A stretch of DNA of 64,000 nucleotides, taken from Mycobacterium seoulense. GTDB taxonomy: Bacteria > Actinomycetota > Actinomycetes > Mycobacteriales > Mycobacteriaceae. Numbering within the stretch: position 1 is the first letter of the stretch; each line of letters starts with the position of its first letter. Shown piece by piece: positions 1-64,000 of this stretch. A program made the translations under genes and the position numbers. The stretch covers positions 310,001 to 374,000 of the forward strand of contig NZ_AP022582.1 in assembly GCF_010731595.1 (NCBI RefSeq). Direction: 5' to 3'. Below the pieces are notes generated by a model. It had not been told where the DNA came from. It searched no databases and saw only the letters and a list, made by a program, of their open reading frames with translations.

Positions 1-58
1 ACGCCAGAAACTGATCGAGGTCGACGTGCAGTACCCAGCTCGGCGTCGGCGCGGCCAT
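1..58 (-). CDS. dinP: DNA polymerase IV (Y-family), N-terminal fragment
   Basis: Only the first 19 codons lie in the window, starting at ATG 58 and running off the left edge. They read M-A-A-P-T-P-S-W-V-L-H-V-D-L-D-Q-F-L-A. The H-V-D-L-D-Q-F motif is the conserved start of Y-family polymerases, where the first Asp binds catalytic Mg2+. Such enzymes do error-prone translesion synthesis. The TetR gene upstream stops 7 bases before this ATG, so the two probably share a transcript. In M. tuberculosis dinP (Rv3056) follows the TetR gene Rv3055 in the same way. The family call is firm despite the short fragment; the exact paralogue rests on gene order. Confidence 0.8.
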   Translation of the reverse strand, partial: MAAPTPSWVLHVDLDQFLA

Positions 59-65
59 GTGGCCA

Positions 66-674
66 TCACCGCCCACAAAGCTTGCGCGCCAAGCTTTCCC
101 ATGCGTCACCCAGCGTCTGCACAGTGTGGCCGCCTTCGGCGAGTTGATGCTCGATGTAGTCCACGTCCAGCAGCGCCAGCAACGCATCGGTCTGCACATC
201 GAGGTCGCCGGTGGATTGGGCCGTCCTCAGCAGGACCCGCACGTGGGTGCGTTGCACCATGGCAGGCGCATTGTGCCGGTTCTGCGGATCACGGTTGGCG
301 GCCGACAGCAGTTCGTGGTGGGTGTGGACGAACCGGATGCGCTCGCGGCCGAAGGCGACCAGGCGATCCGTCGGGGGCGCGCCGGGGCCCAGGGGCGGCG
401 GCCCGAACAGAAACGCTTGCTGGCTTGCTTGCTCGTCTTCGTCGAGCAACACCAGCATCAGGCCGGCTCTGCTGCCGAAGCGGCGGAACAGCGTGCCCTT
501 GCCGACCCCGGCGGCAGCGGCGATGTCGTCCATGGTGATGGCCTCGGCGCCGCGCTCGGCGACCAGGTTTCGGGCAGCCTGGAGCAAGAGCGCGCGGTTG
601 CGCGCCGCGTCGCCCCGCTCTTGACGAACCACCAGCGGAGCGCACACGGGCAACCCGCCCGGCCGTTCGCTCAT
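66..674 (-). CDS. TetR-family transcriptional regulator
   Basis: A 202-residue protein, normal TetR size. Residues about 22-70 form the N-terminal helix-turn-helix (A-R-N-L-V-A-E-R-G-A-E-A-I-T-M-D-D-I-A, then G-V-G-K-G-T-L-F-R-R-F). The rest is the variable ligand-binding domain. It starts at ATG 674 and is divergent from the FMN reductase gene at 764. The 89-bp gap between them holds a perfect 14-bp palindrome that is the likely operator. dinP follows directly downstream. It matches the position of Rv3055 in M. tuberculosis. The ligand is unknown. Confidence 0.88.
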   Translation of the reverse strand: MSERPGGLPVCAPLVVRQERGDAARNRALLLQAARNLVAERGAEAITMDDIAAAAGVGKGTLFRRFGSRAGLMLVLLDEDEQASQQAFLFGPPPLGPGAPPTDRLVAFGRERIRFVHTHHELLSAANRDPQNRHNAPAMVQRTHVRVLLRTAQSTGDLDVQTDALLALLDVDYIEHQLAEGGHTVQTLGDAWESLARKLCGR

Positions 675-703
675 GACTGCACTTTAACGCCGCCGGAATA
701 AAG

Positions 704-717
704 CGGACTATAGTCCG
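704..717. promoter_or_regulatory. Perfect 14-bp palindrome, likely TetR operator
   Basis: CGGACTA-TAGTCCG is a perfect palindrome centred in the gap between the divergent TetR gene (start 674) and the FMN reductase gene (start 764). Its position suggests autoregulation plus control of the reductase. Binding is inferred, not shown. Confidence 0.6.
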
Positions 718-763
718 GTTGCGTCGTGGGAGGATGTAGTCCAACACCGAAGGGAACGGAATA

Positions 764-1321
764 TTGGCAGAGATCAAGATCTTGGCGTTGGTGGGCAGTC
801 TGCGCACGGCGTCGATCAACCGTCAGATCGCCGAATTGGCGGCGGCTGTCGCGCCTGAGGGTGTCAGCGTCACGATTTTCGAGGGGCTGAACGACGTGCC
901 TTTCTACAACGAGGAGATCGACGAAGCCATGAACGGCGACGCCCCGCTGCTGGCCCCGGTGGCCGCCCTGCGCGCCGCGGCGGCGGACGCGGACGCCGCG
1001 CTCGTCGTCACGCCGGAATACAACGGCAGCATCCCGGCCGTCATCAAGAACGCGATCGACTGGTTGTCCCGCCCGTTCGGTGACGGCGCGCTCAAGGGCA
1101 AGCCGCTGGCGGTGATCGGCGGAGGCTTTGGGCGCTACGGCGGGGTGTGGGCACACGACGAGACCCGCAAGTCGTTCGGGATCGCCGGCGCCCGGGTGGT
1201 CGACTCCATCAAGTTGTCGGTCCCGTTCACCACCCTGGAGGGCAAGGCCCCGGCCGAGCACGCCGAGCTGACGGCGAACGTGCGCGACGTAGTCGGGAAG
1301 CTGGGCGCCGAAATCGGCTGA
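764..1321 (+). CDS. NADPH-dependent FMN reductase family protein
   Basis: A 185-residue flavodoxin-like reductase of the NADPH_FMN_red family, which reduces FMN or quinones with NAD(P)H. The N-terminal strand-loop K-I-L-A-L-V-G-S-L-R-T-A-S-I-N-R (about 4-20) is the FMN phosphate loop. T-P-E-Y-N-G-S-I-P-A (about 82-93) is the second flavin-contacting signature. The start is TTG 764, chosen because AGGGAACGGA at 751-760 is a well-placed ribosome site and the conserved fold begins at once. It corresponds to Rv3054c. A hairpin terminator at 1383-1408 ends the transcript. Probably controlled by the divergent TetR. Confidence 0.88.
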   Translation: MAEIKILALVGSLRTASINRQIAELAAAVAPEGVSVTIFEGLNDVPFYNEEIDEAMNGDAPLLAPVAALRAAAADADAALVVTPEYNGSIPAVIKNAIDWLSRPFGDGALKGKPLAVIGGGFGRYGGVWAHDETRKSFGIAGARVVDSIKLSVPFTTLEGKAPAEHAELTANVRDVVGKLGAEIG

Positions 1322-1382
1322 TTGGCGGAAGTCGACAAGCCCGCGCCGGGCAACCAGCAAGGTTTCGACACCCGAATAGCAG

Positions 1383-1408
1383 AAGCCGCCAGCTCGCGCT
1401 GGCGGCTT
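1383..1408 (+). terminator. Hairpin terminator after the FMN reductase gene
   Basis: AAGCCGCCAGC, loop TCGC, GCTGGCGGCTT: a perfect 11-bp stem followed by T, 62 bases after the reductase stop. The T tract is short, as is common in mycobacteria. Confidence 0.7.
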
Positions 1409-1575
1409 TGCTGGTCGCGGACCCGGCCGCCGGAAAGGGTCGACGGCGGGGGGACTTGTCGGTGACCGGTGATACAACGATTCGCATGGACGGCTTCGTC
1501 GAAGAATGTGACCTGCGACACGCCGGGCGCGTGTCGTCCGAAGGGCTTACGACCAGCGAATTTCAGAAATGTTAT

Positions 1576-1622
1576 TCCGAACATGTTGTATCTGGTCATC
1601 TTGTCGGCCACTAGGTGTAGTG
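1576..1622 (+). promoter_or_regulatory. Paired NrdR-type boxes upstream of nrdHIE
   Basis: Two 15-mers resembling NrdR boxes lie at 1576-1590 (core AACATGTT) and 1608-1622 (CACTA-N4-TAGTG). They are 32 bp apart start to start, about three helical turns. The nrdF2 promoter has the same arrangement. NrdR is the ATP/dATP-sensing repressor of ribonucleotide reductase genes. The rest of the 505-bp gap 1322-1826 holds the terminator and promoter DNA; I saw no gene in it. Confidence 0.6.
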
Positions 1623-1826
1623 TTTCGAGCACCGGCAGATCCCAGGTTCACCAGCCCGACCGGGGCCTGGTTCACCACCCGAAATCGGCTCGATGGGTCA
1701 TTCGTCCCCGACGGCCGAACGACGGGAATGTGGGAGCTTGGCGGGCCGCTGGAACACAGCGAAGACGTAGTACCGAGTAGTTGCCAGTCCGTAACAAGTC
1801 CCACCTTCCGCAAAGGAGCGGCTTCC

Positions 1827-2066
1827 ATGAGCATCACCGTGTACACCAAGCCGGCATGCGTGCAGTGCAGCGCCACGTTCAAAGCCCTGGACAAGCAGGG
1901 CATCGGCTACGAGAAGGTCGACATCACGCTGGACAACGAGGCGCGCGACTACGTGATGGCGCTGGGGTACCTGCAGGCGCCCGTGGTGGTGGCGGAGAAC
2001 GAGCACTGGTCGGGGTTCCGGCCGGACCGCATCAAGGCGCTCGCGGAATCGGCGCTCAGCGCCTGA
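1827..2066 (+). CDS. nrdH: Glutaredoxin-like electron donor NrdH
   Basis: A 79-residue NrdH redoxin that passes electrons from thioredoxin reductase to the class Ib ribonucleotide reductase NrdE. The active-site C-V-Q-C is at residues 11-14 after V-Y-T-K-P-A. The C-terminal W-S-G-F-R-P-D (about 61-67) is the NrdH signature that separates it from ordinary glutaredoxins. AAAGGAG at 1812-1818 precedes ATG 1827, and length matches the family. It is first in the nrdH-nrdI-nrdE operon behind the NrdR boxes. Confidence 0.96.
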   Translation: MSITVYTKPACVQCSATFKALDKQGIGYEKVDITLDNEARDYVMALGYLQAPVVVAENEHWSGFRPDRIKALAESALSA

Positions 2067-2104
2067 GTGGTTAGCGGCGGACGTTAGGTAAGAAGGAGGT
2101 TGCG

Positions 2105-2608
2105 GTGCAGTCGCGCAACCCAAGCTGGATTAGTGGCGACCCGCTTCGCCCGGCTCCGCCGCGCTTGCGATCGCCACTGGTGTATTTCTCCTCCGTGTCG
2201 GAGAACACCCACCGCTTCGTGCAGAAGCTGGGCGTTCCCGCCACGCGGATACCGCTGCACGGCCGCATCGAGGTCGACGAGCCGTACGTGCTGATCGTGC
2301 CCACGTACGGCGGTGGCCGGGCCACCCCGGACGTCAATGCCGGTGGCTACGTCCCCAAGCAGGTCATCGCATTCCTGAACGACGAGCACAACCGGTCGTT
2401 GATCCGCGGCGTCATCGCCGCGGGCAACAACAACTTCGGTGCCGAATTCGCCTACGCGGGCAACGTGATCTCCCGCAAATGCGGCGTTCCGTACCTTTAT
2501 CGCTTCGAACTGATGGGAACCCCGGACGACGTGGAAGCCGTCCGCGCGGGCTTGGAAGATTTCTGGAAGGAACAGACGTGCCACCAACCGTCACTGCAGA
2601 GCCTGTAA
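2105..2608 (+). CDS. nrdI: Flavodoxin-like NrdI, with a repeat-encoded N-terminal segment
   Basis: NrdI (167 residues) is the flavodoxin that supplies oxidant to assemble the dimanganese-tyrosyl cofactor of NrdF. The conserved body runs from [13 protein letters not shown] to the end, including P-T-Y-G-G-G and the flavin loops. Translation starts at GTG 2105, fixed by AAGGAGG at 2093-2099. Between that start and the conserved body lies a 45-bp dispersed repeat (2133-2177), which adds about 15 residues ([15 protein letters not shown]) without breaking the frame. I know of no such segment in other NrdI proteins. The gene overlaps nrdE by 31 bases. Confidence 0.93.
2133..2177 (+). repeat. 45-bp dispersed repeat, copy 1, inside nrdI
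   Basis: The element has inverted ends GTGGCGA and TCGCCAC and the internal words CCCGGCT and CGCGCTTGCGA. Copies at 23060-23104 (opposite strand), 55767-55811 and 55822-55866 match it at all but a few positions. This copy lies within the 5' coding region of nrdI and is a multiple of three long. Confidence 0.85.
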
Positions 2609-4743
2609 CGTCCGGCGCGCACGCGTTGCCCGGTGAGACGGACTATCACGCGCTGAACGCGATGCTGAACCTGTACGACGCCGACGGCAGGATTCAGTTC
2701 GACAAGGACGTGCTGGCGGCGCGCCAATACTTCCTGCAGCACGTCAACCAGAACACGGTCTTCTTCCACAACCAGGACGAGAAGCTCGACTACCTGATCC
2801 GCGAGAACTACTACGAGCGTGAGGTTCTCGACCAGTACTCGCGCAACTTCGTCAAGGAGCTGCTGGACCGCGCATACGCCAAGAAGTTCCGGTTCCCGAC
2901 CTTCCTCGGCGCGTTCAAGTACTACACCTCCTACACGCTGAAGACGTTCGACGGTAAGCGTTACCTGGAGCGCTTCGAGGACCGCGTGGTCATGGTGGCG
3001 CTGACCCTGGCCGCCGGCGACACCGGACTGGCCGAGAAGCTCGTCGACGAGATCATCGACGGCCGCTTCCAGCCGGCCACCCCGACGTTCCTGAACTCGG
3101 GCAAAAAGCAGCGCGGCGAACCGGTGAGCTGCTTTTTGCTGCGCATCGAGGACAACATGGAGTCGATCGGGCGGTCGATCAATTCCGCCCTGCAGCTGTC
3201 CAAGCGCGGCGGGGGAGTTGCGTTGCTGCTGACCAACATTCGCGAGCACGGCGCGCCGATCAAGAACATCGAGAACCAGTCCTCGGGCGTCATCCCGATC
3301 ATGAAGCTCCTGGAGGATTCGTTCTCCTACGCCAACCAGTTGGGCGCGCGCCAGGGCGCCGGCGCGGTGTACCTGCACGCGCATCACCCCGACATCTACC
3401 GCTTCCTGGACACCAAGCGCGAGAACGCCGACGAGAAGATCCGGATCAAGACGCTGAGCCTGGGCGTGGTGATTCCCGACATCACCTTCGAGCTGGCCAA
3501 GAAGAACGAGGACATGTACCTGTTCTCGCCGTACGACGTCGAGCGGGTCTACGGCCTGCCGTTCGCCGACATCTCGGTGACCGAGAAGTACTACGAGATG
3601 GTCGACGACGCGCGCATCCGCAAGACGAAGATCAAGGCGCGGGAGTTCTTCCAGACGCTGGCCGAGCTGCAGTTCGAGTCCGGCTATCCCTACATCATGT
3701 ACGAGGACACGGTGAACCGGGCCAACCCGATCGAGGGCAAGATCACGCACTCGAACCTGTGCTCGGAGATCCTGCAGGTGTCCACGCCGTCGGAGTTCAA
3801 CGACGACCTGTCGTATTCCAAGGTGGGCAAGGACATTTCGTGCAACCTCGGCTCGCTGAACATCGCCAAGGCCATGGACTCACCGGACTTCGCGCAGACG
3901 ATCGAGGTGGCGATCCGCGCGCTGACCGCGGTGAGCGACCAGACCCACATCACGTCGGTGCCCTCAATCGAGCAGGGCAACAACGAATCCCACGCGATCG
4001 GCCTCGGGCAGATGAATCTGCACGGCTACCTCGCCCGGGAACGCATCTTCTACGGGTCCGAGGAAGGCATCGACTTCACCAACATCTACTTCTATACGGT
4101 GCTCTACCACGCGCTGCGGGCGTCGAACCGCATCGCCATCGAACGGGGCAGGGCGTTTGGCGGTTTCGAGCGGTCGAAGTACGCCTCGGGGGAGTTCTTC
4201 GACAAGTACATCGACCAGGTGTGGGAGCCGCAGACCGAGAAGGTGCGTCAGCTGTTCGCCGACGCGGACATCCGGATCCCCACCCAGGACGACTGGAAGC
4301 GACTGAAGGAATCGGTGCAGGAGTACGGCATCTACAACCAGAACCTGCAGGCCGTCCCGCCGACGGGGTCGATCTCCTACATCAACCACTCCACCAGTTC
4401 GATCCACCCGATCGCCAGCAAGGTCGAGATCCGCAAGGAAGGCAAGATCGGCCGCGTCTACTACCCGGCGCCCTACATGACCAACGACAACCTGGAGTAC
4501 TTCCAGGACGCCTACGAGATCGGGTACGAAAAGGTCATCGACACCTACGCCGCGGCAACCCAGCACGTGGACCAGGGGCTGAGCCTGACGCTGTTCTTCA
4601 AGGACACCGCCACCACCCGCGACGTGAACAAGGCGCAGATCTACGCCTGGCGCAAGGGCATCAAGACGCTCTACTACATCCGGCTGCGGCAGATGGCATT
4701 GGAAGGAACAGAGGTCGAGGGCTGCGTGTCCTGCATGCTGTAG
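2578..4743 (+). CDS. nrdE: Class Ib ribonucleoside-diphosphate reductase large subunit
   Basis: A 721-residue alpha subunit that converts ribonucleoside diphosphates to deoxy forms. Recognisable elements are P-V-S-C-F-L-L (first redox cysteine, about 180), the radical-transfer region N-L-C-S-E-I (about 392) with its finger-loop cysteine, [12 protein letters not shown] (about 600), and the C-terminal E-G-C-V-S-C-M-L cysteine pair that NrdH reduces. The start is GTG 2578 (protein begins [10 protein letters not shown]), which agrees with the M. tuberculosis protein as I recall it and overlaps nrdI by 31 bases, implying translational coupling. Its partner NrdF2 is encoded 5.2 kb downstream. Confidence 0.97.
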
Positions 4744-4874
4744 GCGGCGCGACATCTCGCCGAACGTGCGGCCACTGCGCATTCTGGCCCTGTTTTTCGC
4801 AGCCAGTGCACGCTGGGCGAAGCCGGGCCCGCTGCCGAGTAGCCAGTCTGCCCAGGTCAGCGGGTCTACGCGGT

Positions 4875-5621
4875 ATGGTGCTTGATGTGGTGAGAATTCC
4901 GCGACCACCCCACCCCAGCGTGAAGCCGCCCGGGGCGAAGGTCGACGCGCGCAGCGAGCGTTGGCGCGAACACCGCAAGAAGGTGCGCGGCGAGATCGTG
5001 GATGCGGCGTTCCGCGCCATCGACCGACTGGGTCCCGAGCTGAGCGTGCGGGAGATCGCCGAGGAGGCCGGCACCGCCAAGCCCAAGATCTATCGGCATT
5101 TCCACGACAAGGCCGACCTGTTCCGGGCCATCGGGGAACGGCTGCGCGACATGCTGTGGGCGGCGATCTTCCCGTCGATCGACCTGAAAACCGACTCGGC
5201 CCGCGAGGTGATCCGTCGCGCCGTCGAGGAGTACGTGAACCTCGTCGACCAGCACCCCAACGTCCTGCGGGTCTTCATCCAGGGCCGCTCGGCGGCGAGC
5301 CCCCAGATTCTCAACGAGGGCCGTGGGATCACCCTGGCCGTGGCCGACATGTTCGACAACGAACTCCGCGAGATGGAGCTGGACCACGCGGCAATCGAAC
5401 TGGCCGGGCACGCCGCGTTCGGCTCTGCCGCGTCGGCCACGGAGTGGTGGTTGGGCCCCGACGCGGACAGCCCGCGGCGCATGCCGCGCGAGCAATTCGT
5501 CGCCCACCTGACGACGATCATGATCGGGGTCATCGTCGGCACGGCTGAGGCGCTGGGCATCGTGTTGGACCCCGATCGGCCGGTGCACAGTGTGGTGCCC
5601 AGCAACCCGGCGGCGAGCTGA
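4875..5621 (+). CDS. TetR-family transcriptional regulator
   Basis: About 248 residues from ATG 4875. GTG 4878, 4887, 4890 and 4920 are also in frame, and no ribosome site decides among them. The helix-turn-helix is around residues 50-95 (E-L-S-V-R-E-I-A-E-E-A-G-T-A-K-P-K-I-Y-R-H-F). The C-terminal domain contains the G-H-A-A-F-G and W-W-L segments of a subgroup often paired with oxidoreductases. It sits between nrdE and the monooxygenase gene, as Rv3050c does in M. tuberculosis. An inverted repeat at 5676-5695 in front of the monooxygenase is its likely target. Confidence 0.88.
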   Translation: MVLDVVRIPRPPHPSVKPPGAKVDARSERWREHRKKVRGEIVDAAFRAIDRLGPELSVREIAEEAGTAKPKIYRHFHDKADLFRAIGERLRDMLWAAIFPSIDLKTDSAREVIRRAVEEYVNLVDQHPNVLRVFIQGRSAASPQILNEGRGITLAVADMFDNELREMELDHAAIELAGHAAFGSAASATEWWLGPDADSPRRMPREQFVAHLTTIMIGVIVGTAEALGIVLDPDRPVHSVVPSNPAAS

Positions 5622-5675
5622 GGACTTTTGGCACGTTGACATCGTTACGGCGATCGTCGACACTCGTGCCATCCG

Positions 5676-5695
5676 ATACCCTGGGTACTGGGTAT
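5676..5695. promoter_or_regulatory. Inverted repeat in front of the monooxygenase gene
   Basis: ATACCC-N8-GGGTAT, with a second nested palindrome TACCC-T-GGGTA at 5677-5687. It lies 31 bases before the GTG start at 5727 and just after the TetR gene, so it is a plausible operator for that regulator. Confidence 0.45.
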
Positions 5696-5726
5696 TTGCG
5701 GGAGCCGACAGGAAGACCGATCTACC

Positions 5727-7271
5727 GTGACTGAAGCCATGACACACGTCGAGCCGACTCAGGCGGACGAGCCTGTGCACACCCGAGCCCTCATCATCGG
5801 TACCGGCTTCTCCGGCCTGGGAATGGCGATCAAGCTGCAGCAGCAGGGCGTGGACTTCGTCATCCTGGAGAAGTTCGACGACGTCGGCGGCACCTGGCGC
5901 GACAACAGCTACCCCGGCTGCGCCTGCGACATTCCGTCGCACCTGTACTCGTTCTCGTTCGAGCCCAAGCCCGACTGGAAAAACCCGTTCTCCTATCAGC
6001 CCGAGATCTGGGATTACCTCAAGGGAGTAACCGAGAAGTACGGGCTGCGGCGCTACATGGTGTTCAACTCGCTGGTGGATCGCGCTCACTGGGATGACGA
6101 CGAGAATCGGTGGCACGTGTTCACCGCCGACGGCCGCGAGTACGTCGCCCAGTTTCTGATCTCCGGCGCGGGCGCGCTGCACATCCCGTCGTTTCCCGAC
6201 ATCGAGGGTCGCGACGAATTCGCCGGTCCCGCTTTCCATTCGGCGGAGTGGGACCACAGCGTCGATCTGACCGGCAAGCGGGTGGCGATCATCGGCACCG
6301 GCGCCAGCGCGATCCAGATCGTCCCGGAGATCGTCGGGCAGGTCGCCGAACTTCAGCTCTACCAACGCACCCCGCCGTGGGTGGTGCCGCGCTCCAACCC
6401 CGAGATTCCCGTGGCGCTGCGCCGGGCCATGGCGAACGTCCCGGGCCTGCGGGAGCTGGTGCGTCTCGCGCTCTATTGGGGACAAGAGGCGTTGGCCGTC
6501 GGCATGACCAAGCGGCCGAACGCGCTGAAGTTCATTGAGGCCTACTGCAAGTACAACATTCGCCGCTCGGTGAAGGACCGCGAGCTGCGCCGCAAGCTGA
6601 CCCCGCACTACCGCATCGGGTGCAAGCGAATCCTGAACTCTTCCACGTATTACGGCGCGGTGGCGGACCCCAAGACCCAGTTGATCACCGAGGGCATCAG
6701 CCGAATCACGCGGGACGGGATCGTCACCGCCGACGGCCGCGAGCACAAGGTGGACGTGATCGTCTACGCCACCGGCTTCCACGTCACCGATTCCTACACC
6801 TACGTCCAGATCAAGGGGCGGCATGGGGAGGACCTGGTCGACCGCTGGAACCGCGAGGGCATCGGCGCTCATCGCGGCATAACCGTCGCCGACATGCCCA
6901 ACCTGTTCTTCCTCCTGGGGCCGAACACCGGCCTGGGCCACAACTCGGTGGTGTTCATGATCGAGTCGCAGATTCGCTATGTCGCCAGTGCCATCAAGAC
7001 CTGCGACAAGCTGGGCGCGCAGGCGCTGGCGCCCACGCGCGCCGCGCAGGACGCCTTCAACGACGAGTTGCAGCGCAGGCTGGGGCCGTCGGTGTGGAAC
7101 AGCGGTGGCTGCGCCAGCTGGTATCTCGACGAGCACGGCAAGAACACCGTGCTGTGGGGCGGCTACACCTGGGAGTACTGGCGGGACACCCGCTCGGTCA
7201 AGCCGGAGGAGTACGAGTTCTTCGGCGCCGACTCACGTGCCGGCCGTCGCACGGCGGCCGTTGGGGGCTGA
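5727..7271 (+). CDS. FAD-dependent (Baeyer-Villiger-type) monooxygenase
   Basis: A 514-residue class B flavoprotein monooxygenase using NADPH and O2 on ketones or similar hydrophobic substrates. The FAD-binding G-T-G-F-S-G-L-G is at about 26-33. G-G-T-W-R-D-N-S-Y-P-G-C (about 55-66) is typical of Baeyer-Villiger enzymes. The NADPH-binding G-T-G-A-S-A is at about 191-196, and a C-terminal A-T-G-F-H begins the ATG motif region. GTG 5727 has AGGAAG at 5711-5716; ATG 5739 is an alternative. It matches Rv3049c in order. The 3' end overlaps the convergent short-chain dehydrogenase gene by 39 bp. Confidence 0.92.
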   Translation: MTEAMTHVEPTQADEPVHTRALIIGTGFSGLGMAIKLQQQGVDFVILEKFDDVGGTWRDNSYPGCACDIPSHLYSFSFEPKPDWKNPFSYQPEIWDYLKGVTEKYGLRRYMVFNSLVDRAHWDDDENRWHVFTADGREYVAQFLISGAGALHIPSFPDIEGRDEFAGPAFHSAEWDHSVDLTGKRVAIIGTGASAIQIVPEIVGQVAELQLYQRTPPWVVPRSNPEIPVALRRAMANVPGLRELVRLALYWGQEALAVGMTKRPNALKFIEAYCKYNIRRSVKDRELRRKLTPHYRIGCKRILNSSTYYGAVADPKTQLITEGISRITRDGIVTADGREHKVDVIVYATGFHVTDSYTYVQIKGRHGEDLVDRWNREGIGAHRGITVADMPNLFFLLGPNTGLGHNSVVFMIESQIRYVASAIKTCDKLGAQALAPTRAAQDAFNDELQRRLGPSVWNSGGCASWYLDEHGKNTVLWGGYTWEYWRDTRSVKPEEYEFFGADSRAGRRTAAVGG

Positions 7272-8141
7272 GCTTTTCGCGACCGAGCGAAGGTTCAGGC
7301 GCACGATGCGGTCCAGCACCCGGTCGGATACGACACGGCTGATCCGAAGCAAGATCGCAGCGTCGCGGCCGATGGTGTAGCGGGTTCGCGGACGGGACGC
7401 GGTCGCGGCCTTAACAATCACTTTGGCGGCGTGTTCGGCCGAGACGCCGTCCTCGCCGAACGACCGGGCTTGGGCCGTGACGGCTGCTGCGAGTGCGTCG
7501 TAGCGCGCGAGCTGGGCAGCGGTCATGTTGGCCATCAGTGCCTCCGCAGTCGCGATTCCCCGCTCGGCCATCTCGGTCTTGACCGCACCGGGTTCGACGA
7601 CGACGACCTGGATCCCGAAATCGCTGACCTCTCGGCGCAGGGCGTCGCTGACCGCCTCGAGCGCGAACTTCGAGCCGGCATATGCGCCATAGGTCGGCAA
7701 GACCACCTTCCCGCCGACGGAACTTATGTTCACGACCGTGCCCGAGCTGAGCAGTAGGGCCGGCAAAAGCGCCTGAGTCATCGCGATGTGCCCGAACAGG
7801 TTGACCTCGAACTGCCTGCGCCACTGCTCAAGGGGCAGTGTCTCGACCGGGGCGTTGATCGCGATCCCGGCGTTGTTGATCAGCGCACGAAGAGGGCGAT
7901 GCAGCGGATCATTCGCGACGCGGTCGGCGATCGCGGCCACGTCCGACTCGACGGTGATGTCGAGAATGTGCGGTTCGATGCGTTCGGCCCGCAGCGCGTC
8001 GGCGTCGGCGTCGCGGCGCACGCCGGCAAGCACGTGAAAACCGTTGCGGGCCAACTCCCTTGCGGTGGCGGCGCCCATGCCCGTAGAGGCGCCGGTCACG
8101 ACGATCAGCTGGTTGCGGTGGATGGAATCCGGAGAAGTCAT
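7233..8141 (-). CDS. Short-chain dehydrogenase/reductase
   Basis: A 302-residue classical SDR. The cofactor loop T-G-A-S-T-G-M-G is at about 17-24, the N-N-A-G motif at about 92-95, and the catalytic Ser plus Y-A-G-S-K (Tyr and Lys) at about 145-165. It probably oxidises or reduces an alcohol/ketone with NAD(P)(H). The start is ATG 8141, chosen for a GGAGG seven bases upstream. A longer frame from 8177 would run through the operator. It is divergent from a TetR gene (8235), with two operator-like palindromes between. It resembles Rv3057c-type SDRs. Confidence 0.9.
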   Translation of the reverse strand: MTSPDSIHRNQLIVVTGASTGMGAATARELARNGFHVLAGVRRDADADALRAERIEPHILDITVESDVAAIADRVANDPLHRPLRALINNAGIAINAPVETLPLEQWRRQFEVNLFGHIAMTQALLPALLLSSGTVVNISSVGGKVVLPTYGAYAGSKFALEAVSDALRREVSDFGIQVVVVEPGAVKTEMAERGIATAEALMANMTAAQLARYDALAAAVTAQARSFGEDGVSAEHAAKVIVKAATASRPRTRYTIGRDAAILLRISRVVSDRVLDRIVRLNLRSVAKSSAPNGRRATAGT

Positions 8142-8159
8142 GACGGCCTCCAGGGCGAC

Positions 8160-8213
8160 TTGAGTTGACGCTGTCATCTCAAACTAGCAGTTGAGTTGAC
8201 GATGTCAACTGGA
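8160..8213. promoter_or_regulatory. Two tandem TetR-type operators
   Basis: Two copies of TTGAGTTGAC-N3-GTCAACTCAA-like sequence: 8160-8182 (9 of 10 arm positions symmetric) and 8191-8213 (left arm identical, right arm 7 of 10). They start 31 bp apart, placing both on the same helix face. They fill the space between the divergent SDR and TetR genes and cover the most upstream in-frame ATG (8196) of the TetR gene. Confidence 0.72.
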
Positions 8214-8234
8214 GCGCCGACATATGCTCGGCGG

Positions 8235-8810
8235 GTGACGACTCGTTCGGAGAGCGCGGCGGCCACTCGCCGTTCGCTGCTCGAGGCCGCGGAGGTCCTG
8301 CTCGACCTCGGCGGAGTCGAGGCCGTGACGCTGCGAGAGGTGGGCGCTCGCAGCGGCGTGTCGCGCTCGGCCGCGTACCGCCACTTCGCCGACAAGCAGT
8401 CGCTGCTCACCGTTCTCGCCGCGAACGCGCTCGGCGAATTGGGCGACGCTCTCGAGGTGTTGGCCGCCAGCGACGACCCGCCCGAGGTGTCATTGCGATC
8501 GGGTCTGCTTTCGCTGATCGCTCTCGGCCGCAGCCGGCCGCACCTGTATCGCCTGATGTTCACCCCGCCCCCGGGCGACCCCCCCGAGGCGGCGGTCCGG
8601 GCCGCCCAACGGACGCAGGACCTGTTTCTCGACATCGTGGGTCGCATCACCGGTCCCCGGCAGGCAAGGCGTTATGGGGCATTGCTTTTGACGACCGCCC
8701 ACGGCATCACCGGTTTGGACCTGAGCGGCCACCTCGACCTGGACAAGTGGCACACCGACGCCGAGGAACTCGTGGACACGATCATCGCCCTGTTGCCAAA
8801 GGGGGAGTGA
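8235..8810 (+). CDS. TetR-family transcriptional regulator
   Basis: From GTG 8235 the protein has 191 residues and begins V/M-T-T-R-S-E-S-A-A-A-T-R-R. The helix-turn-helix is at about 10-55 (V-T-L-R-E-V-G-A-R-S-G-V-S-R-S-A-A-Y-R-H-F). The C-terminal half matches the TetR_C_33-like group (G-R-S-R-P-H-L-Y-R-L-M-F). An upstream ATG at 8196 is rejected because it lies in the second operator. The tandem palindromes at 8160-8213 suggest it represses itself and the divergent SDR gene. Confidence 0.88.
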   Translation: MTTRSESAAATRRSLLEAAEVLLDLGGVEAVTLREVGARSGVSRSAAYRHFADKQSLLTVLAANALGELGDALEVLAASDDPPEVSLRSGLLSLIALGRSRPHLYRLMFTPPPGDPPEAAVRAAQRTQDLFLDIVGRITGPRQARRYGALLLTTAHGITGLDLSGHLDLDKWHTDAEELVDTIIALLPKGE

Positions 8811-8816
8811 GGCGGA

Positions 8817-9371
8817 TCAGGCTCCGCGCCTGAGGAGTTCGGTGAAGGCCTGCGCGGCCGCGTCGACGCCGTCCTCGTCGTCGGTGGCTACGAGGTCCAG
8901 CAGCAGGCCGCGGATGACGGCCAGCCCGAGCCGCGCCATGGCCGGATCGACCGGGCCGTCGGCGGGGTTCGCCAAGGCCCCGACCTCCGCGAGCCATCCG
9001 TCGACCGCGCCGGGAACCATACGGGCGAAAGGCTTTTCGCCCTGAACCGCGCGCGCGTAGCACTCGAAGAAGAGGCGTTCGGCTTGGCGCAGCTCGGGTC
9101 GGCGGACGTCGGCCCACATGGCGGCGAAGCCCTCGGCCGGTGTGCGGGGCAGGTCGGCCAGGACGCCCATCTGGCGGCGCTCCACCTCCTCGACGACCGC
9201 CAGCAACAGTTCCTCTCGAGACCCGAAGTGGTGCAACAGCATTCGGTGGCTGGTGCCCACGGCGGCGGCCACGTCGCGCAACGATCGGTCCCCGACGCCG
9301 CCGGCGGCGAACTCGGTGACGAGCGCGGCGAGGAGCTGCCTGCGCCGTTCGGAGTCAGGAGTGCGCGCCAT
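8817..9371 (-). CDS. TetR-family transcriptional regulator
   Basis: A 184-residue TetR protein with the helix-turn-helix at about 8-55 (D-R-S-L-R-D-V-A-A-A-V-G-T-S-H-R-M-L-L-H-H-F-G-S). Its start (ATG 9371) lies inside the upstream SRPBCC gene, with a 17-bp overlap, so the two are one transcript read from about 9810. The 14-bp palindrome just upstream of the SRPBCC start is the likely operator for autoregulation. It ends 6 bp from the convergent TetR gene. Effector unknown. Confidence 0.87.
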   Translation of the reverse strand: MARTPDSERRRQLLAALVTEFAAGGVGDRSLRDVAAAVGTSHRMLLHHFGSREELLLAVVEEVERRQMGVLADLPRTPAEGFAAMWADVRRPELRQAERLFFECYARAVQGEKPFARMVPGAVDGWLAEVGALANPADGPVDPAMARLGLAVIRGLLLDLVATDDEDGVDAAAQAFTELLRRGA

Positions 9372-9801
9372 CGGCGCGGCTGAGCTGCTCAGACCGGGCC
9401 TTGAGTCCTTGAGCCTCGAGTTTGAGGAATCGCTTGGTCTTGTTGAGCATCAGCCGGCCGACCAGGGCGCCGAGCACGCCGCCTTGATCCAGTTGCTGAC
9501 GCACCAGGGTGCGCCCGCCCGGCTGTGCGATGACGTCGTGCCGGGCGCTCACGCGCACTCCGGGGGAGCGTTGCACCCACGTCCACGACGTGCCTGGATC
9601 GATCTCGGTGACCTTCCAGAGCAGCTTCGCCATGCCGGGCTGTTTGATCGCGAACCGCCTGCCCACTGCCAGCGCGGGCCCGTCCCGTCCGGTCAGCGAG
9701 GTCACCGACGCGGTCCACTCGGGCCAGCGCTCCACCTCGCTGAAGACATCCCACACCAGCTGCGGCGACGCATCGATCTCGACGCTGTCTTCGGTAATCA
9801 T
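9355..9801 (-). CDS. SRPBCC (polyketide cyclase/dehydrase-like) protein
   Basis: A 148-residue START/Bet v1-like fold protein. The opening T-E-D-S-V-E-I-D-A-S-P-Q-L-V-W-D-V-F-S-E-V-E-R-W-P-E-W is the standard SRPBCC first strand and helix. These proteins bind hydrophobic ligands; the ligand here is unknown. It is first in a two-gene operon with a TetR gene. The palindrome at 9802-9815 touches its ATG, so the messenger leader must be short or absent. Confidence 0.82.
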   Translation of the reverse strand: MITEDSVEIDASPQLVWDVFSEVERWPEWTASVTSLTGRDGPALAVGRRFAIKQPGMAKLLWKVTEIDPGTSWTWVQRSPGVRVSARHDVIAQPGGRTLVRQQLDQGGVLGALVGRLMLNKTKRFLKLEAQGLKARSEQLSRADGAHS

Positions 9802-9815
9802 GTACCAAATGGTAC
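9802..9815. promoter_or_regulatory. GTACCA-AA-TGGTAC operator at a start codon
   Basis: A 14-bp inverted repeat with perfect 6-bp arms, directly against the ATG of the SRPBCC gene (9801-9799). The adjoining TetR gene in the same operon is its probable binder. Confidence 0.5.
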
Positions 9816-9886
9816 GTGTTGTGCGCCGCGTTGAACAGGGTCGGCTGACGCGGATTGGGCCGGGGGTCGGGGTTCCGACACGGAAA

Positions 9887-9933
9887 ACACAACGTGTTGT
9901 GTTGCCGCGGCTTGTCGTACCCCAGGGGTAGTG
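9887..9933 (+). promoter_or_regulatory. Paired NrdR-type boxes upstream of nrdF2
   Basis: Box 1 (9887-9901) lies in the inverted repeat AACACAAC-GT-GTTGTGTT (9886-9903). Box 2 (9919-9933) contains TACCCC-A-GGGGTA and ends in TAGTG. They start 32 bp apart, exactly as at nrdH. This fits NrdR co-control of the two separated RNR loci. Confidence 0.65.
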
Positions 9934-9971
9934 TTTGAGCTCTAGGCAACCGCAGGCAAAACGGCGTGTGA

Positions 9972-10958
<987 letters not shown>

Positions 10959-10977
10959 AGCCGCAGGTTGATCGAGA

Positions 10978-11025
10978 ATCGGGCCGGCCGCACCGTCGGG
11001 GGGGAGGGACTGGGGCCGGCCCGAT
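10978..11025. terminator. Long hairpin between nrdF2 and the convergent nuclease gene
   Basis: ATCGGGCCGGCC (10978-10989) pairs perfectly with GGCCGGCCCGAT (11014-11025) around a 24-base G-rich loop. It sits between convergent stops at 10958 and 11029 and could serve both strands. Confidence 0.6.
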
Positions 11026-11028
11026 CTT

Positions 11029-11598
11029 CTATTCAGACACCGGCTGGGCCGAATTTCTTCCCACGGGATTCTTGGCGCTTCCCGCGGGCGCGGGCACCCA
11101 ACCCTGGAGGACTTTGCGGCCGATCAGTTGGCAGCCGTGGGTGTGCGCCAATTGCTTTGCGGCCCTGGTGAATTCCCGATTGCTCACGACGATGCTCCTG
11201 GTGCACCCGTGGTGGCGGGCGCCGGATACCACCTGCTGGACGGCGGCCACGCCGACGGATTTGCCGTAGCGCTTGCACTGGACCGCCACCGAGTGGCCGT
11301 CCTTTTCGGCGATCAGGTCGACGCCGTAGTCCCCGACCGGTGGGGTGAACGTGACGCGCCAACCGGCCCGGCGCAGCCGGGCGGCGACATAGCGTTCGAA
11401 CTCGACCCCGTCCATGGCGTCGACGGCGCCCAACATGGCGCGTCCCGCGCGGGGCCAACGACCACGGGTTGCCCAGCCGGCCAGCACCTCGACCAGCAGC
11501 ATCAGGTAGAACGCGGCAAACCCCATCCCGAGGCTGTGCCCGAAAACGCCGACGAGCAGCCCGCAGGCCAGTGGGATGACGACGAGCGCCTTGAGCAC
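11029..11598 (-). CDS. Membrane-anchored Mrr-like restriction endonuclease-fold protein
   Basis: A 189-residue protein from GTG 11598 (weak GAGG upstream). Residues 3-40 form one or two hydrophobic membrane segments (L-V-V-I-P-L-A-C-G-L-L-V, F-Y-L-M-L-L-V-E-V-L). From about 64 a restriction endonuclease (Mrr_cat) domain follows with an intact PD-(D/E)xK core: G-V-D-L with Asp94, then V-Q-C-K-R-Y with Gln107 and Lys109. Soluble Mrr enzymes cut methylated DNA, whereas membrane-anchored versions are of unknown role. It is convergent with nrdF2. Confidence 0.8.
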   Translation of the reverse strand: MLKALVVIPLACGLLVGVFGHSLGMGFAAFYLMLLVEVLAGWATRGRWPRAGRAMLGAVDAMDGVEFERYVAARLRRAGWRVTFTPPVGDYGVDLIAEKDGHSVAVQCKRYGKSVGVAAVQQVVSGARHHGCTRSIVVSNREFTRAAKQLAHTHGCQLIGRKVLQGWVPAPAGSAKNPVGRNSAQPVSE

Positions 11599-11753
11599 GC
11601 CTCGATGGTAGGGATCGGCGATGACAAATCGGGACTCTGACGGCAAACACCGCGCCCGGCCCGCACATGTTCGGGCAATGAACGGCGTATGAATTGTGGA
11701 GATCCGGCGACGGCTCGCTAGCGCGGCAGATGCCACTGCCCGAAACTGTTCTG

Positions 11754-12191
11754 GTGACGAAAACCGCATCCTCCGAAAAGGATCACCGCCACCATTTCTG
11801 CCGTTCAGTGATTCAGTGGCTGCAGGTTGGCTACCCGGACGGCGTTCCCGGCCCCGACCGCGTGCCGCTCATGGCCTTGCTGCGCAGCACACCGCTGACC
11901 GAAGACCAGATCCGCGACGTGGTGCGCCACATCACCGCCAAGGAGGGGTCTCCGGAGACGGTGGGTCACCCGATCGATCGCGACGAGATCGCCGAATTCA
12001 TCTCCGACATGACGCAGTTCGACGCCGGCAAGGAGAACATCATCCGGGTGGCCGCCACGTTGGCCGCGGCCGGGTGGCCGTTGGCCGGCATCGACGTCAG
12101 CGAGGTTGTCCCCGACGACGAGCACGCGGAGGCCGCCGAAGTCATCGCCCGTGACCGCGCGCCAGAAGCGCCGTCAGAGGTCGCCTCATAG
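11754..12191 (+). CDS. DUF3349 protein
   Basis: A small acidic protein, about 145 residues from GTG 11754; ATG 11730 and 11694 are also possible, and no ribosome site is convincing. [11 protein letters not shown] followed by [16 protein letters not shown] is the DUF3349 signature, a small helical domain known mainly from mycobacteria (Rv3046c, Rv0543c). Function is unknown. The 3' end overlaps the convergent adhC gene by 6 bp, which matches the M. tuberculosis order. Confidence 0.82.
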
Positions 12192-13226
12192 CTTCGAGAT
12201 GTCGATGACGAAGCGGTAGCGGACGTCACTCGCCAGCACGCGCTCGTAGGCCTCGTTGATGTAATCCGGCTCGATCAGCTCGATTTCGGGCGTCACGTCG
12301 TGCTCGGCGCAGAAGTCCAGCATCTCCTGGGTTTCGGCGATGCCGCCGATGTTCGACCCGGAGAGGCTGCGCCGCGCCAGCGCGAGCGGGAACGCCCCCA
12401 CCTCCATGGGGTGTTCGGGGATGCCCAGTTCGACGAGGGTGCCGTCGACATCGAGCAGGCTGAGGTAGTCGTTGAGGTTCAGGTTCGCGGACACGGTGTT
12501 GAGTATCAGGTCGAAGCTGTTGCGCAACTTCTTGAAGGTGGCGGGGTCGGCCGTCGCGTAGTAGTTACTGGCCCCCAGCCGCAGGCCGTCCTCCATCTTC
12601 TTCAGCGACTGCGAGAGCACGGTCACCTCGGCGCCCATCGCGGCGCCCAGCTTGACGCCCATGTGCCCCAGGCCGCCCAGCCCGATGATCGCCAGGCGGG
12701 TGCCCTGGCCGGCCTTCCAGTGCCGCAGCGGCGAGAACAGCGTGATGCCCGCGCACAGCAGCGGCGCCGCCTTGTCCAGCGGCAGGGAGTCGGGGATGCG
12801 CAAGACGAAGTTCTCGTCGACGACGATCGCCTGGCTGTAGCCGCCCTGCGTCGGCGTACCGTCCTTGTCGGTGGAGTTGTAGGTGAAGGTCGCGCCCTTC
12901 TTGCAGTAATTCTCGAGGCCGGCCGTGCAGGAGCTGCACTGGCCGCAGGAGTTCACCATGCAGCCCACCCCGACGTGGTCGCCCCGCTTGTACTTGGTGA
13001 CTTCGGAGCCCACCTCGCGCACCACACCGGCGATCTCATGGCCCACGACGACGGGGTAATTGGGCACCCCCCATTCGCCCTTGGCCGTGTGGATGTCGGA
13101 GTGGCAGATGCCGGCGAACTTGATGTCGATCGCCACGTCGTGCGGGCCGGGTTCACGGCGCTCGATGGTGGTCTTGGTCAACGGTTCGGTTGCCGACGTG
13201 GCGGCATACGCCGAAACAGTGCTCAT
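12186..13226 (-). CDS. adhC: Zinc-dependent NADP alcohol dehydrogenase AdhC
   Basis: A 346-residue medium-chain dehydrogenase of the cinnamyl-alcohol/aldehyde reductase group. Catalytic zinc ligands are Cys in G-I-C-H-S-D (about 40), H-E in G-H-E-I-A-G (about 62) and a later Cys. Structural zinc cysteines lie in C-G-Q-C-S-S-C (about 93-99) and N-Y-C. The cofactor loop is G-L-G-G-L-G-H (about 176-182). ATG 13226 has GAGGG upstream and gives the same length as Rv3045. It probably reduces aldehydes with NADPH. Confidence 0.95.
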
Positions 13227-13342
13227 GAATATCCCTCTTCGATATGGTTGCGTCAGCAAAAGTTTAGCTAAGGTAATGTTCCCCGGCCAACGGTGGCCAC
13301 CCGCTATCACCTTAGGACGGGGGGTGCCCGCCCGCCCGGCCG

Positions 13343-14449
13343 CTAATTGATCGGGGCGTTGACCAGGCGCAGGTCGTCGACGATGCCGCGGGCCGCGATC
13401 AGGCCCTCGCCGGTCTGCCACAGCTCGTCGTTGACGACGTACACGCGGTTGTCGTGGTTCGCCGACAGCTTGCGCCACGGGTTGCTGTCCAGCACGGTGG
13501 CGGCGCGCTGGGCGGCCGCCGGTGACGCGCACGACACGTAGACGACGTCGGCGTCGGCGGCGGAGAGGTCGGGGTTCTTGGCCAGGTCGTCGTCGGTGGC
13601 GCCGATCTCGATGTACGGCTTGTCGGTGAACCGCTGGGACGCCGGCCGGTCCACGCCGACGGCGCCGAGCACGCTGGCCGGGAAGTTGTTGGTGCCGTAA
13701 ACCCGGATCGTGTTGGTGGTCAGCTGCACGATGGACGCCTGGAAATGGGAGGCGTCATGGCGGGCGCCGATGTCGCCGGCCCGCTGGGAAAAGCCGTTGA
13801 GCAGCGCGTCCGCCGCGGCGGTGCGCGCCGTCGCGGCCCCCACGCCGCGCAGGTTGTCCTCCCAGGCCGCGCCCGGCGCCGCGGTGAACACCGTCGGGGC
13901 GATCGCGGCCAGCTGCGGATACAACTTGGGCGTCAAGCCCTGCGATCCCAGGATGAGGTCGGGGTGGGTGGCCGCGATCCCGGCGAGGTCCGGGTTGCTG
14001 CGGGTCCCGACGCCGGGCACGCCGTGCACCGCGCTGCCCAGGTAGGCGGGCTGGCTCGACGACCCGTCCGGCAGCGCGGCGGCGACCACCCGCGATTGCA
14101 GTCCGAGCGCGCACAGGGTGTCGAGCTGGTCGCCGGAAAGCACCACGATGCGCTGCGGCTCGGTGGGCACCTGCACCACGTCCGGGCTGACACCGGCCGC
14201 GTTGTGGGCCTGCCGCGTCGTGGGCCCCGGATCGGCCGCCGCGGCGTCCCGCGCGCACGACTCGTCCGGGCGGCGGTCGTTGCCGAGGACGCCCGCGCCC
14301 GCGATCTGTGTGGTGGGGGTCACCAGGGCGGGGGTCGGCGCCTTGGAGCCGGGGTTGCCGGATCCGCAGCCGCTGCACGTGACGGCGATAGCCGCCGCCA
14401 GCGCGGCCGCCGCTTGCGGCGACGCGGGTCGGATCACGCCGAAAAGCAC
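13343..14449 (-). CDS. fecB: FecB-like siderophore-binding lipoprotein
   Basis: A 368-residue periplasmic binding protein (BtuF/FecB fold) attached to the membrane through a lipid-modified cysteine. The signal peptide ends at C-S-G-C (about 28). A linker rich in Thr and Pro follows. The binding-protein body starts at [11 protein letters not shown] (about 101) and includes P-D-L-I-L-G-S-Q-G. The M. tuberculosis homologue Rv3044 binds ferric siderophores. No IdeR box was seen upstream. It is divergent from ctaD across 176 bp. Confidence 0.92.
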
Positions 14450-14625
14450 GCGTCAGACGCTAACACCCGCCGGCTCTGCGCCCGGCGCGCCGGAACGACG
14501 CGCCGCAGCGCCGAGCCAATTACGACAGTTTGTAGGACCAGCCCTGACGTAGCGGTGATCGACGGTTAAGATTCGTGTCAGCTCTGTTTTGGGCCCCTGT
14601 CCTATCCGGATGTTTGGAGAAGCTG

Positions 14626-16371
14626 TTGACAGCCGAAGCGCCCCCCTTGGGAGAACTCGAGGCCGTTCGTCCGTACCCGGACCGGACCGGCCCCAAAGGG
14701 AACCTCGTTTACAAACTGATCACGACCACCGATCACAAGATGATCGGCATCATGTACACGGTCACCTGCTTCGGCTTCTTCTTCATCGGCGGACTGATGG
14801 CGCTGTTGATGCGCACCGAGCTCGCGGCGCCGGGGCTGCAGTTCCTGTCGAACGAGCAGTACAACCAGCTGTTCACCATGCACGGCACGATCATGCTGCT
14901 GCTGTACGCGACGCCGGTCGTGTTCGGGTTCGCCAACCTGGTGCTGCCGCTGCAGATCGGCGCCCCTGACGTGGCGTTCCCGCGGCTGAACGCCTTCTCG
15001 TTCTGGCTCTTCCTCTTCGGCGGTCTGACGGCGGCGGCCGGGTTCATCGTCCCGGGCGGGGCCGCGGACTTCGGCTGGACGGCCTACACCCCGCTGTCCG
15101 ACGCCGTCCACTCGCCCGGCGCCGGCGGCGACCTGTGGATCACCGGCCTGATCGTCGCGGGTCTGGGCACCATCCTGGGTGCGGTCAACATGATCACCAC
15201 CGTGGTGTGCATGCGCGCGCCCGGCATGACGATGTTCCGGATGCCGATCTTCACCTGGAACATCCTGGTGACGTCGATCCTGATCCTGATCGCGTTCCCG
15301 ATCCTGACCGCCGCGCTGTTCGGGCTGGCCGCGGATCGGCATTTGGGGGCCCACGTCTACGACGCGGCCAACGGCGGGGTCCTGCTGTGGCAGCACCTGT
15401 TCTGGTTCTTCGGCCATCCCGAGGTGTACATCATCGCGCTGCCGTTCTTCGGGATCGTCAGCGAGATCATCCCGGTGTTCTCCCGCAAGCCGATCTTCGG
15501 TTACACCACCCTGGTTTACGCGACGCTGTCGATCGCCGCGTTGTCGGTCGCGGTGTGGGCGCACCACATGTTCGCCACCGGAGCCGTTCTGCTGCCGTTC
15601 TTTTCGTTCATGACGTACTTGATCGCGGTGCCGACGGGGATCAAGTTCTTCAACTGGATCGGCACGATGTGGAAGGGACAGATCACCTTCGAGACCCCGA
15701 TGCTGTTCTCGGTGGGCTTCCTGGTGACCTTCCTGCTGGGCGGTCTGACCGGGGTGATGCTGGCCAGCCCGCCGCTGGACTTCCACGTGACCGACACCTA
15801 CTTCGTGGTCGCACACTTCCACTACGTCCTCTTCGGCACCATCGTGTTCGCCACCTATGCGGGCGTCTACTTCTGGTTCCCGAAGATGACCGGCCGGCTG
15901 CTCGACGAGCGGCTGGGCAAGCTGCACTTCTGGTTGACCTTCGTCGGCTTCCACACGACGTTCCTGGTGCAGCACTGGCTGGGTGACATGGGGATGCCGC
16001 GCCGCTACGCCGACTACCTGGCCAGCGACGGCTTCCAGGGGCTCAACGTCGTGTCCACGATCGGAGCCTTCATCCTGGGCGTGTCGATGTTCCCCTTCGT
16101 CTGGAACGTCTTCAAGAGCTGGCGCTACGGCGAGGTCGTTACCGTCGATGACCCGTGGGGCTACGGCAACTCGCTGGAGTGGGCGACCAGCTGCCCGCCG
16201 CCGCGGCACAACTTCACCGAGCTGCCCCGGATCCGTTCGGAGCGCCCGGCTTTCGAGCTGCACTACCCGCACATGGTGGAGCGGCTGCGCGCCGAGGCGC
16301 ACGTGGGCCGGGCTCACGGGCCGGCGGACAAGGACGTCACCAGGCTGGACGACGTCAACGTGCGCAGCTGA
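14626..16371 (+). CDS. ctaD: Cytochrome c oxidase subunit I
   Basis: A 581-residue heme-copper oxidase subunit I of the aa3-type terminal oxidase, with 12 predicted membrane segments. The heme a ligand is in F-T-M-H-G-T (about 87). The CuB/Tyr crosslink motif G-H-P-E-V-Y is near 263, the H-H CuB ligands near 313, and H-F-H-Y-V (heme ligands) near 399. The start is TTG 14626, supported by GGAGAAG at 14616-14622 and by the protein beginning L/M-T-A-E-A-P-P as in M. tuberculosis CtaD. Earlier in-frame codons lack a ribosome site. serB2 follows at 24 bp. Confidence 0.96.
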
Positions 16372-17634
<1,263 letters not shown>

Positions 17635-17691
17635 CCAACCGAGCCCACACCCGGCAGGTATCCGGCCTTCCGGGTACGGCACGATGGTCGG

Positions 17692-18534
17692 GTGCCCGAA
17701 ATCGGTACGGAGGCAGCCGACCCCGATCTGCTGATCGACTTTCGCGACGTCTCGCTGCTGCGGGACGGACATGTCCTGGTCGGTCCGTTGGACTGGGCGG
17801 TCGAACTCGACGAGCGGTGGGTCATCGTCGGCCCGAACGGGGCCGGCAAGACGTCGCTGCTGCGCATCGCCGCGGCGGCCGAGCACCCTTCGACGGGGGT
17901 GGCCTTTGTGCTCGGCGAGCGGCTGGGCCGGGTGGACGTGTCGGAGTTGCGCTCCCGGATCGGGCTCAGCTCGTCGGCCCTGGCGCAGCGGGTGCCCACC
18001 GACGAAGTGGTGCGCGACCTGGTCGTCTCGGCCGGCTACGCGGTGCTGGGCCGGTGGCGGGAGAGCTACGAGGAGATCGACTACCGCCGCGCCGTCGACA
18101 TGCTGGAGAGCCTCGGAGCCGAGCACCTCGCGGACCGTCGCTACGGAACCCTGTCCGAAGGCGAGCGCAAGCGCGTGCTGATCGCCCGCGCGCTGATGAC
18201 CGATCCGGAGCTGCTGCTGCTCGACGAGCCCGCCGCAGGCCTGGACCTGGGCGGGCGCGAGGAGCTGGTGGCGCGACTGGCCGACCTCGCTGCCGACCCG
18301 GACGCCCCCGCGCTGGTGCTGGTCACCCACCACGTCGAGGAGATTCCGCCCGGCTTCAGCCACTGCATGCTGCTGTCGGAGGGGCGGGTGGTCGCCGCGG
18401 GGTTGCTGACCGACGTGCTGACCGCCGAGAACCTGTCGGCCGCGTTCGGGCAGGCGATCGCCCTCGACGTCGTCGACGGGCGCTATTTCGCCCGCCGCGT
18501 CCGTAACCGAGCAGCCCACCGGAGGCAGCTATGA
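17692..18534 (+). CDS. ABC transporter ATP-binding protein
   Basis: A 280-residue single ATPase domain. Walker A is G-P-N-G-A-G-K-T-S (about 46-54), the signature is L-S-E-G-E-R-K-R-V (about 154-162), and Walker B is [12 protein letters not shown] (about 174-185), with the switch His in V-T-H-H. No permease gene is adjacent, so the substrate cannot be inferred; it may be a soluble ABC-type regulator. It overlaps the NUDIX gene by 4 bp (ATGA) and matches Rv3041c in order. Confidence 0.9.
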
Positions 18535-19352
18535 CGTCAGCCACCGAACCGCCCCCGCTGGTCCCGCGCCCGGCGGCGACCGTGATGCTGGTCCGCGACG
18601 ACCCCGGCGGCATCGCCGTCTTCCTCATGCGCCGGCACGCCAAGATGGAGTTCGCCGCGGGCACCATGGTGTTTCCCGGCGGCGGCGTCGACGACCGCGA
18701 CCGCAACGCCGACATCGCGTGGGCCGGCCCGCCGCCACAGTGGTGGGCACAACGGTTCGGCATCGAACCCGACCTCGCCGAGGCGCTGGTGTGCGCGGCG
18801 GCCCGCGAGACGTTCGAGGAATCGGGGGTGCTGTTCGCGGGGCCGGCCGGCGATCCGGACGGTATTGTCGGCGACGCCTCGGTATACGCCGACGCCCGCC
18901 GCGCCCTCGCCGACGGGACGGTGTCGTTCGCCGATTTCCTGCGTCGCGAGAACCTGGAGCTGCGTTCCGACCTGCTCCGGCCCTGGGCCAACTGGGTCAC
19001 CCCCGAAGCCGAGCGCACCCGCCGCTACGACACCTACTTCTTTGTGGGGGCGCTGCCGGCCGGGCAGCGGGCCGACGGCGAGAACACCGAATCCGACCAC
19101 GCCGGCTGGACGACGCCCCAGGCCGCCATCGACGACTTCTCCGCCGGCCGCTGTTTCCTGCTGCCGCCGACGTGGACCCAGCTGGATTCGCTGGCCGGGC
19201 GGACCGTCGCGGACGTGCTGGCCGTCGAGCGCCAGATCGTGCCCGTGCAGCCGCACCTGGAGATCCAGGGCGACAACTGGGTGTTCGAGTTCTTCGACTC
19301 GGACCGCTACCACCAGGCGCGCGAAGCCGGCGGGATGGGGTGGCGGCATTGA
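18531..19352 (+). CDS. NUDIX hydrolase-family protein
   Basis: A 273-residue protein starting [12 protein letters not shown] (about 12-23), typical of the NUDT19/CoA-pyrophosphatase-like group. The Nudix box is around 83-105 ([13 protein letters not shown]). It retains R-E-x-x-E-E-x-G, so catalysis is plausible. NUDIX enzymes hydrolyse nucleoside diphosphates linked to another group. Coupled by 4-bp overlaps with the ABC gene before it and echA17 after it. M. tuberculosis Rv3040c is the positional match. Confidence 0.9.
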
Positions 19353-20113
19353 GCGAGTTCGTCAGCACGGTGGTCAGCGACGGGTCGCGCGACGCGGGCC
19401 TGGCCATGCTGCTGCTGACGCGGCCGCCGACGAACGCGATGACCCGTCAGGTGTACCGGGAGATCGTCGCCGCGGCCGCCGAGCTGGGGCGCCGCGACGA
19501 CGTGGCCGTAGTCATCCTGTTCGGTGGCCACGAGATCTTCTCGGCCGGCGACGACATGGCCGAGCTGCGGACGCTGACCGCGCCGGAGGCCGAGACGACG
19601 GCCCGGGCGCGGCAACAGGCCATCGACGCCGTGGCGGGCATCCCCAAGCCGACCGTGGCCGCGATCACCGGCTATGCGCTGGGCGCCGGGCTGACGCTGG
19701 CCCTGGCCGCCGATTGGCGCGTCAGCGGCGACAACGTGAAGTTCGGCGCGACCGAGATTCTGGCGGGTCTGGTCCCCGGCGGCGACGGGATGGCCCGCCT
19801 GACCCGCGCGGCCGGGGCGAGCCGGACCAAGGAACTGGTGTTCAGCGGCCGGTTCTTCGACGCCGAGGAGGCGCTGACGCTGGGCCTGATCGACGAGATG
19901 GTGGCCCCCGACGACGTGTACGACGCCGCCGCGGGGTGGGCACGCCGCTTCCTGGACGGCCCGCGGCACGCGCTGGCCGCCGCCAAGGCCGGCATCAACG
20001 ACGTGTTCGAGCTGGGCCCGGCCGAGCGGGCCGAGGCCGAGCGGCGCCGCTACGTCGACGTGTTCGCCGCTGGTCAGACCGGCGACGAGGACTCGCAATC
20101 CGGCGCCCGTTAG
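19349..20113 (+). CDS. echA17: Enoyl-CoA hydratase/isomerase EchA17
   Basis: A 254-residue crotonase-fold enzyme that hydrates 2-enoyl-CoA in fatty acid breakdown. The oxyanion-hole segments are [10 protein letters not shown] (about 56-65) and [11 protein letters not shown] (about 99-109). The region G-L-V-P-G-G-D-G (about 129-136) covers one catalytic Glu position and has G-D there, so hydratase activity should not be assumed. The start TTG 19349 overlaps the NUDIX stop (TTGA). Order and length match Rv3039c. Confidence 0.92.
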
Positions 20114-20123
20114 GCTGCCCTGC

Positions 20124-21098
20124 ATGACGACGAGTTCGACCGACGCCGTTCCCAACCCCCACGCCACTGCCGAGCAGGTGGAAGCGGCCCGGCATGACAG
20201 CAAGCTGGCCCAGGTGCTCTACCACGACTGGGAAGCCGAATCCTACGACGAGAAGTGGTCGATCTCTTACGACCAGCGCTGCGTGGACTACGCCCGGGAC
20301 TGCTTCGACGCCATCGTGCCCGACGAGGTGCTGCGCGAGCTGCCCTACGATCGGGCCCTCGAATTGGGTTGCGGCACAGGGTTCTTCCTGCTCAACCTGA
20401 TCCAGTCCGGGGTGGCCCGACGCGGGTCGGTCACCGACCTGTCACCGGGGATGGTCAAGGTCGCCACCCGCAACGGGCAGTCGCTGGGGCTGGACATCGA
20501 TGGCCGGGTCGCCGACGCCGAGGGAATCCCGTACGAGGACAACACCTTCGACCTGGTGGTCGGGCACGCGGTGCTCCACCACATCCCCGACGTCGAGCTG
20601 GCGCTGCGAGAGGTCGTCCGGGTGCTGCGCCCCGGCGGCCGGTTCGTGTTCGCCGGCGAGCCGACCACCGTCGGCGACACCTACGCCCGCACGTTGTCCA
20701 CCTGGACCTGGCGCCTGGCGACCAACGTCACCAAGTTGCCCGGCCTGGACGGCTGGCGGCGGCCGCAGGCCGAACTCGACGAATCCTCGCGCGCCGCCGC
20801 GTTGGAGGCCGTCGTCGACCTGCACACCTTCACGCCCGCCGACCTGGAACGGTTGGCCGGCAACGCTGGCGCGACCGAAGTGCAAACGGCCACAGTGGAA
20901 TTCACCGCCGCGATGCTGGGCTGGCCGCTGCGCACGTTCGAATGCGCCGTGCCGCCCGGCCGCTTGGGTTGGGGCTGGGCGAAGTTCGCGTTCAACAGCT
21001 GGAAGACGCTGAGTTGGCTCGACGCCAACATCTTGCGCCACGTGGCGCCGAAGGGCTGGTTCTACAACGTGATGATCACCGGGGTCAAGCCCTCCTGA
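20124..21098 (+). CDS. SAM-dependent methyltransferase
   Basis: A 324-residue class I methyltransferase. SAM motif I is A-L-E-L-G-C-G-T-G-F (about 77-86), with motif II L-V-V-G-H-A-V-L-H-H (about 145) and G-G-R-F-V-F (post II). Substrate unknown. A TAGGCT -10 element at 20111-20116 places the expected transcription start at 20123, next to ATG 20124, so this gene can also be transcribed as a leaderless messenger. The stop shares bases with the next gene (CTGA). Corresponds to Rv3038c. Confidence 0.9.
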   Translation: MTTSSTDAVPNPHATAEQVEAARHDSKLAQVLYHDWEAESYDEKWSISYDQRCVDYARDCFDAIVPDEVLRELPYDRALELGCGTGFFLLNLIQSGVARRGSVTDLSPGMVKVATRNGQSLGLDIDGRVADAEGIPYEDNTFDLVVGHAVLHHIPDVELALREVVRVLRPGGRFVFAGEPTTVGDTYARTLSTWTWRLATNVTKLPGLDGWRRPQAELDESSRAAALEAVVDLHTFTPADLERLAGNAGATEVQTATVEFTAAMLGWPLRTFECAVPPGRLGWGWAKFAFNSWKTLSWLDANILRHVAPKGWFYNVMITGVKPS

Positions 21099-22306
21099 GC
21101 CGTGCTTCTTCTGGCCTCACGTTCGGCGTCGAGGACGTCCGCTATCTGCGGTCGCAAACGGGTGCCGTGGCCCTGGCCGCGGTCGCCGAACTCGAGCTGA
21201 CCGACGCCAGCAAAGTCGCCGACATCGCCGCGGCGCGGGCCCGGTTCGGCGACCGGGCGGCGGTGTTGGTGGAGACGACACTGCTGCGCCGGCGCGCCGC
21301 CGAGAAATTGAGCGGGCTGGGCGCCGGAATCCCGGTGTCGAACTGGCTGTTCACCGACGAGGCACTACAGCAGGCCACCGCGGCCCCGGTGGCTGTGCAC
21401 CGGGCCAAGCGACTGGCCGAGGCGGGAGTCGTCGTCCACGACGTGACCTGTTCGATCGGCACCGAGTTGGCCGCGCTGCGCGGCGCCGGCGTCCGCGCGG
21501 TGGGCAGCGACCTCGATGCGGTGCGGCTGGCCATGGCCCGGCACAACCTGGGGGAGGGGGCCGAGCTCTGCCGTGCCGACGCGCTGGCCCCGGTGACCCG
21601 CCACGCCGCGGTGTTCGTGGACCCGGCGAGACGCCTCGGTGGCCGGCGGCGGTTCCGCCTCGAGGACTACCGGCCGGCCCTGGGCGCGCTGATCAACACC
21701 TACCGAGACCGCGATCTCGTCGTAAAGTGTTCTCCCGGGATTGATTTCGACGAGTTACACCGACTCGGGTTCGATGGCGAGATCGAGGTGACGTCCTATC
21801 GCGGCTCGGTGCGTGAAGCGTGCCTGTGGCCGGCCGGGCTGGCGCGGCGCGGCGTCCGTCGGCGCGCCAGCGTCCTCGACCGCGGCGAGCAGATCACCGA
21901 CGCCGACCCCGACGACTGCCCGGTGCGGCCGCCCGGGCGATGGATCGTCGACCCCGACGGCGCGGTGGTCCGCGCCGGGCTGGTGCGTCACTACGGCGCG
22001 CGGCACGGGCTGTGGCAACTCGACCCCGACATCGCCTACCTGTCGGGGGATGAGCTGCCGCCGGCGGTCCGGGGCTTCGAGGTGCTCGAGCAGCTGGCGT
22101 TCGACGAGCGACGGCTCCGCCAGGCGTTGTCTTCGCTGGACTGCGGGGCGCTGGAGGTCCTGGTGCGCGGGGTGCGGGTGGACCCCGACGCGCTGCGGCG
22201 CCGAATGCGGCTGCGCGGTGCCCGGCCCTTGTCGGTGGTCATCACCCGGATCGGGTCGCGGTCCCACGGACGGGCGACGGTCTTCGTTTGCCGGCCGTCG
22301 CGATAG
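21095..22306 (+). CDS. Class I SAM-dependent methyltransferase, THUMP-like
   Basis: A 403-residue protein. The SAM-binding segment is V-H-D-V-T-C-S-I-G-T-E-L-A-A-L (about 113-127), followed by G-S-D-L-D-A-V-R-L. D-P-A-R-R (about 174) and a C-terminal THUMP-like part suggest an RNA or small-molecule methyltransferase. No ATG, GTG or TTG occurs near the conserved start (L-T-F-G-V-E-D-V-R-Y-L). CTG 21095, sharing CTGA with the preceding stop, is the best start. GTG further in would remove conserved residues. Homologue of Rv3037c, which has been linked to methylglucose polysaccharides. Confidence 0.85.
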   Translation: MSRASSGLTFGVEDVRYLRSQTGAVALAAVAELELTDASKVADIAAARARFGDRAAVLVETTLLRRRAAEKLSGLGAGIPVSNWLFTDEALQQATAAPVAVHRAKRLAEAGVVVHDVTCSIGTELAALRGAGVRAVGSDLDAVRLAMARHNLGEGAELCRADALAPVTRHAAVFVDPARRLGGRRRFRLEDYRPALGALINTYRDRDLVVKCSPGIDFDELHRLGFDGEIEVTSYRGSVREACLWPAGLARRGVRRRASVLDRGEQITDADPDDCPVRPPGRWIVDPDGAVVRAGLVRHYGARHGLWQLDPDIAYLSGDELPPAVRGFEVLEQLAFDERRLRQALSSLDCGALEVLVRGVRVDPDALRRRMRLRGARPLSVVITRIGSRSHGRATVFVCRPSR

Positions 22307-22375
22307 CTCCCGGTAGGCTGGTGTGATCGCTCTTTCAGGCGCCAGCCCCGCCTATCCCGCAAGGACATTCCAAGA

Positions 22376-23059
22376 ATGCGTTATCTGATAGCGGCCGTGG
22401 TGCTCGCATCGGCGGCCCTGTGGGGTTGGCCGGCGGCCGCCGCGCCACCGTCGTGTGCCGCCCTGGGCGGCACCATCGAGGACGGCCAGATGTGTCGCGT
22501 CCGCGCCACCGGCCCCACGTACACGATCAACATGGCGTTTCCCGCCGACTACCCCGACGAGCAAGCGCTGATCGACTACATCACGCAGAACCGCGACGGT
22601 TTCGTCAACGTCGCACAGAGTTCGGGGTCGCGCGACCAGCCCTACCAACTCGAGGCCACCACCGAGCAGCACGGCTCGGGTCAGCCGCCGCACAACACCC
22701 GCAGCGTGGTGCTCAAGTTTTTCCAGGACCTCGGTGGCGCACACCCTTCGATCTGGTACAAGGCGTTCAACTACAACCTCGGGACCAAGCAGCCCATCAC
22801 CTTCGACAATCTGTTTGCGCCGGGCACCACGCCGTTGGATGCCATCTTCCCGATCGTGCAGCGCGACCTGGCGCGCCAAACCCCGTTGGGGGCGGCCATT
22901 CTGCCCTCGACCGGGCACGATCCGACGCACTACCAGAACTTCGCCATCACCGACGATCAGCTGATCTTCTACTTCGCGCCCGGCGAGATGTTGCCGGCGT
23001 TTGCCGGGCCGCTCCAGGCCGAGGTGCCCCGCAACGCCATCCCGCCGCTGGCCGTCTGA
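22376..23059 (+). CDS. Secreted MPT64/TB22.2-like protein (DUF3298-type)
   Basis: A 227-residue exported protein. The signal peptide is residues 1-23 (A-A-V-V-L-A-S-A-A-L-W-G-W-P-A-A-A-A). The mature part has C-x(n)-C (about 26, 42), Y-T-I-N-M-A-F-P, and a C-terminal Y-Q-N-F-A-I-T-D-D-Q-L-I-F-Y-F typical of the RsiV/DUF3298 domain of MPT64-like antigens. Rv3036c of M. tuberculosis has been reported as a cell-wall esterase; that activity here is inference only. The 45-bp repeat starts at the base after its stop codon. Confidence 0.9.
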   Translation: MRYLIAAVVLASAALWGWPAAAAPPSCAALGGTIEDGQMCRVRATGPTYTINMAFPADYPDEQALIDYITQNRDGFVNVAQSSGSRDQPYQLEATTEQHGSGQPPHNTRSVVLKFFQDLGGAHPSIWYKAFNYNLGTKQPITFDNLFAPGTTPLDAIFPIVQRDLARQTPLGAAILPSTGHDPTHYQNFAITDDQLIFYFAPGEMLPAFAGPLQAEVPRNAIPPLAV

Positions 23060-23104
23060 GTGGCGATCGCAAGCGCGGCGTAGCCGGGCCAAGCGGGTCG
23101 CCAC
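23060..23104 (-). repeat. 45-bp dispersed repeat, copy 2
   Basis: Reverse-orientation copy with the same GTGGCGA/TCGCCAC ends; two differences from copy 1. It abuts the stop codon of the secreted protein gene (TGA 23057-23059) and fills most of the gap to the convergent membrane protein gene. Confidence 0.88.
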
Positions 23105-23117
23105 GGTCGATCGAGGT

Positions 23118-23507
23118 CTAGACGGGCCCGGCGAGCGTCTCCATCGCCGCGCCGCCGGCCGCCAGCGCCACCTGCGCGGCGCATCCGAGCAGCGGAACGA
23201 AGAAGGCCGTCCGGTGCCGGGCGAGGCGGCGGACGGCGACCACCAGGGCGATGACGAAGACGACGGCGCCGCCGCCGATGCCCAGCACCATGGCGCGATT
23301 GATCCATGCCGGGTCGCCGCACTTCTGGGAGCCGCACGGGTCGGTTCCCATGACGAACAGGCTCAGCAGGCCTAACGTGACCGCGACCAGGAACGCCTGG
23401 ACGGCGAGCAGCACCAAGGTCGCGGTACGGTCCACCGCCTGGTTGCGTCGGCTGTTCCTGCTGTACGCGGCTGTCGCGGCCTGTATCTCGGTGTCATCGG
23501 TGGCCAT
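23118..23507 (-). CDS. Small membrane protein of unknown function
   Basis: A 129-residue protein with three hydrophobic segments (about 30-52, 73-92, 100-122) and a hydrophilic N-terminus. A C-G-S-Q-K-C-G loop (about 58-64) faces outward in the simplest topology. I do not recognise a named family. It starts 18 bp after the beta-propeller lipoprotein gene on the same strand, so it is probably cotranscribed with it. Confidence 0.7.
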   Translation of the reverse strand: MATDDTEIQAATAAYSRNSRRNQAVDRTATLVLLAVQAFLVAVTLGLLSLFVMGTDPCGSQKCGDPAWINRAMVLGIGGGAVVFVIALVVAVRRLARHRTAFFVPLLGCAAQVALAAGGAAMETLAGPV

Positions 23508-23525
23508 GGGCTCAGGATGGCCCGG

Positions 23526-24848
23526 TCAGGCCGGTGCGAAACCGTACACCTGGCCGTCGCTGGTCGCGGCCACCACCCGGCGATCGGCGCCGACCGAGAC
23601 CCCCACGGGATAGCCGGTGGCCGCCGGAAGGGGGTAGCTGCCCAGCGTGTGACCGCTGCCCGGATCGAACACCAGCAGCGACATGCCCGGTGCGCCGTTG
23701 GCCGCCGGGGCGCTGATGGACGTGTAACCGACACCCGCACCGGCCAGGCTCGACGACGACAGCGGGATGACGTCGTCGCGGCGCCACGCCTGATCGGCGT
23801 GGTCGCCCGCGTCCTTGAAGGCCACCAACCGGGTGTCGGGACCGCCGCCCGATACGACGAGGCCTTCGGGGGTGACCGCGGGCGGCGTCTGAGCCAGGAA
23901 TCCCAGCGGCGCCGACCACTTCACCTTGCCGTCGGCGGCATGCAGCGCCCACAGCCGCTGGTCGCGGCCGTTGACGTAGACGGTCGACCCGTCGGCGGAC
24001 AGCACCGGGCTGGCGATGACACCGGCGCCGACGGCGTCGCTGGTCCACTCCCGGGACAACAGCGGCGTCTGCCCGGGGTGATACTTCAGTCCGACCAGTC
24101 CCGCGGCCGGCGCGCCGGGCTGCCAGACACCCAGCACCGCCATCTGGTTGGCCGCCGAGAAGGCCGGCGCCGCGGCCACCGGGCAGCCCTGGCGTGCCGG
24201 CGCGCAATCGTCCAAACCACGCGTCGCATCGGTGGGGTCGACGCCCTCCACCAGATCCATCGGGCTGCCGACCACCATGCCGCGGTGGGCCTCGAAGACC
24301 AGCACCTGGCCCAGGTGGGTCACCACGAGAAGCTGCCCGTGGCCGAGAAACCTTGGCGTGCTGGGCATTCCGATGACCGGCTGCCGCCACCGCGTCCACT
24401 GCGTCACCGGGAAGGACAGGAAGGCGCCGGGCTGGCCGACGTAGAGGTTGTCGAACCCGTCGAGCAGGGGGCCCGCGAAGCCGCCGCCCTGGAACAGTCG
24501 CACACACCAGCGCTGCCGGCCGTTGTCGTCGTTCTCCCATTCCATGAGCGAACATCCGGCCGGCGTCTGCGCGTTGAGGGCCAGATAACCGCGCGCACTC
24601 AGCGCCGGACCGGCCGCCAGGGTTCCTTTGACCGAGCGCGTCCACCGCAACGTCAGCTTGGTGGCCCCACCGGTGCCGGTGTAGCTGCTGTTGGCGGCGT
24701 CGGCGTATTGCGCGGGCCAGCCGGCCGCCGGTGACGCCTCCACCCACGAGTCGGTGTTGGCGCACCCGCTGAGCCCGGCCGCGATCCCGGCCGACAGCAA
24801 CACCGATGACCACCGCCGAAGCCCGCGCGGGAGATGTCGGTCAAGCAC
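23526..24848 (-). CDS. Beta-propeller (PQQ-like repeat) lipoprotein
   Basis: A 440-residue protein from GTG 24848. The signal peptide has twin arginines (R-G-L-R-R-W) and ends in the lipobox L-S-G-C (about 26-29). The body consists of PQQ-like blades, for example G-R-D-Q-R-L-W-A-L-H-A-A-D-G-K-V-K-W (about 295-312) and S-D-G-Q-V-Y-G-F-A at the C-terminus, and no PQQ ligand residues are evident. It is the positional match of Rv3035. A structural or scaffold role at the cell envelope is likely. Its promoter region is shared with the divergent acyltransferase gene at 24986. Confidence 0.85.
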   Translation of the reverse strand: MLDRHLPRGLRRWSSVLLSAGIAAGLSGCANTDSWVEASPAAGWPAQYADAANSSYTGTGGATKLTLRWTRSVKGTLAAGPALSARGYLALNAQTPAGCSLMEWENDDNGRQRWCVRLFQGGGFAGPLLDGFDNLYVGQPGAFLSFPVTQWTRWRQPVIGMPSTPRFLGHGQLLVVTHLGQVLVFEAHRGMVVGSPMDLVEGVDPTDATRGLDDCAPARQGCPVAAAPAFSAANQMAVLGVWQPGAPAAGLVGLKYHPGQTPLLSREWTSDAVGAGVIASPVLSADGSTVYVNGRDQRLWALHAADGKVKWSAPLGFLAQTPPAVTPEGLVVSGGGPDTRLVAFKDAGDHADQAWRRDDVIPLSSSSLAGAGVGYTSISAPAANGAPGMSLLVFDPGSGHTLGSYPLPAATGYPVGVSVGADRRVVAATSDGQVYGFAPA

Positions 24849-24985
24849 CTCGATTCCCAGATCCTTCCCAGGGCGTTCGGCATGAGCGGCCAGTGAGTAC
24901 AGGTGAGGGTAACCCGTCGCGACTCGGCCCTGGGGGATTGCCCGCGGTTCTCGGTTCACCAACCCGCGCGCTAGGCTCTCCGGCC

Positions 24986-25723
24986 ATGACGAGCATGTGG
25001 GGCGCCCCGGTCCACCGCCGCTGGCGTGGATCGAACCTGCGGGACCCTCGCCAAGCCAAGTTCCTCACGCTGGCCTCGCTGAAGTGGGTGCTGCGCAACC
25101 GCGCCTACACGCCCTGGTACCTGGTGCGGTATTGGCGGCTACTGAAGTTCAAGCTCGCCAACCCGCACATCATCACCAGGGGGATGGTGTTCTTGGGCAA
25201 GGACGTCGAGATCCACGCGACGCCCGAGCTGGCGCAGCTGGAGATCGGCCGGTGGGTGCACATCGGCGACAAGAACACCATCCGTGCCCACGAAGGCTCG
25301 CTGCGGTTCGGTGACAAGGTCGTGCTGGGCCGCGACAACGTCATCAACGCCTACCTCGACATCGAGCTGGGCGATTCGGTCTTGATGGCCGACTGGTGTT
25401 ACGTCTGCGACTTCGACCACCGCATGGACAACATCAACCTGCCGATCAAGGACCAGGGCATCGTCAAGTCGCCGGTGCGTATCGGGCCCGACACCTGGGT
25501 GGGGGTGAAGGTGACGGTGTTGCGCGGCACGGCCATCGGGCGCGGCTGCGTGCTGGGTTCGCACGCGGTGGTCCGCGGCGTGATCCCCGACTACTCGATC
25601 GCGGTCGGTGCGCCGGCCAAGGTGATCAAGAACCGCCAGCTCGCCTGGGAGAGCACTGCCGCCCAGCGGGAGGAACTGGCCGCCGCCCTGGCCGACATCG
25701 AACGCAAGAAGGCCGCCCGCTAG
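24986..25723 (+). CDS. Left-handed beta-helix (hexapeptide) acyltransferase
   Basis: A 245-residue protein. Residues about 65-210 form hexapeptide turns (V-L-G-R-D-N-V-I-N-A-Y-L-D-I, V-R-I-G-P-D-T-W-V-G-V-K-V-T-V-L-R-G). The catalytic His is probably in C-D-F-D-H-R-M (about 141), and G-A-P-A-K-V-I (about 211) ends the helix as in acetyl- or acyltransferases. TAGGCT at 24972-24977 places the transcription start close to ATG 24986, suggesting a nearly leaderless messenger. M. tuberculosis Rv3034c, in the methylglucose lipopolysaccharide region, is the counterpart and is proposed to acylate that polymer. Confidence 0.87.
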   Translation: MTSMWGAPVHRRWRGSNLRDPRQAKFLTLASLKWVLRNRAYTPWYLVRYWRLLKFKLANPHIITRGMVFLGKDVEIHATPELAQLEIGRWVHIGDKNTIRAHEGSLRFGDKVVLGRDNVINAYLDIELGDSVLMADWCYVCDFDHRMDNINLPIKDQGIVKSPVRIGPDTWVGVKVTVLRGTAIGRGCVLGSHAVVRGVIPDYSIAVGAPAKVIKNRQLAWESTAAQREELAAALADIERKKAAR

Positions 25724-25757
25724 GTCGCCGACCCGCTAGTTCGCCGCTAGCTCGCCG
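25718..25757. repeat. Three direct CGCTAG-N-TCGCCG repeats at a convergent junction
   Basis: Copies at 25718-25730, 25734-25746 and 25745-25757 (the last two overlap). They span both stop codons of the convergent acyltransferase and DUF4333 genes. Confidence 0.5.
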
Positions 25758-26298
25758 GCTCGGGGTGGTCGTCGACCTTGAAATCGAAGTTGACGTCGCC
25801 GGCGTCGACGTTGGTGACCGTCACCGCGATGCCGTACTTGTCGGTGCCGTCTACGAGTTGGCACCGTAGCGTCGCGCCCTGGACGCCCTTCAAGTTGTCG
25901 GGGCAGGTCACCGAATCGGGTTTTCTGCCCACCTGCTGGGCCAGCTTGTTGCTGATGATGCTGGCGACCTGGTTCTTGTCGACCGTCTCCACCATGTCGA
26001 ACTTGACGTCATTGCCGTTCACGCTCGTCACCGTCACGTTGACATTGAAGGTCTGGTTCTTGACCTTCATCTCGCAGTTGAGCTGCGCCCCCACCTTCGC
26101 GGGCAGGTCGTTCGGACAGTTCACCGAGTCGGGCTTGTTGCCGGCGGCGTCGGTCATCTTCGACGTGATCTGGCCGGCGACATCGCTCTTGCTGACGGTG
26201 TGCGACGAGCCGACGGAGCACGAGCAGGCGGTGACGCCGGCCAGCAACCCGGCGGCTGCACCGGAGGCCAGCAACGTCCGAACGATGAAGTGTGTCAT
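25747..26298 (-). CDS. Lipoprotein with two DUF4333 domains
   Basis: A 183-residue exported protein from ATG 26298, preceded by GGGAGG. The signal peptide ends near V-T-A-C-S-C (about 25). Two homologous DUF4333 units follow: about 38-105 and 106-175. Each has N/R-K-P-D-S-V-x-C-P at its centre, a disulfide-type cysteine pair and a closing V-x-F-D strand. Matches Rv3033 in size. Function is unknown, a surface or secreted mycobacterial protein. This is the last conserved M. tuberculosis-order gene before the carotenoid island. Confidence 0.87.
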   Translation of the reverse strand: MTHFIVRTLLASGAAAGLLAGVTACSCSVGSSHTVSKSDVAGQITSKMTDAAGNKPDSVNCPNDLPAKVGAQLNCEMKVKNQTFNVNVTVTSVNGNDVKFDMVETVDKNQVASIISNKLAQQVGRKPDSVTCPDNLKGVQGATLRCQLVDGTDKYGIAVTVTNVDAGDVNFDFKVDDHPEPAS

Positions 26299-26430
26299 GA
26301 GTGCCTCCCAGGGCGCGACGACTGTGAGTCGGCTGATGATTGCATGGCAATCGGCTTCGAGAGGGGCGATTGAGCAAACATTCACGCGGGCGACAATTCG
26401 TTGCTGAGCGCGGCGCTACCGGCCCGCGCG

Positions 26431-27759
26431 TCAGATGTTCTGGTAGCGGCGCAGCGCTTCGGCGCGCTCGGCGCCGTGATCGACGATCGGGGCGGGGTAG
26501 CCGGCCGGCCGTTCCCCCTTACGCAGGTGGGCGTCGTCGACCGAGCGCAACTCGGGCACCCACCGCCGGATGTAGTCGCCGGACGGGTCGAACTTCTCGC
26601 CCTGGGTGGTCGGGTTGAACACCCGAAAATACGGTGCGGCATCGGTACCGCAGCCCGCGCACCATTGCCACCCGTGCTGGTTGTTTGCCATGTCGCCGTC
26701 GACCAGCTGAGCCAGGAACCACTCGGCGCCCCACTGCCAGGGCAGGTGCAGGTCTTTGACCAAGAACGAGGCGACGATCATCCGCACCCGGTTGTGCATG
26801 AAGCCGGTCTCGCGTAATTGACGCATACCGGCGTCCACCATCGGGTAGCCGGTCTCGCCGGCTTTCCACGACTCGAAGCGGCGTTTCGCCTCGGCGCCGG
26901 TGTCGGTGCGGATGCCGTCGAACTGGCGGTTCCAGTTGCGCCAGGCGCTGGCCGGCCGGTGATGCAGCACGTCGGCGTAGAAGTCGCGAAAAGCCAACTC
27001 GCGCAGGAATGCCTGCGGGCCGGGGTGGCCCAGGTCGAGGTCGGCGACCATGCTGCGGGGATGGATGGTGCCGAACTTCAGATGCGCCGACATCCGGCTG
27101 GTGCCGTGCAGATCGGGCCGGTTACGTTCCACGTCGTAGCGGTGTAACCCATTGTCAACGAACGACTTCCACTGCTTGCGGGCCGCCGCCTCGCCGGCCG
27201 CGAGGTCGAGCGCGGCGCCGGGATCGGGGATCTCGGCCGGCTCGATCCGCAGCTGTGCCGGATCGAGCCAGCCGGCGGACCCGGCGCTCGATTTCGCCGG
27301 CGCCCGCCAGCCGGACTCACGCCACTGACGCAGAAACGGTGTGAACACCTGGTACGGGTAGCCGTCCTTCTTGGTGACCCGGCCCGGCGACACCAGGTAC
27401 GGCGACCCCGTCGCCACCAGGGGGACGGAACCCAGTGCGGCGCGGACCCGTTCGTCGCGGCGCCTGCCGTACGGCGCGAAGTCTTCGGAGATGTGCACCG
27501 CCGACGCGCCGATGTCCGCGGCGATGCGTGGGATCACTTTGTCGGGTTGGCCGCGGGTCACCAGCAGCCGGCCCTCCAGGTCGGCACGCAGCCGTCGCAG
27601 CGAGTCACCCAGGAACTGGAGTCGTCGGGGGCCGGTGGAGGCCTCGAGCTGTGGGTCGAGCACGAAGCAGGCCAGCACCTCCCCGTCGTCGGCGGCGGCA
27701 TTCAGCGCCGGATGGTCGCGCAACCGCAAGTCGCGACGAAACCATAAGAGCGTCGGCAT
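26431..27759 (-). CDS. phr: Deoxyribodipyrimidine photolyase
   Basis: A 442-residue class I CPD photolyase that uses blue light to split pyrimidine dimers. The N-terminal antenna domain starts L-L-W-F-R-R-D-L-R-L-R-D-H-P-A-L. The C-terminal FAD domain has T-S-R-M-S-A-H-L-K-F-G (about 222) and N-N-Q-H-G-W-Q-W-C-A-G-C-G-T-D-A (about 376), the electron-transfer and dimer-binding region. It is third in the mmpL-tspO-phr operon (15 bp after tspO), read from a promoter with the AT-rich MarR-like site at 30361-30391. This ties repair of light damage to pigment synthesis. Confidence 0.95.
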   Translation of the reverse strand: MPTLLWFRRDLRLRDHPALNAAADDGEVLACFVLDPQLEASTGPRRLQFLGDSLRRLRADLEGRLLVTRGQPDKVIPRIAADIGASAVHISEDFAPYGRRRDERVRAALGSVPLVATGSPYLVSPGRVTKKDGYPYQVFTPFLRQWRESGWRAPAKSSAGSAGWLDPAQLRIEPAEIPDPGAALDLAAGEAAARKQWKSFVDNGLHRYDVERNRPDLHGTSRMSAHLKFGTIHPRSMVADLDLGHPGPQAFLRELAFRDFYADVLHHRPASAWRNWNRQFDGIRTDTGAEAKRRFESWKAGETGYPMVDAGMRQLRETGFMHNRVRMIVASFLVKDLHLPWQWGAEWFLAQLVDGDMANNQHGWQWCAGCGTDAAPYFRVFNPTTQGEKFDPSGDYIRRWVPELRSVDDAHLRKGERPAGYPAPIVDHGAERAEALRRYQNI

Positions 27760-27774
27760 GATCCGATGGTCTCC

Positions 27775-28254
27775 TCAGCGGTTGAGCCGCCACACATGGG
27801 TGGCCAGGGTGGTGGCGAAGGAACACCACAGCGGATACGCCGACAGGGCCAGTCCGGCCCGCGGGTCGGCTTCCGCGGCGCGACGCGCGAGGTCCGCGCT
27901 GCTCACCGTCAGCACGGCGGCACCGGCCGCCGAGACGCCGAGTTTGTGGAACCGGAAGAACAGCCAGCTCCACGCGGCGTTGAGAACCAGGTTCACCCCG
28001 AGCGCGGCGGCGTACCGGCGTGCCTTGTCGTGCTGTCCCGCCTCCCGGAAGCGGTCGATGGCCACCGCCGACGTGACTGCGATATCGCCGTAGAGCGAGG
28101 TCCACGCCACCGGGAACGCGGCGCTGGGGGGCTGGTACGGCGGCTTGCGCAGCCGCGCATACCAGGCGGGAGCGGCCTTGGCGTTGGCGACGCTCCCGGT
28201 CACGGCGGCGACGGCGACGGCGAGACTTGTTGCGGCAAGGGTTGATTTGTTCAA
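27775..28254 (-). CDS. tspO: TspO/MBR (translocator/tryptophan-rich sensory) protein
   Basis: A 159-residue, five-segment membrane protein. W-Y-A-R-L-R-K-P-P-Y-Q-P-P (about 31-43) and the aromatic N-A-A-W-S-W-L-F-F (about 92-100) are TspO hallmarks. These proteins bind porphyrins, cholesterol-like lipids or tetrapyrrole products and tune light or oxygen responses in Rhodobacter. TTG 28254 overlaps the mmpL stop by 4 bases (TTGA), so translation is coupled. No other start fits the conserved length. Its place between an MmpL and a photolyase suggests a role in light or oxidative stress. Confidence 0.85.
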   Translation of the reverse strand: MNKSTLAATSLAVAVAAVTGSVANAKAAPAWYARLRKPPYQPPSAAFPVAWTSLYGDIAVTSAVAIDRFREAGQHDKARRYAAALGVNLVLNAAWSWLFFRFHKLGVSAAGAAVLTVSSADLARRAAEADPRAGLALSAYPLWCSFATTLATHVWRLNR

Positions 28255-30350
28255 GGGATGCTCCGTTCTGGTCGGCTTTCTGCTTGTGCTGCAGCGGTAT
28301 TGGCGGGGTTCGGTGTCGACGGCCACCAGATGCGGTCGCCGATGAGGGCGAACAGCGCGGGGATGACCAGTGTGCGGACCACGAACGTGTCCAGCAGGAT
28401 GCCCAGGCCGACGATGATCCCCAGCTGGGTCAGCACGATCAACGGCAACACACCGAGCACGCAGAACACGGCGGCCAAAACGATTCCCGCGCTGGTGATG
28501 ACGCCCCCGGTGGCCGACACCGCGGCGACCATGCCGGCGCGCGCGCCGCGCCGCGCGGACTCTTCGCGGGCGCGCGTGACCAGAAAGATGGTGTATTCCA
28601 CGCCGAGCGCCGCCAAGAACAAGAAGGCGAACAGCGGGGTGCTGTTGTCCAGCGCCGGGAAGCCGAAGACGTGGCTGCTGGCCCAGCCGCCCATGCCGAG
28701 CGCGGCCAGCGCCCCCAGAATCGTCGTCGCCAGGAGTGTGGGAGGTGCGAGCGCGGACCGCAGCAGGACATAGAGGACGAGCAGGATGACCGCGAGAATC
28801 GCCGGAATCAGCACACGGCGGTCATGGGTGGCCGCGTCGCGCACGTCGAGCGCCTGCGCATCGGCGCCACCCACCAGCGCTGCGGGGCTGGCGGACTTCG
28901 TCCTATCACGCAGTGCGGCAATGGTATTGAATGCCCGGTCGGAGGACGGCGGCGCATCGATCACCACCGACCACCTCGTCAACCCGGTCGGCGAGCTGCC
29001 GGAATCGGTCGCCGATACCACCCCCGGCGTGGACCTGATGGCCTGCGGCACCCGCGAAAGGGTGGGGGCGACGACCAGCGTGGGGTTGGCCAGGCCGGCC
29101 GGGAAATGCGCGGCCACGATGTCGTAGCCGGACACCGAATCCGCGTGGACGCGGAACTGCTCGGTTTGCGACAGACCGATGCGCGTGCCGAGCAGCCCGG
29201 TGGCCAGTGCCGCCAGTCCGGCGATCGTGACCGTCGCGACCAGCGCCGGGCGCCGGTTCACCCAGACCCCGACGCGGTGCCAGGCGCCGGAATCGGTGCT
29301 CGCGGTGTCGTCGGGGTGGGGGATGAAGGGCCAGAACAATCGCCGGCCGCACAAAGCGAGCAGCGGTGGCAATATCACCAGGGCCGACACCGCGGCGACC
29401 ACCAGTCCGCACGCCGCCAGCGCACCCAGGCTGCGGGTGCTGGGAGTCGAGGCGAACAGCAGGGTGAGCAACGCCAGCACCACGGTGGCGTTGCTGGCGA
29501 CGATCGCCGGCCCGGCCATCCGCACCGCGCGGCGCAACGCGTCTCGATGCCCGCTGTGGCGCCGAAGCTCCTGCCGATAGCGGGAGATCAGCAGTAGCGC
29601 GTAGTTGGTGCCCGCGCCGAAGACCAGCACACTGGTGATTCCCGACGTGGCACCGTCGAAGCTGAGCCCGGTCAGCGACGCCACGGCGGTACCCACCGCC
29701 GCGGCGACCCGGTCGGCGAACCCGACCACCAGCAGCGGCACCAGCCAGAGCACCGGAGAGCGGTACGTCGCGATCAGCAGCAGCGCCACCACCGACGCGG
29801 TCACCGCGAGCAGGGTGACGTTGGCGTTGGTGAAGGCGCCTGCGATGTCCGCGCCGAACGCCGGGCCGCCGGTGACGTGGGCCTGCAGGTCCGCCGGTAG
29901 CCCGGTCGAGGCGGCCTTGCGCAGATTGGCGACCACGTCGGTGAGGGTGAGTCCCGACAGGTCGGCGCTGACGGGCACCACCCCGATCGCGGCCTTGCCG
30001 TCGGCCGACACCCGCGCCGGCGCGGCTCCGGCGGGGCCGCCCGGCGGTGCGGCGGCCTGCATGCGGCCGCGCGCCGCGTGGGCGGCGGCGACGCCGCCCG
30101 GGCCGAGCGGGGTGCCGTCTGCGCGGCTGACGACCATGATCAGGGGAACGCTGTCCCCGCCGGGGAATTGGCGGGCCATCGCGTCCACCCTCGCCGAATC
30201 CGAGCCGGTGGGCACCGACAGCGGCGCCTGTCCCGCCGCCGCGTTGGCGCCGATCACCGCCACGAAGCCGGCGCCCAACAGCAGGGCGCACAGGGCGAAC
30301 AGCCACGACCGTCGTCCCGTCACGGCCGCGGCCACGCGATCCCACACCAC
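28251..30350 (-). CDS. MMPL-family RND transporter
   Basis: A 699-residue RND-type exporter with 12 membrane segments in two halves. Large outer loops occupy about 45-170 and 390-490. The membrane relay motif region G-A-G-T-N-Y-A-L-L-L-I-S-R-Y-R (about 230) and G-V-E-Y-T-I-F-L-V-T-R (about 590) are typical of MmpL proteins. It is shorter than the large lipid-exporting MmpL proteins. An MmpL-like gene (cg0722) sits inside the carotenoid operon of Corynebacterium glutamicum, so a role in placing carotenoids or precursors in the envelope is reasonable. GTG 30350 lies 11 bp from the operator-like site. Confidence 0.88.
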   Translation of the reverse strand: MVWDRVAAAVTGRRSWLFALCALLLGAGFVAVIGANAAAGQAPLSVPTGSDSARVDAMARQFPGGDSVPLIMVVSRADGTPLGPGGVAAAHAARGRMQAAAPPGGPAGAAPARVSADGKAAIGVVPVSADLSGLTLTDVVANLRKAASTGLPADLQAHVTGGPAFGADIAGAFTNANVTLLAVTASVVALLLIATYRSPVLWLVPLLVVGFADRVAAAVGTAVASLTGLSFDGATSGITSVLVFGAGTNYALLLISRYRQELRRHSGHRDALRRAVRMAGPAIVASNATVVLALLTLLFASTPSTRSLGALAACGLVVAAVSALVILPPLLALCGRRLFWPFIPHPDDTASTDSGAWHRVGVWVNRRPALVATVTIAGLAALATGLLGTRIGLSQTEQFRVHADSVSGYDIVAAHFPAGLANPTLVVAPTLSRVPQAIRSTPGVVSATDSGSSPTGLTRWSVVIDAPPSSDRAFNTIAALRDRTKSASPAALVGGADAQALDVRDAATHDRRVLIPAILAVILLVLYVLLRSALAPPTLLATTILGALAALGMGGWASSHVFGFPALDNSTPLFAFLFLAALGVEYTIFLVTRAREESARRGARAGMVAAVSATGGVITSAGIVLAAVFCVLGVLPLIVLTQLGIIVGLGILLDTFVVRTLVIPALFALIGDRIWWPSTPNPANTAAAQAESRPERSIP

Positions 30351-30360
30351 GATAGAAGTC

Positions 30361-30391
30361 TTTCAGTATGTTAAACATTAATCAACTGAAA
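30361..30391. promoter_or_regulatory. 31-bp symmetric AT-rich operator (site A), mmpL/idi promoters
   Basis: TTTCAGT-ATG-TTAA-ACA-TTAA-TCA-ACTGAAA: both 7-base arms are perfect inverted repeats and the two TTAA cores are symmetric. It lies between the divergent mmpL (start 30350) and idi (start 30485) genes. A possible minus-strand -10 (TAACAT, 30373-30368) lies inside it. This is the best example of the motif also seen at 34154, 42939, 43068 and 46285. Confidence 0.75.
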
Positions 30392-30484
30392 TTACGCATC
30401 GTCACGCATAGGGCGCCGACGGTACGCAACTAGGAGCACTATGGACATTATGGAGCTGAGGGGCCGGGGGTTCGGCGCGCCGGG

Positions 30485-31540
30485 GTGCCAGCCGTGACGA
30501 CTGACCGCGGGCCCATGTCCACCCGCAAGCGGCGGCACATCGACGTGTGCCTCGGCGAACAGGTCAACTATGAGCAACTCAGCACCGGGCTGGACCGCTA
30601 CCAATTGCCCTACAACGCCCTGACCCAGACCAGCCTCAGCGACATCGACCTGTCCGCGAAGTTCTTCGGCGCCAACCTACGGGCGCCGATTCTGATCGGT
30701 GCGATGACCGGAGGTGCCGAGTTGTCGGGCACCATCAACCGGAATCTGGCCGCGGCCGCTCAACAACTCGGCATCGGCATGATGCTCGGCTCGCAGCGGA
30801 TCATGCTCGACAGCGCGTTGGGGGAGCGCGCCGCGGCCAGCTTCACCGTTCGGGACGTGGCCCCGGATGTGTTGCTGTTCGGCAACATCGGCCTGGCCCA
30901 GCTGACCAAGGCCGCCGTGCCCGACCTGGCGAAGGCTCTCGACCGGGTGGGCGCCGATGCGCTTGCCGTGCACACCAATCCGTTACAGGAGGCGATGCAG
31001 CGCAACGGTGACACCGACTTCTCCGGCTCGTTGGGCAGGCTGCGAGATGTGGCCGACGCGATGGATTGCCCGGTGTTGCTCAAGGAGGTCGGCCACGGGA
31101 TCGGCGGCGCGGCCGCCGCGGAACTGGTTGGGGCCGAAGGCGATTTGCCGGTGTCGGGAATAGACGTCGCGGGCGCCGGCGGCACCTCGTGGTCACGGGT
31201 CGAGCAGTTCGTGCGCTACGGCGAGCTGCGCTACCCGCACCTGGCTGATTGGGGCATCCCGACCGCGAAGGCGATCGTGGAGGTGCGCGAGGTGCTGCCG
31301 GACATTCCGTTGGTCGCCTCCGGTGGCATTCGCACCGGCATGGACGCCGCCAAGGCCATCGCGTTGGGGGCCGACGTCGTGGCAGTGGCTCGTCCCCTGC
31401 TGCCCGCCGCCATCGAATCCGCTGCGGCCGTGGTCGATTGGCTGCAGCCATTCATCGACGAGCTCCGGGTCTGCCTGCACGGATGCGGTACCGCAAGCCT
31501 TTCCGGATTGCGCGCCGTCGACCTCACGCCCCTCTCGTAG
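30485..31540 (+). CDS. fni: Type 2 isopentenyl-diphosphate delta-isomerase
   Basis: A 351-residue FMN/NADPH-dependent enzyme interconverting isopentenyl and dimethylallyl diphosphate, the starter for carotenoid synthesis. Hallmarks: R-K-R-R-H-I (about 14-19), [10 protein letters not shown] (about 69-78), H-T-N-P-L-Q-E (about 163-169), and [12 protein letters not shown] (about 224-235), with FMN phosphate contacts near S-G-G-I-R-T-G (about 279). GTG 30485 is the longest start; ATG 30515 is an alternative. It is transcribed with the glycosyltransferase gene from the divergent promoter bearing site A. Confidence 0.95.
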
Positions 31541-31551
31541 CTGCGTGCGTC

Positions 31552-32802
31552 ATGGCGGTGATACTGGCCTACGGGTCGCCGGCCCTGGGCCACCTGTTGC
31601 CGGTCGGGGCGCTGCTGGCCGAGCTCGCCGGCCGCGGCCACGAGGTTCACGCGCGCACGATGGCGGGCGGGGTCGCGACGATGCGCGCGGCCGGCGTGCA
31701 CGCCGAGCCGGTCGATCCCGCCATCGAGGCGATCGCCGGCGAGGATTGGCGCGCGCGAAGCGCGTTGGGAGTCTTGAAGTCGACGATCGACGTGCTCTGC
31801 CGGCGGGCGGTGCTCGAAGTCCACGATCTGCGCCGCGCGGTGGACGCGGTCCGGCCGGACGCGGTCATCGTGGACGCGAACTGCTGGGGCGCGATGTCGA
31901 CGGCGGAGGCGGGCCCCGCTCCTTGGCTGGTGTTCTCGCCGTTCACCCCGTACCTGCGGTCCCGCGGGGTGCCGCCCTTCGGCCCGGGTCTGCGCCCGCT
32001 GCCGGGCATCATCGGCGACATCCGGGACGCCCAGGTGCGACCGATCGTCCGCCATCTCTTCGACCGGCCAATGCTGCCGCGGCTCAACGCTATTCGCGCC
32101 GAGCTGGGGGTGTCGCCGGTCGGTTCGGTGGACGACTTCATGCGGCGCGCGCCGCTGCTGCTGGCCGTCGGCGGGGAACCCTTCGAGTACCCGCACCCCG
32201 GCTGGGCGGGTTTGGTTCACCACATCGGCGCGTGCGTGTTCGAACCCGCGCAGGCGGCCGCGCCGGACTGGATCGATGACATCGAGCGGCCGGTGGTGCT
32301 GGTCAACACGTCCTCGATCAAGCAGCCCGACGCCGCTCTGGGGCGGACCGCGCTGCGGGCACTGGCCGACGAGCCCGTCCACGTCGTGGCGACGTTTCCG
32401 GCCGGCATACCGGCGGATCTGCCGCGACCACCCAACGCGACCATCTGCCGCTTCGTCCCCCACGCGGCCGTACTCGACCGGGCCAGCTGCGCCATCACGC
32501 ACGGCGGAATGGGAACGACGCTGAAGGCCCTCGACCGCGGTGTACCCGTCTGCGTCGTGCCGTTCGCGCGCGACCAGGCCGAAGTGGCACGGCGGGTGGA
32601 GGTCGCTGGCTGTGGCACCCGCCTGGCCGCCAAGAACCTCACCCCGGCACGGCTGAGGGCGAAGGTGCGCGCGGCGATGACGATGGCGGACGGCGCGCGT
32701 CGGGTGGCTGCCGGCTTCGCCGCGACCGGAGGTGTGCAGCGCGGGGCGGACCTGGTCGAGCAGCGGGTGCTCGGCTCCGCCGCCCGGCGGCCGGTGCGCT
32801 AG
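31552..32802 (+). CDS. UGT-type glycosyltransferase
   Basis: A 416-residue GT1/MGT-like enzyme that would move sugar from a nucleotide sugar to a hydroxylated acceptor. The N-terminal acceptor domain begins I-L-A-Y-G-S-P-A-L-G-H-L-L-P. The C-terminal donor site has H-G-G-M-G-T-T-L-K-A-L-D-R-G-V-P (about 320-335) and P-F-A-R-D-Q (about 340-345). It follows idi by 11 bp and overlaps the convergent MarR gene by 4 bp. CrtX, which glycosylates hydroxycarotenoids, is in the same superfamily. A carotenoid acceptor is an inference from location. Confidence 0.88.
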   Translation: MAVILAYGSPALGHLLPVGALLAELAGRGHEVHARTMAGGVATMRAAGVHAEPVDPAIEAIAGEDWRARSALGVLKSTIDVLCRRAVLEVHDLRRAVDAVRPDAVIVDANCWGAMSTAEAGPAPWLVFSPFTPYLRSRGVPPFGPGLRPLPGIIGDIRDAQVRPIVRHLFDRPMLPRLNAIRAELGVSPVGSVDDFMRRAPLLLAVGGEPFEYPHPGWAGLVHHIGACVFEPAQAAAPDWIDDIERPVVLVNTSSIKQPDAALGRTALRALADEPVHVVATFPAGIPADLPRPPNATICRFVPHAAVLDRASCAITHGGMGTTLKALDRGVPVCVVPFARDQAEVARRVEVAGCGTRLAAKNLTPARLRAKVRAAMTMADGARRVAAGFAATGGVQRGADLVEQRVLGSAARRPVR

Positions 32803-33383
32803 GCCGGGTGATCGGCCGCCTTGCCCACCGCGCGGGCCCGGCCCTTCGCCGGCGCGCGTTTCGCGTTGGTCGCCGGCGGCTTGGCGGTCGCTCCGTCGAG
32901 TCGCGATTCAAAGGTCGACATCGCCTCCATCATCGCCAGGAAAACCCGGTGTGCGGCGGCCAGATCCCGGTCGGGCACGTCGGCCAGGGCAGCACGCAGT
33001 TCCGCACCGAGGGGAGTGAAGAACGAACGGGCCAACGCCATGCCCGATTCTTCGTAGCGGAGCAGCGTCTTGCGCCGGTCGTCGGGGTCGGGCTCGCGGC
33101 GCAGGTGGCCGGAGTCGATCATCCGGTCCACCAGGTAGGTGATCGCGGCGGGTGACACGTCCAGGCGCTGCCGCAACTGCGCGGGTGTCAACGGCGTTCC
33201 GGCCGTTTCGGCAACCATGATGTGCAGCAAGGCGTGCAGGTCCGTGCCGCCGACCTCGTTTTGACGCGCGAAGTGCCGGCCGATGCGGTCCGATTGCGCT
33301 GTGAGCGCGCGCATGTCGGCCGACATCAACTTCTCGAGTTCGGCTCGGTCCAGTCGCCGGTCAGCGGCGCCGCGCTTGGTCAC
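32799..33383 (-). CDS. MarR-family regulator 1, CrtR-like
   Basis: A 194-residue MarR protein. The winged helix spans about 45-120: L-H-A-L-L-H-I-M-V-A-E-T-A-G, then S-P-A-A-I-T-Y-L-V-D-R-M-I-D-S-G-H-L-R-R (recognition helix and wing) and D-P-D-D-R-R-K-T. A basic Ala/Lys/Arg-rich tail (about 163-190) is unusual. It is a close paralogue of the MarR at 43132. Probably read from the promoter carrying the 34154 motif, with the 142-residue gene and truncated SDR between. In C. glutamicum the MarR protein CrtR represses carotenoid genes and is released by geranylgeranyl diphosphate. Confidence 0.9.
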   Translation of the reverse strand: MTKRGAADRRLDRAELEKLMSADMRALTAQSDRIGRHFARQNEVGGTDLHALLHIMVAETAGTPLTPAQLRQRLDVSPAAITYLVDRMIDSGHLRREPDPDDRRKTLLRYEESGMALARSFFTPLGAELRAALADVPDRDLAAAHRVFLAMMEAMSTFESRLDGATAKPPATNAKRAPAKGRARAVGKAADHPA

Positions 33384-33551
33384 TTACCTGAGTCCTTCTG
33401 CATGATTCGCCGACCAGCGTATCGGCGACCGCCGCGCGCCGGCCACGAACCCCGACAAGTGTCGCGCATTCGTATGCGATTGCCTCGCCGAGCGGTCCCG
33501 GCAATGTGCCGTGGGCGTTGCGCCAGGTGGCAACCGGCGTGACCGATCGAG

Positions 33552-33650
33552 TCAGCGCCGCCCTCGGCCGCGCCAGGCGACGTCGTCCAGCAGTGGGGGG
33601 ACGAGCCGCGTGCCCAGGTATCCCGTGGCGCCGAACACGACACAATGCAT
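33552..33650 (-). pseudogene. Truncated NAD(P)-binding epimerase/SDR remnant
   Basis: ATG 33650 overlaps the preceding stop (TGATG) and encodes only 32 residues, beginning M-H-C-V-V-F-G-A-T-G-Y-L-G-T-R-L-V-P. That is the cofactor loop (G-A-T-G-Y-L-G) of an extended SDR, normally about 300 residues. The frame then stops. The next 168 bp to the MarR gene hold no further recognisable SDR sequence. I call it a decayed gene; a real short peptide is less likely. Confidence 0.6.
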
Positions 33651-34078
33651 CAATTCACTTCCTCCGCCGACTGTTCGTCGGGGGTGGCGGCATGGGCCGG
33701 ATGCGCGGGTGTGCGCCGGCGTTCTTTCAGCTGCGCTTCGTAGACGTGACGGCGGCCGTCGGTGAGCCGGGTCCGCACCAGGCGCTCGATTTCCCGGAAG
33801 CATCGGTAGTACCCGTCGTCGTATTCGTCGACGACCTGGAAGGTCCACCGTCCCGGTAACACGTTGCGCCCGACCAGTTCGTCGCTGATGTGTTGGGCCA
33901 GTTCATCGTGTCCGAGCTCGCGCAGCTGGGTGACGGCGGTGTCGAGTTGCAGGTCGGCGTGCCCGGTCAGCTGGTGAAACGAGTACAGGTGTCCCCGGGC
34001 GCGCTCGACGGTCTCCAAGGCCTCGGTGACTCTGCCGACCGCCTCCGCGACGGCGTCGCTCGTGCCGTCTTGACTCAT
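33650..34078 (-). CDS. Conserved hypothetical protein
   Basis: A 142-residue, mostly helical, charged protein from ATG 34078, preceded by a good GGGGAGGAAACC ribosome site. It has a central G-H-L-Y-S-F-H-Q-L-T-G-H-A-D (about 30-43), V-G-R-N-V-L-P-G-R-W-T-F-Q-V-V-D-E-Y-D-D-G-Y-Y (about 70-92), and a hydrophilic tail ending in E-E-V-N. I do not recognise a named family. It is the first gene of the probable operon ending in MarR 1. The symmetric motif at 34154-34184 lies 76 bp upstream. Confidence 0.75.
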   Translation of the reverse strand: MSQDGTSDAVAEAVGRVTEALETVERARGHLYSFHQLTGHADLQLDTAVTQLRELGHDELAQHISDELVGRNVLPGRWTFQVVDEYDDGYYRCFREIERLVRTRLTDGRRHVYEAQLKERRRTPAHPAHAATPDEQSAEEVN

Positions 34079-34153
34079 GGTTTCCTCCCCGACTGGTCGC
34101 GATGGCATTCCCGGTGGAATACAGGCCGAATCCCCGGACGCGTATCCGCACAA

Positions 34154-34184
34154 GTTAATTAACTTAACAGTTAAGTTGCTGCCT
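34154..34184. promoter_or_regulatory. AT-rich operator (site E), variant of the 31-bp motif
   Basis: GTTAATT-AAC-TTAA-CAG-TTAA-GTT-GCTGCCT. The outer arms are weak. The inner part AACTTAA-CAG-TTAAGTT (34161-34177) is a perfect 17-bp inverted repeat apart from its centre. It lies upstream of the 142-residue gene that heads the MarR 1 operon. Confidence 0.55.
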
Positions 34185-34261
34185 AGATGCTGGCACGGCC
34201 AATGCTGCTCACCCGTGAACTCTTGCGAATCAAGGGCTTTGCGCGTGCCGGGGCCCGCACA

Positions 34262-34555
34262 TCAAAGCGGCCGGAGATCCTTCTTGGCTGCCCGACGTAG
34301 CTGGATCATCCGTGCGGCGCCGACCAGCACGGTCGTGGTCGCTCCGGCCACCGCGGCCAACAGGTAGCCCACGCCCACGGGCAGGTTCCAGTGGAAGCCC
34401 AAAAAGTGCGCGGTGATCGATTCGGTGTTTTGCGCGACGAAGATGAGCAGAACGATGAGGATCATTAGGCCGACGACTAGCGCCCACCACGCGGCCGCCA
34501 GTCGGGTGAACGATCGCGAGGACGGCTCGGGGGGAACGTGCGACTCAGTGCTCAT
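34262..34555 (-). CDS. LapA-domain (DUF1049) membrane protein
   Basis: A 97-residue protein with two membrane segments (about 21-45 and 58-80). I-F-V-A-Q-N-T-E-S-I-T-A-H-F-L-G-F-H-W-N-L-P (about 38-59) is the lipopolysaccharide assembly protein A/DUF1049 signature, widespread in actinobacteria despite the name. A basic cytosolic tail (R-R-A-A-K-K) follows. Role unknown. It is followed by a 183-bp gap carrying the promoter of the next minus-strand gene. Confidence 0.8.
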   Translation of the reverse strand: MSTESHVPPEPSSRSFTRLAAAWWALVVGLMILIVLLIFVAQNTESITAHFLGFHWNLPVGVGYLLAAVAGATTTVLVGAARMIQLRRAAKKDLRPL

Positions 34556-34657
34556 GCTGGTGACTAGCCCCTCGCGCGGTGAGCCAAACGCGCTCAGCCC
34601 CGAAATGTTTTCGTGCCCTGCGGTTCAAACCACCGGGTCCGGGGTACTTGCCCTGCG

Positions 34658-34906
34658 ATGACTGTGAAAGAGGTGCCGCAGCGTGTCTGGCGTGGCCGGC
34701 GCAACGTACTGCGGCTGCAGCGGGACCTGTGGCTTGCGCAGTTGGCCCTCTGGCCGACGTTGATCCTGGCGGTCGTTCTGCTTTCGGCGGCCGCTTGGGC
34801 CTTGTGGCAACGGAACTCTCGTCGCCGTCAAGCCGAAGCGGTGCCGCCCGGCACGGATTCGTCGGCGGCCGGCGAGCCCGGGTCGCGGCTGGGCCTGAGC
34901 GGCTGA
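34658..34906 (+). CDS. Small single-pass membrane protein (uncertain)
   Basis: An 82-residue frame from ATG 34658. One strong membrane segment (about 32-50, W-P-T-L-I-L-A-V-V-L-L-S-A-A-A-W-A-L-W) lies between basic stretches. There is no clear ribosome site. The 3' 79 bases overlap the convergent DUF2784 gene, which is better supported, so this frame is less certain. No family recognised. Confidence 0.42.
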   Translation: MTVKEVPQRVWRGRRNVLRLQRDLWLAQLALWPTLILAVVLLSAAAWALWQRNSRRRQAEAVPPGTDSSAAGEPGSRLGLSG

Positions 34907-35253
34907 CGCCGAGCGAATAGGCCCCAGGAGATGGCGGCCGACACGAAAGCGAAGAGCTGTGCGACGCCGACGCGGCCCGACGGAACGAGAAGCCCCGCGA
35001 CATAACGGTCGACGAATCCGGTGGTCGGTAGAGGATTCATGGCCGCGCGGCGGCGGGCCCACGATTCCAGTGCCGTCAACGGGCAGGGCAGCTCGAGCGT
35101 GATGACCGCCGCACCCCAGGCGACGGCGGCCCGGTGCAGCGCGATGGTACGTGGCCAGCGCAGCGCGATAAAGCCGCCAACCGGCACGTACGCCAGGTAG
35201 GCGAGGTGCACGCCAACCGTCAGGACGACGGCGGCGACATATCCCTTGCGCAC
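34828..35253 (-). CDS. DUF2784 membrane protein
   Basis: A 141-residue protein from GTG 35253, 10 bp after the Rieske gene stop. It has three or four membrane segments. Y-L-A-Y-V-P-V-G-G-F-I-A-L-R-W-P-R-T (about 18-35), L-P-C-P-L-T-A-L-E-S-W-A-R-R-R (about 55-70) and T-G-F-V-D-R-Y (about 79) are DUF2784 hallmarks. Function of the family is unknown. As last gene of the crt transcription unit it may have a membrane role in pigment synthesis, or be a bystander. Confidence 0.78.
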   Translation of the reverse strand: MRKGYVAAVVLTVGVHLAYLAYVPVGGFIALRWPRTIALHRAAVAWGAAVITLELPCPLTALESWARRRAAMNPLPTTGFVDRYVAGLLVPSGRVGVAQLFAFVSAAISWGLFARRQPLRPSRDPGSPAADESVPGGTASA

Positions 35254-35263
35254 GGCCGAGCCG

Positions 35264-36274
35264 TCACGCGAGGCCGGCACGCACGTGGTAACGGCGCTCG
35301 GCGTAGGCAAGATCGTCGCGCCATAGCCGGTTGGCCGCCAACCGCATGAGCGGGGTGATCAGTGGCGCGGCCCGGGACGCCCGCCTGAATCCCGGGCGGT
35401 CCGAATGCGCGATGGTGGCTTCCAGCACCGCGGTGCGCGGAAGCCCGTCGGGGCCCAAACCGATTGGCGTGGCATGGGTCTCGACGATACTACCGGTACC
35501 CTCGCCGTCCACGATGCGCATGACGATGGTCCGCGCCTCGGGGCAGCTGAATTCCGCGACGACGGGAACACCCAGGCGGCCCATCCGGAAGGTCACCGCT
35601 ACCAAGAAGCGGTCGGCGTGTTCGGTTGGCGTGGTGAGCACTTCGAGCCGGGTGAACGAGTAGGGGTGGAACCACGCGCCGTGCCAGGGATCGAGCCGGT
35701 TGGCGATGATGTCGGCAGGCTCGCACACGCCCGCCATCCGGGCCACGGCGCCCACGGTGTCGCCGGCCGGCCGGGCCGGAATCACCGGCTCGTCCAAGGG
35801 CTGTTCCCCGCCCGCCTGGTCGAGCCGCACCCACACCAGGGTGCCGTCGTCGTGGCCGGGCAACGGGCTCCAGCCGAATTCGCGGGTATGGCCGTCCAGC
35901 GCCAGGCCGTGCCATCGGCAGATCAGCGTGCCGCCGTGCACGGCCCCGGTGGCCAGGTCGGCACCCAGGTGCGGGCAACTTCGGGGCCCCACGCAGAGCC
36001 GGCGGTGTTCGTCGCGCCAGGCGACGACCTCGACCCCGGCCACCCGCGTCCCGAACGGTCGCCCGGGACGCACGTCAGCGCTGCCGGCGAAGGCGAACCA
36101 GTTTCCGGTGGGTTTTTGCCGGGCCCGCTCCAGCGCGGCGTCGATGATGGCGGGTTGCGCCTCCCGGTAGGTCGGTCGCTGGTCGGCCCACGACGCGCGT
36201 GGGATCAGCTCTAGGGGCCAGTCTTTGGGCGGGGTGGCCGGCCACAGGTGTTGCAGCCGGTGGGGAATCTTCAT
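35264..36274 (-). CDS. Rieske non-heme iron oxygenase (DUF5914-type) in the crt operon
   Basis: A 336-residue protein. The Rieske [2Fe-2S] motif is complete: Cys100-P-His102, 16 residues, Cys119-R-W-His122. Downstream, N-R-L-D-P-W-H-G-A-W-F-H (193-203) gives the D-x2-H-x4-H set (Asp195, His198, His203) expected for a mononuclear iron site. It should therefore be an oxygenase, not just an electron carrier. ATG 36274 overlaps the crtU stop (ATGA). A role in oxidising the carotenoid ring, or in supplying electrons to CrtU, is inferred from the operon. CruH-type desaturase/methyltransferases carry a fused Rieske domain, to my recollection. Confidence 0.85.
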   Translation of the reverse strand: MKIPHRLQHLWPATPPKDWPLELIPRASWADQRPTYREAQPAIIDAALERARQKPTGNWFAFAGSADVRPGRPFGTRVAGVEVVAWRDEHRRLCVGPRSCPHLGADLATGAVHGGTLICRWHGLALDGHTREFGWSPLPGHDDGTLVWVRLDQAGGEQPLDEPVIPARPAGDTVGAVARMAGVCEPADIIANRLDPWHGAWFHPYSFTRLEVLTTPTEHADRFLVAVTFRMGRLGVPVVAEFSCPEARTIVMRIVDGEGTGSIVETHATPIGLGPDGLPRTAVLEATIAHSDRPGFRRASRAAPLITPLMRLAANRLWRDDLAYAERRYHVRAGLA

Positions 36275-37818
36275 CGTGGGGCACGTCCTTCGCGGGTGGC
36301 GAGCCATCGCAACAGGGGTGACCGGCCTCGGGTGGGTACGGTGACCAACGGGTGCCCGGCCAGTCCCCATCCTCCCAGCAAATGGTTCGCGGCGCACCAA
36401 CCCGTGGTGGCGGCGCGCTCCATGAGTGCGACGGGCAGGTCGATGCGGACGGCGTCGCCGGCAAGCAGCAGCCCCGGCTGCGGCGTGACGACCGAAGGAC
36501 GGTCCGCATAGGACCCGGGGGAAAACAGCGGGCAGTCGCTGCGGTGCAACAGTCGCTCGTAAACAACTTGCGCCGCAGCGGTTTCCGGATACACCTTGTG
36601 TAGTTGACGCAGCGCGGCCGCGCGCGACGGTGCGGCATCGAGGGCGTAGGAGTGCAACTCGACGACCGACCCGTGGTGCGCGCGGGACCAATGGGCGGCC
36701 TCGCGTTCATAGCGCTCCAGCACGCTGATGTTGTCCAGTGGCTCGTGGCCGGCCGTGCCCAAGAACGCCGCCCGCCCGGCGGCGACGGGCCGGTCGAGCC
36801 ACAACCGATGAACGGCGAACGGCGGCGCGGTGCGCATCCGCGCGATCCGTGCGCGCCACTCGTCGGTGGCCAGGCCGGTCGACGCCCCGACGACGCGCTG
36901 CAGACCGGCCACGTCGGTCGCCAGCACCACGGCGTCGGCGTCCAGCTGTTCGCCCGAATCGGTCTGGACCCGGAACGGCTTCGTCGCGCCCGTGTCGACG
37001 CGCGTGGCGCCGGTGCCGAGCCGAAAGTGCACGTTCCGCGCCTCCAGGTAGGAGCGCAGCGGCTGCCAAAGGGCGCTGTCGTAGTTCGATGTGGGGACGT
37101 CGAAGATGAGGCCTTCGGACGACCCGAGGAAGTAGATGTGGAACATGGCGGCCAGCTCGGCCGCGGAAAGCTTGGCGGGGTCGGCGAAGAAACTGCGAGA
37201 GAACACCTCGAACGCGAGATGCCGTGCCGCCTCCGGGAACCGGATGTTCTTCAGGAAGGTCGCGGCGTCGAAGTGGTCGAGGCGCTCGTAGATGTCGGGC
37301 ACCGACACCGCGGCCAGCGGGGCGGCCGCGCGGGCGTCGATCTCGAGGAAGTCGCGAAGCCGGAACGTCGGGCTGCGCGCGGCGAAGGCCACCGCGTTCC
37401 ACGGCGGGGTGCGAGGCAGCCCCCTGAAGGTGTCGCGCCGGCCCGCCCCGTCGATGAGCGGATAGTCGTCGACGGCGGTGAGCATCCGCAGCTGTGGATC
37501 GATGCGTCCGAGCAGGGCCCGCAGGTTGTAGTACTGCCGGAAGAACGCGTGGAAGCCGCGATTCATCGCGAGTTCGACCCCGTCGTGGTGCTCGGTCCAG
37601 CCGCCCACCCGGCCACCGAGGTAGTGCTCGCGCTCGACCACATCGACGGCGACGCCGCGTTCGGCCAGCCCGGTGGCGGCCGTCAGCCCCGCGATGCCGC
37701 CGCCCACGACGACCACCCGGGGTCGTGATGGCAACGCGCTCGCATCCGGCAATCCGGTTGTGCCGGGCCGTGTTTCGCGTCGGCGGTCGGCGGGACGGGC
37801 GGTAGGGCGGGATGTCAT
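36271..37818 (-). CDS. crtU: Beta-carotene desaturase/methyltransferase (isorenieratene synthase)
   Basis: A 515-residue FAD-dependent enzyme of the carotenoid desaturase family. FAD loop V-V-V-V-G-G-G-I-A-G-L-T is at 35-46. G-F-H-A-F-F-R-Q-Y-Y-N-L-R-A-L-L (about 94-109) and L-P-R-T-P-P-W-N (about 142) are CrtU-type signatures distinct from CrtI. CrtU converts beta-ionone ends to aromatic phi ends with methyl migration, giving isorenieratene. It shares 4 bp with crtT before it and the Rieske gene after it. S. griseus has crtU next to crtT in the same way. Substrate range here is inferred. Confidence 0.88.
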   Translation of the reverse strand: MTSRPTARPADRRRETRPGTTGLPDASALPSRPRVVVVGGGIAGLTAATGLAERGVAVDVVEREHYLGGRVGGWTEHHDGVELAMNRGFHAFFRQYYNLRALLGRIDPQLRMLTAVDDYPLIDGAGRRDTFRGLPRTPPWNAVAFAARSPTFRLRDFLEIDARAAAPLAAVSVPDIYERLDHFDAATFLKNIRFPEAARHLAFEVFSRSFFADPAKLSAAELAAMFHIYFLGSSEGLIFDVPTSNYDSALWQPLRSYLEARNVHFRLGTGATRVDTGATKPFRVQTDSGEQLDADAVVLATDVAGLQRVVGASTGLATDEWRARIARMRTAPPFAVHRLWLDRPVAAGRAAFLGTAGHEPLDNISVLERYEREAAHWSRAHHGSVVELHSYALDAAPSRAAALRQLHKVYPETAAAQVVYERLLHRSDCPLFSPGSYADRPSVVTPQPGLLLAGDAVRIDLPVALMERAATTGWCAANHLLGGWGLAGHPLVTVPTRGRSPLLRWLATREGRAPR

Positions 37819-38540
37819 GACGGCGCGTCCGCCAGGAACGTGTGCACGATGTTGGCCTCCCAGCCGGGCATCGTTTCGCTGTGCACCGCGGTGAAACCCG
37901 CATCGGCGAGGCGGGCCCGGAAGCGCGCCGCGCCGTCGAACTCCAGCACGCTGCGCCACAGGTAGCGGTACAGCGCCGTGTCGCGGGTGCGCCACCACCC
38001 GGCCGGAATGATGATTCCCCAACACACGGCGTGCCAGATCCAGGTGGCGGCGGGGGAGTCGCGCACCGAGTATTCGTGCACGGCCAGGGTGGCGCCGGGC
38101 CGCAGCAGCATCCGAAGCTTGCGCAGTTGGTCGTCGGGGTTCGCCAGGTTGCGGATCAGGTAGGCGGCCAGGATGCCGTCGAACGGTCCGGCGATGCCGT
38201 GCTCGGCCAGCTTCTCGACCGGGGTGTGCACGAAACGCACCGAGGGGGGCCAATTCTTGGCGGCGGCCTCGTCGAGCATGCCCCGCGACGCGTCGACGGC
38301 GACGATGTCGGCCTCGGGGGCCACGGCCAGCAGCGCGGCCGTCGAGGCGCCGGTGCCGCATCCGGCGTCGAGCAGCCGTAAGCCCTTGCCGCGGTGACGG
38401 ATTCGCATGCGGCGGGCGGAGAGCAGCAGTTGCTCGTGGTAGCCGGGGCTGGCGCCCACCAGCCGGTCGTATGCCGTCGCTCCCGCGTCGAACGCGGCGG
38501 ACAACTGGCCGGGGGTGGGACCGGCCTCACCGACGCGCAC
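37815..38540 (-). CDS. crtT: CrtT-like SAM-dependent methyltransferase
   Basis: A 241-residue class I methyltransferase from GTG 38540, which has GGGAACG upstream and overlaps crtYd by 14 bp. SAM motif I is L-L-D-A-G-C-G-T-G-A (about 56-65), followed by I-V-A-V-D-A-S-R-G-M. The rest resembles UbiE-type enzymes. In Streptomyces griseus and M. aurum, crtT lies beside crtU. Its exact reaction has not been settled in what I know. The symbol rests on context. Confidence 0.8.
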   Translation of the reverse strand: MRVGEAGPTPGQLSAAFDAGATAYDRLVGASPGYHEQLLLSARRMRIRHRGKGLRLLDAGCGTGASTAALLAVAPEADIVAVDASRGMLDEAAAKNWPPSVRFVHTPVEKLAEHGIAGPFDGILAAYLIRNLANPDDQLRKLRMLLRPGATLAVHEYSVRDSPAATWIWHAVCWGIIIPAGWWRTRDTALYRYLWRSVLEFDGAARFRARLADAGFTAVHSETMPGWEANIVHTFLADAPS

Positions 38541-38838
38541 GTTGGCGTTCCCATCCCAGCAGTACCGCGGTGGCCAGCGCGAAGCCGAACAAGAAGTCCT
38601 CGACCGGGATGTCGAACGGGAAGCGCAGGCCGGTGATCTGGCGAGGGTCATAGCTGACGATGGGGGAGCTGAGCTTGGTCAGCCAGCCATCGACCGGGAC
38701 CTGGAAGCCGAGAATGATCAGCATCGACAGCCAGTAGGCCGGCCGCCGGAAGAGCCCGGTACGCAGCACCGCCAATTCCAGTGCGCAGACGACCAATACG
38801 GCCGCCACGGCCGGAACCGTGTAACCCAGGCCGGTCAT
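38527..38838 (-). CDS. crtYd: Lycopene cyclase subunit (CrtYd-type)
   Basis: A 103-residue protein with three membrane segments. It has the lycopene-cyclase domain motif F-D-I-P-V-E-D-F-L-F-G (about 74-84), in which the acidic pair is thought to catalyse ring closure. Together with CrtYc it forms the heterodimeric actinobacterial cyclase that makes beta-ionone rings on lycopene. ATG 38838 overlaps the crtYc stop (ATGA). M. aurum has the same pair of short genes. Confidence 0.92.
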   Translation of the reverse strand: MTGLGYTVPAVAAVLVVCALELAVLRTGLFRRPAYWLSMLIILGFQVPVDGWLTKLSSPIVSYDPRQITGLRFPFDIPVEDFLFGFALATAVLLGWERQRARR

Positions 38839-39158
38839 CGGCGGTTGACCCTGTCCAGGATGGTGCTGACGGCGTTGTAGGTCAGCAGCGCGCATATCGG
38901 GATGACCACGAAGAACAGCACTTCTTCGATCGGCACCCGGAACGGGATACTCAGGCCGGTGATGTAGGCGCTGTTGTAGGTCCAGACGCGGGCGGCGATG
39001 GCGATCTCATCCCAGAGCAGGAACACCACGGCCACGGGGAAGACCGCCTTGGCGAGCCGGCGCCATTGCCGATAGACGCCGGGACCGAACATCTCCAGGG
39101 GGGCGGTGATCGCCAGGCATGCCGCCAGGACCAACAGATATTGCCAGCGATCGGTCAT
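38835..39158 (-). CDS. crtYc: Lycopene cyclase subunit (CrtYc-type)
   Basis: A 107-residue protein with three membrane segments. The signature F-R-V-P-I-E-E-V-L-F-F (about 72-82) parallels that of the neighbouring subunit and places the acidic pair at the membrane face. It is the partner of CrtYd in beta-cyclisation of lycopene. ATG 39158 overlaps crtB by 4 bp. The two halves are separate genes here, in contrast to the fused archaeal/fungal forms. Confidence 0.92.
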   Translation of the reverse strand: MTDRWQYLLVLAACLAITAPLEMFGPGVYRQWRRLAKAVFPVAVVFLLWDEIAIAARVWTYNSAYITGLSIPFRVPIEEVLFFVVIPICALLTYNAVSTILDRVNRR

Positions 39159-40111
39159 GCGGCCCCCGAAGGATCCGAAACACCGGGCGTACTGTTGCGC
39201 GCCCGCCACGACCGTATCAGCCCGATGCCGGCGACCCGCAGGCGTCGAACCTTGCCGACGGTGGCCCGGTGGTTGAAGACCGCGAAGTCGCTGTCCTCGA
39301 TGCGGTCCAGGATTTCCGAATACAACGCCGCCGCCGTCGCCACGCACGGTTGTGAGCGGGGACTGAGCATCGCGATGCCGGCGTCGGCGAACCGGTAAGT
39401 CTCCCGGGTGATCTCGTGCTGGGCGGCCAGCGCCGTTCGGACCCGCGGGTCGGTGCGGCGGTTCCGGTGACACCAGGTCAACAGCTCGCGATCCACTCCG
39501 TGGGCGGCGAGCTCGTCGGCCGGCAGGTAGACCCGCCCGCGCAGCAGGTCTTCGTCGACATCGCGCAGGAAGTTGGTGAGCTGAAACGCCCTGCCCAGCG
39601 CCGCGGCGTAGGGGGCGGCCTCCTCGACCGGAACCGCGGTTCCCAGCACCGGAAGAACCTGCAGCCCAATGGCTTCGGCCGATCCGCGCATGTAGAGGTT
39701 GAGTGCCTTGCGGTCGGGATAGTCGGTGACCGTGAGATCCATCCGCATCGACGCCAAGAAGTCGTCGAACAGCTCGGTGCCGATCCGGTACCGGCGCGCG
39801 GTGTGGGTGACCGCTGCGAGCACGGGATCGTCGAGATGATCTCCACCGGCGAAGAACTTGTCGGCGAGCTGCTGGAGCCGTTCGGCGCGAATATCGGTGC
39901 GCAGCTGCGGATCCAGATCATCGAGGATGTCGTCGGCGTAGCGCGCGAAACCGTAAAGCGCGTGCACCGCCGGCCGTTGGTCGGGTGCCAGTAGCCGCGT
40001 GGCCAAGAAAAAGGTGCGGCCGTGCGCGGCGTTGAGCTCGCGGCAGCGGCGGTATCCCTCGCGAAGCCGCGGATCGTCGATTCCGGCCGCGTCCAACTCG
40101 CTGCGGATCAT
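39155..40111 (-). CDS. crtB: Phytoene synthase
   Basis: A 318-residue squalene/phytoene synthase that condenses two geranylgeranyl diphosphates head to head. The first Asp-rich motif is Y-A-D-D-I-L-D-D (about 56-63) and the second N-F-L-R-D-V-D-E-D (about 179-187), followed by G-R-V-Y-L-P. The N-terminus R-T-F-F-L-A-T-R-L-L is typical. The start overlaps crtI by 4 bp. Length fits the family. All catalytic motifs are intact, so pigment synthesis should be functional. Confidence 0.96.
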   Translation of the reverse strand: MIRSELDAAGIDDPRLREGYRRCRELNAAHGRTFFLATRLLAPDQRPAVHALYGFARYADDILDDLDPQLRTDIRAERLQQLADKFFAGGDHLDDPVLAAVTHTARRYRIGTELFDDFLASMRMDLTVTDYPDRKALNLYMRGSAEAIGLQVLPVLGTAVPVEEAAPYAAALGRAFQLTNFLRDVDEDLLRGRVYLPADELAAHGVDRELLTWCHRNRRTDPRVRTALAAQHEITRETYRFADAGIAMLSPRSQPCVATAAALYSEILDRIEDSDFAVFNHRATVGKVRRLRVAGIGLIRSWRARNSTPGVSDPSGAA

Positions 40112-41640
40112 GTCAGCCCGGCTCCCATGTCGTGATGTGTCGGCATCCGGTTGGCTCTTCCGGCGCCGGTGCCGGTGATGCGGTCGGCGGCGAGCCGGCC
40201 CGAGATCAGCGTGGTGGGGACCCCGACGCCGGGCACGGTCGACGACCCGGCGAGCACCGCGTTGTCGATGCCGCGCACCATGTTCGCCGGCCGGAACGGA
40301 CCCGTCTGCGCAAAGGTGTGGGCCAGCGCGAAGGGGCTGCCCGCGGCCATGCCCTGACGCGCCCAGTCGGCCGGCGTGACGACATCCAAAACCGTTGCGT
40401 TGTCTGGCAACCCGGGCAACAGCCGGTTCGCCACGTCGTCGATGAGGTTGTCGACGTACCGGGGGCCGACAATGTCCCAGTCGATGTTCCCGCGATCCAG
40501 ATTCGGCGCCGGGGCAAGCACGTACAGCAGGTCCCGCCCGTCCGGGGCGAGCGCCGGGTCGCTCGCCGTGGGGCGGGTGACCAGCAGCGACGGGTCCTGC
40601 ATCAACCGTCCGTCGCGGATAATGTCGGTGAAGGTTCGATCCCAGGAATTACCGAACAGAATGGTGTGGTGCGCCGTGTCGGACGCGACGCCGCGACAGC
40701 CGAGATGAGCCACCACCGCCGACGGTGCCGGGCGCAGCCGCAGGGGCCGACGCGGCGTGCGGCCCAATAATGCGTAGGTCTGCGGCAATTCGGTGGTCAG
40801 CACCACCGCGTCGCAGGCGATGGGGTCCAGGCGATCCGTCCGCACGGCGCTGATCCGCCCGCCGGAGCGGTCGAGCCCGGTCACCGTGGCGCTGTAACGG
40901 AATTGGACCCCCGCCTCGGCGGCCGCCGAGGCGAGCGCATCGGGAAGCGCGCGAACGCCGCCTCGCGGAAAGAACACTCCCGCGATGGTGTCCATGTAGG
41001 CGATGACCGCGTACACGGCCAGGGCGTTGCGCGGCGCCACGCCGGCGTAGAGCGATTGAAACGTGAAGACGCGCTGCAAGCGAGGGTCGCTGATGTGGCG
41101 CTTGACCATGTGATCCCATTTGCGGAACCCGCCGATCGCGGCCAGTCGCGCCAGTTGCGGCGTGAGCAGCGACAGCGGGGAATCGAAATTGGCGGCGATG
41201 AACCCGTCGAATTCGATCCGGTACAACCGCGTCAACCACTCGCGTAATCGCCGGTAGCCCGCTGCCTGCCCGAAGCCAGCGAACTCTTCAATGGCGGTGG
41301 CCATGCGCTCGCGGTCGGTGTGCACGTCGAGCGCGCTGCCGTCGGCGAACGCCGCCCGGTAGGCCGGCTCGAGCGGCAGCAGCTCCAGCCGGCCCGACCG
41401 GCTGCGGCCCACCGCCGCGAAGGTCTCGTCGATGATGTCCGGCATCGTCAGCACGGTCGGCCCGGTGTCGATGCGATAGCCGTCGATGTCGAGCCGGCCG
41501 GCGCGTCCGCCCGGCCACGGCTCGCGCTCGACCACTGTCACGGTGCGCCCCCGGCCGGCCAGGTGCAGCGCGGCTGACAGCCCCGCCAGCCCGGCGCCGA
41601 TCACGACCACGTGCTCGCTGCGTCCTTCGATGGTCCGCAT
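40108..41640 (-). CDS. crtI: Phytoene desaturase
   Basis: A 510-residue FAD-dependent bacterial CrtI, which introduces double bonds in phytoene to yield lycopene. FAD loop V-V-V-I-G-A-G-L-A-G-L-S is at 11-22, followed by E-R-E-P-W-P-G-G-R-A-G. The C-terminal flavin region includes T-F-A-Q-T-G-P-F-R-P and V-P-G-V-G-V-P-T-T-L-I-S-G-R (about 480-493). ATG 41640 lies 27 bp after crtE. The neighbouring genes fix its role. Confidence 0.96.
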   Translation of the reverse strand: MRTIEGRSEHVVVIGAGLAGLSAALHLAGRGRTVTVVEREPWPGGRAGRLDIDGYRIDTGPTVLTMPDIIDETFAAVGRSRSGRLELLPLEPAYRAAFADGSALDVHTDRERMATAIEEFAGFGQAAGYRRLREWLTRLYRIEFDGFIAANFDSPLSLLTPQLARLAAIGGFRKWDHMVKRHISDPRLQRVFTFQSLYAGVAPRNALAVYAVIAYMDTIAGVFFPRGGVRALPDALASAAAEAGVQFRYSATVTGLDRSGGRISAVRTDRLDPIACDAVVLTTELPQTYALLGRTPRRPLRLRPAPSAVVAHLGCRGVASDTAHHTILFGNSWDRTFTDIIRDGRLMQDPSLLVTRPTASDPALAPDGRDLLYVLAPAPNLDRGNIDWDIVGPRYVDNLIDDVANRLLPGLPDNATVLDVVTPADWARQGMAAGSPFALAHTFAQTGPFRPANMVRGIDNAVLAGSSTVPGVGVPTTLISGRLAADRITGTGAGRANRMPTHHDMGAGLT

Positions 41641-41667
41641 ATCAGCATGCTCCCAAACTCGTGGCAC

Positions 41668-42798
41668 TCATTCGGCACGATCCGTACAAGCGGCCGCCAT
41701 TTCGTCCAGCGCGGCGCGGACGTGGTCCTCGATCGCGGTGTCGCCGAGGTGTTCGCGCGCGGCCGCGACCCGGTCGCTGATCATCTCCTCGATCATGTCG
41801 ACGGCCCCGGTCTCGAGGATCAACGCTTTCCAGCGTTCGAGGGCGCCGGCCTCCAGGGCGTGGCCGTTCATCAGTTCGGTCAGCTCGGCGCGGGTCGCCG
41901 AGTCGGCCAGCTGGTGCGCGGTCACCACGACGCTGGTTGCCTTGCGTTCCAACAGATCTCCGGCACACGGCTTCCCGGTGGTGGCCGGCGAGCCGAAGAC
42001 ACCGAGCACGTCGTCGCGAAGCTGGAACGCCTCTCCGACGGCGGCGCCGTACCGCCCGAGCTGTGTCAACGTCCGGTCGTCGCAGTCGGACATCGCCGCG
42101 CCGATTTCCAGCGGTCGCCGCACGGTGTAGTTGCCCGACTTGCGCCGCGCAACGTCCAGCACCGCCTCCAGCGAAGGCATGTGCCGGACATCGTTCGTCA
42201 GGTCCGCGAACTGACCGACCGCGAGCTCGGTCCGCATCGTGTCGTAGCGCGGCCACGCCTGCTGCAACCGCCTGGCTTCGATCCCGCTTTCGCGCAGCAT
42301 CTGCTCGGACCAGATCAGGCACAGATCACCGAGCAGGATGGCGGCCGATTCGCCGAAGCGCCGCGACGAGCCGGAAAGCCCGCGCTCGCGGTGCCACTGG
42401 GCAAATTGCAGGTGCGCCGACGGTCGCCCGCGCCGTTCGGTCGAACTGTCCATGACGTCGTCCTGCAGCAGCGCAAACACATGCAGCAACTCGAAACTGG
42501 CGGCCGCCCGCAATGCCGCCTCGTCGGGGGCGGCACCGCAGAGCCACCCCAGGTACACGAACGTCGACCGTAGGCATTTGCCTCCGGAGACGAACGCCGC
42601 CAAGATGTCGCCCGCAGCATCGATGCGCGTGTCGCCCAGCTCGGCGCGGCGCGGCGCGACGAACCCGGCGAGGTGGGCGAGAACTCCGTGCCGCACGCGC
42701 GTGCGCCACTCGGTGAAGTTCGCTGTGCGGGTCCATTCCGCCGCGATTACCGGCGACTCGGTGGCTCGAGTCAACGACAAAGCACCCATCTCGGCCAC
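41668..42798 (-). CDS. crtE: Geranylgeranyl diphosphate synthase
   Basis: A 376-residue trans-prenyltransferase making the C20 precursor of phytoene. The first Asp-rich motif is L-L-Q-D-D-V-M-D-S-S (about 110-119). The second is F-Q-L-R-D-D-V-L-G (about 247-255), with the D-D-x-x-G form common in actinobacterial crtE proteins. GGKxxR-type G-G-K-C-L-R is at about 72-77. GTG 42798 has GGGAGG five bases upstream; ATG 42789 is possible. It is the first gene of the crt operon and lies 140 bp from site B. Confidence 0.94.
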   Translation of the reverse strand: MAEMGALSLTRATESPVIAAEWTRTANFTEWRTRVRHGVLAHLAGFVAPRRAELGDTRIDAAGDILAAFVSGGKCLRSTFVYLGWLCGAAPDEAALRAAASFELLHVFALLQDDVMDSSTERRGRPSAHLQFAQWHRERGLSGSSRRFGESAAILLGDLCLIWSEQMLRESGIEARRLQQAWPRYDTMRTELAVGQFADLTNDVRHMPSLEAVLDVARRKSGNYTVRRPLEIGAAMSDCDDRTLTQLGRYGAAVGEAFQLRDDVLGVFGSPATTGKPCAGDLLERKATSVVVTAHQLADSATRAELTELMNGHALEAGALERWKALILETGAVDMIEEMISDRVAAAREHLGDTAIEDHVRAALDEMAAACTDRAE

Positions 42799-42938
42799 GC
42801 GCTCCCTCCCGGACGGCTTGGCATTCCCAGGTTAGAACGGCTCAACCGCGCGTGGGCATGACCGCCGCTCGGACGCGCAAGACCGCGCCGATGGGCGGCA
42901 GACCCGCACCCGCCGAACCCGTCCTGAGGTTCCACTAA

Positions 42939-42969
42939 CTTCAATAACTTAAACATTAATTTACTGAAA
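42939..42969. promoter_or_regulatory. AT-rich operator (site B) of the crt operon
   Basis: CTTCAAT-AAC-TTAA-ACA-TTAA-TTT-ACTGAAA. The core and right arm equal site A, and the left arm matches it at 5 of 7. It lies in the 333-bp gap between crtE (42798) and MarR 2 (43132), which contains no gene besides promoter DNA and sites B and C. Confidence 0.7.
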
Positions 42970-43067
42970 TTCATCGCGCTTGGCCAGCCCTGTCGCATGG
43001 ATCGGCGATCAACTGGCGCGGTCCGTCGTCTCCTCACGCCTGTGAGAACGACGCGGTCGCACACACG

Positions 43068-43098
43068 GTTCAATCAATTAACCATTAACCAACTGAAT
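43068..43098. promoter_or_regulatory. AT-rich operator (site C) of the MarR 2 gene
   Basis: GTTCAAT-CAA-TTAA-CCA-TTAA-CCA-ACTGAAT. A TATGCT -10 element lies at 43117-43122 with the ATG at 43132, so the right arm of site C falls on the expected -35 position. This fits repression and autoregulation. Confidence 0.7.
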
Positions 43099-43131
43099 GA
43101 TCGTCTGTTTTGGGGATATGCTCACACCGTT

Positions 43132-43626
43132 ATGGACGCCGATCAACAGCACGGGCACCGAGATGCGCTGGAGTCGCTGATCTCGGCCGATCTGCGGGAG
43201 ATCGCGGCCGAATCCGACCAGATCGGCCGGCAGTTCGCGGTGTCACATCAATTGCGGCCCAATGACTTCCGTGCATTGATGTACATCATGGTGGCAGAAA
43301 CCGCGGGCCGTCCGATGACCTCGGGTGACCTCAGCCAGCGGATGGGGCTGTCCGGTTCGGCCATCACCTACCTGGTGGACCGATTGATCGATTCCGGCCA
43401 CATTCGCCGTGATTCACATCCCGACGATCGTCGCAAGGTCATCCTGCGGCACGGCGAATCCGGCCTGGCCACCGCCCGGTCGTTCTTCAGCCCGCTGGCC
43501 GCCCACACCCATGTCGCCCTCGAGGAGCTGGCCGACGGCGACCTGGTCGCCGCCCATCGGGTGCTGGCCGCGCAGATCCGCGCGATGCAACGGTTTCAGG
43601 GCGAACTGGATGGCCCCGCACATTGA
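43132..43626 (+). CDS. MarR-family regulator 2, CrtR-like
   Basis: A 164-residue MarR protein from ATG 43132. The winged helix spans about 40-115: F-R-A-L-M-Y-I-M-V-A-E-T-A-G, S-G-S-A-I-T-Y-L-V-D-R-L-I-D-S-G-H-I-R-R and H-P-D-D-R-R-K-V. Its DNA-reading helix nearly equals that of MarR 1 (32799-33383), so both should read the same operator. It is divergent from crtE with sites B and C between. It lacks the basic tail of MarR 1. Longer in-frame starts would place site C in the coding region. Confidence 0.92.
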   Translation: MDADQQHGHRDALESLISADLREIAAESDQIGRQFAVSHQLRPNDFRALMYIMVAETAGRPMTSGDLSQRMGLSGSAITYLVDRLIDSGHIRRDSHPDDRRKVILRHGESGLATARSFFSPLAAHTHVALEELADGDLVAAHRVLAAQIRAMQRFQGELDGPAH

Positions 43627-43769
43627 TCGGCGATCCCGCCAGGCGCCACCGCGCTGACGCCCGACCCGCCGGGGGTCTGCCGGTTTGGCGACGTCGCCGC
43701 TGGGTACACCCGGTTCATCAGATTGTCCGACCAAATCCCTCGGACGGACGTGAGGGGTGGTGCGGCCCA

Positions 43770-44495
43770 ATGGAAGCGGTCAGCTGCCGGCGCGGTCGGG
43801 TGGCGCTCGCATTCGCGATCACGGTGATGGTCGTCGGCTCCCCGAGCCCGGCAAAGGCCGGCCCCAGCGTCACGGTGTTTCCCGGCATGGAGATTCGTCA
43901 AGGCGCCACGGTGTGCATGGTCGGTCTGGTGGAGCCCCGGTTGCGGGTGGCTGTCACCACCGGACAGTGCGGCAACGGAGAGCCGGACGTCACCGACCAT
44001 GACGGGAACCCGGTGGGAACGGTGGTGCTGGCCCGCCGCCAGGCCGCCGACGACGCGGCGGCGAATGGCGCGATGCAGCCCGTCGAATACGAAGTCATCG
44101 CGCTTGGCCCCGCCGTCACAGCCTCGGATGTGCTGCCGACGGGCCGGCAGCTGAGGTCGGCGCCCGGCCTGCGGGCCCAGCCCGGCCTGCCGGTGTGCCA
44201 GTTCCGCCGAGCGGGCGGCCAGCGCTGCGCCTCGATCGGCTCGGTCAGCAATGGCCGTTTCACCATGGCCGACGTGGCGCTGGACAGCCGCGACTTCGGT
44301 GGTCCCGTCTATGCGCTGACCGACGACAATGGGGCCGTGATCGTGGGGCTGTTCGAAGGCATCTGGGGGTCTGCACCCCAGATGGAGTCGTGGCAGGCGG
44401 TGATGCAGCAGGTCTACATCGACGGGCGTGCGCAGGAACAGCAGCAACAACCGCCCGGGGAAGCGCGCATGATCGGTCGGCGGTCGGCCGCGTGA
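43770..44495 (+). CDS. Secreted trypsin-fold protein with degenerate catalytic triad
   Basis: A 241-residue protein with a signal peptide (1-30). The layout is that of a chymotrypsin-like (S1) protease: Cys49-Cys67 around V-A-V-T-T-G-Q-C, C143-C153 (V-C-Q-F...R-C), and D-S-R-D-F-G-G-P-V-Y (172-181). The catalytic His is Gln66 (T-G-Q-C for A-G-H-C), the Ser is Phe176 (D-F-G-G for D-S-G-G), and the Asp region reads V-E-Y-E-V. It should be inactive as a protease and may bind ligands. The family call rests on motifs alone. It follows the MarR gene by 143 bp. Confidence 0.75.
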   Translation: MEAVSCRRGRVALAFAITVMVVGSPSPAKAGPSVTVFPGMEIRQGATVCMVGLVEPRLRVAVTTGQCGNGEPDVTDHDGNPVGTVVLARRQAADDAAANGAMQPVEYEVIALGPAVTASDVLPTGRQLRSAPGLRAQPGLPVCQFRRAGGQRCASIGSVSNGRFTMADVALDSRDFGGPVYALTDDNGAVIVGLFEGIWGSAPQMESWQAVMQQVYIDGRAQEQQQQPPGEARMIGRRSAA

Positions 44496-44612
44496 ACGCT
44501 CCGCCGCGCCAGCGCTGCGCGGCTGATGCAAGGGCCGGAGCGGAACGCGGAGACATCGGCGCGTTTCCCTCGTGAGGAAACGGGAACCCGCCGCCGGTGA
44601 GCGTTTCCGATC

Positions 44613-45275
44613 TTGTCGCGTTGCCACTTCCAGTGGGGCTCCGCCATCCGGGGCAAACGGTTGTTTCACCCGATCGGGGTGTTGGCCGAAGGCTTCATCG
44701 AACGCACCGCGCCGGTGGACGAGGGGCTGCCCATCCCGTCGTCCGAGCTTGTCGCGCGGGTGTCGAAGGCCAGCGGCACCCCGTGGGCCCTGCCCGACTT
44801 CGTCGGGCTCGCGTTCCGGGTTACGCCGCCGCAGGCAACGGGGCCATGGGACGTCCTGGTCGTCTCTTCGGGCTCGGGGGTGTTGTCCCGGGCGCTGGCG
44901 CTGCGGCCGGCCATTGCGTGGAGCGGTCAGACGCTGACCACATTGATGCCGCCGCACTATCAGGGGGCCAATTGGTGGCTGCGGGCCCGCATCGAGAGCG
45001 AGATCGACAGACCCGGCCTGTCGCTGGACAGCGTCCGCGCGCGGCTCGCGCACGACGCGATCGCCGTGTCGCTCGATCAAGCCTGCGGCAGAGGTGATTT
45101 CACCCCGCTGGGCCGGCTCACGCTGACCGGGGTCCGCGACCCCGAACGGGCACAGGACGTGTCGTTCGATCCCGTCGTCAACACGGCCCCCGGCGTCAGC
45201 CTGCACCCGCGGTGGCTCGCCGATCTACGCGCCCGCGCTTATCGGCGCAGCCGTCACGGTAGGGACGCGGACTAG
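44613..45275 (+). CDS. Hypothetical protein, possible catalase-like fold
   Basis: A 220-residue protein from TTG 44613. No ribosome site was found and the start is not certain. R-V-S-K-A-S-G-T-P-W-A-L-P-D-F-V-G-L-A-F-R-V (about 49-70) with W-D-V-L-V-V-S-S-G (about 78-86) loosely resembles the heme-pocket segment of catalase-fold proteins. Similar mycobacterial proteins are often labelled phosphodiesterase without visible motifs. I do not recognise a proven function. It ends 24 bp before the convergent hydrolase gene. Confidence 0.62.
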   Translation: MSRCHFQWGSAIRGKRLFHPIGVLAEGFIERTAPVDEGLPIPSSELVARVSKASGTPWALPDFVGLAFRVTPPQATGPWDVLVVSSGSGVLSRALALRPAIAWSGQTLTTLMPPHYQGANWWLRARIESEIDRPGLSLDSVRARLAHDAIAVSLDQACGRGDFTPLGRLTLTGVRDPERAQDVSFDPVVNTAPGVSLHPRWLADLRARAYRRSRHGRDAD

Positions 45276-45299
45276 AAGGTGCGGCCCTCCGCCCGCTCG

Positions 45300-46286
45300 T
45301 CACCCCAGCGTGGTGATGGTGCCGGCGGTCAACAGTTCGGTGTAATAGCCCCCGCCGGGATAGAACTCGGGTGTGGTCGTTCCCGCGAACATGTCGGCGA
45401 TCCAGCCGCGTGTCAGACCCCAGACCGCCGCGACGTTGTCCGGTTTCGGACGGCCGCACACCAGGTTTTCGTACAGGGGTGACGACGGGCCGAGGGCGTC
45501 GCCGTGGGCGCCGGTCGTGATCTTCACGCCGTGAAACGGGCGGTCCGACAGGTACCGTTCGATCGCCTTGGTGCCGCGTTGGAAGAAGTTGCACAGCAGG
45601 TGTGGCGAGGCCGTCGCGTAGATGGGCAGGGTGGTGCCCGCCAGGCCCGCCAGCGCGTCGTCGGTGTTGGAACCGATGAACGACTTCACGCCGTCTTCGC
45701 TGACGAGGCCGCGCAGTTGGGTGAATGCGGCCGGGTGGGCGGTGTGTAGGCGCTCGGCGACGTATTCGACGGCTTCGGCACCTGCCGAATGCCCCACGAA
45801 GACCATCTTCTCGGGTAGCGGCGTCACTGGTCGGCCGACGTCGGCCGCCGCCATCGCGAAGGACTTCGCCAACGCGCCATCCGGATCGTCTTTGTGCGCA
45901 AAGACATCGGCGACGTTGTCGAGGAAGGCCCTGTTGTCGATGAGGTGCTCCACGGTGCATCCGAAGGCGCTGAGGGTGGGCAGCGTGGTGGCCACCACGA
46001 GGTAGCCGCCGGCGGCGACCTCGGCGGCGAAGGTGGACCACACCTTCTTGCCTTCGACGAAGCCGTGCTGTAACCAGACCAGTCCCAGCGGCGGGATGCT
46101 GGGCAAATACCAGGTGGTCGGCACCGCCTGGGTCGCGCTCGCGCACGCGACGTCGGTCGTGCTGTCCGCTTCGGTGGATTCGGCTCGGGCCTGGCGGGGG
46201 GCGAGCACGATCGCGGCCACCGCGACGATGCCCATCAGGACCGCGCTGCCCCGACGGGCACGCCCGACCAGCGCGCCTGAGATCAT
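45300..46286 (-). CDS. Secreted alpha/beta hydrolase
   Basis: A 328-residue hydrolase with a signal peptide (1-36, ending R-Q-A-R-A). The oxyanion region is L-Q-H-G-F (about 72-76), the nucleophile elbow V-G-H-S-A-G (Ser167), and candidate acid and His lie in S-E-D-G-V and G-A-H-G-D. It looks like an esterase or lipase acting outside the cytosol. The start codon lies at the edge of site D, so it probably belongs to the MarR regulon. A pigment-ester substrate is a guess from context. Confidence 0.85.
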   Translation of the reverse strand: MISGALVGRARRGSAVLMGIVAVAAIVLAPRQARAESTEADSTTDVACASATQAVPTTWYLPSIPPLGLVWLQHGFVEGKKVWSTFAAEVAAGGYLVVATTLPTLSAFGCTVEHLIDNRAFLDNVADVFAHKDDPDGALAKSFAMAAADVGRPVTPLPEKMVFVGHSAGAEAVEYVAERLHTAHPAAFTQLRGLVSEDGVKSFIGSNTDDALAGLAGTTLPIYATASPHLLCNFFQRGTKAIERYLSDRPFHGVKITTGAHGDALGPSSPLYENLVCGRPKPDNVAAVWGLTRGWIADMFAGTTTPEFYPGGGYYTELLTAGTITTLG

Positions 46287-46315
46287 TAAGGGATTGAACC
46301 ATTAAGTTAGTGAAA
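46285..46315. promoter_or_regulatory. AT-rich operator (site D) at the hydrolase start
   Basis: ATTAAGG-GAT-TGAA-CCA-TTAA-GTT-AGTGAAA. One core is TGAA rather than TTAA and the left arm matches 4 of 7. It touches the hydrolase ATG (46286), so the site would cover its promoter. Confidence 0.55.
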
Positions 46316-46354
46316 CTGGGCCTCATCGAGCCCGAATGCCGGCCGCGGTGCAGG

Positions 46355-47710
46355 TCAGTGGGCGTGCCCGAGCAGGTGGCGCAGCGCCTGATCGAGGTCC
46401 GGTTGCCGGAACCGGTGCCCGACCGCGCTCAGCTTGTGCGGAAGGACCCGCTGGCTGGCGCACGCGAGTTCGCGTGCGCCCTCCTCGCCGAGCAGGACGC
46501 GGGGCCCCAGCGACGGCACCGGCAACACCGCGGGCCGGTGCATGACGCGCGCCAGCGTTGCGGTGTACTCGCTGTTGCGAACCGGTTGCGGGGCAACGGC
46601 ATTGACCGGCCCCGAGAGCGCTTGGTCCCACAGCGCGCGGTGATAGACGTCGACCAGGTCGTCGATACCGATCCAGGACAGCCATTGCCGGCCGTCGCCC
46701 AGCCGGCCGCCCAGCCCGGCGCTGAACAGCGGGCGCATCAGCTTCAATGTGCCGCCCCGGGGGGATTGCACGATCCCGGTGCGCACCCGTACCACGCGCA
46801 CCCCGGACTGCTCCGCGGGCGCGGTCGCCGCCTCCCAGTCGGCCACCACGTCCGCGAGGAAACCGTCGCCGCGGTCGCTGTCCTCGGTGAGGATGTCGTC
46901 GCCCCGGTCGGACCCGTAGTACCCGATCGCCGAAGCCGAGACGAGTACCGCCGGGCGCTGCGACATGCGGCCCAGCGCCTCGGCGAGCCGGCGGGTCGGG
47001 CCGATCCTGCTGTCCCGGATGGCGCGTCGATGCTTCTCGGTGAACCGGCCCGCGATCGAGGCGCCCGCCAGATGGATCACCGCATCCACCCCGTCGAACA
47101 GTCCCGGGGCGGGGTCGTCGGGATTCCACTCTCGCTCGTCGTCGCCGCGCGGGGAGCCGCGGACCAACCGGATGACGCGGTGGCCGCCGGTGCTCAGAAA
47201 CGCCGCCAACGCCGAGCCCACCAGCCCCGACGCCCCGGTGACGGCGATTGTCGCCGGCGCCAGCCCGTTGTCGGCGGCCAGCCGGTGCGCGGCCAGATCG
47301 TCGGCCAGCTGACGGTGCCGATAGGTGAACATGGGGCGCAGCAACGACCCGGGCACCGGCGTGTCGACCCGGTCGATGACCCTGGTCCGCCCGCCGCCGA
47401 CGTCTTCGAAATCGTGGGTGTGCCGCCAGCGCACCGCGATTCGGGCGGGCAGGGTGGCCAGCCCGTCACCGCCGATGGCGTCCACGAACCGCCGGGGCGG
47501 GTCGTACCCTCCCGCCTGGTGCACCGCGACCCAGCGCAGGCCGCCCGGCAGCGCGAGCGTCGCCCGCCCGTCCTTGAGCGAGGCGGCCTCGCTGACCAGC
47601 CGCATGGGCTGCCACGGTGGCGAGAGCCGGGCGAAGGCGCCCGGTCTGGCGTGCCAGGCAAACACTTCGTCGATCGGCGCGTCGACCACGCTCGAATATT
47701 CCAGCCCCAT
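46355..47710 (-). CDS. SRPBCC-SDR epimerase fusion (TIGR01777 family)
   Basis: A 451-residue two-domain protein. Residues about 1-140 are a SRPBCC ligand-binding domain (S-S-V-V-D-A-P-I-D-E-V-F-A-W-H). About 152-451 is an NAD(P)-dependent epimerase-like domain: V-T-G-A-S-G-L-V-G-S-A-L (about 153-164), H-L-A-G-A (about 215), S-A-I-G-Y-Y-G (catalytic Tyr, about 262), and a C-terminal DUF1731 segment (V-P-S-L-G...L-L-G-E). The M. tuberculosis relative Rv2216 has only the epimerase part, as I recall. Function unknown. It follows the Rv3032-type gene by 8 bp. Confidence 0.87.
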   Translation of the reverse strand: MGLEYSSVVDAPIDEVFAWHARPGAFARLSPPWQPMRLVSEAASLKDGRATLALPGGLRWVAVHQAGGYDPPRRFVDAIGGDGLATLPARIAVRWRHTHDFEDVGGGRTRVIDRVDTPVPGSLLRPMFTYRHRQLADDLAAHRLAADNGLAPATIAVTGASGLVGSALAAFLSTGGHRVIRLVRGSPRGDDEREWNPDDPAPGLFDGVDAVIHLAGASIAGRFTEKHRRAIRDSRIGPTRRLAEALGRMSQRPAVLVSASAIGYYGSDRGDDILTEDSDRGDGFLADVVADWEAATAPAEQSGVRVVRVRTGIVQSPRGGTLKLMRPLFSAGLGGRLGDGRQWLSWIGIDDLVDVYHRALWDQALSGPVNAVAPQPVRNSEYTATLARVMHRPAVLPVPSLGPRVLLGEEGARELACASQRVLPHKLSAVGHRFRQPDLDQALRHLLGHAH

Positions 47711-47718
47711 ACTGCAGG

Positions 47719-48963
47719 TTAACGGTTCGGCAAGGCGTGCTCGACGATGGGCATTCGCGGGTGGGGCTGCCGCTCGCCGCGCTTGGCGGCCAGATACACC
47801 TGCGCCGTCTCGTCGGCGACGGTCTTCCAGTCGAAAGCCGAGGTGAGCCGCTCGCGGGCGGCGCGGGCGCGCCGCTGCGCGGCGCCCGGATCGTCGAGTA
47901 CGCCCCGCACGGCCTCGGCCAGTCCGGCGACGTCGCGGGGCGCGCACGACACCCCGGTCTGTCCGTTGATCACGGCCTCGCCGAGGCCGCCGATGTTCGA
48001 CGTCACGAGCGGCGTGCCCGCCGCGGCGGCCTCCAGCGCGACGATCCCGAACGGCTCGTAGTGGCTGGGCAGCACCGCGGCATCGGCCCGGTGCAACACC
48101 GCGAGCAGCTCGGCATGGTCCAGGTGCCCCACGAACCGGGTTGCCTTGAGCACCCGATGCTTTCGGGCCTGCGCGACGAGCCACTCTTGCTGGGTGCCCT
48201 CGCCGGCGATGGTCAGCGTGGTCCCCGGGTGGGTGCGCCTGATCCGCGGCAGGGCGGCGATGACGTCGTGCACGCCCTTCTCGTACTCCAGCCGCCCGAG
48301 GTAGAGCAGTTCAGCGGGACCGGTGCGCGGCCTGCGTTCGGAGAACGGCCAGCGCGCGGCGTCGATTCCGTTGCGGATGACCGTGATTTCGGCTAATCCG
48401 GGGCCGAACAGTTCGGTGATCTCGTCGGCCATCGACGCCGAACACGTGATCAGGGAATCGGATTCGCGTACCAACCACGACTCGACGGCGTGCACCTGGC
48501 GGCTGATCGCACCGGAGACCCAGCCGGAGTGCCGCCCGGCCTCGGTCGCGTGGATCGTGGAAACCATTGGCACGTCATAGAACTGGGCGAGCGTGATCGC
48601 GGGATGGGCCACGAGCCAGTCGTGCGCGTGCACGACGTCGGGACGCCACGACCGGTTGCTGCCGCGCTTCTTCAGCGAGAGCCCGGCGCGGATCATGGAA
48701 TGGCCCATCGCCAGCGTCCACGCCATCATGTCGGCGCCGAAGGAGAATTCGTGCGGGTCTTGCGCGGCCGAGATCACCCGGACACCGTCGACGACCTCGT
48801 CGGACGACGGGTGCGTGCTCGGGTCGGTGCCCGAGGGGCGGCGGGACAGCACGACGACGTCGTGACCGGCCGCCGCCAGCGCGGTGGACAGGTGATGCAC
48901 GTGCCGGCCGAGCCCGCCGATCACCACCGGCGGGTACTCCCACGACACCATCAGGATTCTCAC
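47719..48963 (-). CDS. Alpha-1,4-glucosyltransferase of methylglucose lipopolysaccharide/glycogen
   Basis: A 414-residue GT4-type glycosyltransferase, the same length as Rv3032. N-terminal E-Y-P-P-V-V-I-G-G-L-G-R-H-V (about 8-21) binds the sugar acceptor. The donor site includes L-Y-L-G-R-L-E-Y-E-K-G-V (about 220) and H-Y-E-P-F-G-I-V-A-L-E-A (about 310-321). Rv3032 elongates the alpha-1,4-glucan of methylglucose lipopolysaccharide. GTG 48963 is chosen because the protein begins V/M-R-I-L-M-V-S-W-E-Y as in that homologue. Its genes downstream in Mtb order (GH57, methyltransferase) follow here upstream on the same strand. Confidence 0.93.
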   Translation of the reverse strand: MRILMVSWEYPPVVIGGLGRHVHHLSTALAAAGHDVVVLSRRPSGTDPSTHPSSDEVVDGVRVISAAQDPHEFSFGADMMAWTLAMGHSMIRAGLSLKKRGSNRSWRPDVVHAHDWLVAHPAITLAQFYDVPMVSTIHATEAGRHSGWVSGAISRQVHAVESWLVRESDSLITCSASMADEITELFGPGLAEITVIRNGIDAARWPFSERRPRTGPAELLYLGRLEYEKGVHDVIAALPRIRRTHPGTTLTIAGEGTQQEWLVAQARKHRVLKATRFVGHLDHAELLAVLHRADAAVLPSHYEPFGIVALEAAAAGTPLVTSNIGGLGEAVINGQTGVSCAPRDVAGLAEAVRGVLDDPGAAQRRARAARERLTSAFDWKTVADETAQVYLAAKRGERQPHPRMPIVEHALPNR

Positions 48964-49057
48964 GCCGCCAACCACCTGCCGCGCGAGGCTGCGCGGAATG
49001 CCGGCCGCAGCGGCGTGTCCGTGGACAAACACGCACGCTCGCGAAGGGGGCGGGTCA

Positions 49058-50638
49058 TCATCGGGGGAGCCTGCGCGCGTCGAGCGCGCCGAACAGTCCG
49101 TCGGCGCGGTTCCATCCCTCGGCCAGCCGCCCGGCGGTGTCCCGCCGCCCGGACGCCAGCGCCCCGGCGATCTCGCGGGTGGCGTGGGCGTGCAGATGGG
49201 CGCGGTAGCGCGCGTAGTCGGCGGCCGAGTCCTTACTCACCATGAACGGCCAGTCGCTGGAGACCGTGAGCAGGGTCTCGCGCAGGATCTGGTCGGCGAC
49301 GTGGTCGCGGGGCAGCGGCCCGTCCAGCGAGGCCCGCTGCGACAACGCCTTGTCGACGGTGCTCAGCGCCGTGTCGACCACTTCGGCGTTGAGCTGGACG
49401 AGATCGGCCACCTTGTCGCCGGCCCACACCTGCCAGTCCTTGCCCGAGCCCCAGGAACTGGGTGGCAGCGCCACTGCGTGCCCGACGAATCCGCCGGCGA
49501 TGGCGTCGCTCAGCGTGCCGACCCGCACACCGGCGGCGGGCAGGGCGCGCAGCACCCGCTGCAGCCACGTCGGGCCCTCGTACCACCAGTGGCCGAACAG
49601 TTCGGTGTCGAAGGCGGCGATCACGTGGGCGGGCCGCCCGATCCGCTCGGATTCGCTGGTCAGCCGGTCGCGGACGACGTTGACGAAGTCGGCGACATGG
49701 ATGTCGACCGCGTGGTCGGCGCGCTCGGGATCGTAGGGCGCCTTGGCCTCCGACGGCACGTTGCGGCCGGTCACCCGCGCGGGCTTCAGCCCGGTGAGGT
49801 GGTCATAGGTGTGGAAGTCGCGGTACGCGGCGTGGCCCGGGTAGCCCGATTTCGGTGACCAGACCCGGTAGCTGACCTGCAGGTCGCGACCGAACGCGAC
49901 CACGTCGGTGTCGCCGACGGGACGGCCCAGCGCGGTGTCGCCGTGCAGGGACGGGCCGTCGACCATGAAGTGGGTGACACCCGCGGCGGCGTAGCCGTGC
50001 TCCATGCCGGGGGCGTAAGCGCATTCGGGTGCCCAGATGCCGCTCGGGCGGTGCGCCATCCGCTGCTGGGGGTCGGCCAGCCCCTCGCTCAGGGCGAAAT
50101 CGCGGAGCCGCGGCGCGAGCAGCGGCTGGAACGGGTGGGCCAGCGGGCCGCCGAGCAATTCCACCGTGCCGGCGTCGATCAGGCGGCGCAACAGCGGGCT
50201 GCCGCCGTGCCGCCATTGCGTGGCGAACTCGTCCAGCGCCCGATCCGCCTCGGCGCATTCCCGAATCCCCAAGGCGCGCAAGGCTTCCGGTGTGCACGAC
50301 GAAAAACTTGCCGACTTAGAGCGGGGCGCGGACCGCACGCTGGCGGCCTCGGCCGCCCGCAGGCGCCAGTTGGCCAGCCAGTGGTGCATGCCGTCGAGGC
50401 AGTACGGGTCGTCGAGCTGTGCGTTCACCACTGGAGTGACACCCAGGGTGACCAACCGGTGGCGGTCCTCGTCGGCCAGCGTGGTCAGCACCCGCATCAG
50501 CGGCAGGTAGGCCGCCGCCCAGGATTGGTAGAGCCACTCCTCGCCGACCGGCCACCGGCCGTGATGGGCCAGCCAGGGCAGGTGGGTGTGCAGGACCAGG
50601 GTGAACATGCCGGGGACCCGGTCGTGCGAATCGCTCAC
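49058..50638 (-). CDS. GH57-family alpha-glucan branching enzyme-like protein
   Basis: A 526-residue glycoside hydrolase 57. Opening L-V-L-H-T-H-L-P-W-L-A-H-H-G-R-W-P-V-G-E-E-W-L (about 14-35). Catalytic Glu is in G-I-W-A-P-E-C-A-Y (about 205-213) and the acid Asp in A-F-D-T-E-L-F-G-H-W-W (about 345-355), both intact. The C-terminal part is helical. It corresponds to Rv3031, proposed as the branching enzyme for methylglucose lipopolysaccharide. GTG 50638 overlaps the methyltransferase stop (GTGA). Confidence 0.93.
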   Translation of the reverse strand: MSDSHDRVPGMFTLVLHTHLPWLAHHGRWPVGEEWLYQSWAAAYLPLMRVLTTLADEDRHRLVTLGVTPVVNAQLDDPYCLDGMHHWLANWRLRAAEAASVRSAPRSKSASFSSCTPEALRALGIRECAEADRALDEFATQWRHGGSPLLRRLIDAGTVELLGGPLAHPFQPLLAPRLRDFALSEGLADPQQRMAHRPSGIWAPECAYAPGMEHGYAAAGVTHFMVDGPSLHGDTALGRPVGDTDVVAFGRDLQVSYRVWSPKSGYPGHAAYRDFHTYDHLTGLKPARVTGRNVPSEAKAPYDPERADHAVDIHVADFVNVVRDRLTSESERIGRPAHVIAAFDTELFGHWWYEGPTWLQRVLRALPAAGVRVGTLSDAIAGGFVGHAVALPPSSWGSGKDWQVWAGDKVADLVQLNAEVVDTALSTVDKALSQRASLDGPLPRDHVADQILRETLLTVSSDWPFMVSKDSAADYARYRAHLHAHATREIAGALASGRRDTAGRLAEGWNRADGLFGALDARRLPR

Positions 50639-51444
50639 GGCGCTACCGCGATTGCGATCAGATCGAGGCTGTCGTCGATGTCACGACGGCCGCTGTCGAC
50701 GATGTCGAAGTCGTCGGTGGTCACCGCGGCGACGTCGGCGGCCAGCTCGGGCGGCCAGGGCGCGCCGGCCATCGCGAGCTCGATCTGCGCGTCGATGATG
50801 GAGCCGCCGTGTCGGGCGTCCAGCTCCCGCAGTCGCGGACCGTGGAACAACCCGCTGACCGACACCTCGCGGAAGCCGGCGTCGACCAACAACTCGGTCA
50901 GCTCGGCGGCGTTGAGTTCGCGGGTGTGGAACGGATTGATCGGGGTGTCGCGGCCGGGGGAGAAGGTGATCCGGTTCGGTGTGGACACCATCAGCGACCC
51001 GCCGCGGCGGAGCACCCGCGCGCATTCGGCCACGAATTGTGCCTGATCCCACAGATGCTCGATGACTTGGAAGTTGACCACAATATCGACCGACGCGTCG
51101 GGCAGCGGCAGCTCGGCCAAGTTCGCCCGCATGACCTCCACCCGGGGGTAGCGGGCGCGCACGTGGGCCACGGCGGCCTCGTCGTAATCCACGGCCACGA
51201 CACGACGGGCGACGCCGGCGATCAGGTCGGCGCCGTACCCCTCGCCGCAGCCGGCCTCGAGGACCTCGCGGCCCGCGCAGCGCCCGGCCAGTCGCTGGTA
51301 AACCACCTGGTGGCGGCGAAACCAGTAGTTCTCGACGTCCAGATCCGGGATGGTGCGCTCGCCCGTGAGCGTCAGCACGGGATCAGCCGCCGGCGGGGGA
51401 TCGCCGAGGCCGTGCCGGGGTACGTCGGGGACGGTTGCGCTCAT
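50635..51444 (-). CDS. SAM-dependent methyltransferase (Rv3030-type)
   Basis: A 269-residue class I methyltransferase. SAM motif I is V-L-E-A-G-C-G-E-G-Y-G (about 60-70), then V-A-V-D-Y-D-E-A-A, and N-F-Q-V-I-E-H-L-W-D (about 125). Order and size match Rv3030, which takes part in methylglucose lipopolysaccharide methylation. It is the first gene of a minus-strand unit continuing to the GH57 and glycosyltransferase genes. TAGCCT (51459-51454) on the minus strand puts the transcription start about 3 bases before ATG 51444. Confidence 0.9.
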   Translation of the reverse strand: MSATVPDVPRHGLGDPPPAADPVLTLTGERTIPDLDVENYWFRRHQVVYQRLAGRCAGREVLEAGCGEGYGADLIAGVARRVVAVDYDEAAVAHVRARYPRVEVMRANLAELPLPDASVDIVVNFQVIEHLWDQAQFVAECARVLRRGGSLMVSTPNRITFSPGRDTPINPFHTRELNAAELTELLVDAGFREVSVSGLFHGPRLRELDARHGGSIIDAQIELAMAGAPWPPELAADVAAVTTDDFDIVDSGRRDIDDSLDLIAIAVAP

Positions 51445-51573
51445 CGCATAGGCAGGCTAACGCGAAGTGTCGAATTCGCGAACCGGGAACGGGGCACCCC
51501 CGGTTGGCGACGGTAGACATGCCGCAAGAACGTGCAGTACGACCCGCTATGGTGTGAATGCAGGCTGCACAAA

Positions 51574-51589
51574 GTTACCCGGTAGTAAC
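51574..51589. promoter_or_regulatory. GTTAC-N6-GTAAC inverted repeat upstream of fixA
   Basis: A perfect 5-bp inverted repeat with a 6-bp gap about 83 bp before the fixA ATG. Such repeats serve GntR/TetR-type regulators of fatty acid metabolism genes. The binder is unknown. Confidence 0.35.
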
Positions 51590-51671
51590 ACGACTGTGCG
51601 CTGCGAAACGCGTACTGAAAGTCTCGTGGTCGACTGCTGCGAGACTCCTTCAAGGAGGACGAACCACACTC

Positions 51672-52463
51672 ATGACGAACATCGTGGTCCTGATCAAGCA
51701 GGTCCCAGACACCTGGTCGGAACGCAAGCTGAACGACGGCGATTACACGCTGGACCGCGAGGCCGCCGACGCGGTACTGGACGAGATCAACGAGCGCGCC
51801 GTCGAAGAGGCCCTGCAGATCCGCGAGCGGGAGGGTGGCGACGGTTCGGTGACCGTGCTGACCGCGGGCCCCGAGCGAGCCACCGAGGCGATCCGCAAGG
51901 CGCTGTCGATGGGCGCCGACAAGGCCGTTCACCTCAAGGACGACGGCATGCGCGGTTCCTGCGTGGTGCAGACCGCCTGGGCCCTGGCGCGTGCGCTGGG
52001 CACCATCGAGGGCACCGAGCTCGTCATCGCCGGTAACGAGTCCACCGACGGCTCCGGCGGCGCCGTGCCGGCCATCATCGCCGAGTACCTGGGCCTTCCG
52101 CAGCTGACCCACCTGCGCAAGCTGTCGATCGAGGGCGGCAAGGTCACCGGCGAGCGCGAGACCGACGACGGCGTGTTCACGCTTGAGGCCTCGTTGCCCG
52201 CGGTCGTGAGTGTCACCGAGAAGATCAACGAGCCCCGCTTCCCGTCCTTCAAGGGCATCATGGCCGCGAAGAAGAAAGAGGTGACGGTCCTGACCCTCGC
52301 CGAGATCGGGGTCGAAAGCGACGAGGTCGGCCTCGAGAACGCCGGGTCGAAGGTGCTGTCGTCGACGCCGAAGCCGCCGAAGACCGCGGGTGAGAAGGTC
52401 ACCGACGAGGGCGAGGGCGGCAACCAGATCTCCCAGTACCTGGTCGCCCAGAAGATCATCTAG
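51672..52463 (+). CDS. fixA: Electron transfer flavoprotein beta subunit
   Basis: A 263-residue ETF beta subunit. I-V-V-L-I-K-Q-V-P-D-T (about 4-14) begins the AMP-binding fold. V-I-A-G-N-E-S-T-D-G-S-G-G (about 118-130) contacts the nucleotide. R-F-P-S-F-K-G-I-M-A-A-K-K-K (about 190-203) is the ETF signature. It pairs with fixB, encoded 39 bp downstream, to shuttle electrons from acyl-CoA dehydrogenases to the respiratory chain. ATG 51672 follows AAGGAGG. Matches Rv3029c. Confidence 0.96.
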   Translation: MTNIVVLIKQVPDTWSERKLNDGDYTLDREAADAVLDEINERAVEEALQIREREGGDGSVTVLTAGPERATEAIRKALSMGADKAVHLKDDGMRGSCVVQTAWALARALGTIEGTELVIAGNESTDGSGGAVPAIIAEYLGLPQLTHLRKLSIEGGKVTGERETDDGVFTLEASLPAVVSVTEKINEPRFPSFKGIMAAKKKEVTVLTLAEIGVESDEVGLENAGSKVLSSTPKPPKTAGEKVTDEGEGGNQISQYLVAQKII

Positions 52464-52502
52464 ACGAGCACCCATCCCACAGACGAGAAGAGCGAAGAAA
52501 CC

Positions 52503-53459
52503 ATGGCTGAAGTTTTGGTGCTCGTTGAGCACGCCGAAGGCGCACTGAAGAAGGTCACCTCCGAACTGATCACCGCCGCCCGTGCCCTGGGCGAGCCGGC
52601 CGCCGTCGTGGTCGGCAAGCCCGGAACGGCCGCGCCCCTGGTCGACGGGCTGAAGGAGGCGGGCGCCGCCAAGATTTACGTCGCCGAGTCCGACGACGCC
52701 GAGAACTACCTGATCACTCCCGTCGTCGACGTGCTGGCCTCGCTGGCCGAGTCGAACGCGCCCGCCGCCGTGCTGCTGTCGGCCAACGCCGACGGCAAAG
52801 AGGTCGCGGGCCGGCTCGCGGCCCGGATCGGATCCGGCCTGCTGGTCGACGTCGTCGGCGTCCAGGAAGGCAACAAGGCGGTGCACTCCATCTTCGGTGG
52901 CGCGTTCACCGTCGAGTCGCAGGCCAACGGCGACACCCCGGTCATCACCGTCCGCGGTGGCGCCATCGACGCCGAGCCGCAGGCCGGGGCCGGCGAGCAG
53001 GTCACCGTGGAGGTGCCCGCGCCCGCCGAGAACGCCACCAAGATCACCGCCCGCGAGCCGGCGGTCGCCGGCGACCGGCCGGAACTCACCGAGGCCACGA
53101 TCGTGGTGTCCGGTGGCCGCGGCGTGGGCAGCGCCGAGAACTTCAGCGTGGTCGAGGCGCTGGCCGACTCGCTCGGCGCCGCCGTCGGTGCGTCGCGCGC
53201 AGCGGTCGACTCCGGCTACTACCCGGGGCAGTTCCAGGTCGGGCAGACCGGCAAGACGGTGTCGCCTCAGCTCTACATCGCGCTGGGCATCTCCGGGGCC
53301 ATCCAGCACCGCGCCGGCATGCAGACCTCGAAGACCATCGTCGCGGTGAACAAGGACGAAGAGGCGCCCATCTTCGAGATCGCCGACTACGGCGTGGTGG
53401 GCGACCTGTTCAAGGTCGCTCCGCAGCTGACCGACGCCATCAAGGCGCGCAAGGGCTGA
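52503..53459 (+). CDS. fixB: Electron transfer flavoprotein alpha subunit
   Basis: A 318-residue ETF alpha subunit. The C-terminal FAD domain is complete: V-V-S-G-G-R-G-V-G (about 201-209), [15 protein letters not shown] (about 255-269, FAD contact) and [11 protein letters not shown] (about 281-291). The N-terminal part shares the fold of the beta subunit. It forms the heterodimer with FixA. A strong hairpin at 53476-53503 ends the operon. Matches Rv3028c. Confidence 0.96.
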
Positions 53460-53475
53460 GTTCCCGGGCTTGAGC

Positions 53476-53503
53476 AGCCCCCGGCACCCCGGTGCCGGGG
53501 GCT
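53476..53503 (+). terminator. Strong hairpin terminator after fixAB
   Basis: AGCCCCCGGCACC, two-base gap CC, GGTGCCGGGGGCT: a perfect 13-bp stem (effective loop four bases), followed by CTTGCGT. It lies 16 bp past the fixB stop and before the convergent SRPBCC gene. Confidence 0.82.
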
Positions 53504-53529
53504 CTTGCGTGTACTACTGGCCCAACGGC

Positions 53530-53925
53530 CTAGCCCGCCGCGGTCAGCATCGCGTCGATGCGCCGCAACGCGATCGCACACACCGGCACATAGGGCGCGG
53601 CCCACCACGGAACGCCCATGCCCGCTCGCGCGGTAGGCCCCACCGGGTCCACCCAGTGCCGCGTCGCCGGGATGCCCGCGACCTTCCAGGCCCAGAGACG
53701 GCCCGGCTCGAATTCGGTGACGACGAACGGGACCGTGACGAGCAGCGACGTCCGAACCGTGCCCGTCGCGTGCAAACCCAATTGGGTGTAAGGCTCGTCG
53801 AGCCAGGCCCCCCGGATCGTCGGACCCCATTTCGGCCAGGCGTCCAGATCGACCAACAACTCCCACACCGCCGACGGCGGCGCCGCGATCGCGCGGTCGG
53901 TGGTGAGCATCATGGGAGTCGGCAT
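53530..53925 (-). CDS. SRPBCC-family protein
   Basis: A 131-residue Bet v1-like protein from ATG 53925; ATG 53913 is an alternative. It opens with T-T-D-R-A-I-A-A-P-P-S-A-V-W-E-L-L-V-D-L-D-A-W-P-K-W (about 7-32), the SRPBCC first strand and helix, and later E-F-E-P-G-R-L-W-A-W-K-V. Ligand unknown. It ends 27 bp from the fixAB terminator and is divergent from the acyltransferase gene at 54060. Confidence 0.8.
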   Translation of the reverse strand: MPTPMMLTTDRAIAAPPSAVWELLVDLDAWPKWGPTIRGAWLDEPYTQLGLHATGTVRTSLLVTVPFVVTEFEPGRLWAWKVAGIPATRHWVDPVGPTARAGMGVPWWAAPYVPVCAIALRRIDAMLTAAG

Positions 53926-54059
53926 ACCCGAAATGGCGCGCCTCTCCCGACACGCCGCGGATCCGGGCCCCTTGGCAACCACATTTCGTCACCTGACGTG
54001 CACGAACACGTCACAGCCACGATGCCGGCTCGCTCATCGACTACGCAAGTTTGGTGGAC

Positions 54060-54920
54060 ATGAGCATTGCTTCTGTCCTGATTCCCAGCGACAAGCCCGA
54101 AGGTGCGACGACGGCGTCGCCGGCCGGGCCGCACTACTCACTATTGCTGTCCACCGACGCCAGCATGATCGAGGCGGCGCAGCGGCTCCGGTACGACGTG
54201 TTTTCCAGCACGCCCGGCTTCGCACTGCCGACGAACAACCACGAACGACGTGACGTCGACAGGTTCGACGAGCACTGCGACCACCTCCTGGTCCGCGACG
54301 ATGCCACCGGCGAACTGGTCGGTTGCTACCGCATGCTGGCGCCGGCGGGCGCCATCGCGGCAGGGGGCCTCTACACCGCGACGGAGTTCGACATCCGCGC
54401 TTTCGACCCGCTCAGGCCGTCGCTGGTGGAGATGGGACGCGCGGTGGTGCGCGAGGGCCACCGCAACGGCGGCGTCGTGTTGCTGATGTGGGCGGGCATC
54501 CTGGCCTACCTGGACCGCTACGGCTACGACTACGTGACCGGCTGCGTGTCGGTGCCGGTCTGCGGCGATTCCGACGACCCGGAGAATCGGGCCCCGGGCC
54601 GTCAGCTGCGCGGCGTCCGCGACTTCATCCTGAGCCGGCACGCCGCGCCGCCGGAGTACCGGGTGCGCCCGCACCGTCCGGTGATGGTGGACGGCAAGGG
54701 CCTCGACGACATACCGGCGCCCGCGCGCCCGTCGGTACCGGCGCTGATGCGGGGTTACCTGCGGCTGGGCGCCCAGGTGTGCGGCGAGCCCGCGCACGAC
54801 CCCGACTTCGGGGTGGGTGACTTCTGCGTCCTGCTGGACAAGGGGCGCGCCGATACCCGATATCTGAAACGCCTCCGGTCCGTGTCGGCGGCCTCGCAGA
54901 TGGCCGGCGGCGACCGATGA
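54060..54920 (+). CDS. OlsB-like GNAT N-acyltransferase
   Basis: A 286-residue protein of the hemolysin/OlsB-like GNAT group. L-R-Y-D-V-F (about 43-48) opens the domain, H-L-L-V-R-D (about 76-81) follows, and V-E-M-G-R-A-V-V-R-E-G-H-R-N-G-G (about 126-141) is the acyl-donor site. OlsB transfers a 3-hydroxyacyl group from ACP to ornithine in ornithine lipid synthesis. It overlaps the PlsC-like gene by 4 bp. Start ATG 54060 (TTG 54051 is possible). Counterpart of Rv3027c. The substrate is inferred. Confidence 0.82.
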   Translation: MSIASVLIPSDKPEGATTASPAGPHYSLLLSTDASMIEAAQRLRYDVFSSTPGFALPTNNHERRDVDRFDEHCDHLLVRDDATGELVGCYRMLAPAGAIAAGGLYTATEFDIRAFDPLRPSLVEMGRAVVREGHRNGGVVLLMWAGILAYLDRYGYDYVTGCVSVPVCGDSDDPENRAPGRQLRGVRDFILSRHAAPPEYRVRPHRPVMVDGKGLDDIPAPARPSVPALMRGYLRLGAQVCGEPAHDPDFGVGDFCVLLDKGRADTRYLKRLRSVSAASQMAGGDR

Positions 54921-55759
54921 ACGCCCCCGCGGGCCGGGCGCACCCCTGGCTGCCGCGCGCAACGTGTGACGCCGGTTGTGTGCGCATCGGCGACGCGGCA
55001 TCGTCGCGGCCGCTGTTGGTGGTGCTGCGGGTAACGCTTCGCCTCATGCTGGCGCTGCTGCTGGCGCCGGGAGTGGCGCTGCTGGCGGTGCCCCTGCCCG
55101 GCCGGACGCGGGTGCAGCGCGTCTATTGCCGAATGGTGTTGCGCTGCTTTGGTATCCGAATCACGGTCACCGGCAGCCCGATTCGCAATCTGCGTGGGGT
55201 ATTGGTGGTCAGCCCACACATGTCCTGGCTCGACGTCTTCGCCATCGGCTCGGTCTTGCCCGGGTCGTTCGTCGCCCGGGCCGATATGTTCACCGGGCCC
55301 GCCACCGGGATCGTGGCCCGCATCCTCAAGATCATCCCGATCGAGCGGTCCAGTCTGCGCCGGCTGCCCGCGGTGGTGGACATCGTCGCCCGCCGGCTGA
55401 GCGGCGGCCAGACGGTCGTGTGTTTCCCAGAGGGCACCACCTGGTGTGGTCGGGACGGCGGGGCGTTCTATCCCGCGATGTTCCAGGCCGCGATCGACGC
55501 CAGCCGGCCGGTGCAGCCGCTTCGGCTCACCTACCACCACGCCGACGGCAGCGTCTCGACCGTTCCGGCCTTCGTCGGTGACGAGACACTCGTGGAGTCC
55601 ATCCGCCGGTTGCTGACCGTGCGACGGACGCTCGCGCGGGTGCACGTCGAATCTCTGCAGCTCCCGGGGACCGATCGGCGAGCGCTGGCGCGCCGCTGCC
55701 AGTCGGTGGTGGGCGTGCGAGCGGCCCGGCCCGCCGGTCACCTGCTGGTGGCCTCGTAG
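54917..55759 (+). CDS. PlsC-like 1-acyl-glycerophosphate acyltransferase (OlsA-like)
   Basis: A 280-residue membrane-bound acyltransferase. A membrane segment at about 35-57 precedes the H-x4-D motif P-H-M-S-W-L-D (about 100-106). I-P-I-E-R-S-S (about 138) and F-P-E-G-T-T (about 172-177) are the other acyltransferase blocks, all intact. Its gene is coupled (ATGA) to the OlsB-like gene, so it may O-acylate lyso-ornithine lipid as OlsA does. A plain phosphatidic acid role is the alternative. Counterpart of Rv3026c. Confidence 0.87.
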   Translation: MNAPAGRAHPWLPRATCDAGCVRIGDAASSRPLLVVLRVTLRLMLALLLAPGVALLAVPLPGRTRVQRVYCRMVLRCFGIRITVTGSPIRNLRGVLVVSPHMSWLDVFAIGSVLPGSFVARADMFTGPATGIVARILKIIPIERSSLRRLPAVVDIVARRLSGGQTVVCFPEGTTWCGRDGGAFYPAMFQAAIDASRPVQPLRLTYHHADGSVSTVPAFVGDETLVESIRRLLTVRRTLARVHVESLQLPGTDRRALARRCQSVVGVRAARPAGHLLVAS

Positions 55760-55766
55760 CCGATTA

Positions 55767-55811
55767 GCGGCGACCCGCCGCGCCCGGCTACGCCGCGCTT
55801 GCGATCGCCAC
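55767..55811 (+). repeat. 45-bp dispersed repeat, copy 3
   Basis: Same orientation as copy 1 with the left end GCGGCGA instead of GTGGCGA. It starts eight bases after the PlsC-like stop and is followed 10 bp later by copy 4, a tandem arrangement. Confidence 0.85.
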
Positions 55812-55821
55812 TGGGCTGATG

Positions 55822-55866
55822 GTGGCGACCCGCCGCGCCCGGCTACGCCGCGCTTGCGATCGCCAC
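55822..55866 (+). repeat. 45-bp dispersed repeat, copy 4
   Basis: Differs from copy 3 only at the second base, with intact GTGGCGA/TCGCCAC ends. It lies 45 bp upstream of the cysteine desulfurase ATG (55912). All four copies are followed or preceded by CTGG-like flanks, so the element may extend a few bases further. Confidence 0.87.
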
Positions 55867-55911
55867 TGGGCCAATTGGGCACTTGGACCTGCCGGTATCG
55901 TGGGTCGCGTC

Positions 55912-57090
55912 ATGGTCTACCTCGATCACGCCGCTACCACGCCGATGCACCCCGCCGCCGTCGAGGCGATGGCGGCGGTGCTGGGCACCGTCGGCAACGC
56001 CTCCTCGCTGCACACCAGCGGCCGGACGGCCCGGCGGCGCCTCGAGGAATCCCGCGAGCTGATCGCCGACCGGCTGGGCGCCCGCCCGTCCGAGGTCGTC
56101 TTCACCGGGGGCGGCACCGAAAGCGACAACCTGGCCGTCAAGGGCATCTATTGGGCCCGCCGCGACGCCCAGCCGCGCCACCGGCGCATCGTCGCCAGCG
56201 AGGTGGAACACCACGCCGTCCTGGACTCGATCAATTGGCTCGTCGAACACGAAGGCGCCGAGGTGACCTGGTTGCCGACCGCGGCCGACGGCTCGGTGTC
56301 GGCGGCCGCGCTGCGCGAGGCGCTGCGTCGCCACGACGATGTCGCGCTGGTGTCGGTGATGTGGGCCAACAACGAGGTCGGCACCGTCATGCCGGCCGCC
56401 GAGCTCGCCGCCGTCGCGGCCGAATTCGCGGTCCCGATGCACAGCGACGCGGTGCAGGCCGTGGGGCAGCTGCCGGTGGACTTCACCGCCAGCGGGCTCT
56501 CGGCGATGAGCGTGGCCGCCCACAAGTTCGGGGGCCCTCCCGGTGTGGGCGCTTTGCTGGTGCGTCGCGACGTGACGTGTGTGCCGCTGGCACATGGCGG
56601 TGGACAAGAGCGTGACATCCGTTCCGGCACCGCCGACGTCGCCGGCGCGGTCGGGATGGCGGCCGCGGCCCGAATCGCGGTGGACGGGATCGAGGCGAAC
56701 GGCGCGCGACTGCGGGCATTGCGGGACCGGCTGATCGAAGGGGTGCTGTCCGGCATCGAGGACGTCGCCCTCAACGGTGCCCGCGACGCGCTGCGGTTGC
56801 CCGGCAACGCGCACTTCACATTCCGCGGCTGCGAAGGCGATGCGTTGTTGATGTTGTTGGACGCCAACGGAATCGAATGTTCGACCGGGTCGGCGTGCAC
56901 CGCGGGCGTCGCGCAACCGTCGCATGTGTTGCTCGCGATGGGCGCCGACCCGGCCAGCGCCCGCGGATCCCTGCGAATGTCCTTGGGGCACACCAGCGTC
57001 GACGAAGACGTGGACGCGGTACTGCAGGTGCTGCCCGCGGCGGTGGACCGCGCCCGCCGGGCCGCGCTGGCCGCTACGGGGGCTCCCTAA
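55912..57090 (+). CDS. iscS: Cysteine desulfurase
   Basis: A 392-residue NifS/IscS-type PLP enzyme that removes sulfur from cysteine for Fe-S clusters and tRNA thiolation. Y-L-D-H-A-A-T-T-P (about 3-11) starts the protein. H-H (PLP stacking) is near 101. The PLP lysine is in A-A-H-K-F-G-G (about 205). The sulfur-carrying Cys is in [11 protein letters not shown] (about 329). ATG 55912 agrees with the family start. It adjoins mnmA, which needs its sulfur. Counterpart of Rv3025c. Confidence 0.95.
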
Positions 57091-58167
57091 GTGAAGGTCC
57101 TCGCCGCGATGAGTGGTGGTGTCGACTCGTCGGTCGCCGCCGCCCGCATGGTCGACGCCGGGCACGACGTCGTGGGCGTGCACCTGGCGTTGTCGACCGC
57201 GCCCGGCACGCTGCGCACCGGCTCGCGGGGGTGCTGCTCGAAGGAAGACGCCTCGGACGCGAGCCGTGTCGCCGATGTGCTCGGCATACCGTTCTACGTC
57301 TGGGATTTCGCCGAGAGGTTCCAGGCGGACGTGATCGACGATTTCGTGTCGTCGTACGCGCGCGGCGAAACGCCCAACCCCTGCGTGCGCTGCAATCAGC
57401 GGATCAAGTTCTCGGCGCTGTCGGCGAAAGCCGTTGCGCTGGGCTTCGACACCGTGGCCACCGGCCACTACGCCAGGCTGTCCGGTGGGCGGCTGCGCCG
57501 CGCGGTCGATCATGACAAGGACCAGTCCTACGTGCTGGCCGTGCTGACCGCCGAGCAGTTGCGGCACGCCACGTTCCCGATCGGGGACACTCCCAAGGCG
57601 CGGATTCGTGCCGAAGCCGCCCGGCGCGGGCTCGCGGTCGCCGAGAAGCCGGACAGCCACGACATCTGTTTCATCCCGTCCGGGAATACCCGGGCCTTTC
57701 TGGGCGAGCGGATCGCGGTCCGCCGGGGCACCGTGGTCGGCGCCGACGGCGTGGTGCTCGCCGAGCACGACGGCGTGCACGGTTTCACCATCGGCCAACG
57801 CAAAGGTCTGGGCATCGCCGGTCCGGGGCCCGACGGCAGCCCGCGCTACGTGACGGCCATCGACGCCGATACCGGCACCGTTCGGGTGGGGAACGCGGCC
57901 GACCTCGAAGTGCGCGAGTTGCGCGGGCGCGAACCGGTGTTCACCGCGGGACGTCCGCCGTCCGGCCCCGTCGAGTGCGAGGTCCAGGTGCGCGCGCACG
58001 GTGAAACAGCGGGCGCGGTGGCCGAATTGGTCGGCGACGAACTGGTCGTGCGGCTGCGCGCCCCGATGCGCGGGGTCGCGCGCGGCCAGACGCTGGTGCT
58101 GTACCGGCCGGACCCGGACGGTGACGAGGTGCTCGGCAGCGCCACCATCGCCGGCACCGCACGCTAG
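57091..58167 (+). CDS. mnmA: tRNA 2-thiouridylase MnmA
   Basis: A 358-residue enzyme that thiolates U34 of tRNAs for Glu, Gln and Lys with ATP and sulfur from the cysteine desulfurase. The PP-loop [12 protein letters not shown] is at about 5-16. Conserved Cys are in N-P-C-V-R-C-N (about 94) and H-D-I-C-F-I-P (about 190), the catalytic pair. GTG 57091 follows the iscS stop with no gap. The 3' end overlaps the convergent lipoprotein gene by 4 bp. Counterpart of Rv3024c. Confidence 0.95.
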
Positions 58168-58799
58168 GCCGGTACGTTCGCGACGATGTTCGTCATCACG
58201 ATGTCGGACACCGATTGCGCGAAGCCGCAGAAGGTGACCTCCAGGATGGCCACCGACCGCTGGCGATAGTCGCGGCCGCAGCCGCCCGGCCGCAGATGCA
58301 GCGAGCCGGCGTCGGCCTTCCAGTCGCCGACGTATTGCTGGCCCCCCGAGCCGTTCGCGCAATCCCCGACCGCGCTGACCAGCGCCCCGAACGCCCGGCG
58401 TGCGGTGTCGGCATCCCGGTAGGCCGCGGCGCCCTCGGAGATGATCGCGCCATCGGGCGGATCTTGAAAGGTCGTCTTGTGGAACACTTCGACATCGGGC
58501 CCGAACGTCGCCGTCTCGGCGTAGATGAACCGGCATTCGCGCGGCGTGGTGTCGGCGAGCGCGTCGATGTCCACCGGGCTGGTGCCGTCCATGGAGGGGA
58601 TGATCGTCAGGTGCTCGCCGGCGCCGGTGATCGCGCGCATCCGCGACTGGTCCAACAAGACCGTGTCGACGTTCACGCCCTGCACGGCCCGGCGCGGGGA
58701 ACCGAATCCGGCCACCGCCGCACCCTCCACCACCCGGGTGCACGCCGCAGCCAGCACCACCACCGCACACAGCAGCAGCGGCCGCGCCAATCTCGCCAT
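58164..58799 (-). CDS. lpqA: Lipoprotein with PknH-like extracellular sensor domain
   Basis: A 211-residue exported protein from ATG 58799 (GTG further upstream is possible). The signal peptide ends at the lipobox L-A-A-A-C (about 17-20). The mature part matches the PknH_C sensor domain: [12 protein letters not shown] (about 42-53), C-R-F-I-Y (about 90), and a later C-A-N and C-G-F that pair the conserved cysteines. Family proteins sit outside the membrane as presumed ligand sensors. The symbol follows Rv3016 by type and place. Confidence 0.85.
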
Positions 58800-58904
58800 C
58801 CGCGACACTTTTCGCACCCTTCTTGCGTCGAACCTACCCGGACGGTGCCCTGGCAGGCACCCCTGGCCAACGGCGTGCAAGGTGACGTCGAATACGGTTG
58901 GCGG

Positions 58905-59930
58905 GTGAGTGTTTTCCCGCATTCCTTCGCGACGGCCAGCGGCACAGGGTCATGGCCGGGGATCAAGCCGCGGGAGGCCGCCGAGGTCGTCGTCGGGGAG
59001 CTGGCCGGCGGCTTGTCCCACATCGTCGAGCTGCCCGCCCGGGGAGTGGGCGCCGACATGCTCGGGCGGGCGGGCGCGCTGCTGATCGACGTGGCCATCG
59101 ACATCGTCCCGCGGGGGTATCGGATCGCCGCTCGGCCCGGGGCGGTCACCCGACGCGCGGCCAGCCTCCTCGACGAGGACATGGACGCGTTGGAGGAGGC
59201 CTGGGAGGTGGCCGGGCTACGCGGTGGTGACCGCGTGGTCAAGGTGCAGGCTCCCGGACCGATCACGCTGTCCGCCGAGCTCGAGCTGGCCAACGGCCAT
59301 CGGGCGATCACCGACTCCGGCGCCGTGCGCGATCTGGCGGCGTCGCTGGCCGAAGGCGTCGCCGACCACCGCGCGGCCCTGGCCCGCCGGCTCGAGACGC
59401 CGGTGGTGGTGCAGTTCGATGAGCCGTCACTGCCGAAGGCGTTGGGCGGGCGACTGACCGGTGTGACGGCGTTCAGCCCGGTGGCGCCGCTGGAGGAAGC
59501 GGTGGCCGTCGCCCTGCTCGACACCTGCGTCGCCACGGTGGGGGGCGAGGTGCTGCTACACAGCTGCGCGCCCGAGCTACCGTGGGACCTGTTGCAGGAC
59601 AGCGCAATTAATGCCGTGTCGGTGGATGCGAGCACATTGGTCGCGGCGGACCTCGACGGCATCGGCGGGTTCGTCGAATCGGGCCGCACGATCATGCTCG
59701 GGGTGGTGCCCAGCAGCCCTCCGGAGCGGCGGCCGTCGGCGGAAGAGGTGGCGGCCGCACTGGTCGCGGTGACCGATCGCCTGGGCTTCGGTCGCTCGGG
59801 ACTGCGCGACCGCGTCGGCGTCACCCCGGCGTGCGGTCTGGCCGGCGCGACGCCCGAATGGGCCCGCCTGGCGATCGGGCTGGCCCGCAAGGCGGCCGAG
59901 GCTTTCGCGGAGGACCCCGACGCCATTTAG
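58905..59930 (+). CDS. MetE C-terminal-domain-like protein
   Basis: A 341-residue protein similar to the C-terminal half of cobalamin-independent methionine synthase (G-T-G-S-W-P-G, about 13-19; Q-F-D-E-P-S-L, about 167; H-S-C-A-P, about 215-219, zinc-ligand region). The N-terminal half of MetE is absent, so it is a MetE-like paralogue and cannot be assumed to make methionine. TACGGT at 58893-58898 puts the transcription start exactly at GTG 58905, a leaderless messenger. Counterpart of Rv3015c. Confidence 0.9.
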   Translation: MSVFPHSFATASGTGSWPGIKPREAAEVVVGELAGGLSHIVELPARGVGADMLGRAGALLIDVAIDIVPRGYRIAARPGAVTRRAASLLDEDMDALEEAWEVAGLRGGDRVVKVQAPGPITLSAELELANGHRAITDSGAVRDLAASLAEGVADHRAALARRLETPVVVQFDEPSLPKALGGRLTGVTAFSPVAPLEEAVAVALLDTCVATVGGEVLLHSCAPELPWDLLQDSAINAVSVDASTLVAADLDGIGGFVESGRTIMLGVVPSSPPERRPSAEEVAAALVAVTDRLGFGRSGLRDRVGVTPACGLAGATPEWARLAIGLARKAAEAFAEDPDAI

Positions 59931-59975
59931 TCCCCGAATCCGCGAAGCCGAATAACACCGGCAAACCGGGCCCGG

Positions 59976-60914
59976 ATGAAATTACTGTCGAGGGTGATCG
60001 CCGCGGTTATCATCTCGACAATGCTCACGAGACAGATCGCTGATTCTTGCGCCCTGTGGACCGGCTTCGATGTATCGATCGTGGCCAGGAGCTACGCGCA
60101 GTTCACCGGCATCCTCGCCGGTTTCGCCTTTGTCGTCATCAATCTGGTGATCGATCGCGCCTACCGGCGTCGCACCGATGGTCGTCCCCTGGAGCCGCGC
60201 GAAGTCGAGCACGAGAACCAAGTGGGAATTGCACTGGTGTGTGCGTTTCTGGGCCTGTTCTTGACAACCCTGCGCTATGCCTTACTGGCCGGCGAAAACG
60301 GGTGCGCCCTGACCGAGGGGCGGGCCGCTTCCGCTGAAGTGCTCACCGCCGTCTCGTTCGCGGCTTCCATCTACATGCTGCTCAACGCCATCGTGCAGTT
60401 CTTCTCGGGCACGGCGGGTGTGCTCGCCCAGCACTGCGTCTTCATCCTCGGGGTGCTCGTTCCCCCGATTTCCGTGTTCCTCGTCGAAGACACGCTCACC
60501 CACCTGGCGCTCGCGCTGGGCGACCCGCAGAAACGCCAGCCGCTTCAGCCGCTGTGGGATTGGGCTGCCCGGCTCGCGATTCCACTACCGCTGGCATTGG
60601 GAATCGTCGGAGCCATCGCGTGGTTTCTCGGAATCAAAAGACGGCGTTCGGAATTGCCCGCGGGTCGGCTTGCGCGGCAATTCCGAACGGTCGTCCCGTA
60701 CATTACCGTCGTCGTCGTCGCCGCGGTGATAGTGCGGTCCGTCGTGGAATTGCGCTACGCGAATACCGCCACCCATATCAGCCCGGCCGAAGCCTGGTTA
60801 TGGGTAGCCATCCTGTCCGCCGCCTTGCTCATCCAGAGCGCGGCTCTGTCATTTCAAAAAGGCGTGGAAGTTCCTTTTGGTGGCTTTCCGGATAAGGCCG
60901 AACAATCGGCGTGA
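59976..60914 (+). CDS. Multi-pass membrane protein of unknown function
   Basis: A 312-residue protein with about eight membrane segments (for example about 45-60, 85-105, 118-138, 148-165, 195-218, 238-258, 270-290). No family motif recognised; a transporter or sensor scaffold is possible. Its codon use appears more AT-rich than that of its neighbours (A-A-A-T-T-A and G-A-A-T starts, AAT and ATT codons), and M. tuberculosis has no such gene at this place as I recall. ATG 59976 has no strong ribosome site; ATG 60021 is an alternative. Confidence 0.7.
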   Translation: MKLLSRVIAAVIISTMLTRQIADSCALWTGFDVSIVARSYAQFTGILAGFAFVVINLVIDRAYRRRTDGRPLEPREVEHENQVGIALVCAFLGLFLTTLRYALLAGENGCALTEGRAASAEVLTAVSFAASIYMLLNAIVQFFSGTAGVLAQHCVFILGVLVPPISVFLVEDTLTHLALALGDPQKRQPLQPLWDWAARLAIPLPLALGIVGAIAWFLGIKRRRSELPAGRLARQFRTVVPYITVVVVAAVIVRSVVELRYANTATHISPAEAWLWVAILSAALLIQSAALSFQKGVEVPFGGFPDKAEQSA

Positions 60915-60975
60915 GGGACGCCGGACACGCGGCGGCTGGAGCGCGCATGGGGGCGGTGTCGGCGGCCTCGGATAG

Positions 60976-63066
<2,091 letters not shown>

Positions 63067-63127
63067 GACGATAACGGCTTCAGCCGAAATTGGGCCGCAC
63101 CGCCCGGGCGGCTCTATGGTGGGCGCT

Positions 63128-63724
63128 ATGACCCAGACGGCGGACCGCTTCACGCAGGAATCCCCGTGGTCGCCCCGCGAGGCCGAGATACTGGCGGTCA
63201 CGCTGCGGCTGCTGCAGGAACACGGATATGACCAGCTGACGATCGACGCGGTCGCCGCCGCCGCCCATGCGAGCAAGGCCACGGTGTATCGGCGCTGGCC
63301 TTCCAAGGCCGAATTGGTGTTGGCCGCCTTCATCGAAGGCGTCCGCCAGGTCGCGGTGGTGCCGAATACGGGCACGCTGCGCGGCGACCTCCTGAGGCTG
63401 GGGGAGATGATCTGCCAGGAGGGCGGCCGGCACGCGAGCACGATCCGCGCGGTGATGGTCGAGGTGTCGCGGCACTCAGCGCTCAACGACGCCTTACAGG
63501 AGCAATTCCTCACACAACGCAAGGCGTTGATTCAGCATGTGCTGCGGCAGGCCGTCGACCGCGGTGAGATCGGCGAGGACGCCATCACCGACGAGCTGTG
63601 GGATTTGTTGCCCGGGTATCTCATCTTCCGGTGCATCATCCCCGACCGTCCGCCCACCCGGCGCACCGTGCAGGCGCTCGTGGACGGGTTCCTGATCCCT
63701 GGGTTGACCAGAACCACCCGGTGA
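63128..63724 (+). CDS. TetR-family transcriptional regulator
   Basis: A 198-residue TetR protein. The helix-turn-helix is at about 18-65 (Q-L-T-I-D-A-V-A-A-A-A-H-A-S-K-A-T-V-Y-R-R-W-P-S-K-A-E-L). R-R-W-P-S-K is typical of the TetR_C group that controls MmpS/MmpL exporters. TATGGT at 63115-63120 puts the start of transcription within a base of ATG 63128. A 25-bp inverted repeat follows at 63785, before an mmpS gene, its likely target. Confidence 0.9.
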   Translation: MTQTADRFTQESPWSPREAEILAVTLRLLQEHGYDQLTIDAVAAAAHASKATVYRRWPSKAELVLAAFIEGVRQVAVVPNTGTLRGDLLRLGEMICQEGGRHASTIRAVMVEVSRHSALNDALQEQFLTQRKALIQHVLRQAVDRGEIGEDAITDELWDLLPGYLIFRCIIPDRPPTRRTVQALVDGFLIPGLTRTTR

Positions 63725-63784
63725 CGGCGAGGCCGGCGATGGGCAAGCCAACTTTCGCCGAATGTGTACGCGCGCGTCTCTTGT

Positions 63785-63809
63785 ACAGTACGGTCCCGTA
63801 CCGTACTGT
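63785..63809. promoter_or_regulatory. 25-bp inverted repeat, likely TetR operator for mmpS
   Basis: ACAGTACGGT, gap CCCGT, ACCGTACTGT: perfect 10-bp arms, built of nested GTAC units. It lies between the TetR gene (stop 63724) and the mmpS start (63895) in a 170-bp gap with no gene. Confidence 0.7.
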
Positions 63810-63894
63810 CATAGCTGTCGATCGCGCCTAGGCGGGTCGGCAGCGGCCCTCGCACCGAGGGTGTCGTATCGCCCGATGATCGAAAGGTGAACGG

Positions 63895-64000
63895 GTGAAG
63901 GGGATTTCGGTGGCCGCCTTGGTAAGGCGACGGTGGATGGTGCTGGTCGCGGTGCTGGTGATCGCGCTCGCCGGGTTCGCCATCTACCGCCTGCATGGAA
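63895..64000 (+). CDS. MmpS-family membrane protein, 5' part
   Basis: Only 35 codons lie in the window: V/M-K-G-I-S-V-A-A-L-V-R-R-R-W-M-V-L-V, then a hydrophobic segment (A-V-L-V-I-A-L-A-G-F-A-I-Y-R-L-H-G). Mycobacterial MmpS proteins have this basic start, R-x-W, single membrane segment and G-F-x-I/V-x-R-L/I. MmpS is the accessory subunit of an MmpL exporter, and mmpL usually follows. GTG 63895 has AAAGG seven bases upstream. The TetR gene and palindrome before it suggest repression. Confidence 0.8.
   Translation, partial: MKGISVAALVRRRWMVLVAVLVIALAGFAIYRLHG

Follow-up and report, generated by a model that had tools for sequence, protein, structure and literature searches.

In the accessible portions of the published accounts, CrtR is a known MarR-type regulator (PMC5401885, PMC7432914, PMC6739363, PMC9861118). 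In C. glutamicum it represses crtE and its own gene, a TTAA element is required, and the protein leaves a 52-bp footprint for which the authors suggest multiple bound sites; this CrtR and its orthologues are often clustered with an mmpL gene, and the reported regulon is small (PMC5401885, PMC7432914, PMC6739363). A GGPP effect was not reproduced by one group, and mycobacterial CrtR was put in a separate branch (PMC6739363); the 21.8% similarity of M. marinum and C. glutamicum CrtR was called low in the same paper, where independent evolution is argued. In M. kansasii, CrtR is a MarR repressor, and crtE, mmpL1, and fni go up when it is lost; light induces the crt genes, fni, mmpL1, crtR, and phrB-tspO-mmpL2 as well as mpk83, mpk70, and PE genes (PMC9861118). 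That study left the question of CrtR control over light-induced genes outside carotenoid metabolism, and the available part of its main text mentions no palindrome, operator, or inverted repeat (PMC9861118). Light and/or isoprenoid pyrophosphates are candidate signals for CrtR release in these accounts. In the accessible parts of the literature searched, no mycobacterial CrtR operator was found.

The window examined here is a 64,000-nucleotide stretch of the M. seoulense genome that holds a carotenoid island (Table 1). Compared with M. kansasii, M. seoulense has phr-tspO-mmpL2 within the same island as well as a second CrtR paralogue, and the light-induced crt, fni, mmpL1, crtR, and phrB-tspO-mmpL2 of M. 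kansasii, as given in the accessible text, are largely the genes that bear a predicted operator here (PMC9861118). The 142-aa protein is conserved in relatives, the true start of tspO is probably further in than that of the listed ORF, and the label of secreted hydrolase that the initial annotation gave to the 328-aa protein is unsupported, as no Pfam, NCBIfam, or PDB-sequence match was obtained. No Rfam family reached its gathering score in the window.

Table 1. Predicted operators and genes of the M. seoulense carotenoid island (positions within the window)
Feature	Position	Strand	Basis or remark
Predicted CrtR operator 1	30361..30391		Exact 31-mer; between divergent mmpL2-tspO-phr and fni-glycosyltransferase
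Degenerate operator	34154..34184		Upstream of 142-aa gene; left 13-mer intact, right one without last half-site
Predicted CrtR operator 2	42939..42969		Upstream of crtE-crtI-crtB-lycopene cyclase genes
Predicted CrtR operator 3	43068..43098		Upstream of MarR 2
Predicted CrtR operator 4	46285..46315		Abuts start codon of 328-aa protein; exact relaxed 29-mer
phr, DNA photolyase	26431..27759	-	Pfam DNA_photolyase and FAD_binding_7
tspO	27775..28326 (ORF as listed)	-	Pfam TspO_MBR 3.1e-33
mmpL2, MmpL-family transporter	28251..30350	-	Pfam MMPL 2.8e-97; first gene of mmpL2-tspO-phr
fni/idi, type 2 isopentenyl-diphosphate isomerase	30485..31540	+	NCBIfam TIGR02151, 343.5 bits (cut-off 281.3)
Glycosyltransferase after fni	31552..32802	+	Pfam EryCIII-like_C, UDPGT; start codon assumed
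MarR 1	32799..33383	-	MarR 2 paralogue; Pfam MarR_2 5.4e-13; tree
142-aa protein, no recognised family	33650..34078	-	No Pfam or NCBIfam match
Lycopene cyclase genes, heterodimer type, two	38835-39158 and 38527-38895 (span 38527..39158)	-	Pfam Lycopene_cyc
crtB, phytoene synthase	39155..40111	-	Pfam SQS_PSY 1.8e-66
crtI-type phytoene desaturase	40108..41667	-	Pfam Amino_oxidase 5e-43; named by position and homology
crtE, polyprenyl (GGPP-type) synthase	41668..42798	-	Pfam polyprenyl_synt 7.8e-46
MarR 2	43132..43626	+	CrtR-type MarR regulator; Pfam MarR_2 5.8e-13 on longer ORF; tree
328-aa protein, no recognised family	45300..46286	-	Start resembles signal peptide

Operator-like sites and their paired 13-mers

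The initial annotation described five sites of one 31-bp symmetric motif, TTTCAGT-N3-TTAA-N3-TTAA-N3-ACTGAAA, and all five are present where it had placed them. Its description as the 31-mer or a close variant holds at 30361, 42939, and 43068, which carry 0, 2, and 3 mismatches, respectively, with a chance expectation of 0.00 for matches with up to 3 mismatches (100 shuffles). The site at 46285 has 5 mismatches by an eye count and is absent from the matches with up to 3, and it is therefore no close variant of that 31-mer. Because this site was missed, the full 31-mer was judged too strict as a motif. Both of the 34154 site's 2 mismatches to a relaxed 29-mer, TTNA-N5-TNAA-N3-TTNA-N5-TNAA, fall within the last half-site; the initial annotation had called this a core-only site, and the bare core TTAA-N3-TTAA lacks genome-wide enrichment. 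It was dropped as a motif with 6 sites in the M. seoulense genome versus 5 for a reversed-pattern control; 4 of the 6 are within the island.

The relaxed 29-mer, which the 46285 site matches exactly, occurs by far more often than expected by chance: the whole M. seoulense genome holds 5 exact matches versus 0 for the reversed-pattern control, and 14 versus 4 when up to 2 mismatches are allowed. Four of the exact matches are island sites, and the fifth (G000:C1:4851214-4851242) lies outside the window, ~4.5 Mb off along the contig and upstream of a second mmpL gene, 83 bp before its assumed ATG or 5 bp if a longer TTG-start ORF is real. The proposed regulon is not confined to the island. Near-identical sequence is found in relatives at the place of operator 1, and mean column identity in an 18-row alignment is 0.94 at operator 2 and 0.90 at operator 3, about equal to the conservation of 0.92 for a stretch near the crtE start in the same analysis. 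The location of operator 3 makes autoregulation of MarR 2 probable.

In its general form, the motif consists of two 13-bp palindromes, TTNA-N5-TNAA, with centers 16 bp apart. Pairs at an offset of 16 were found in 125 cases and at any other offset in at most 2. The proposed 3-4-3-4-3 spacing was read as a single 31-bp site; its symmetry is real, and the unit is instead probably a palindrome of 13 bp that occurs twice. Other gap lengths gave no comparable pairing except gap 12 at offset 9 (72 cases), taken to be this element in a shifted register since TTAA is self-complementary, and gap 1 at offset 4 (10 cases). No third 13-mer in the 16-bp register exceeded background around the Mycobacterium sites (272 flanking units). 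This arrangement suggests a modular and unusual operator design. QacR, a TetR-family protein, binds its operator of about 28-31 bp as two adjacent dimers, and the likeness to the paired 13-mers is one of layout only. In the accessible text, the published C. glutamicum-type site is instead a 15-19 bp motif without paired 13-mers (PMC5401885, PMC7432914, PMC6739363), and a 19-bp CrtR site is given with different letters in PMC7432914; TTAATATTTTTAA, within a primer printed in PMC5401885, fits the 13-mer in a by-eye reading.

Distribution of the sites among genomes and genes

Across 396 Mycobacterium genomes, counted from per-genome tables, the exact 29-mer was found in 201 of the 262 with a close MarR 2 homologue (E <= 1e-25, with the best ~9 first-look candidates scored per genome) versus 4 of the 134 without, leaving 61 genomes with CrtR and no site and 130 with neither; the reversed-pattern control was found in 8/396. 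A Fisher test on this co-occurrence takes related genomes as independent. The motif tracks the MarR gene, in support of the initially proposed MarR regulon, with binding by CrtR predicted from sequence. Absence of the motif before orthologous genes in related species had been named as evidence to the contrary, and the motif was present (up to 1 mismatch) in 78 of 80 loci, the best 80 of 349 relatives.

Placement was examined in these best 80 of 349 loci, all chosen for nearness to a CrtR gene, by counting sites that have at most 1 mismatch and lie in the 250 bp upstream of each gene. Gene hits close to the end of a locus, with a score below 60, or beginning beyond query residue 25 were omitted. 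The loci contain 125 exact sites in 1.53 Mb, compared with 0 for the reversed control and 0 in each of five first-order Markov resamples. A site precedes crtE in 25/25, mmpL1 in 14/14, mmpL2 in 40/43, and CrtR (MarR 2 label) in 71/77 cases, as well as 8/17 of the 142-aa genes and 5/13 of the 328-aa genes. Sites are rare upstream of fni (3/26), tspO (4/29), and phr (1/30), and the single crtI preceded by one (1/26) is in a locus without a crtE hit. None precedes crtB (0/31), the lycopene cyclase genes (0/35 and 0/33), Rieske (0/43), GT1 (0/23), GT4 (0/23), or lapA (0/19). Distances are constant: from site to CrtR start, 33-36 bp in most slow growers, and from site to mmpL2, 9-13 or 41-42 bp in most loci. 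The Mycolicibacter loci L093, L094, L099, and L102 lack an exact 13-mer within 230 bp of CrtR.

Outside of Mycobacterium, we sampled 20 of 99 genomes with CrtR, ~6.5 kb each. The 29-mer with up to 3 mismatches was present at 16/20 CrtR loci, in every case in the CrtR-mmpL2 interval and at no other place in the 129 kb. Lone palindromes occur in L207 and L212, L208 reads like three units in the 16-bp register, and none was seen in L206 and L211. The palindrome in these genera is close to YTCAG-N3-CTGAR.

CrtR as the predicted regulator

MarR 1 and MarR 2 both score above the cut-off for Pfam MarR_2 and MarR, and their recognition stretches are identical at 13/16 positions (23/32 with the wing), as the initial annotation had noted in calling the helices almost identical. 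The MarR tree has 135 rows, from which hits interrupted by a stop or shorter than 130 residues and most loci duplicating those of the best 80 were left out. The alignment row of L047 has an ambiguous residue and a divergent C-terminus. The MarR 1 clade (37 rows, support 100/100, including L147, L148, L151, and L152) holds the CrtR of genomes with a kansasii-type carotenoid locus layout, and the counterpart of M. kansasii-type CrtR is MarR 1 rather than the crtE-adjacent MarR 2. Members of the MarR 2 clade adjoin mmpL2 or crtE, the CrtR gene of relatives being divergent from one or the other, and a TTAA-containing element can be read upstream of both MarR 2 and crtE.

The motif is most likely the operator of CrtR, the known MarR repressor of carotenoid genes, and we assign a probability of roughly 90% to this explanation as a whole, including the 13-bp unit, the two dimers, the two paralogues, and co-induction. 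The sites, their spacing, conservation, and placement, and their co-occurrence with the CrtR gene are observed directly, and CrtR binding, its dimer stoichiometry, use of the operator by both paralogues, and the ligand are inferred. One CrtR dimer would occupy each 13-bp palindrome; most sites have two units with centers about one and a half DNA turns apart, so that neighboring dimers would lie on opposite faces. In the uninduced state, CrtR would sit over the promoters or start regions of crtE, crtR itself, fni, and mmpL2-tspO-phr, as well as the unlinked mmpL1 and a few accessory genes, until a light-linked ligand releases it and the whole set is switched on together. Since the regulator type is already known as CrtR, the regulon would be no new kind of system. 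What appears new, judging from sequence comparison, is the tandem 13-mer design, the two paralogues apparently sharing an operator, and the candidate targets beyond carotenoids, namely MmpL, TspO-photolyase, and, in other species, SOUL heme-binding genes.

It is unlikely that one CrtR dimer instead spans all 31 bp as one nested site, with TTAA-N3-TTAA inside and TTTCAGT/ACTGAAA outside, as the symmetry about its center and the preference for C in the outer (TTCA) and A in the inner half-sites (TTAA) might suggest. Mutual information between half-sites peaks within each 13-mer (0.131 versus a shuffled maximum of 0.040) and is nil between the inner half-sites hs2-hs3 (0.007), contrary to a single dimer, but the outer pair hs1-hs4 comes close to that peak (0.111 versus a shuffled maximum of 0.029), as a single dimer would have it, and the mutual-information case for the 13-mer is consequently weak. 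Also opposed to a single dimer are the loci without an exact pair in which one exact 13-mer lies upstream of CrtR (L086, L104, L113, L121, L125, and L128), the lone palindromes of L207 and L212, and the three-unit appearance of L208, though Mycobacterium sites have no third unit. A different possibility, which we hold as a minority view, is that only one paralogue uses the operator, the other having turned to new sites or ligands. The MarR 1 clade is on a long branch (0.7), and just 3/29 MarR 1 label genes in the best 80 of 349 loci have a site of their own, all of them divergent single copies (L121, L123, and L125). Against this view are the closely similar recognition stretches and the genomes with a single CrtR of MarR 1 type (L046, L147, L148, and L151), which retain sites at crtE, fni, or mmpL2. 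Sites are also present in fast growers whose CrtR falls outside both clades.

The proximity of the element to start codons and the TANNNT-like hexamers readable by eye inside it would fit an AT-rich, conserved promoter or sigma-factor element instead of a site for a repressor. Its near restriction to genomes with CrtR, its single fixed 16-bp register, and the sharing of one site by divergent genes make this very improbable. Equally improbable is a protein encoded elsewhere that binds the element with CrtR as a passenger; the 61/262 CrtR-containing genomes without an exact site would be accounted for, whereas the fixing of the site beside the CrtR gene across genera would not, and repression of crt genes by CrtR is reported for both C. 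glutamicum and M. kansasii.

Candidate targets beyond carotenoids

In many mycobacteria, the predicted operators stand before genes for pigment, transporters, and light damage, and they offer a comparative answer to the question on further targets left in the accessible text of PMC9861118. With the predicted operator of mycobacterial CrtR defined in sequence, the regulon becomes directly readable in genomes, and the addition of SOUL heme-binding genes as candidate targets makes a tetrapyrrole-linked light signal testable. A broader and rather doubtful reading is that CrtR is at root a repressor controlling a defence module found across the family and aimed at endogenous photosensitisers. CrtR may then have been no carotenoid regulator at the root, carotenoid synthesis may have been recruited in slow growers along with the CrtR duplication, and the divergent mmpL2 would be the most widely conserved CrtR target in the family. 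No crt genes were found around the divergent mmpL2 in the fast growers' sequence sampled, nor near CrtR/mmpL2 in the ~6.5 kb fetched per locus from other genera. As tetrapyrrole-binding proteins of two types, TspO and SOUL, are in the operator-bearing set, light acting on a cellular tetrapyrrole would yield the inducer; no porphyrin action spectrum in mycobacteria was found in the literature searched. A SOUL gene under CrtR was rejected for M. seoulense itself, where the sole SOUL homologue found (G000:C1:1716739-1717353) lacks any nearby 29-mer even when 2 mismatches are allowed. In the two kansasii-type genomes whose photolyase locus was retrieved, mmpL2-tspO-phr is preceded at 11-12 bp by a predicted operator with 1 mismatch, and direct control by CrtR is therefore predicted there.

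A probable CrtR operator in the Mycobacterium seoulense carotenoid island

The initial annotation described a 31-bp motif, TTTCAGT-N3-TTAA-N3-TTAA-N3-ACTGAAA, in exact or variant form at five sites of the carotenoid island, which also encodes the MarR-type paralogues MarR 1 and MarR 2. All five sites are present, and the motif describes site 30361 exactly and sites 42939 and 43068 with 2 and 3 mismatches (chance expectation for up to 3 mismatches, 0.00), but it does not fit site 46285, which departs at five positions. The latter is an exact match to the relaxed 29-mer TTNA-N5-TNAA-N3-TTNA-N5-TNAA, referred to here as the operator, a predicted CrtR site. The exact 29-mer occurs five times in the 5,531,300-bp genome, with none for the reversed control pattern, while ≤2 mismatches yielded 14 matches versus 4 for the control. 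Four of the exact matches are annotated sites, whereas the annotated site at 34154 is matched with 2 mismatches. The fifth exact match (G000:C1:4851214-4851242; L031:9214-9242) lies outside the window, upstream of an mmpL gene in another part of the chromosome. At the equivalent spot in genome G038 (L032), a site likewise precedes an mmpL-like gene, and G080 (L033) carries a second crtE-like gene (69% identity) preceded by an exact site. The bare core TTAA-N3-TTAA was rejected as a motif, as it was unenriched alone (6 matches in the M. seoulense genome versus 5 for the control).

Features of the carotenoid island, in window coordinates
Feature	Strand	Position	Placement
Photolyase, TspO, MmpL	minus		followed by site 30361
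Type 2 IPP isomerase, glycosyltransferase			beyond site 30361
MarR 1, 142-aa gene			after glycosyltransferase
DUF5914/Rieske, amine-oxidase-type protein, methyltransferase			one block, after 142-aa gene
Lycopene cyclase genes, crtB, crtI, crtE			followed by sites 42939 and 43068, MarR 2, 328-aa protein
Rv1815-family serine proteinase gene		43623-44495	overlaps MarR 2 end

Searches of Pfam, NCBIfam and the PDB sequences gave no family match for the 328-aa protein. The serine proteinase model was matched at 251.8 bits (cut-off 175), and this gene is possibly co-transcribed with MarR 2.

Placement and structure of the predicted operator

Among the best 80 of 349 loci around CrtR homologues, 75 contain the exact site and 78 a site with ≤1 mismatch; their 1.53 Mb hold 125 exact sites, with none for the reversed pattern or in any of five Markov resamples. 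Scoring sites with ≤1 mismatch within 250 bp upstream of a gene in these 80 loci, we found them before crtE (25/25), mmpL1 (14/14), mmpL2 (40/43), CrtR under the MarR2 label (71/77), the 142-aa gene (8/17) and the 328-aa gene (5/13). They were seldom upstream of crtI (1/26), phr (1/30), tspO (4/29), the IPP isomerase gene fni (3/26) or MarR 1 (3/29), and within the same distance none preceded crtB (0/31), the cyclase genes (0/35 and 0/33), Rieske (0/43) or GT1 (0/23). Locus L035 has identical operators 2.3 kb apart amid repeated ORFs (G134:C4:4821231 and 4823544), apparently a tandem duplication. L101 (Mycobacterium interjectum) carries crtU-like and Rieske genes twice at about 15-20 kb, with MarR 1 between the copies.

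Across the same 80 loci, 124 of the 138 sites with ≤1 mismatch adjoin a query gene, and every one of the remaining 14 precedes a SOUL heme-binding gene. PF04832 was confirmed in the four SOUL genes checked. A site lies 68-155 bp ahead of 21 of the 22 SOUL genes in these loci, the exception (L108) being a partial match. Two kansasii-type loci (L149, L150) have no site directly before the SOUL gene. Operator-bearing SOUL genes belong to slow-growing Mycobacterium and Mycolicibacter (L065, L067-L069, L074-L076, L079, L087, L088, L093, L094, L099, L102 and others), often with a TspO-like gene and fni next.

When 18 rows of the crtE-MarR 2 region were aligned, mean column identity was 0.94 and 0.90 for the two operators and 0.70, 0.51 and 0.78 for the three stretches around them; a stretch adjoining the crtE start likewise reaches 0.92. 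Pairs of the 13-mer TTNA-N5-TNAA are offset by 16 bp in 125 cases, with every other offset seen at most twice. Among 136 different 29-mers, covariation was highest between halves of one 13-mer (0.131), followed by the outer pair at 0.111, and was absent between the inner half-sites (0.007). A single exact 13-mer lies upstream of CrtR in six loci without an exact pair, a lone palindrome occurs in two loci from other genera (L212, L207), and the CrtR-mmpL2 spacer of L208, also from another genus, can be read at about 2540-2600 as three 13-mers in 16-bp register. Based upon the 16-bp pairing, the covariation within 13-mers, the lone 13-mers and the L208 triple, we take the 13-mer as the site that one CrtR dimer would hold. 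Since 16 bp is roughly 1.5 turns of B-DNA, adjacent dimers would sit on opposite faces of the DNA.

Co-occurrence of the predicted operator and CrtR

A close MarR 2 homologue (E ≤ 1e-25) is present in 262 of 396 Mycobacterium genomes and the exact 29-mer in 205, with both in 201, CrtR only in 61, the site only in 4 and neither in 130; the reversed pattern has matches in 8. Since related genomes are not independent, the Fisher value of 8e-51 cannot be read literally, but the direction of the association is clear. Of the site-only genomes, G002 has a match in the form of a direct repeat, which seems to be due to chance; the others are G003, G147 and G328.

Family-wide, a profile search (E ≤ 1e-25) found CrtR in 128 of 351 genomes, spanning 14 genera, and the exact 29-mer is present in 35. 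Outside Mycobacterium, the exact 29-mer adjoins CrtR in three genomes (G396, G426, G559), and the remaining matches look like chance repeats. With ≤3 mismatches, the 29-mer occurs in 16 of 20 other-genus CrtR loci, in each case in the CrtR-mmpL2 spacer, with no further match in their 129 kb; L206 and L211 have no site.

In a tree of 135 proteins, one clade of 37 rows (100/100) unites MarR 1 with CrtR from kansasii-type loci, which are arranged as crtE-crtI-crtB-crtYc-crtYd-mmpL1-crtR with fni convergent. A second clade, of 61 rows (92/94), holds MarR 2, and neither includes the fast growers or the other genera. Because the operator is present in genomes whose single CrtR is of the MarR 1 type, and in fast growers, it is probably read by both paralogues.

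Published CrtR responses and a possible trigger

According to PMC9861118, crtE, mmpL1 and fni rise when crtR is lost, and these genes and a phrB-tspO-mmpL2 locus are induced by light 27- to 32-fold; the paper leaves open whether CrtR controls phrB-tspO-mmpL2. Both kansasii-type genomes whose photolyase locus was covered (G091, G074) have an operator with 1 mismatch, 11-12 bp upstream of mmpL2. The literature searched, which excluded most subscription papers, yielded no description of a mycobacterial CrtR operator. PMC6739363 reports low similarity between M. marinum and C. glutamicum CrtR and suggests independent evolution, which counts against simply filing MarR 1 and MarR 2 under the C. glutamicum protein; we regard both as CrtR in the mycobacterial sense, predicted to work like it. 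The letters of the 19-bp C. glutamicum CrtR site differ between the PMC7432914 passage and a PMC5401885 primer, TTAA appearing only in the primer.

Published ligand candidates for CrtR are GGPP and other isoprenoid pyrophosphates (PMC7432914, PMC5401885), which are contested in PMC6739363. TspO binds tetrapyrroles (PMC9861118), and SOUL proteins owe their name to haem binding (Pfam). Since both share the regulon with photolyase and carotenoid genes, we speculate that the trigger may be light acting on a cellular tetrapyrrole, by analogy with Myxococcus, in which light acts via protoporphyrin IX (PMC8156234).
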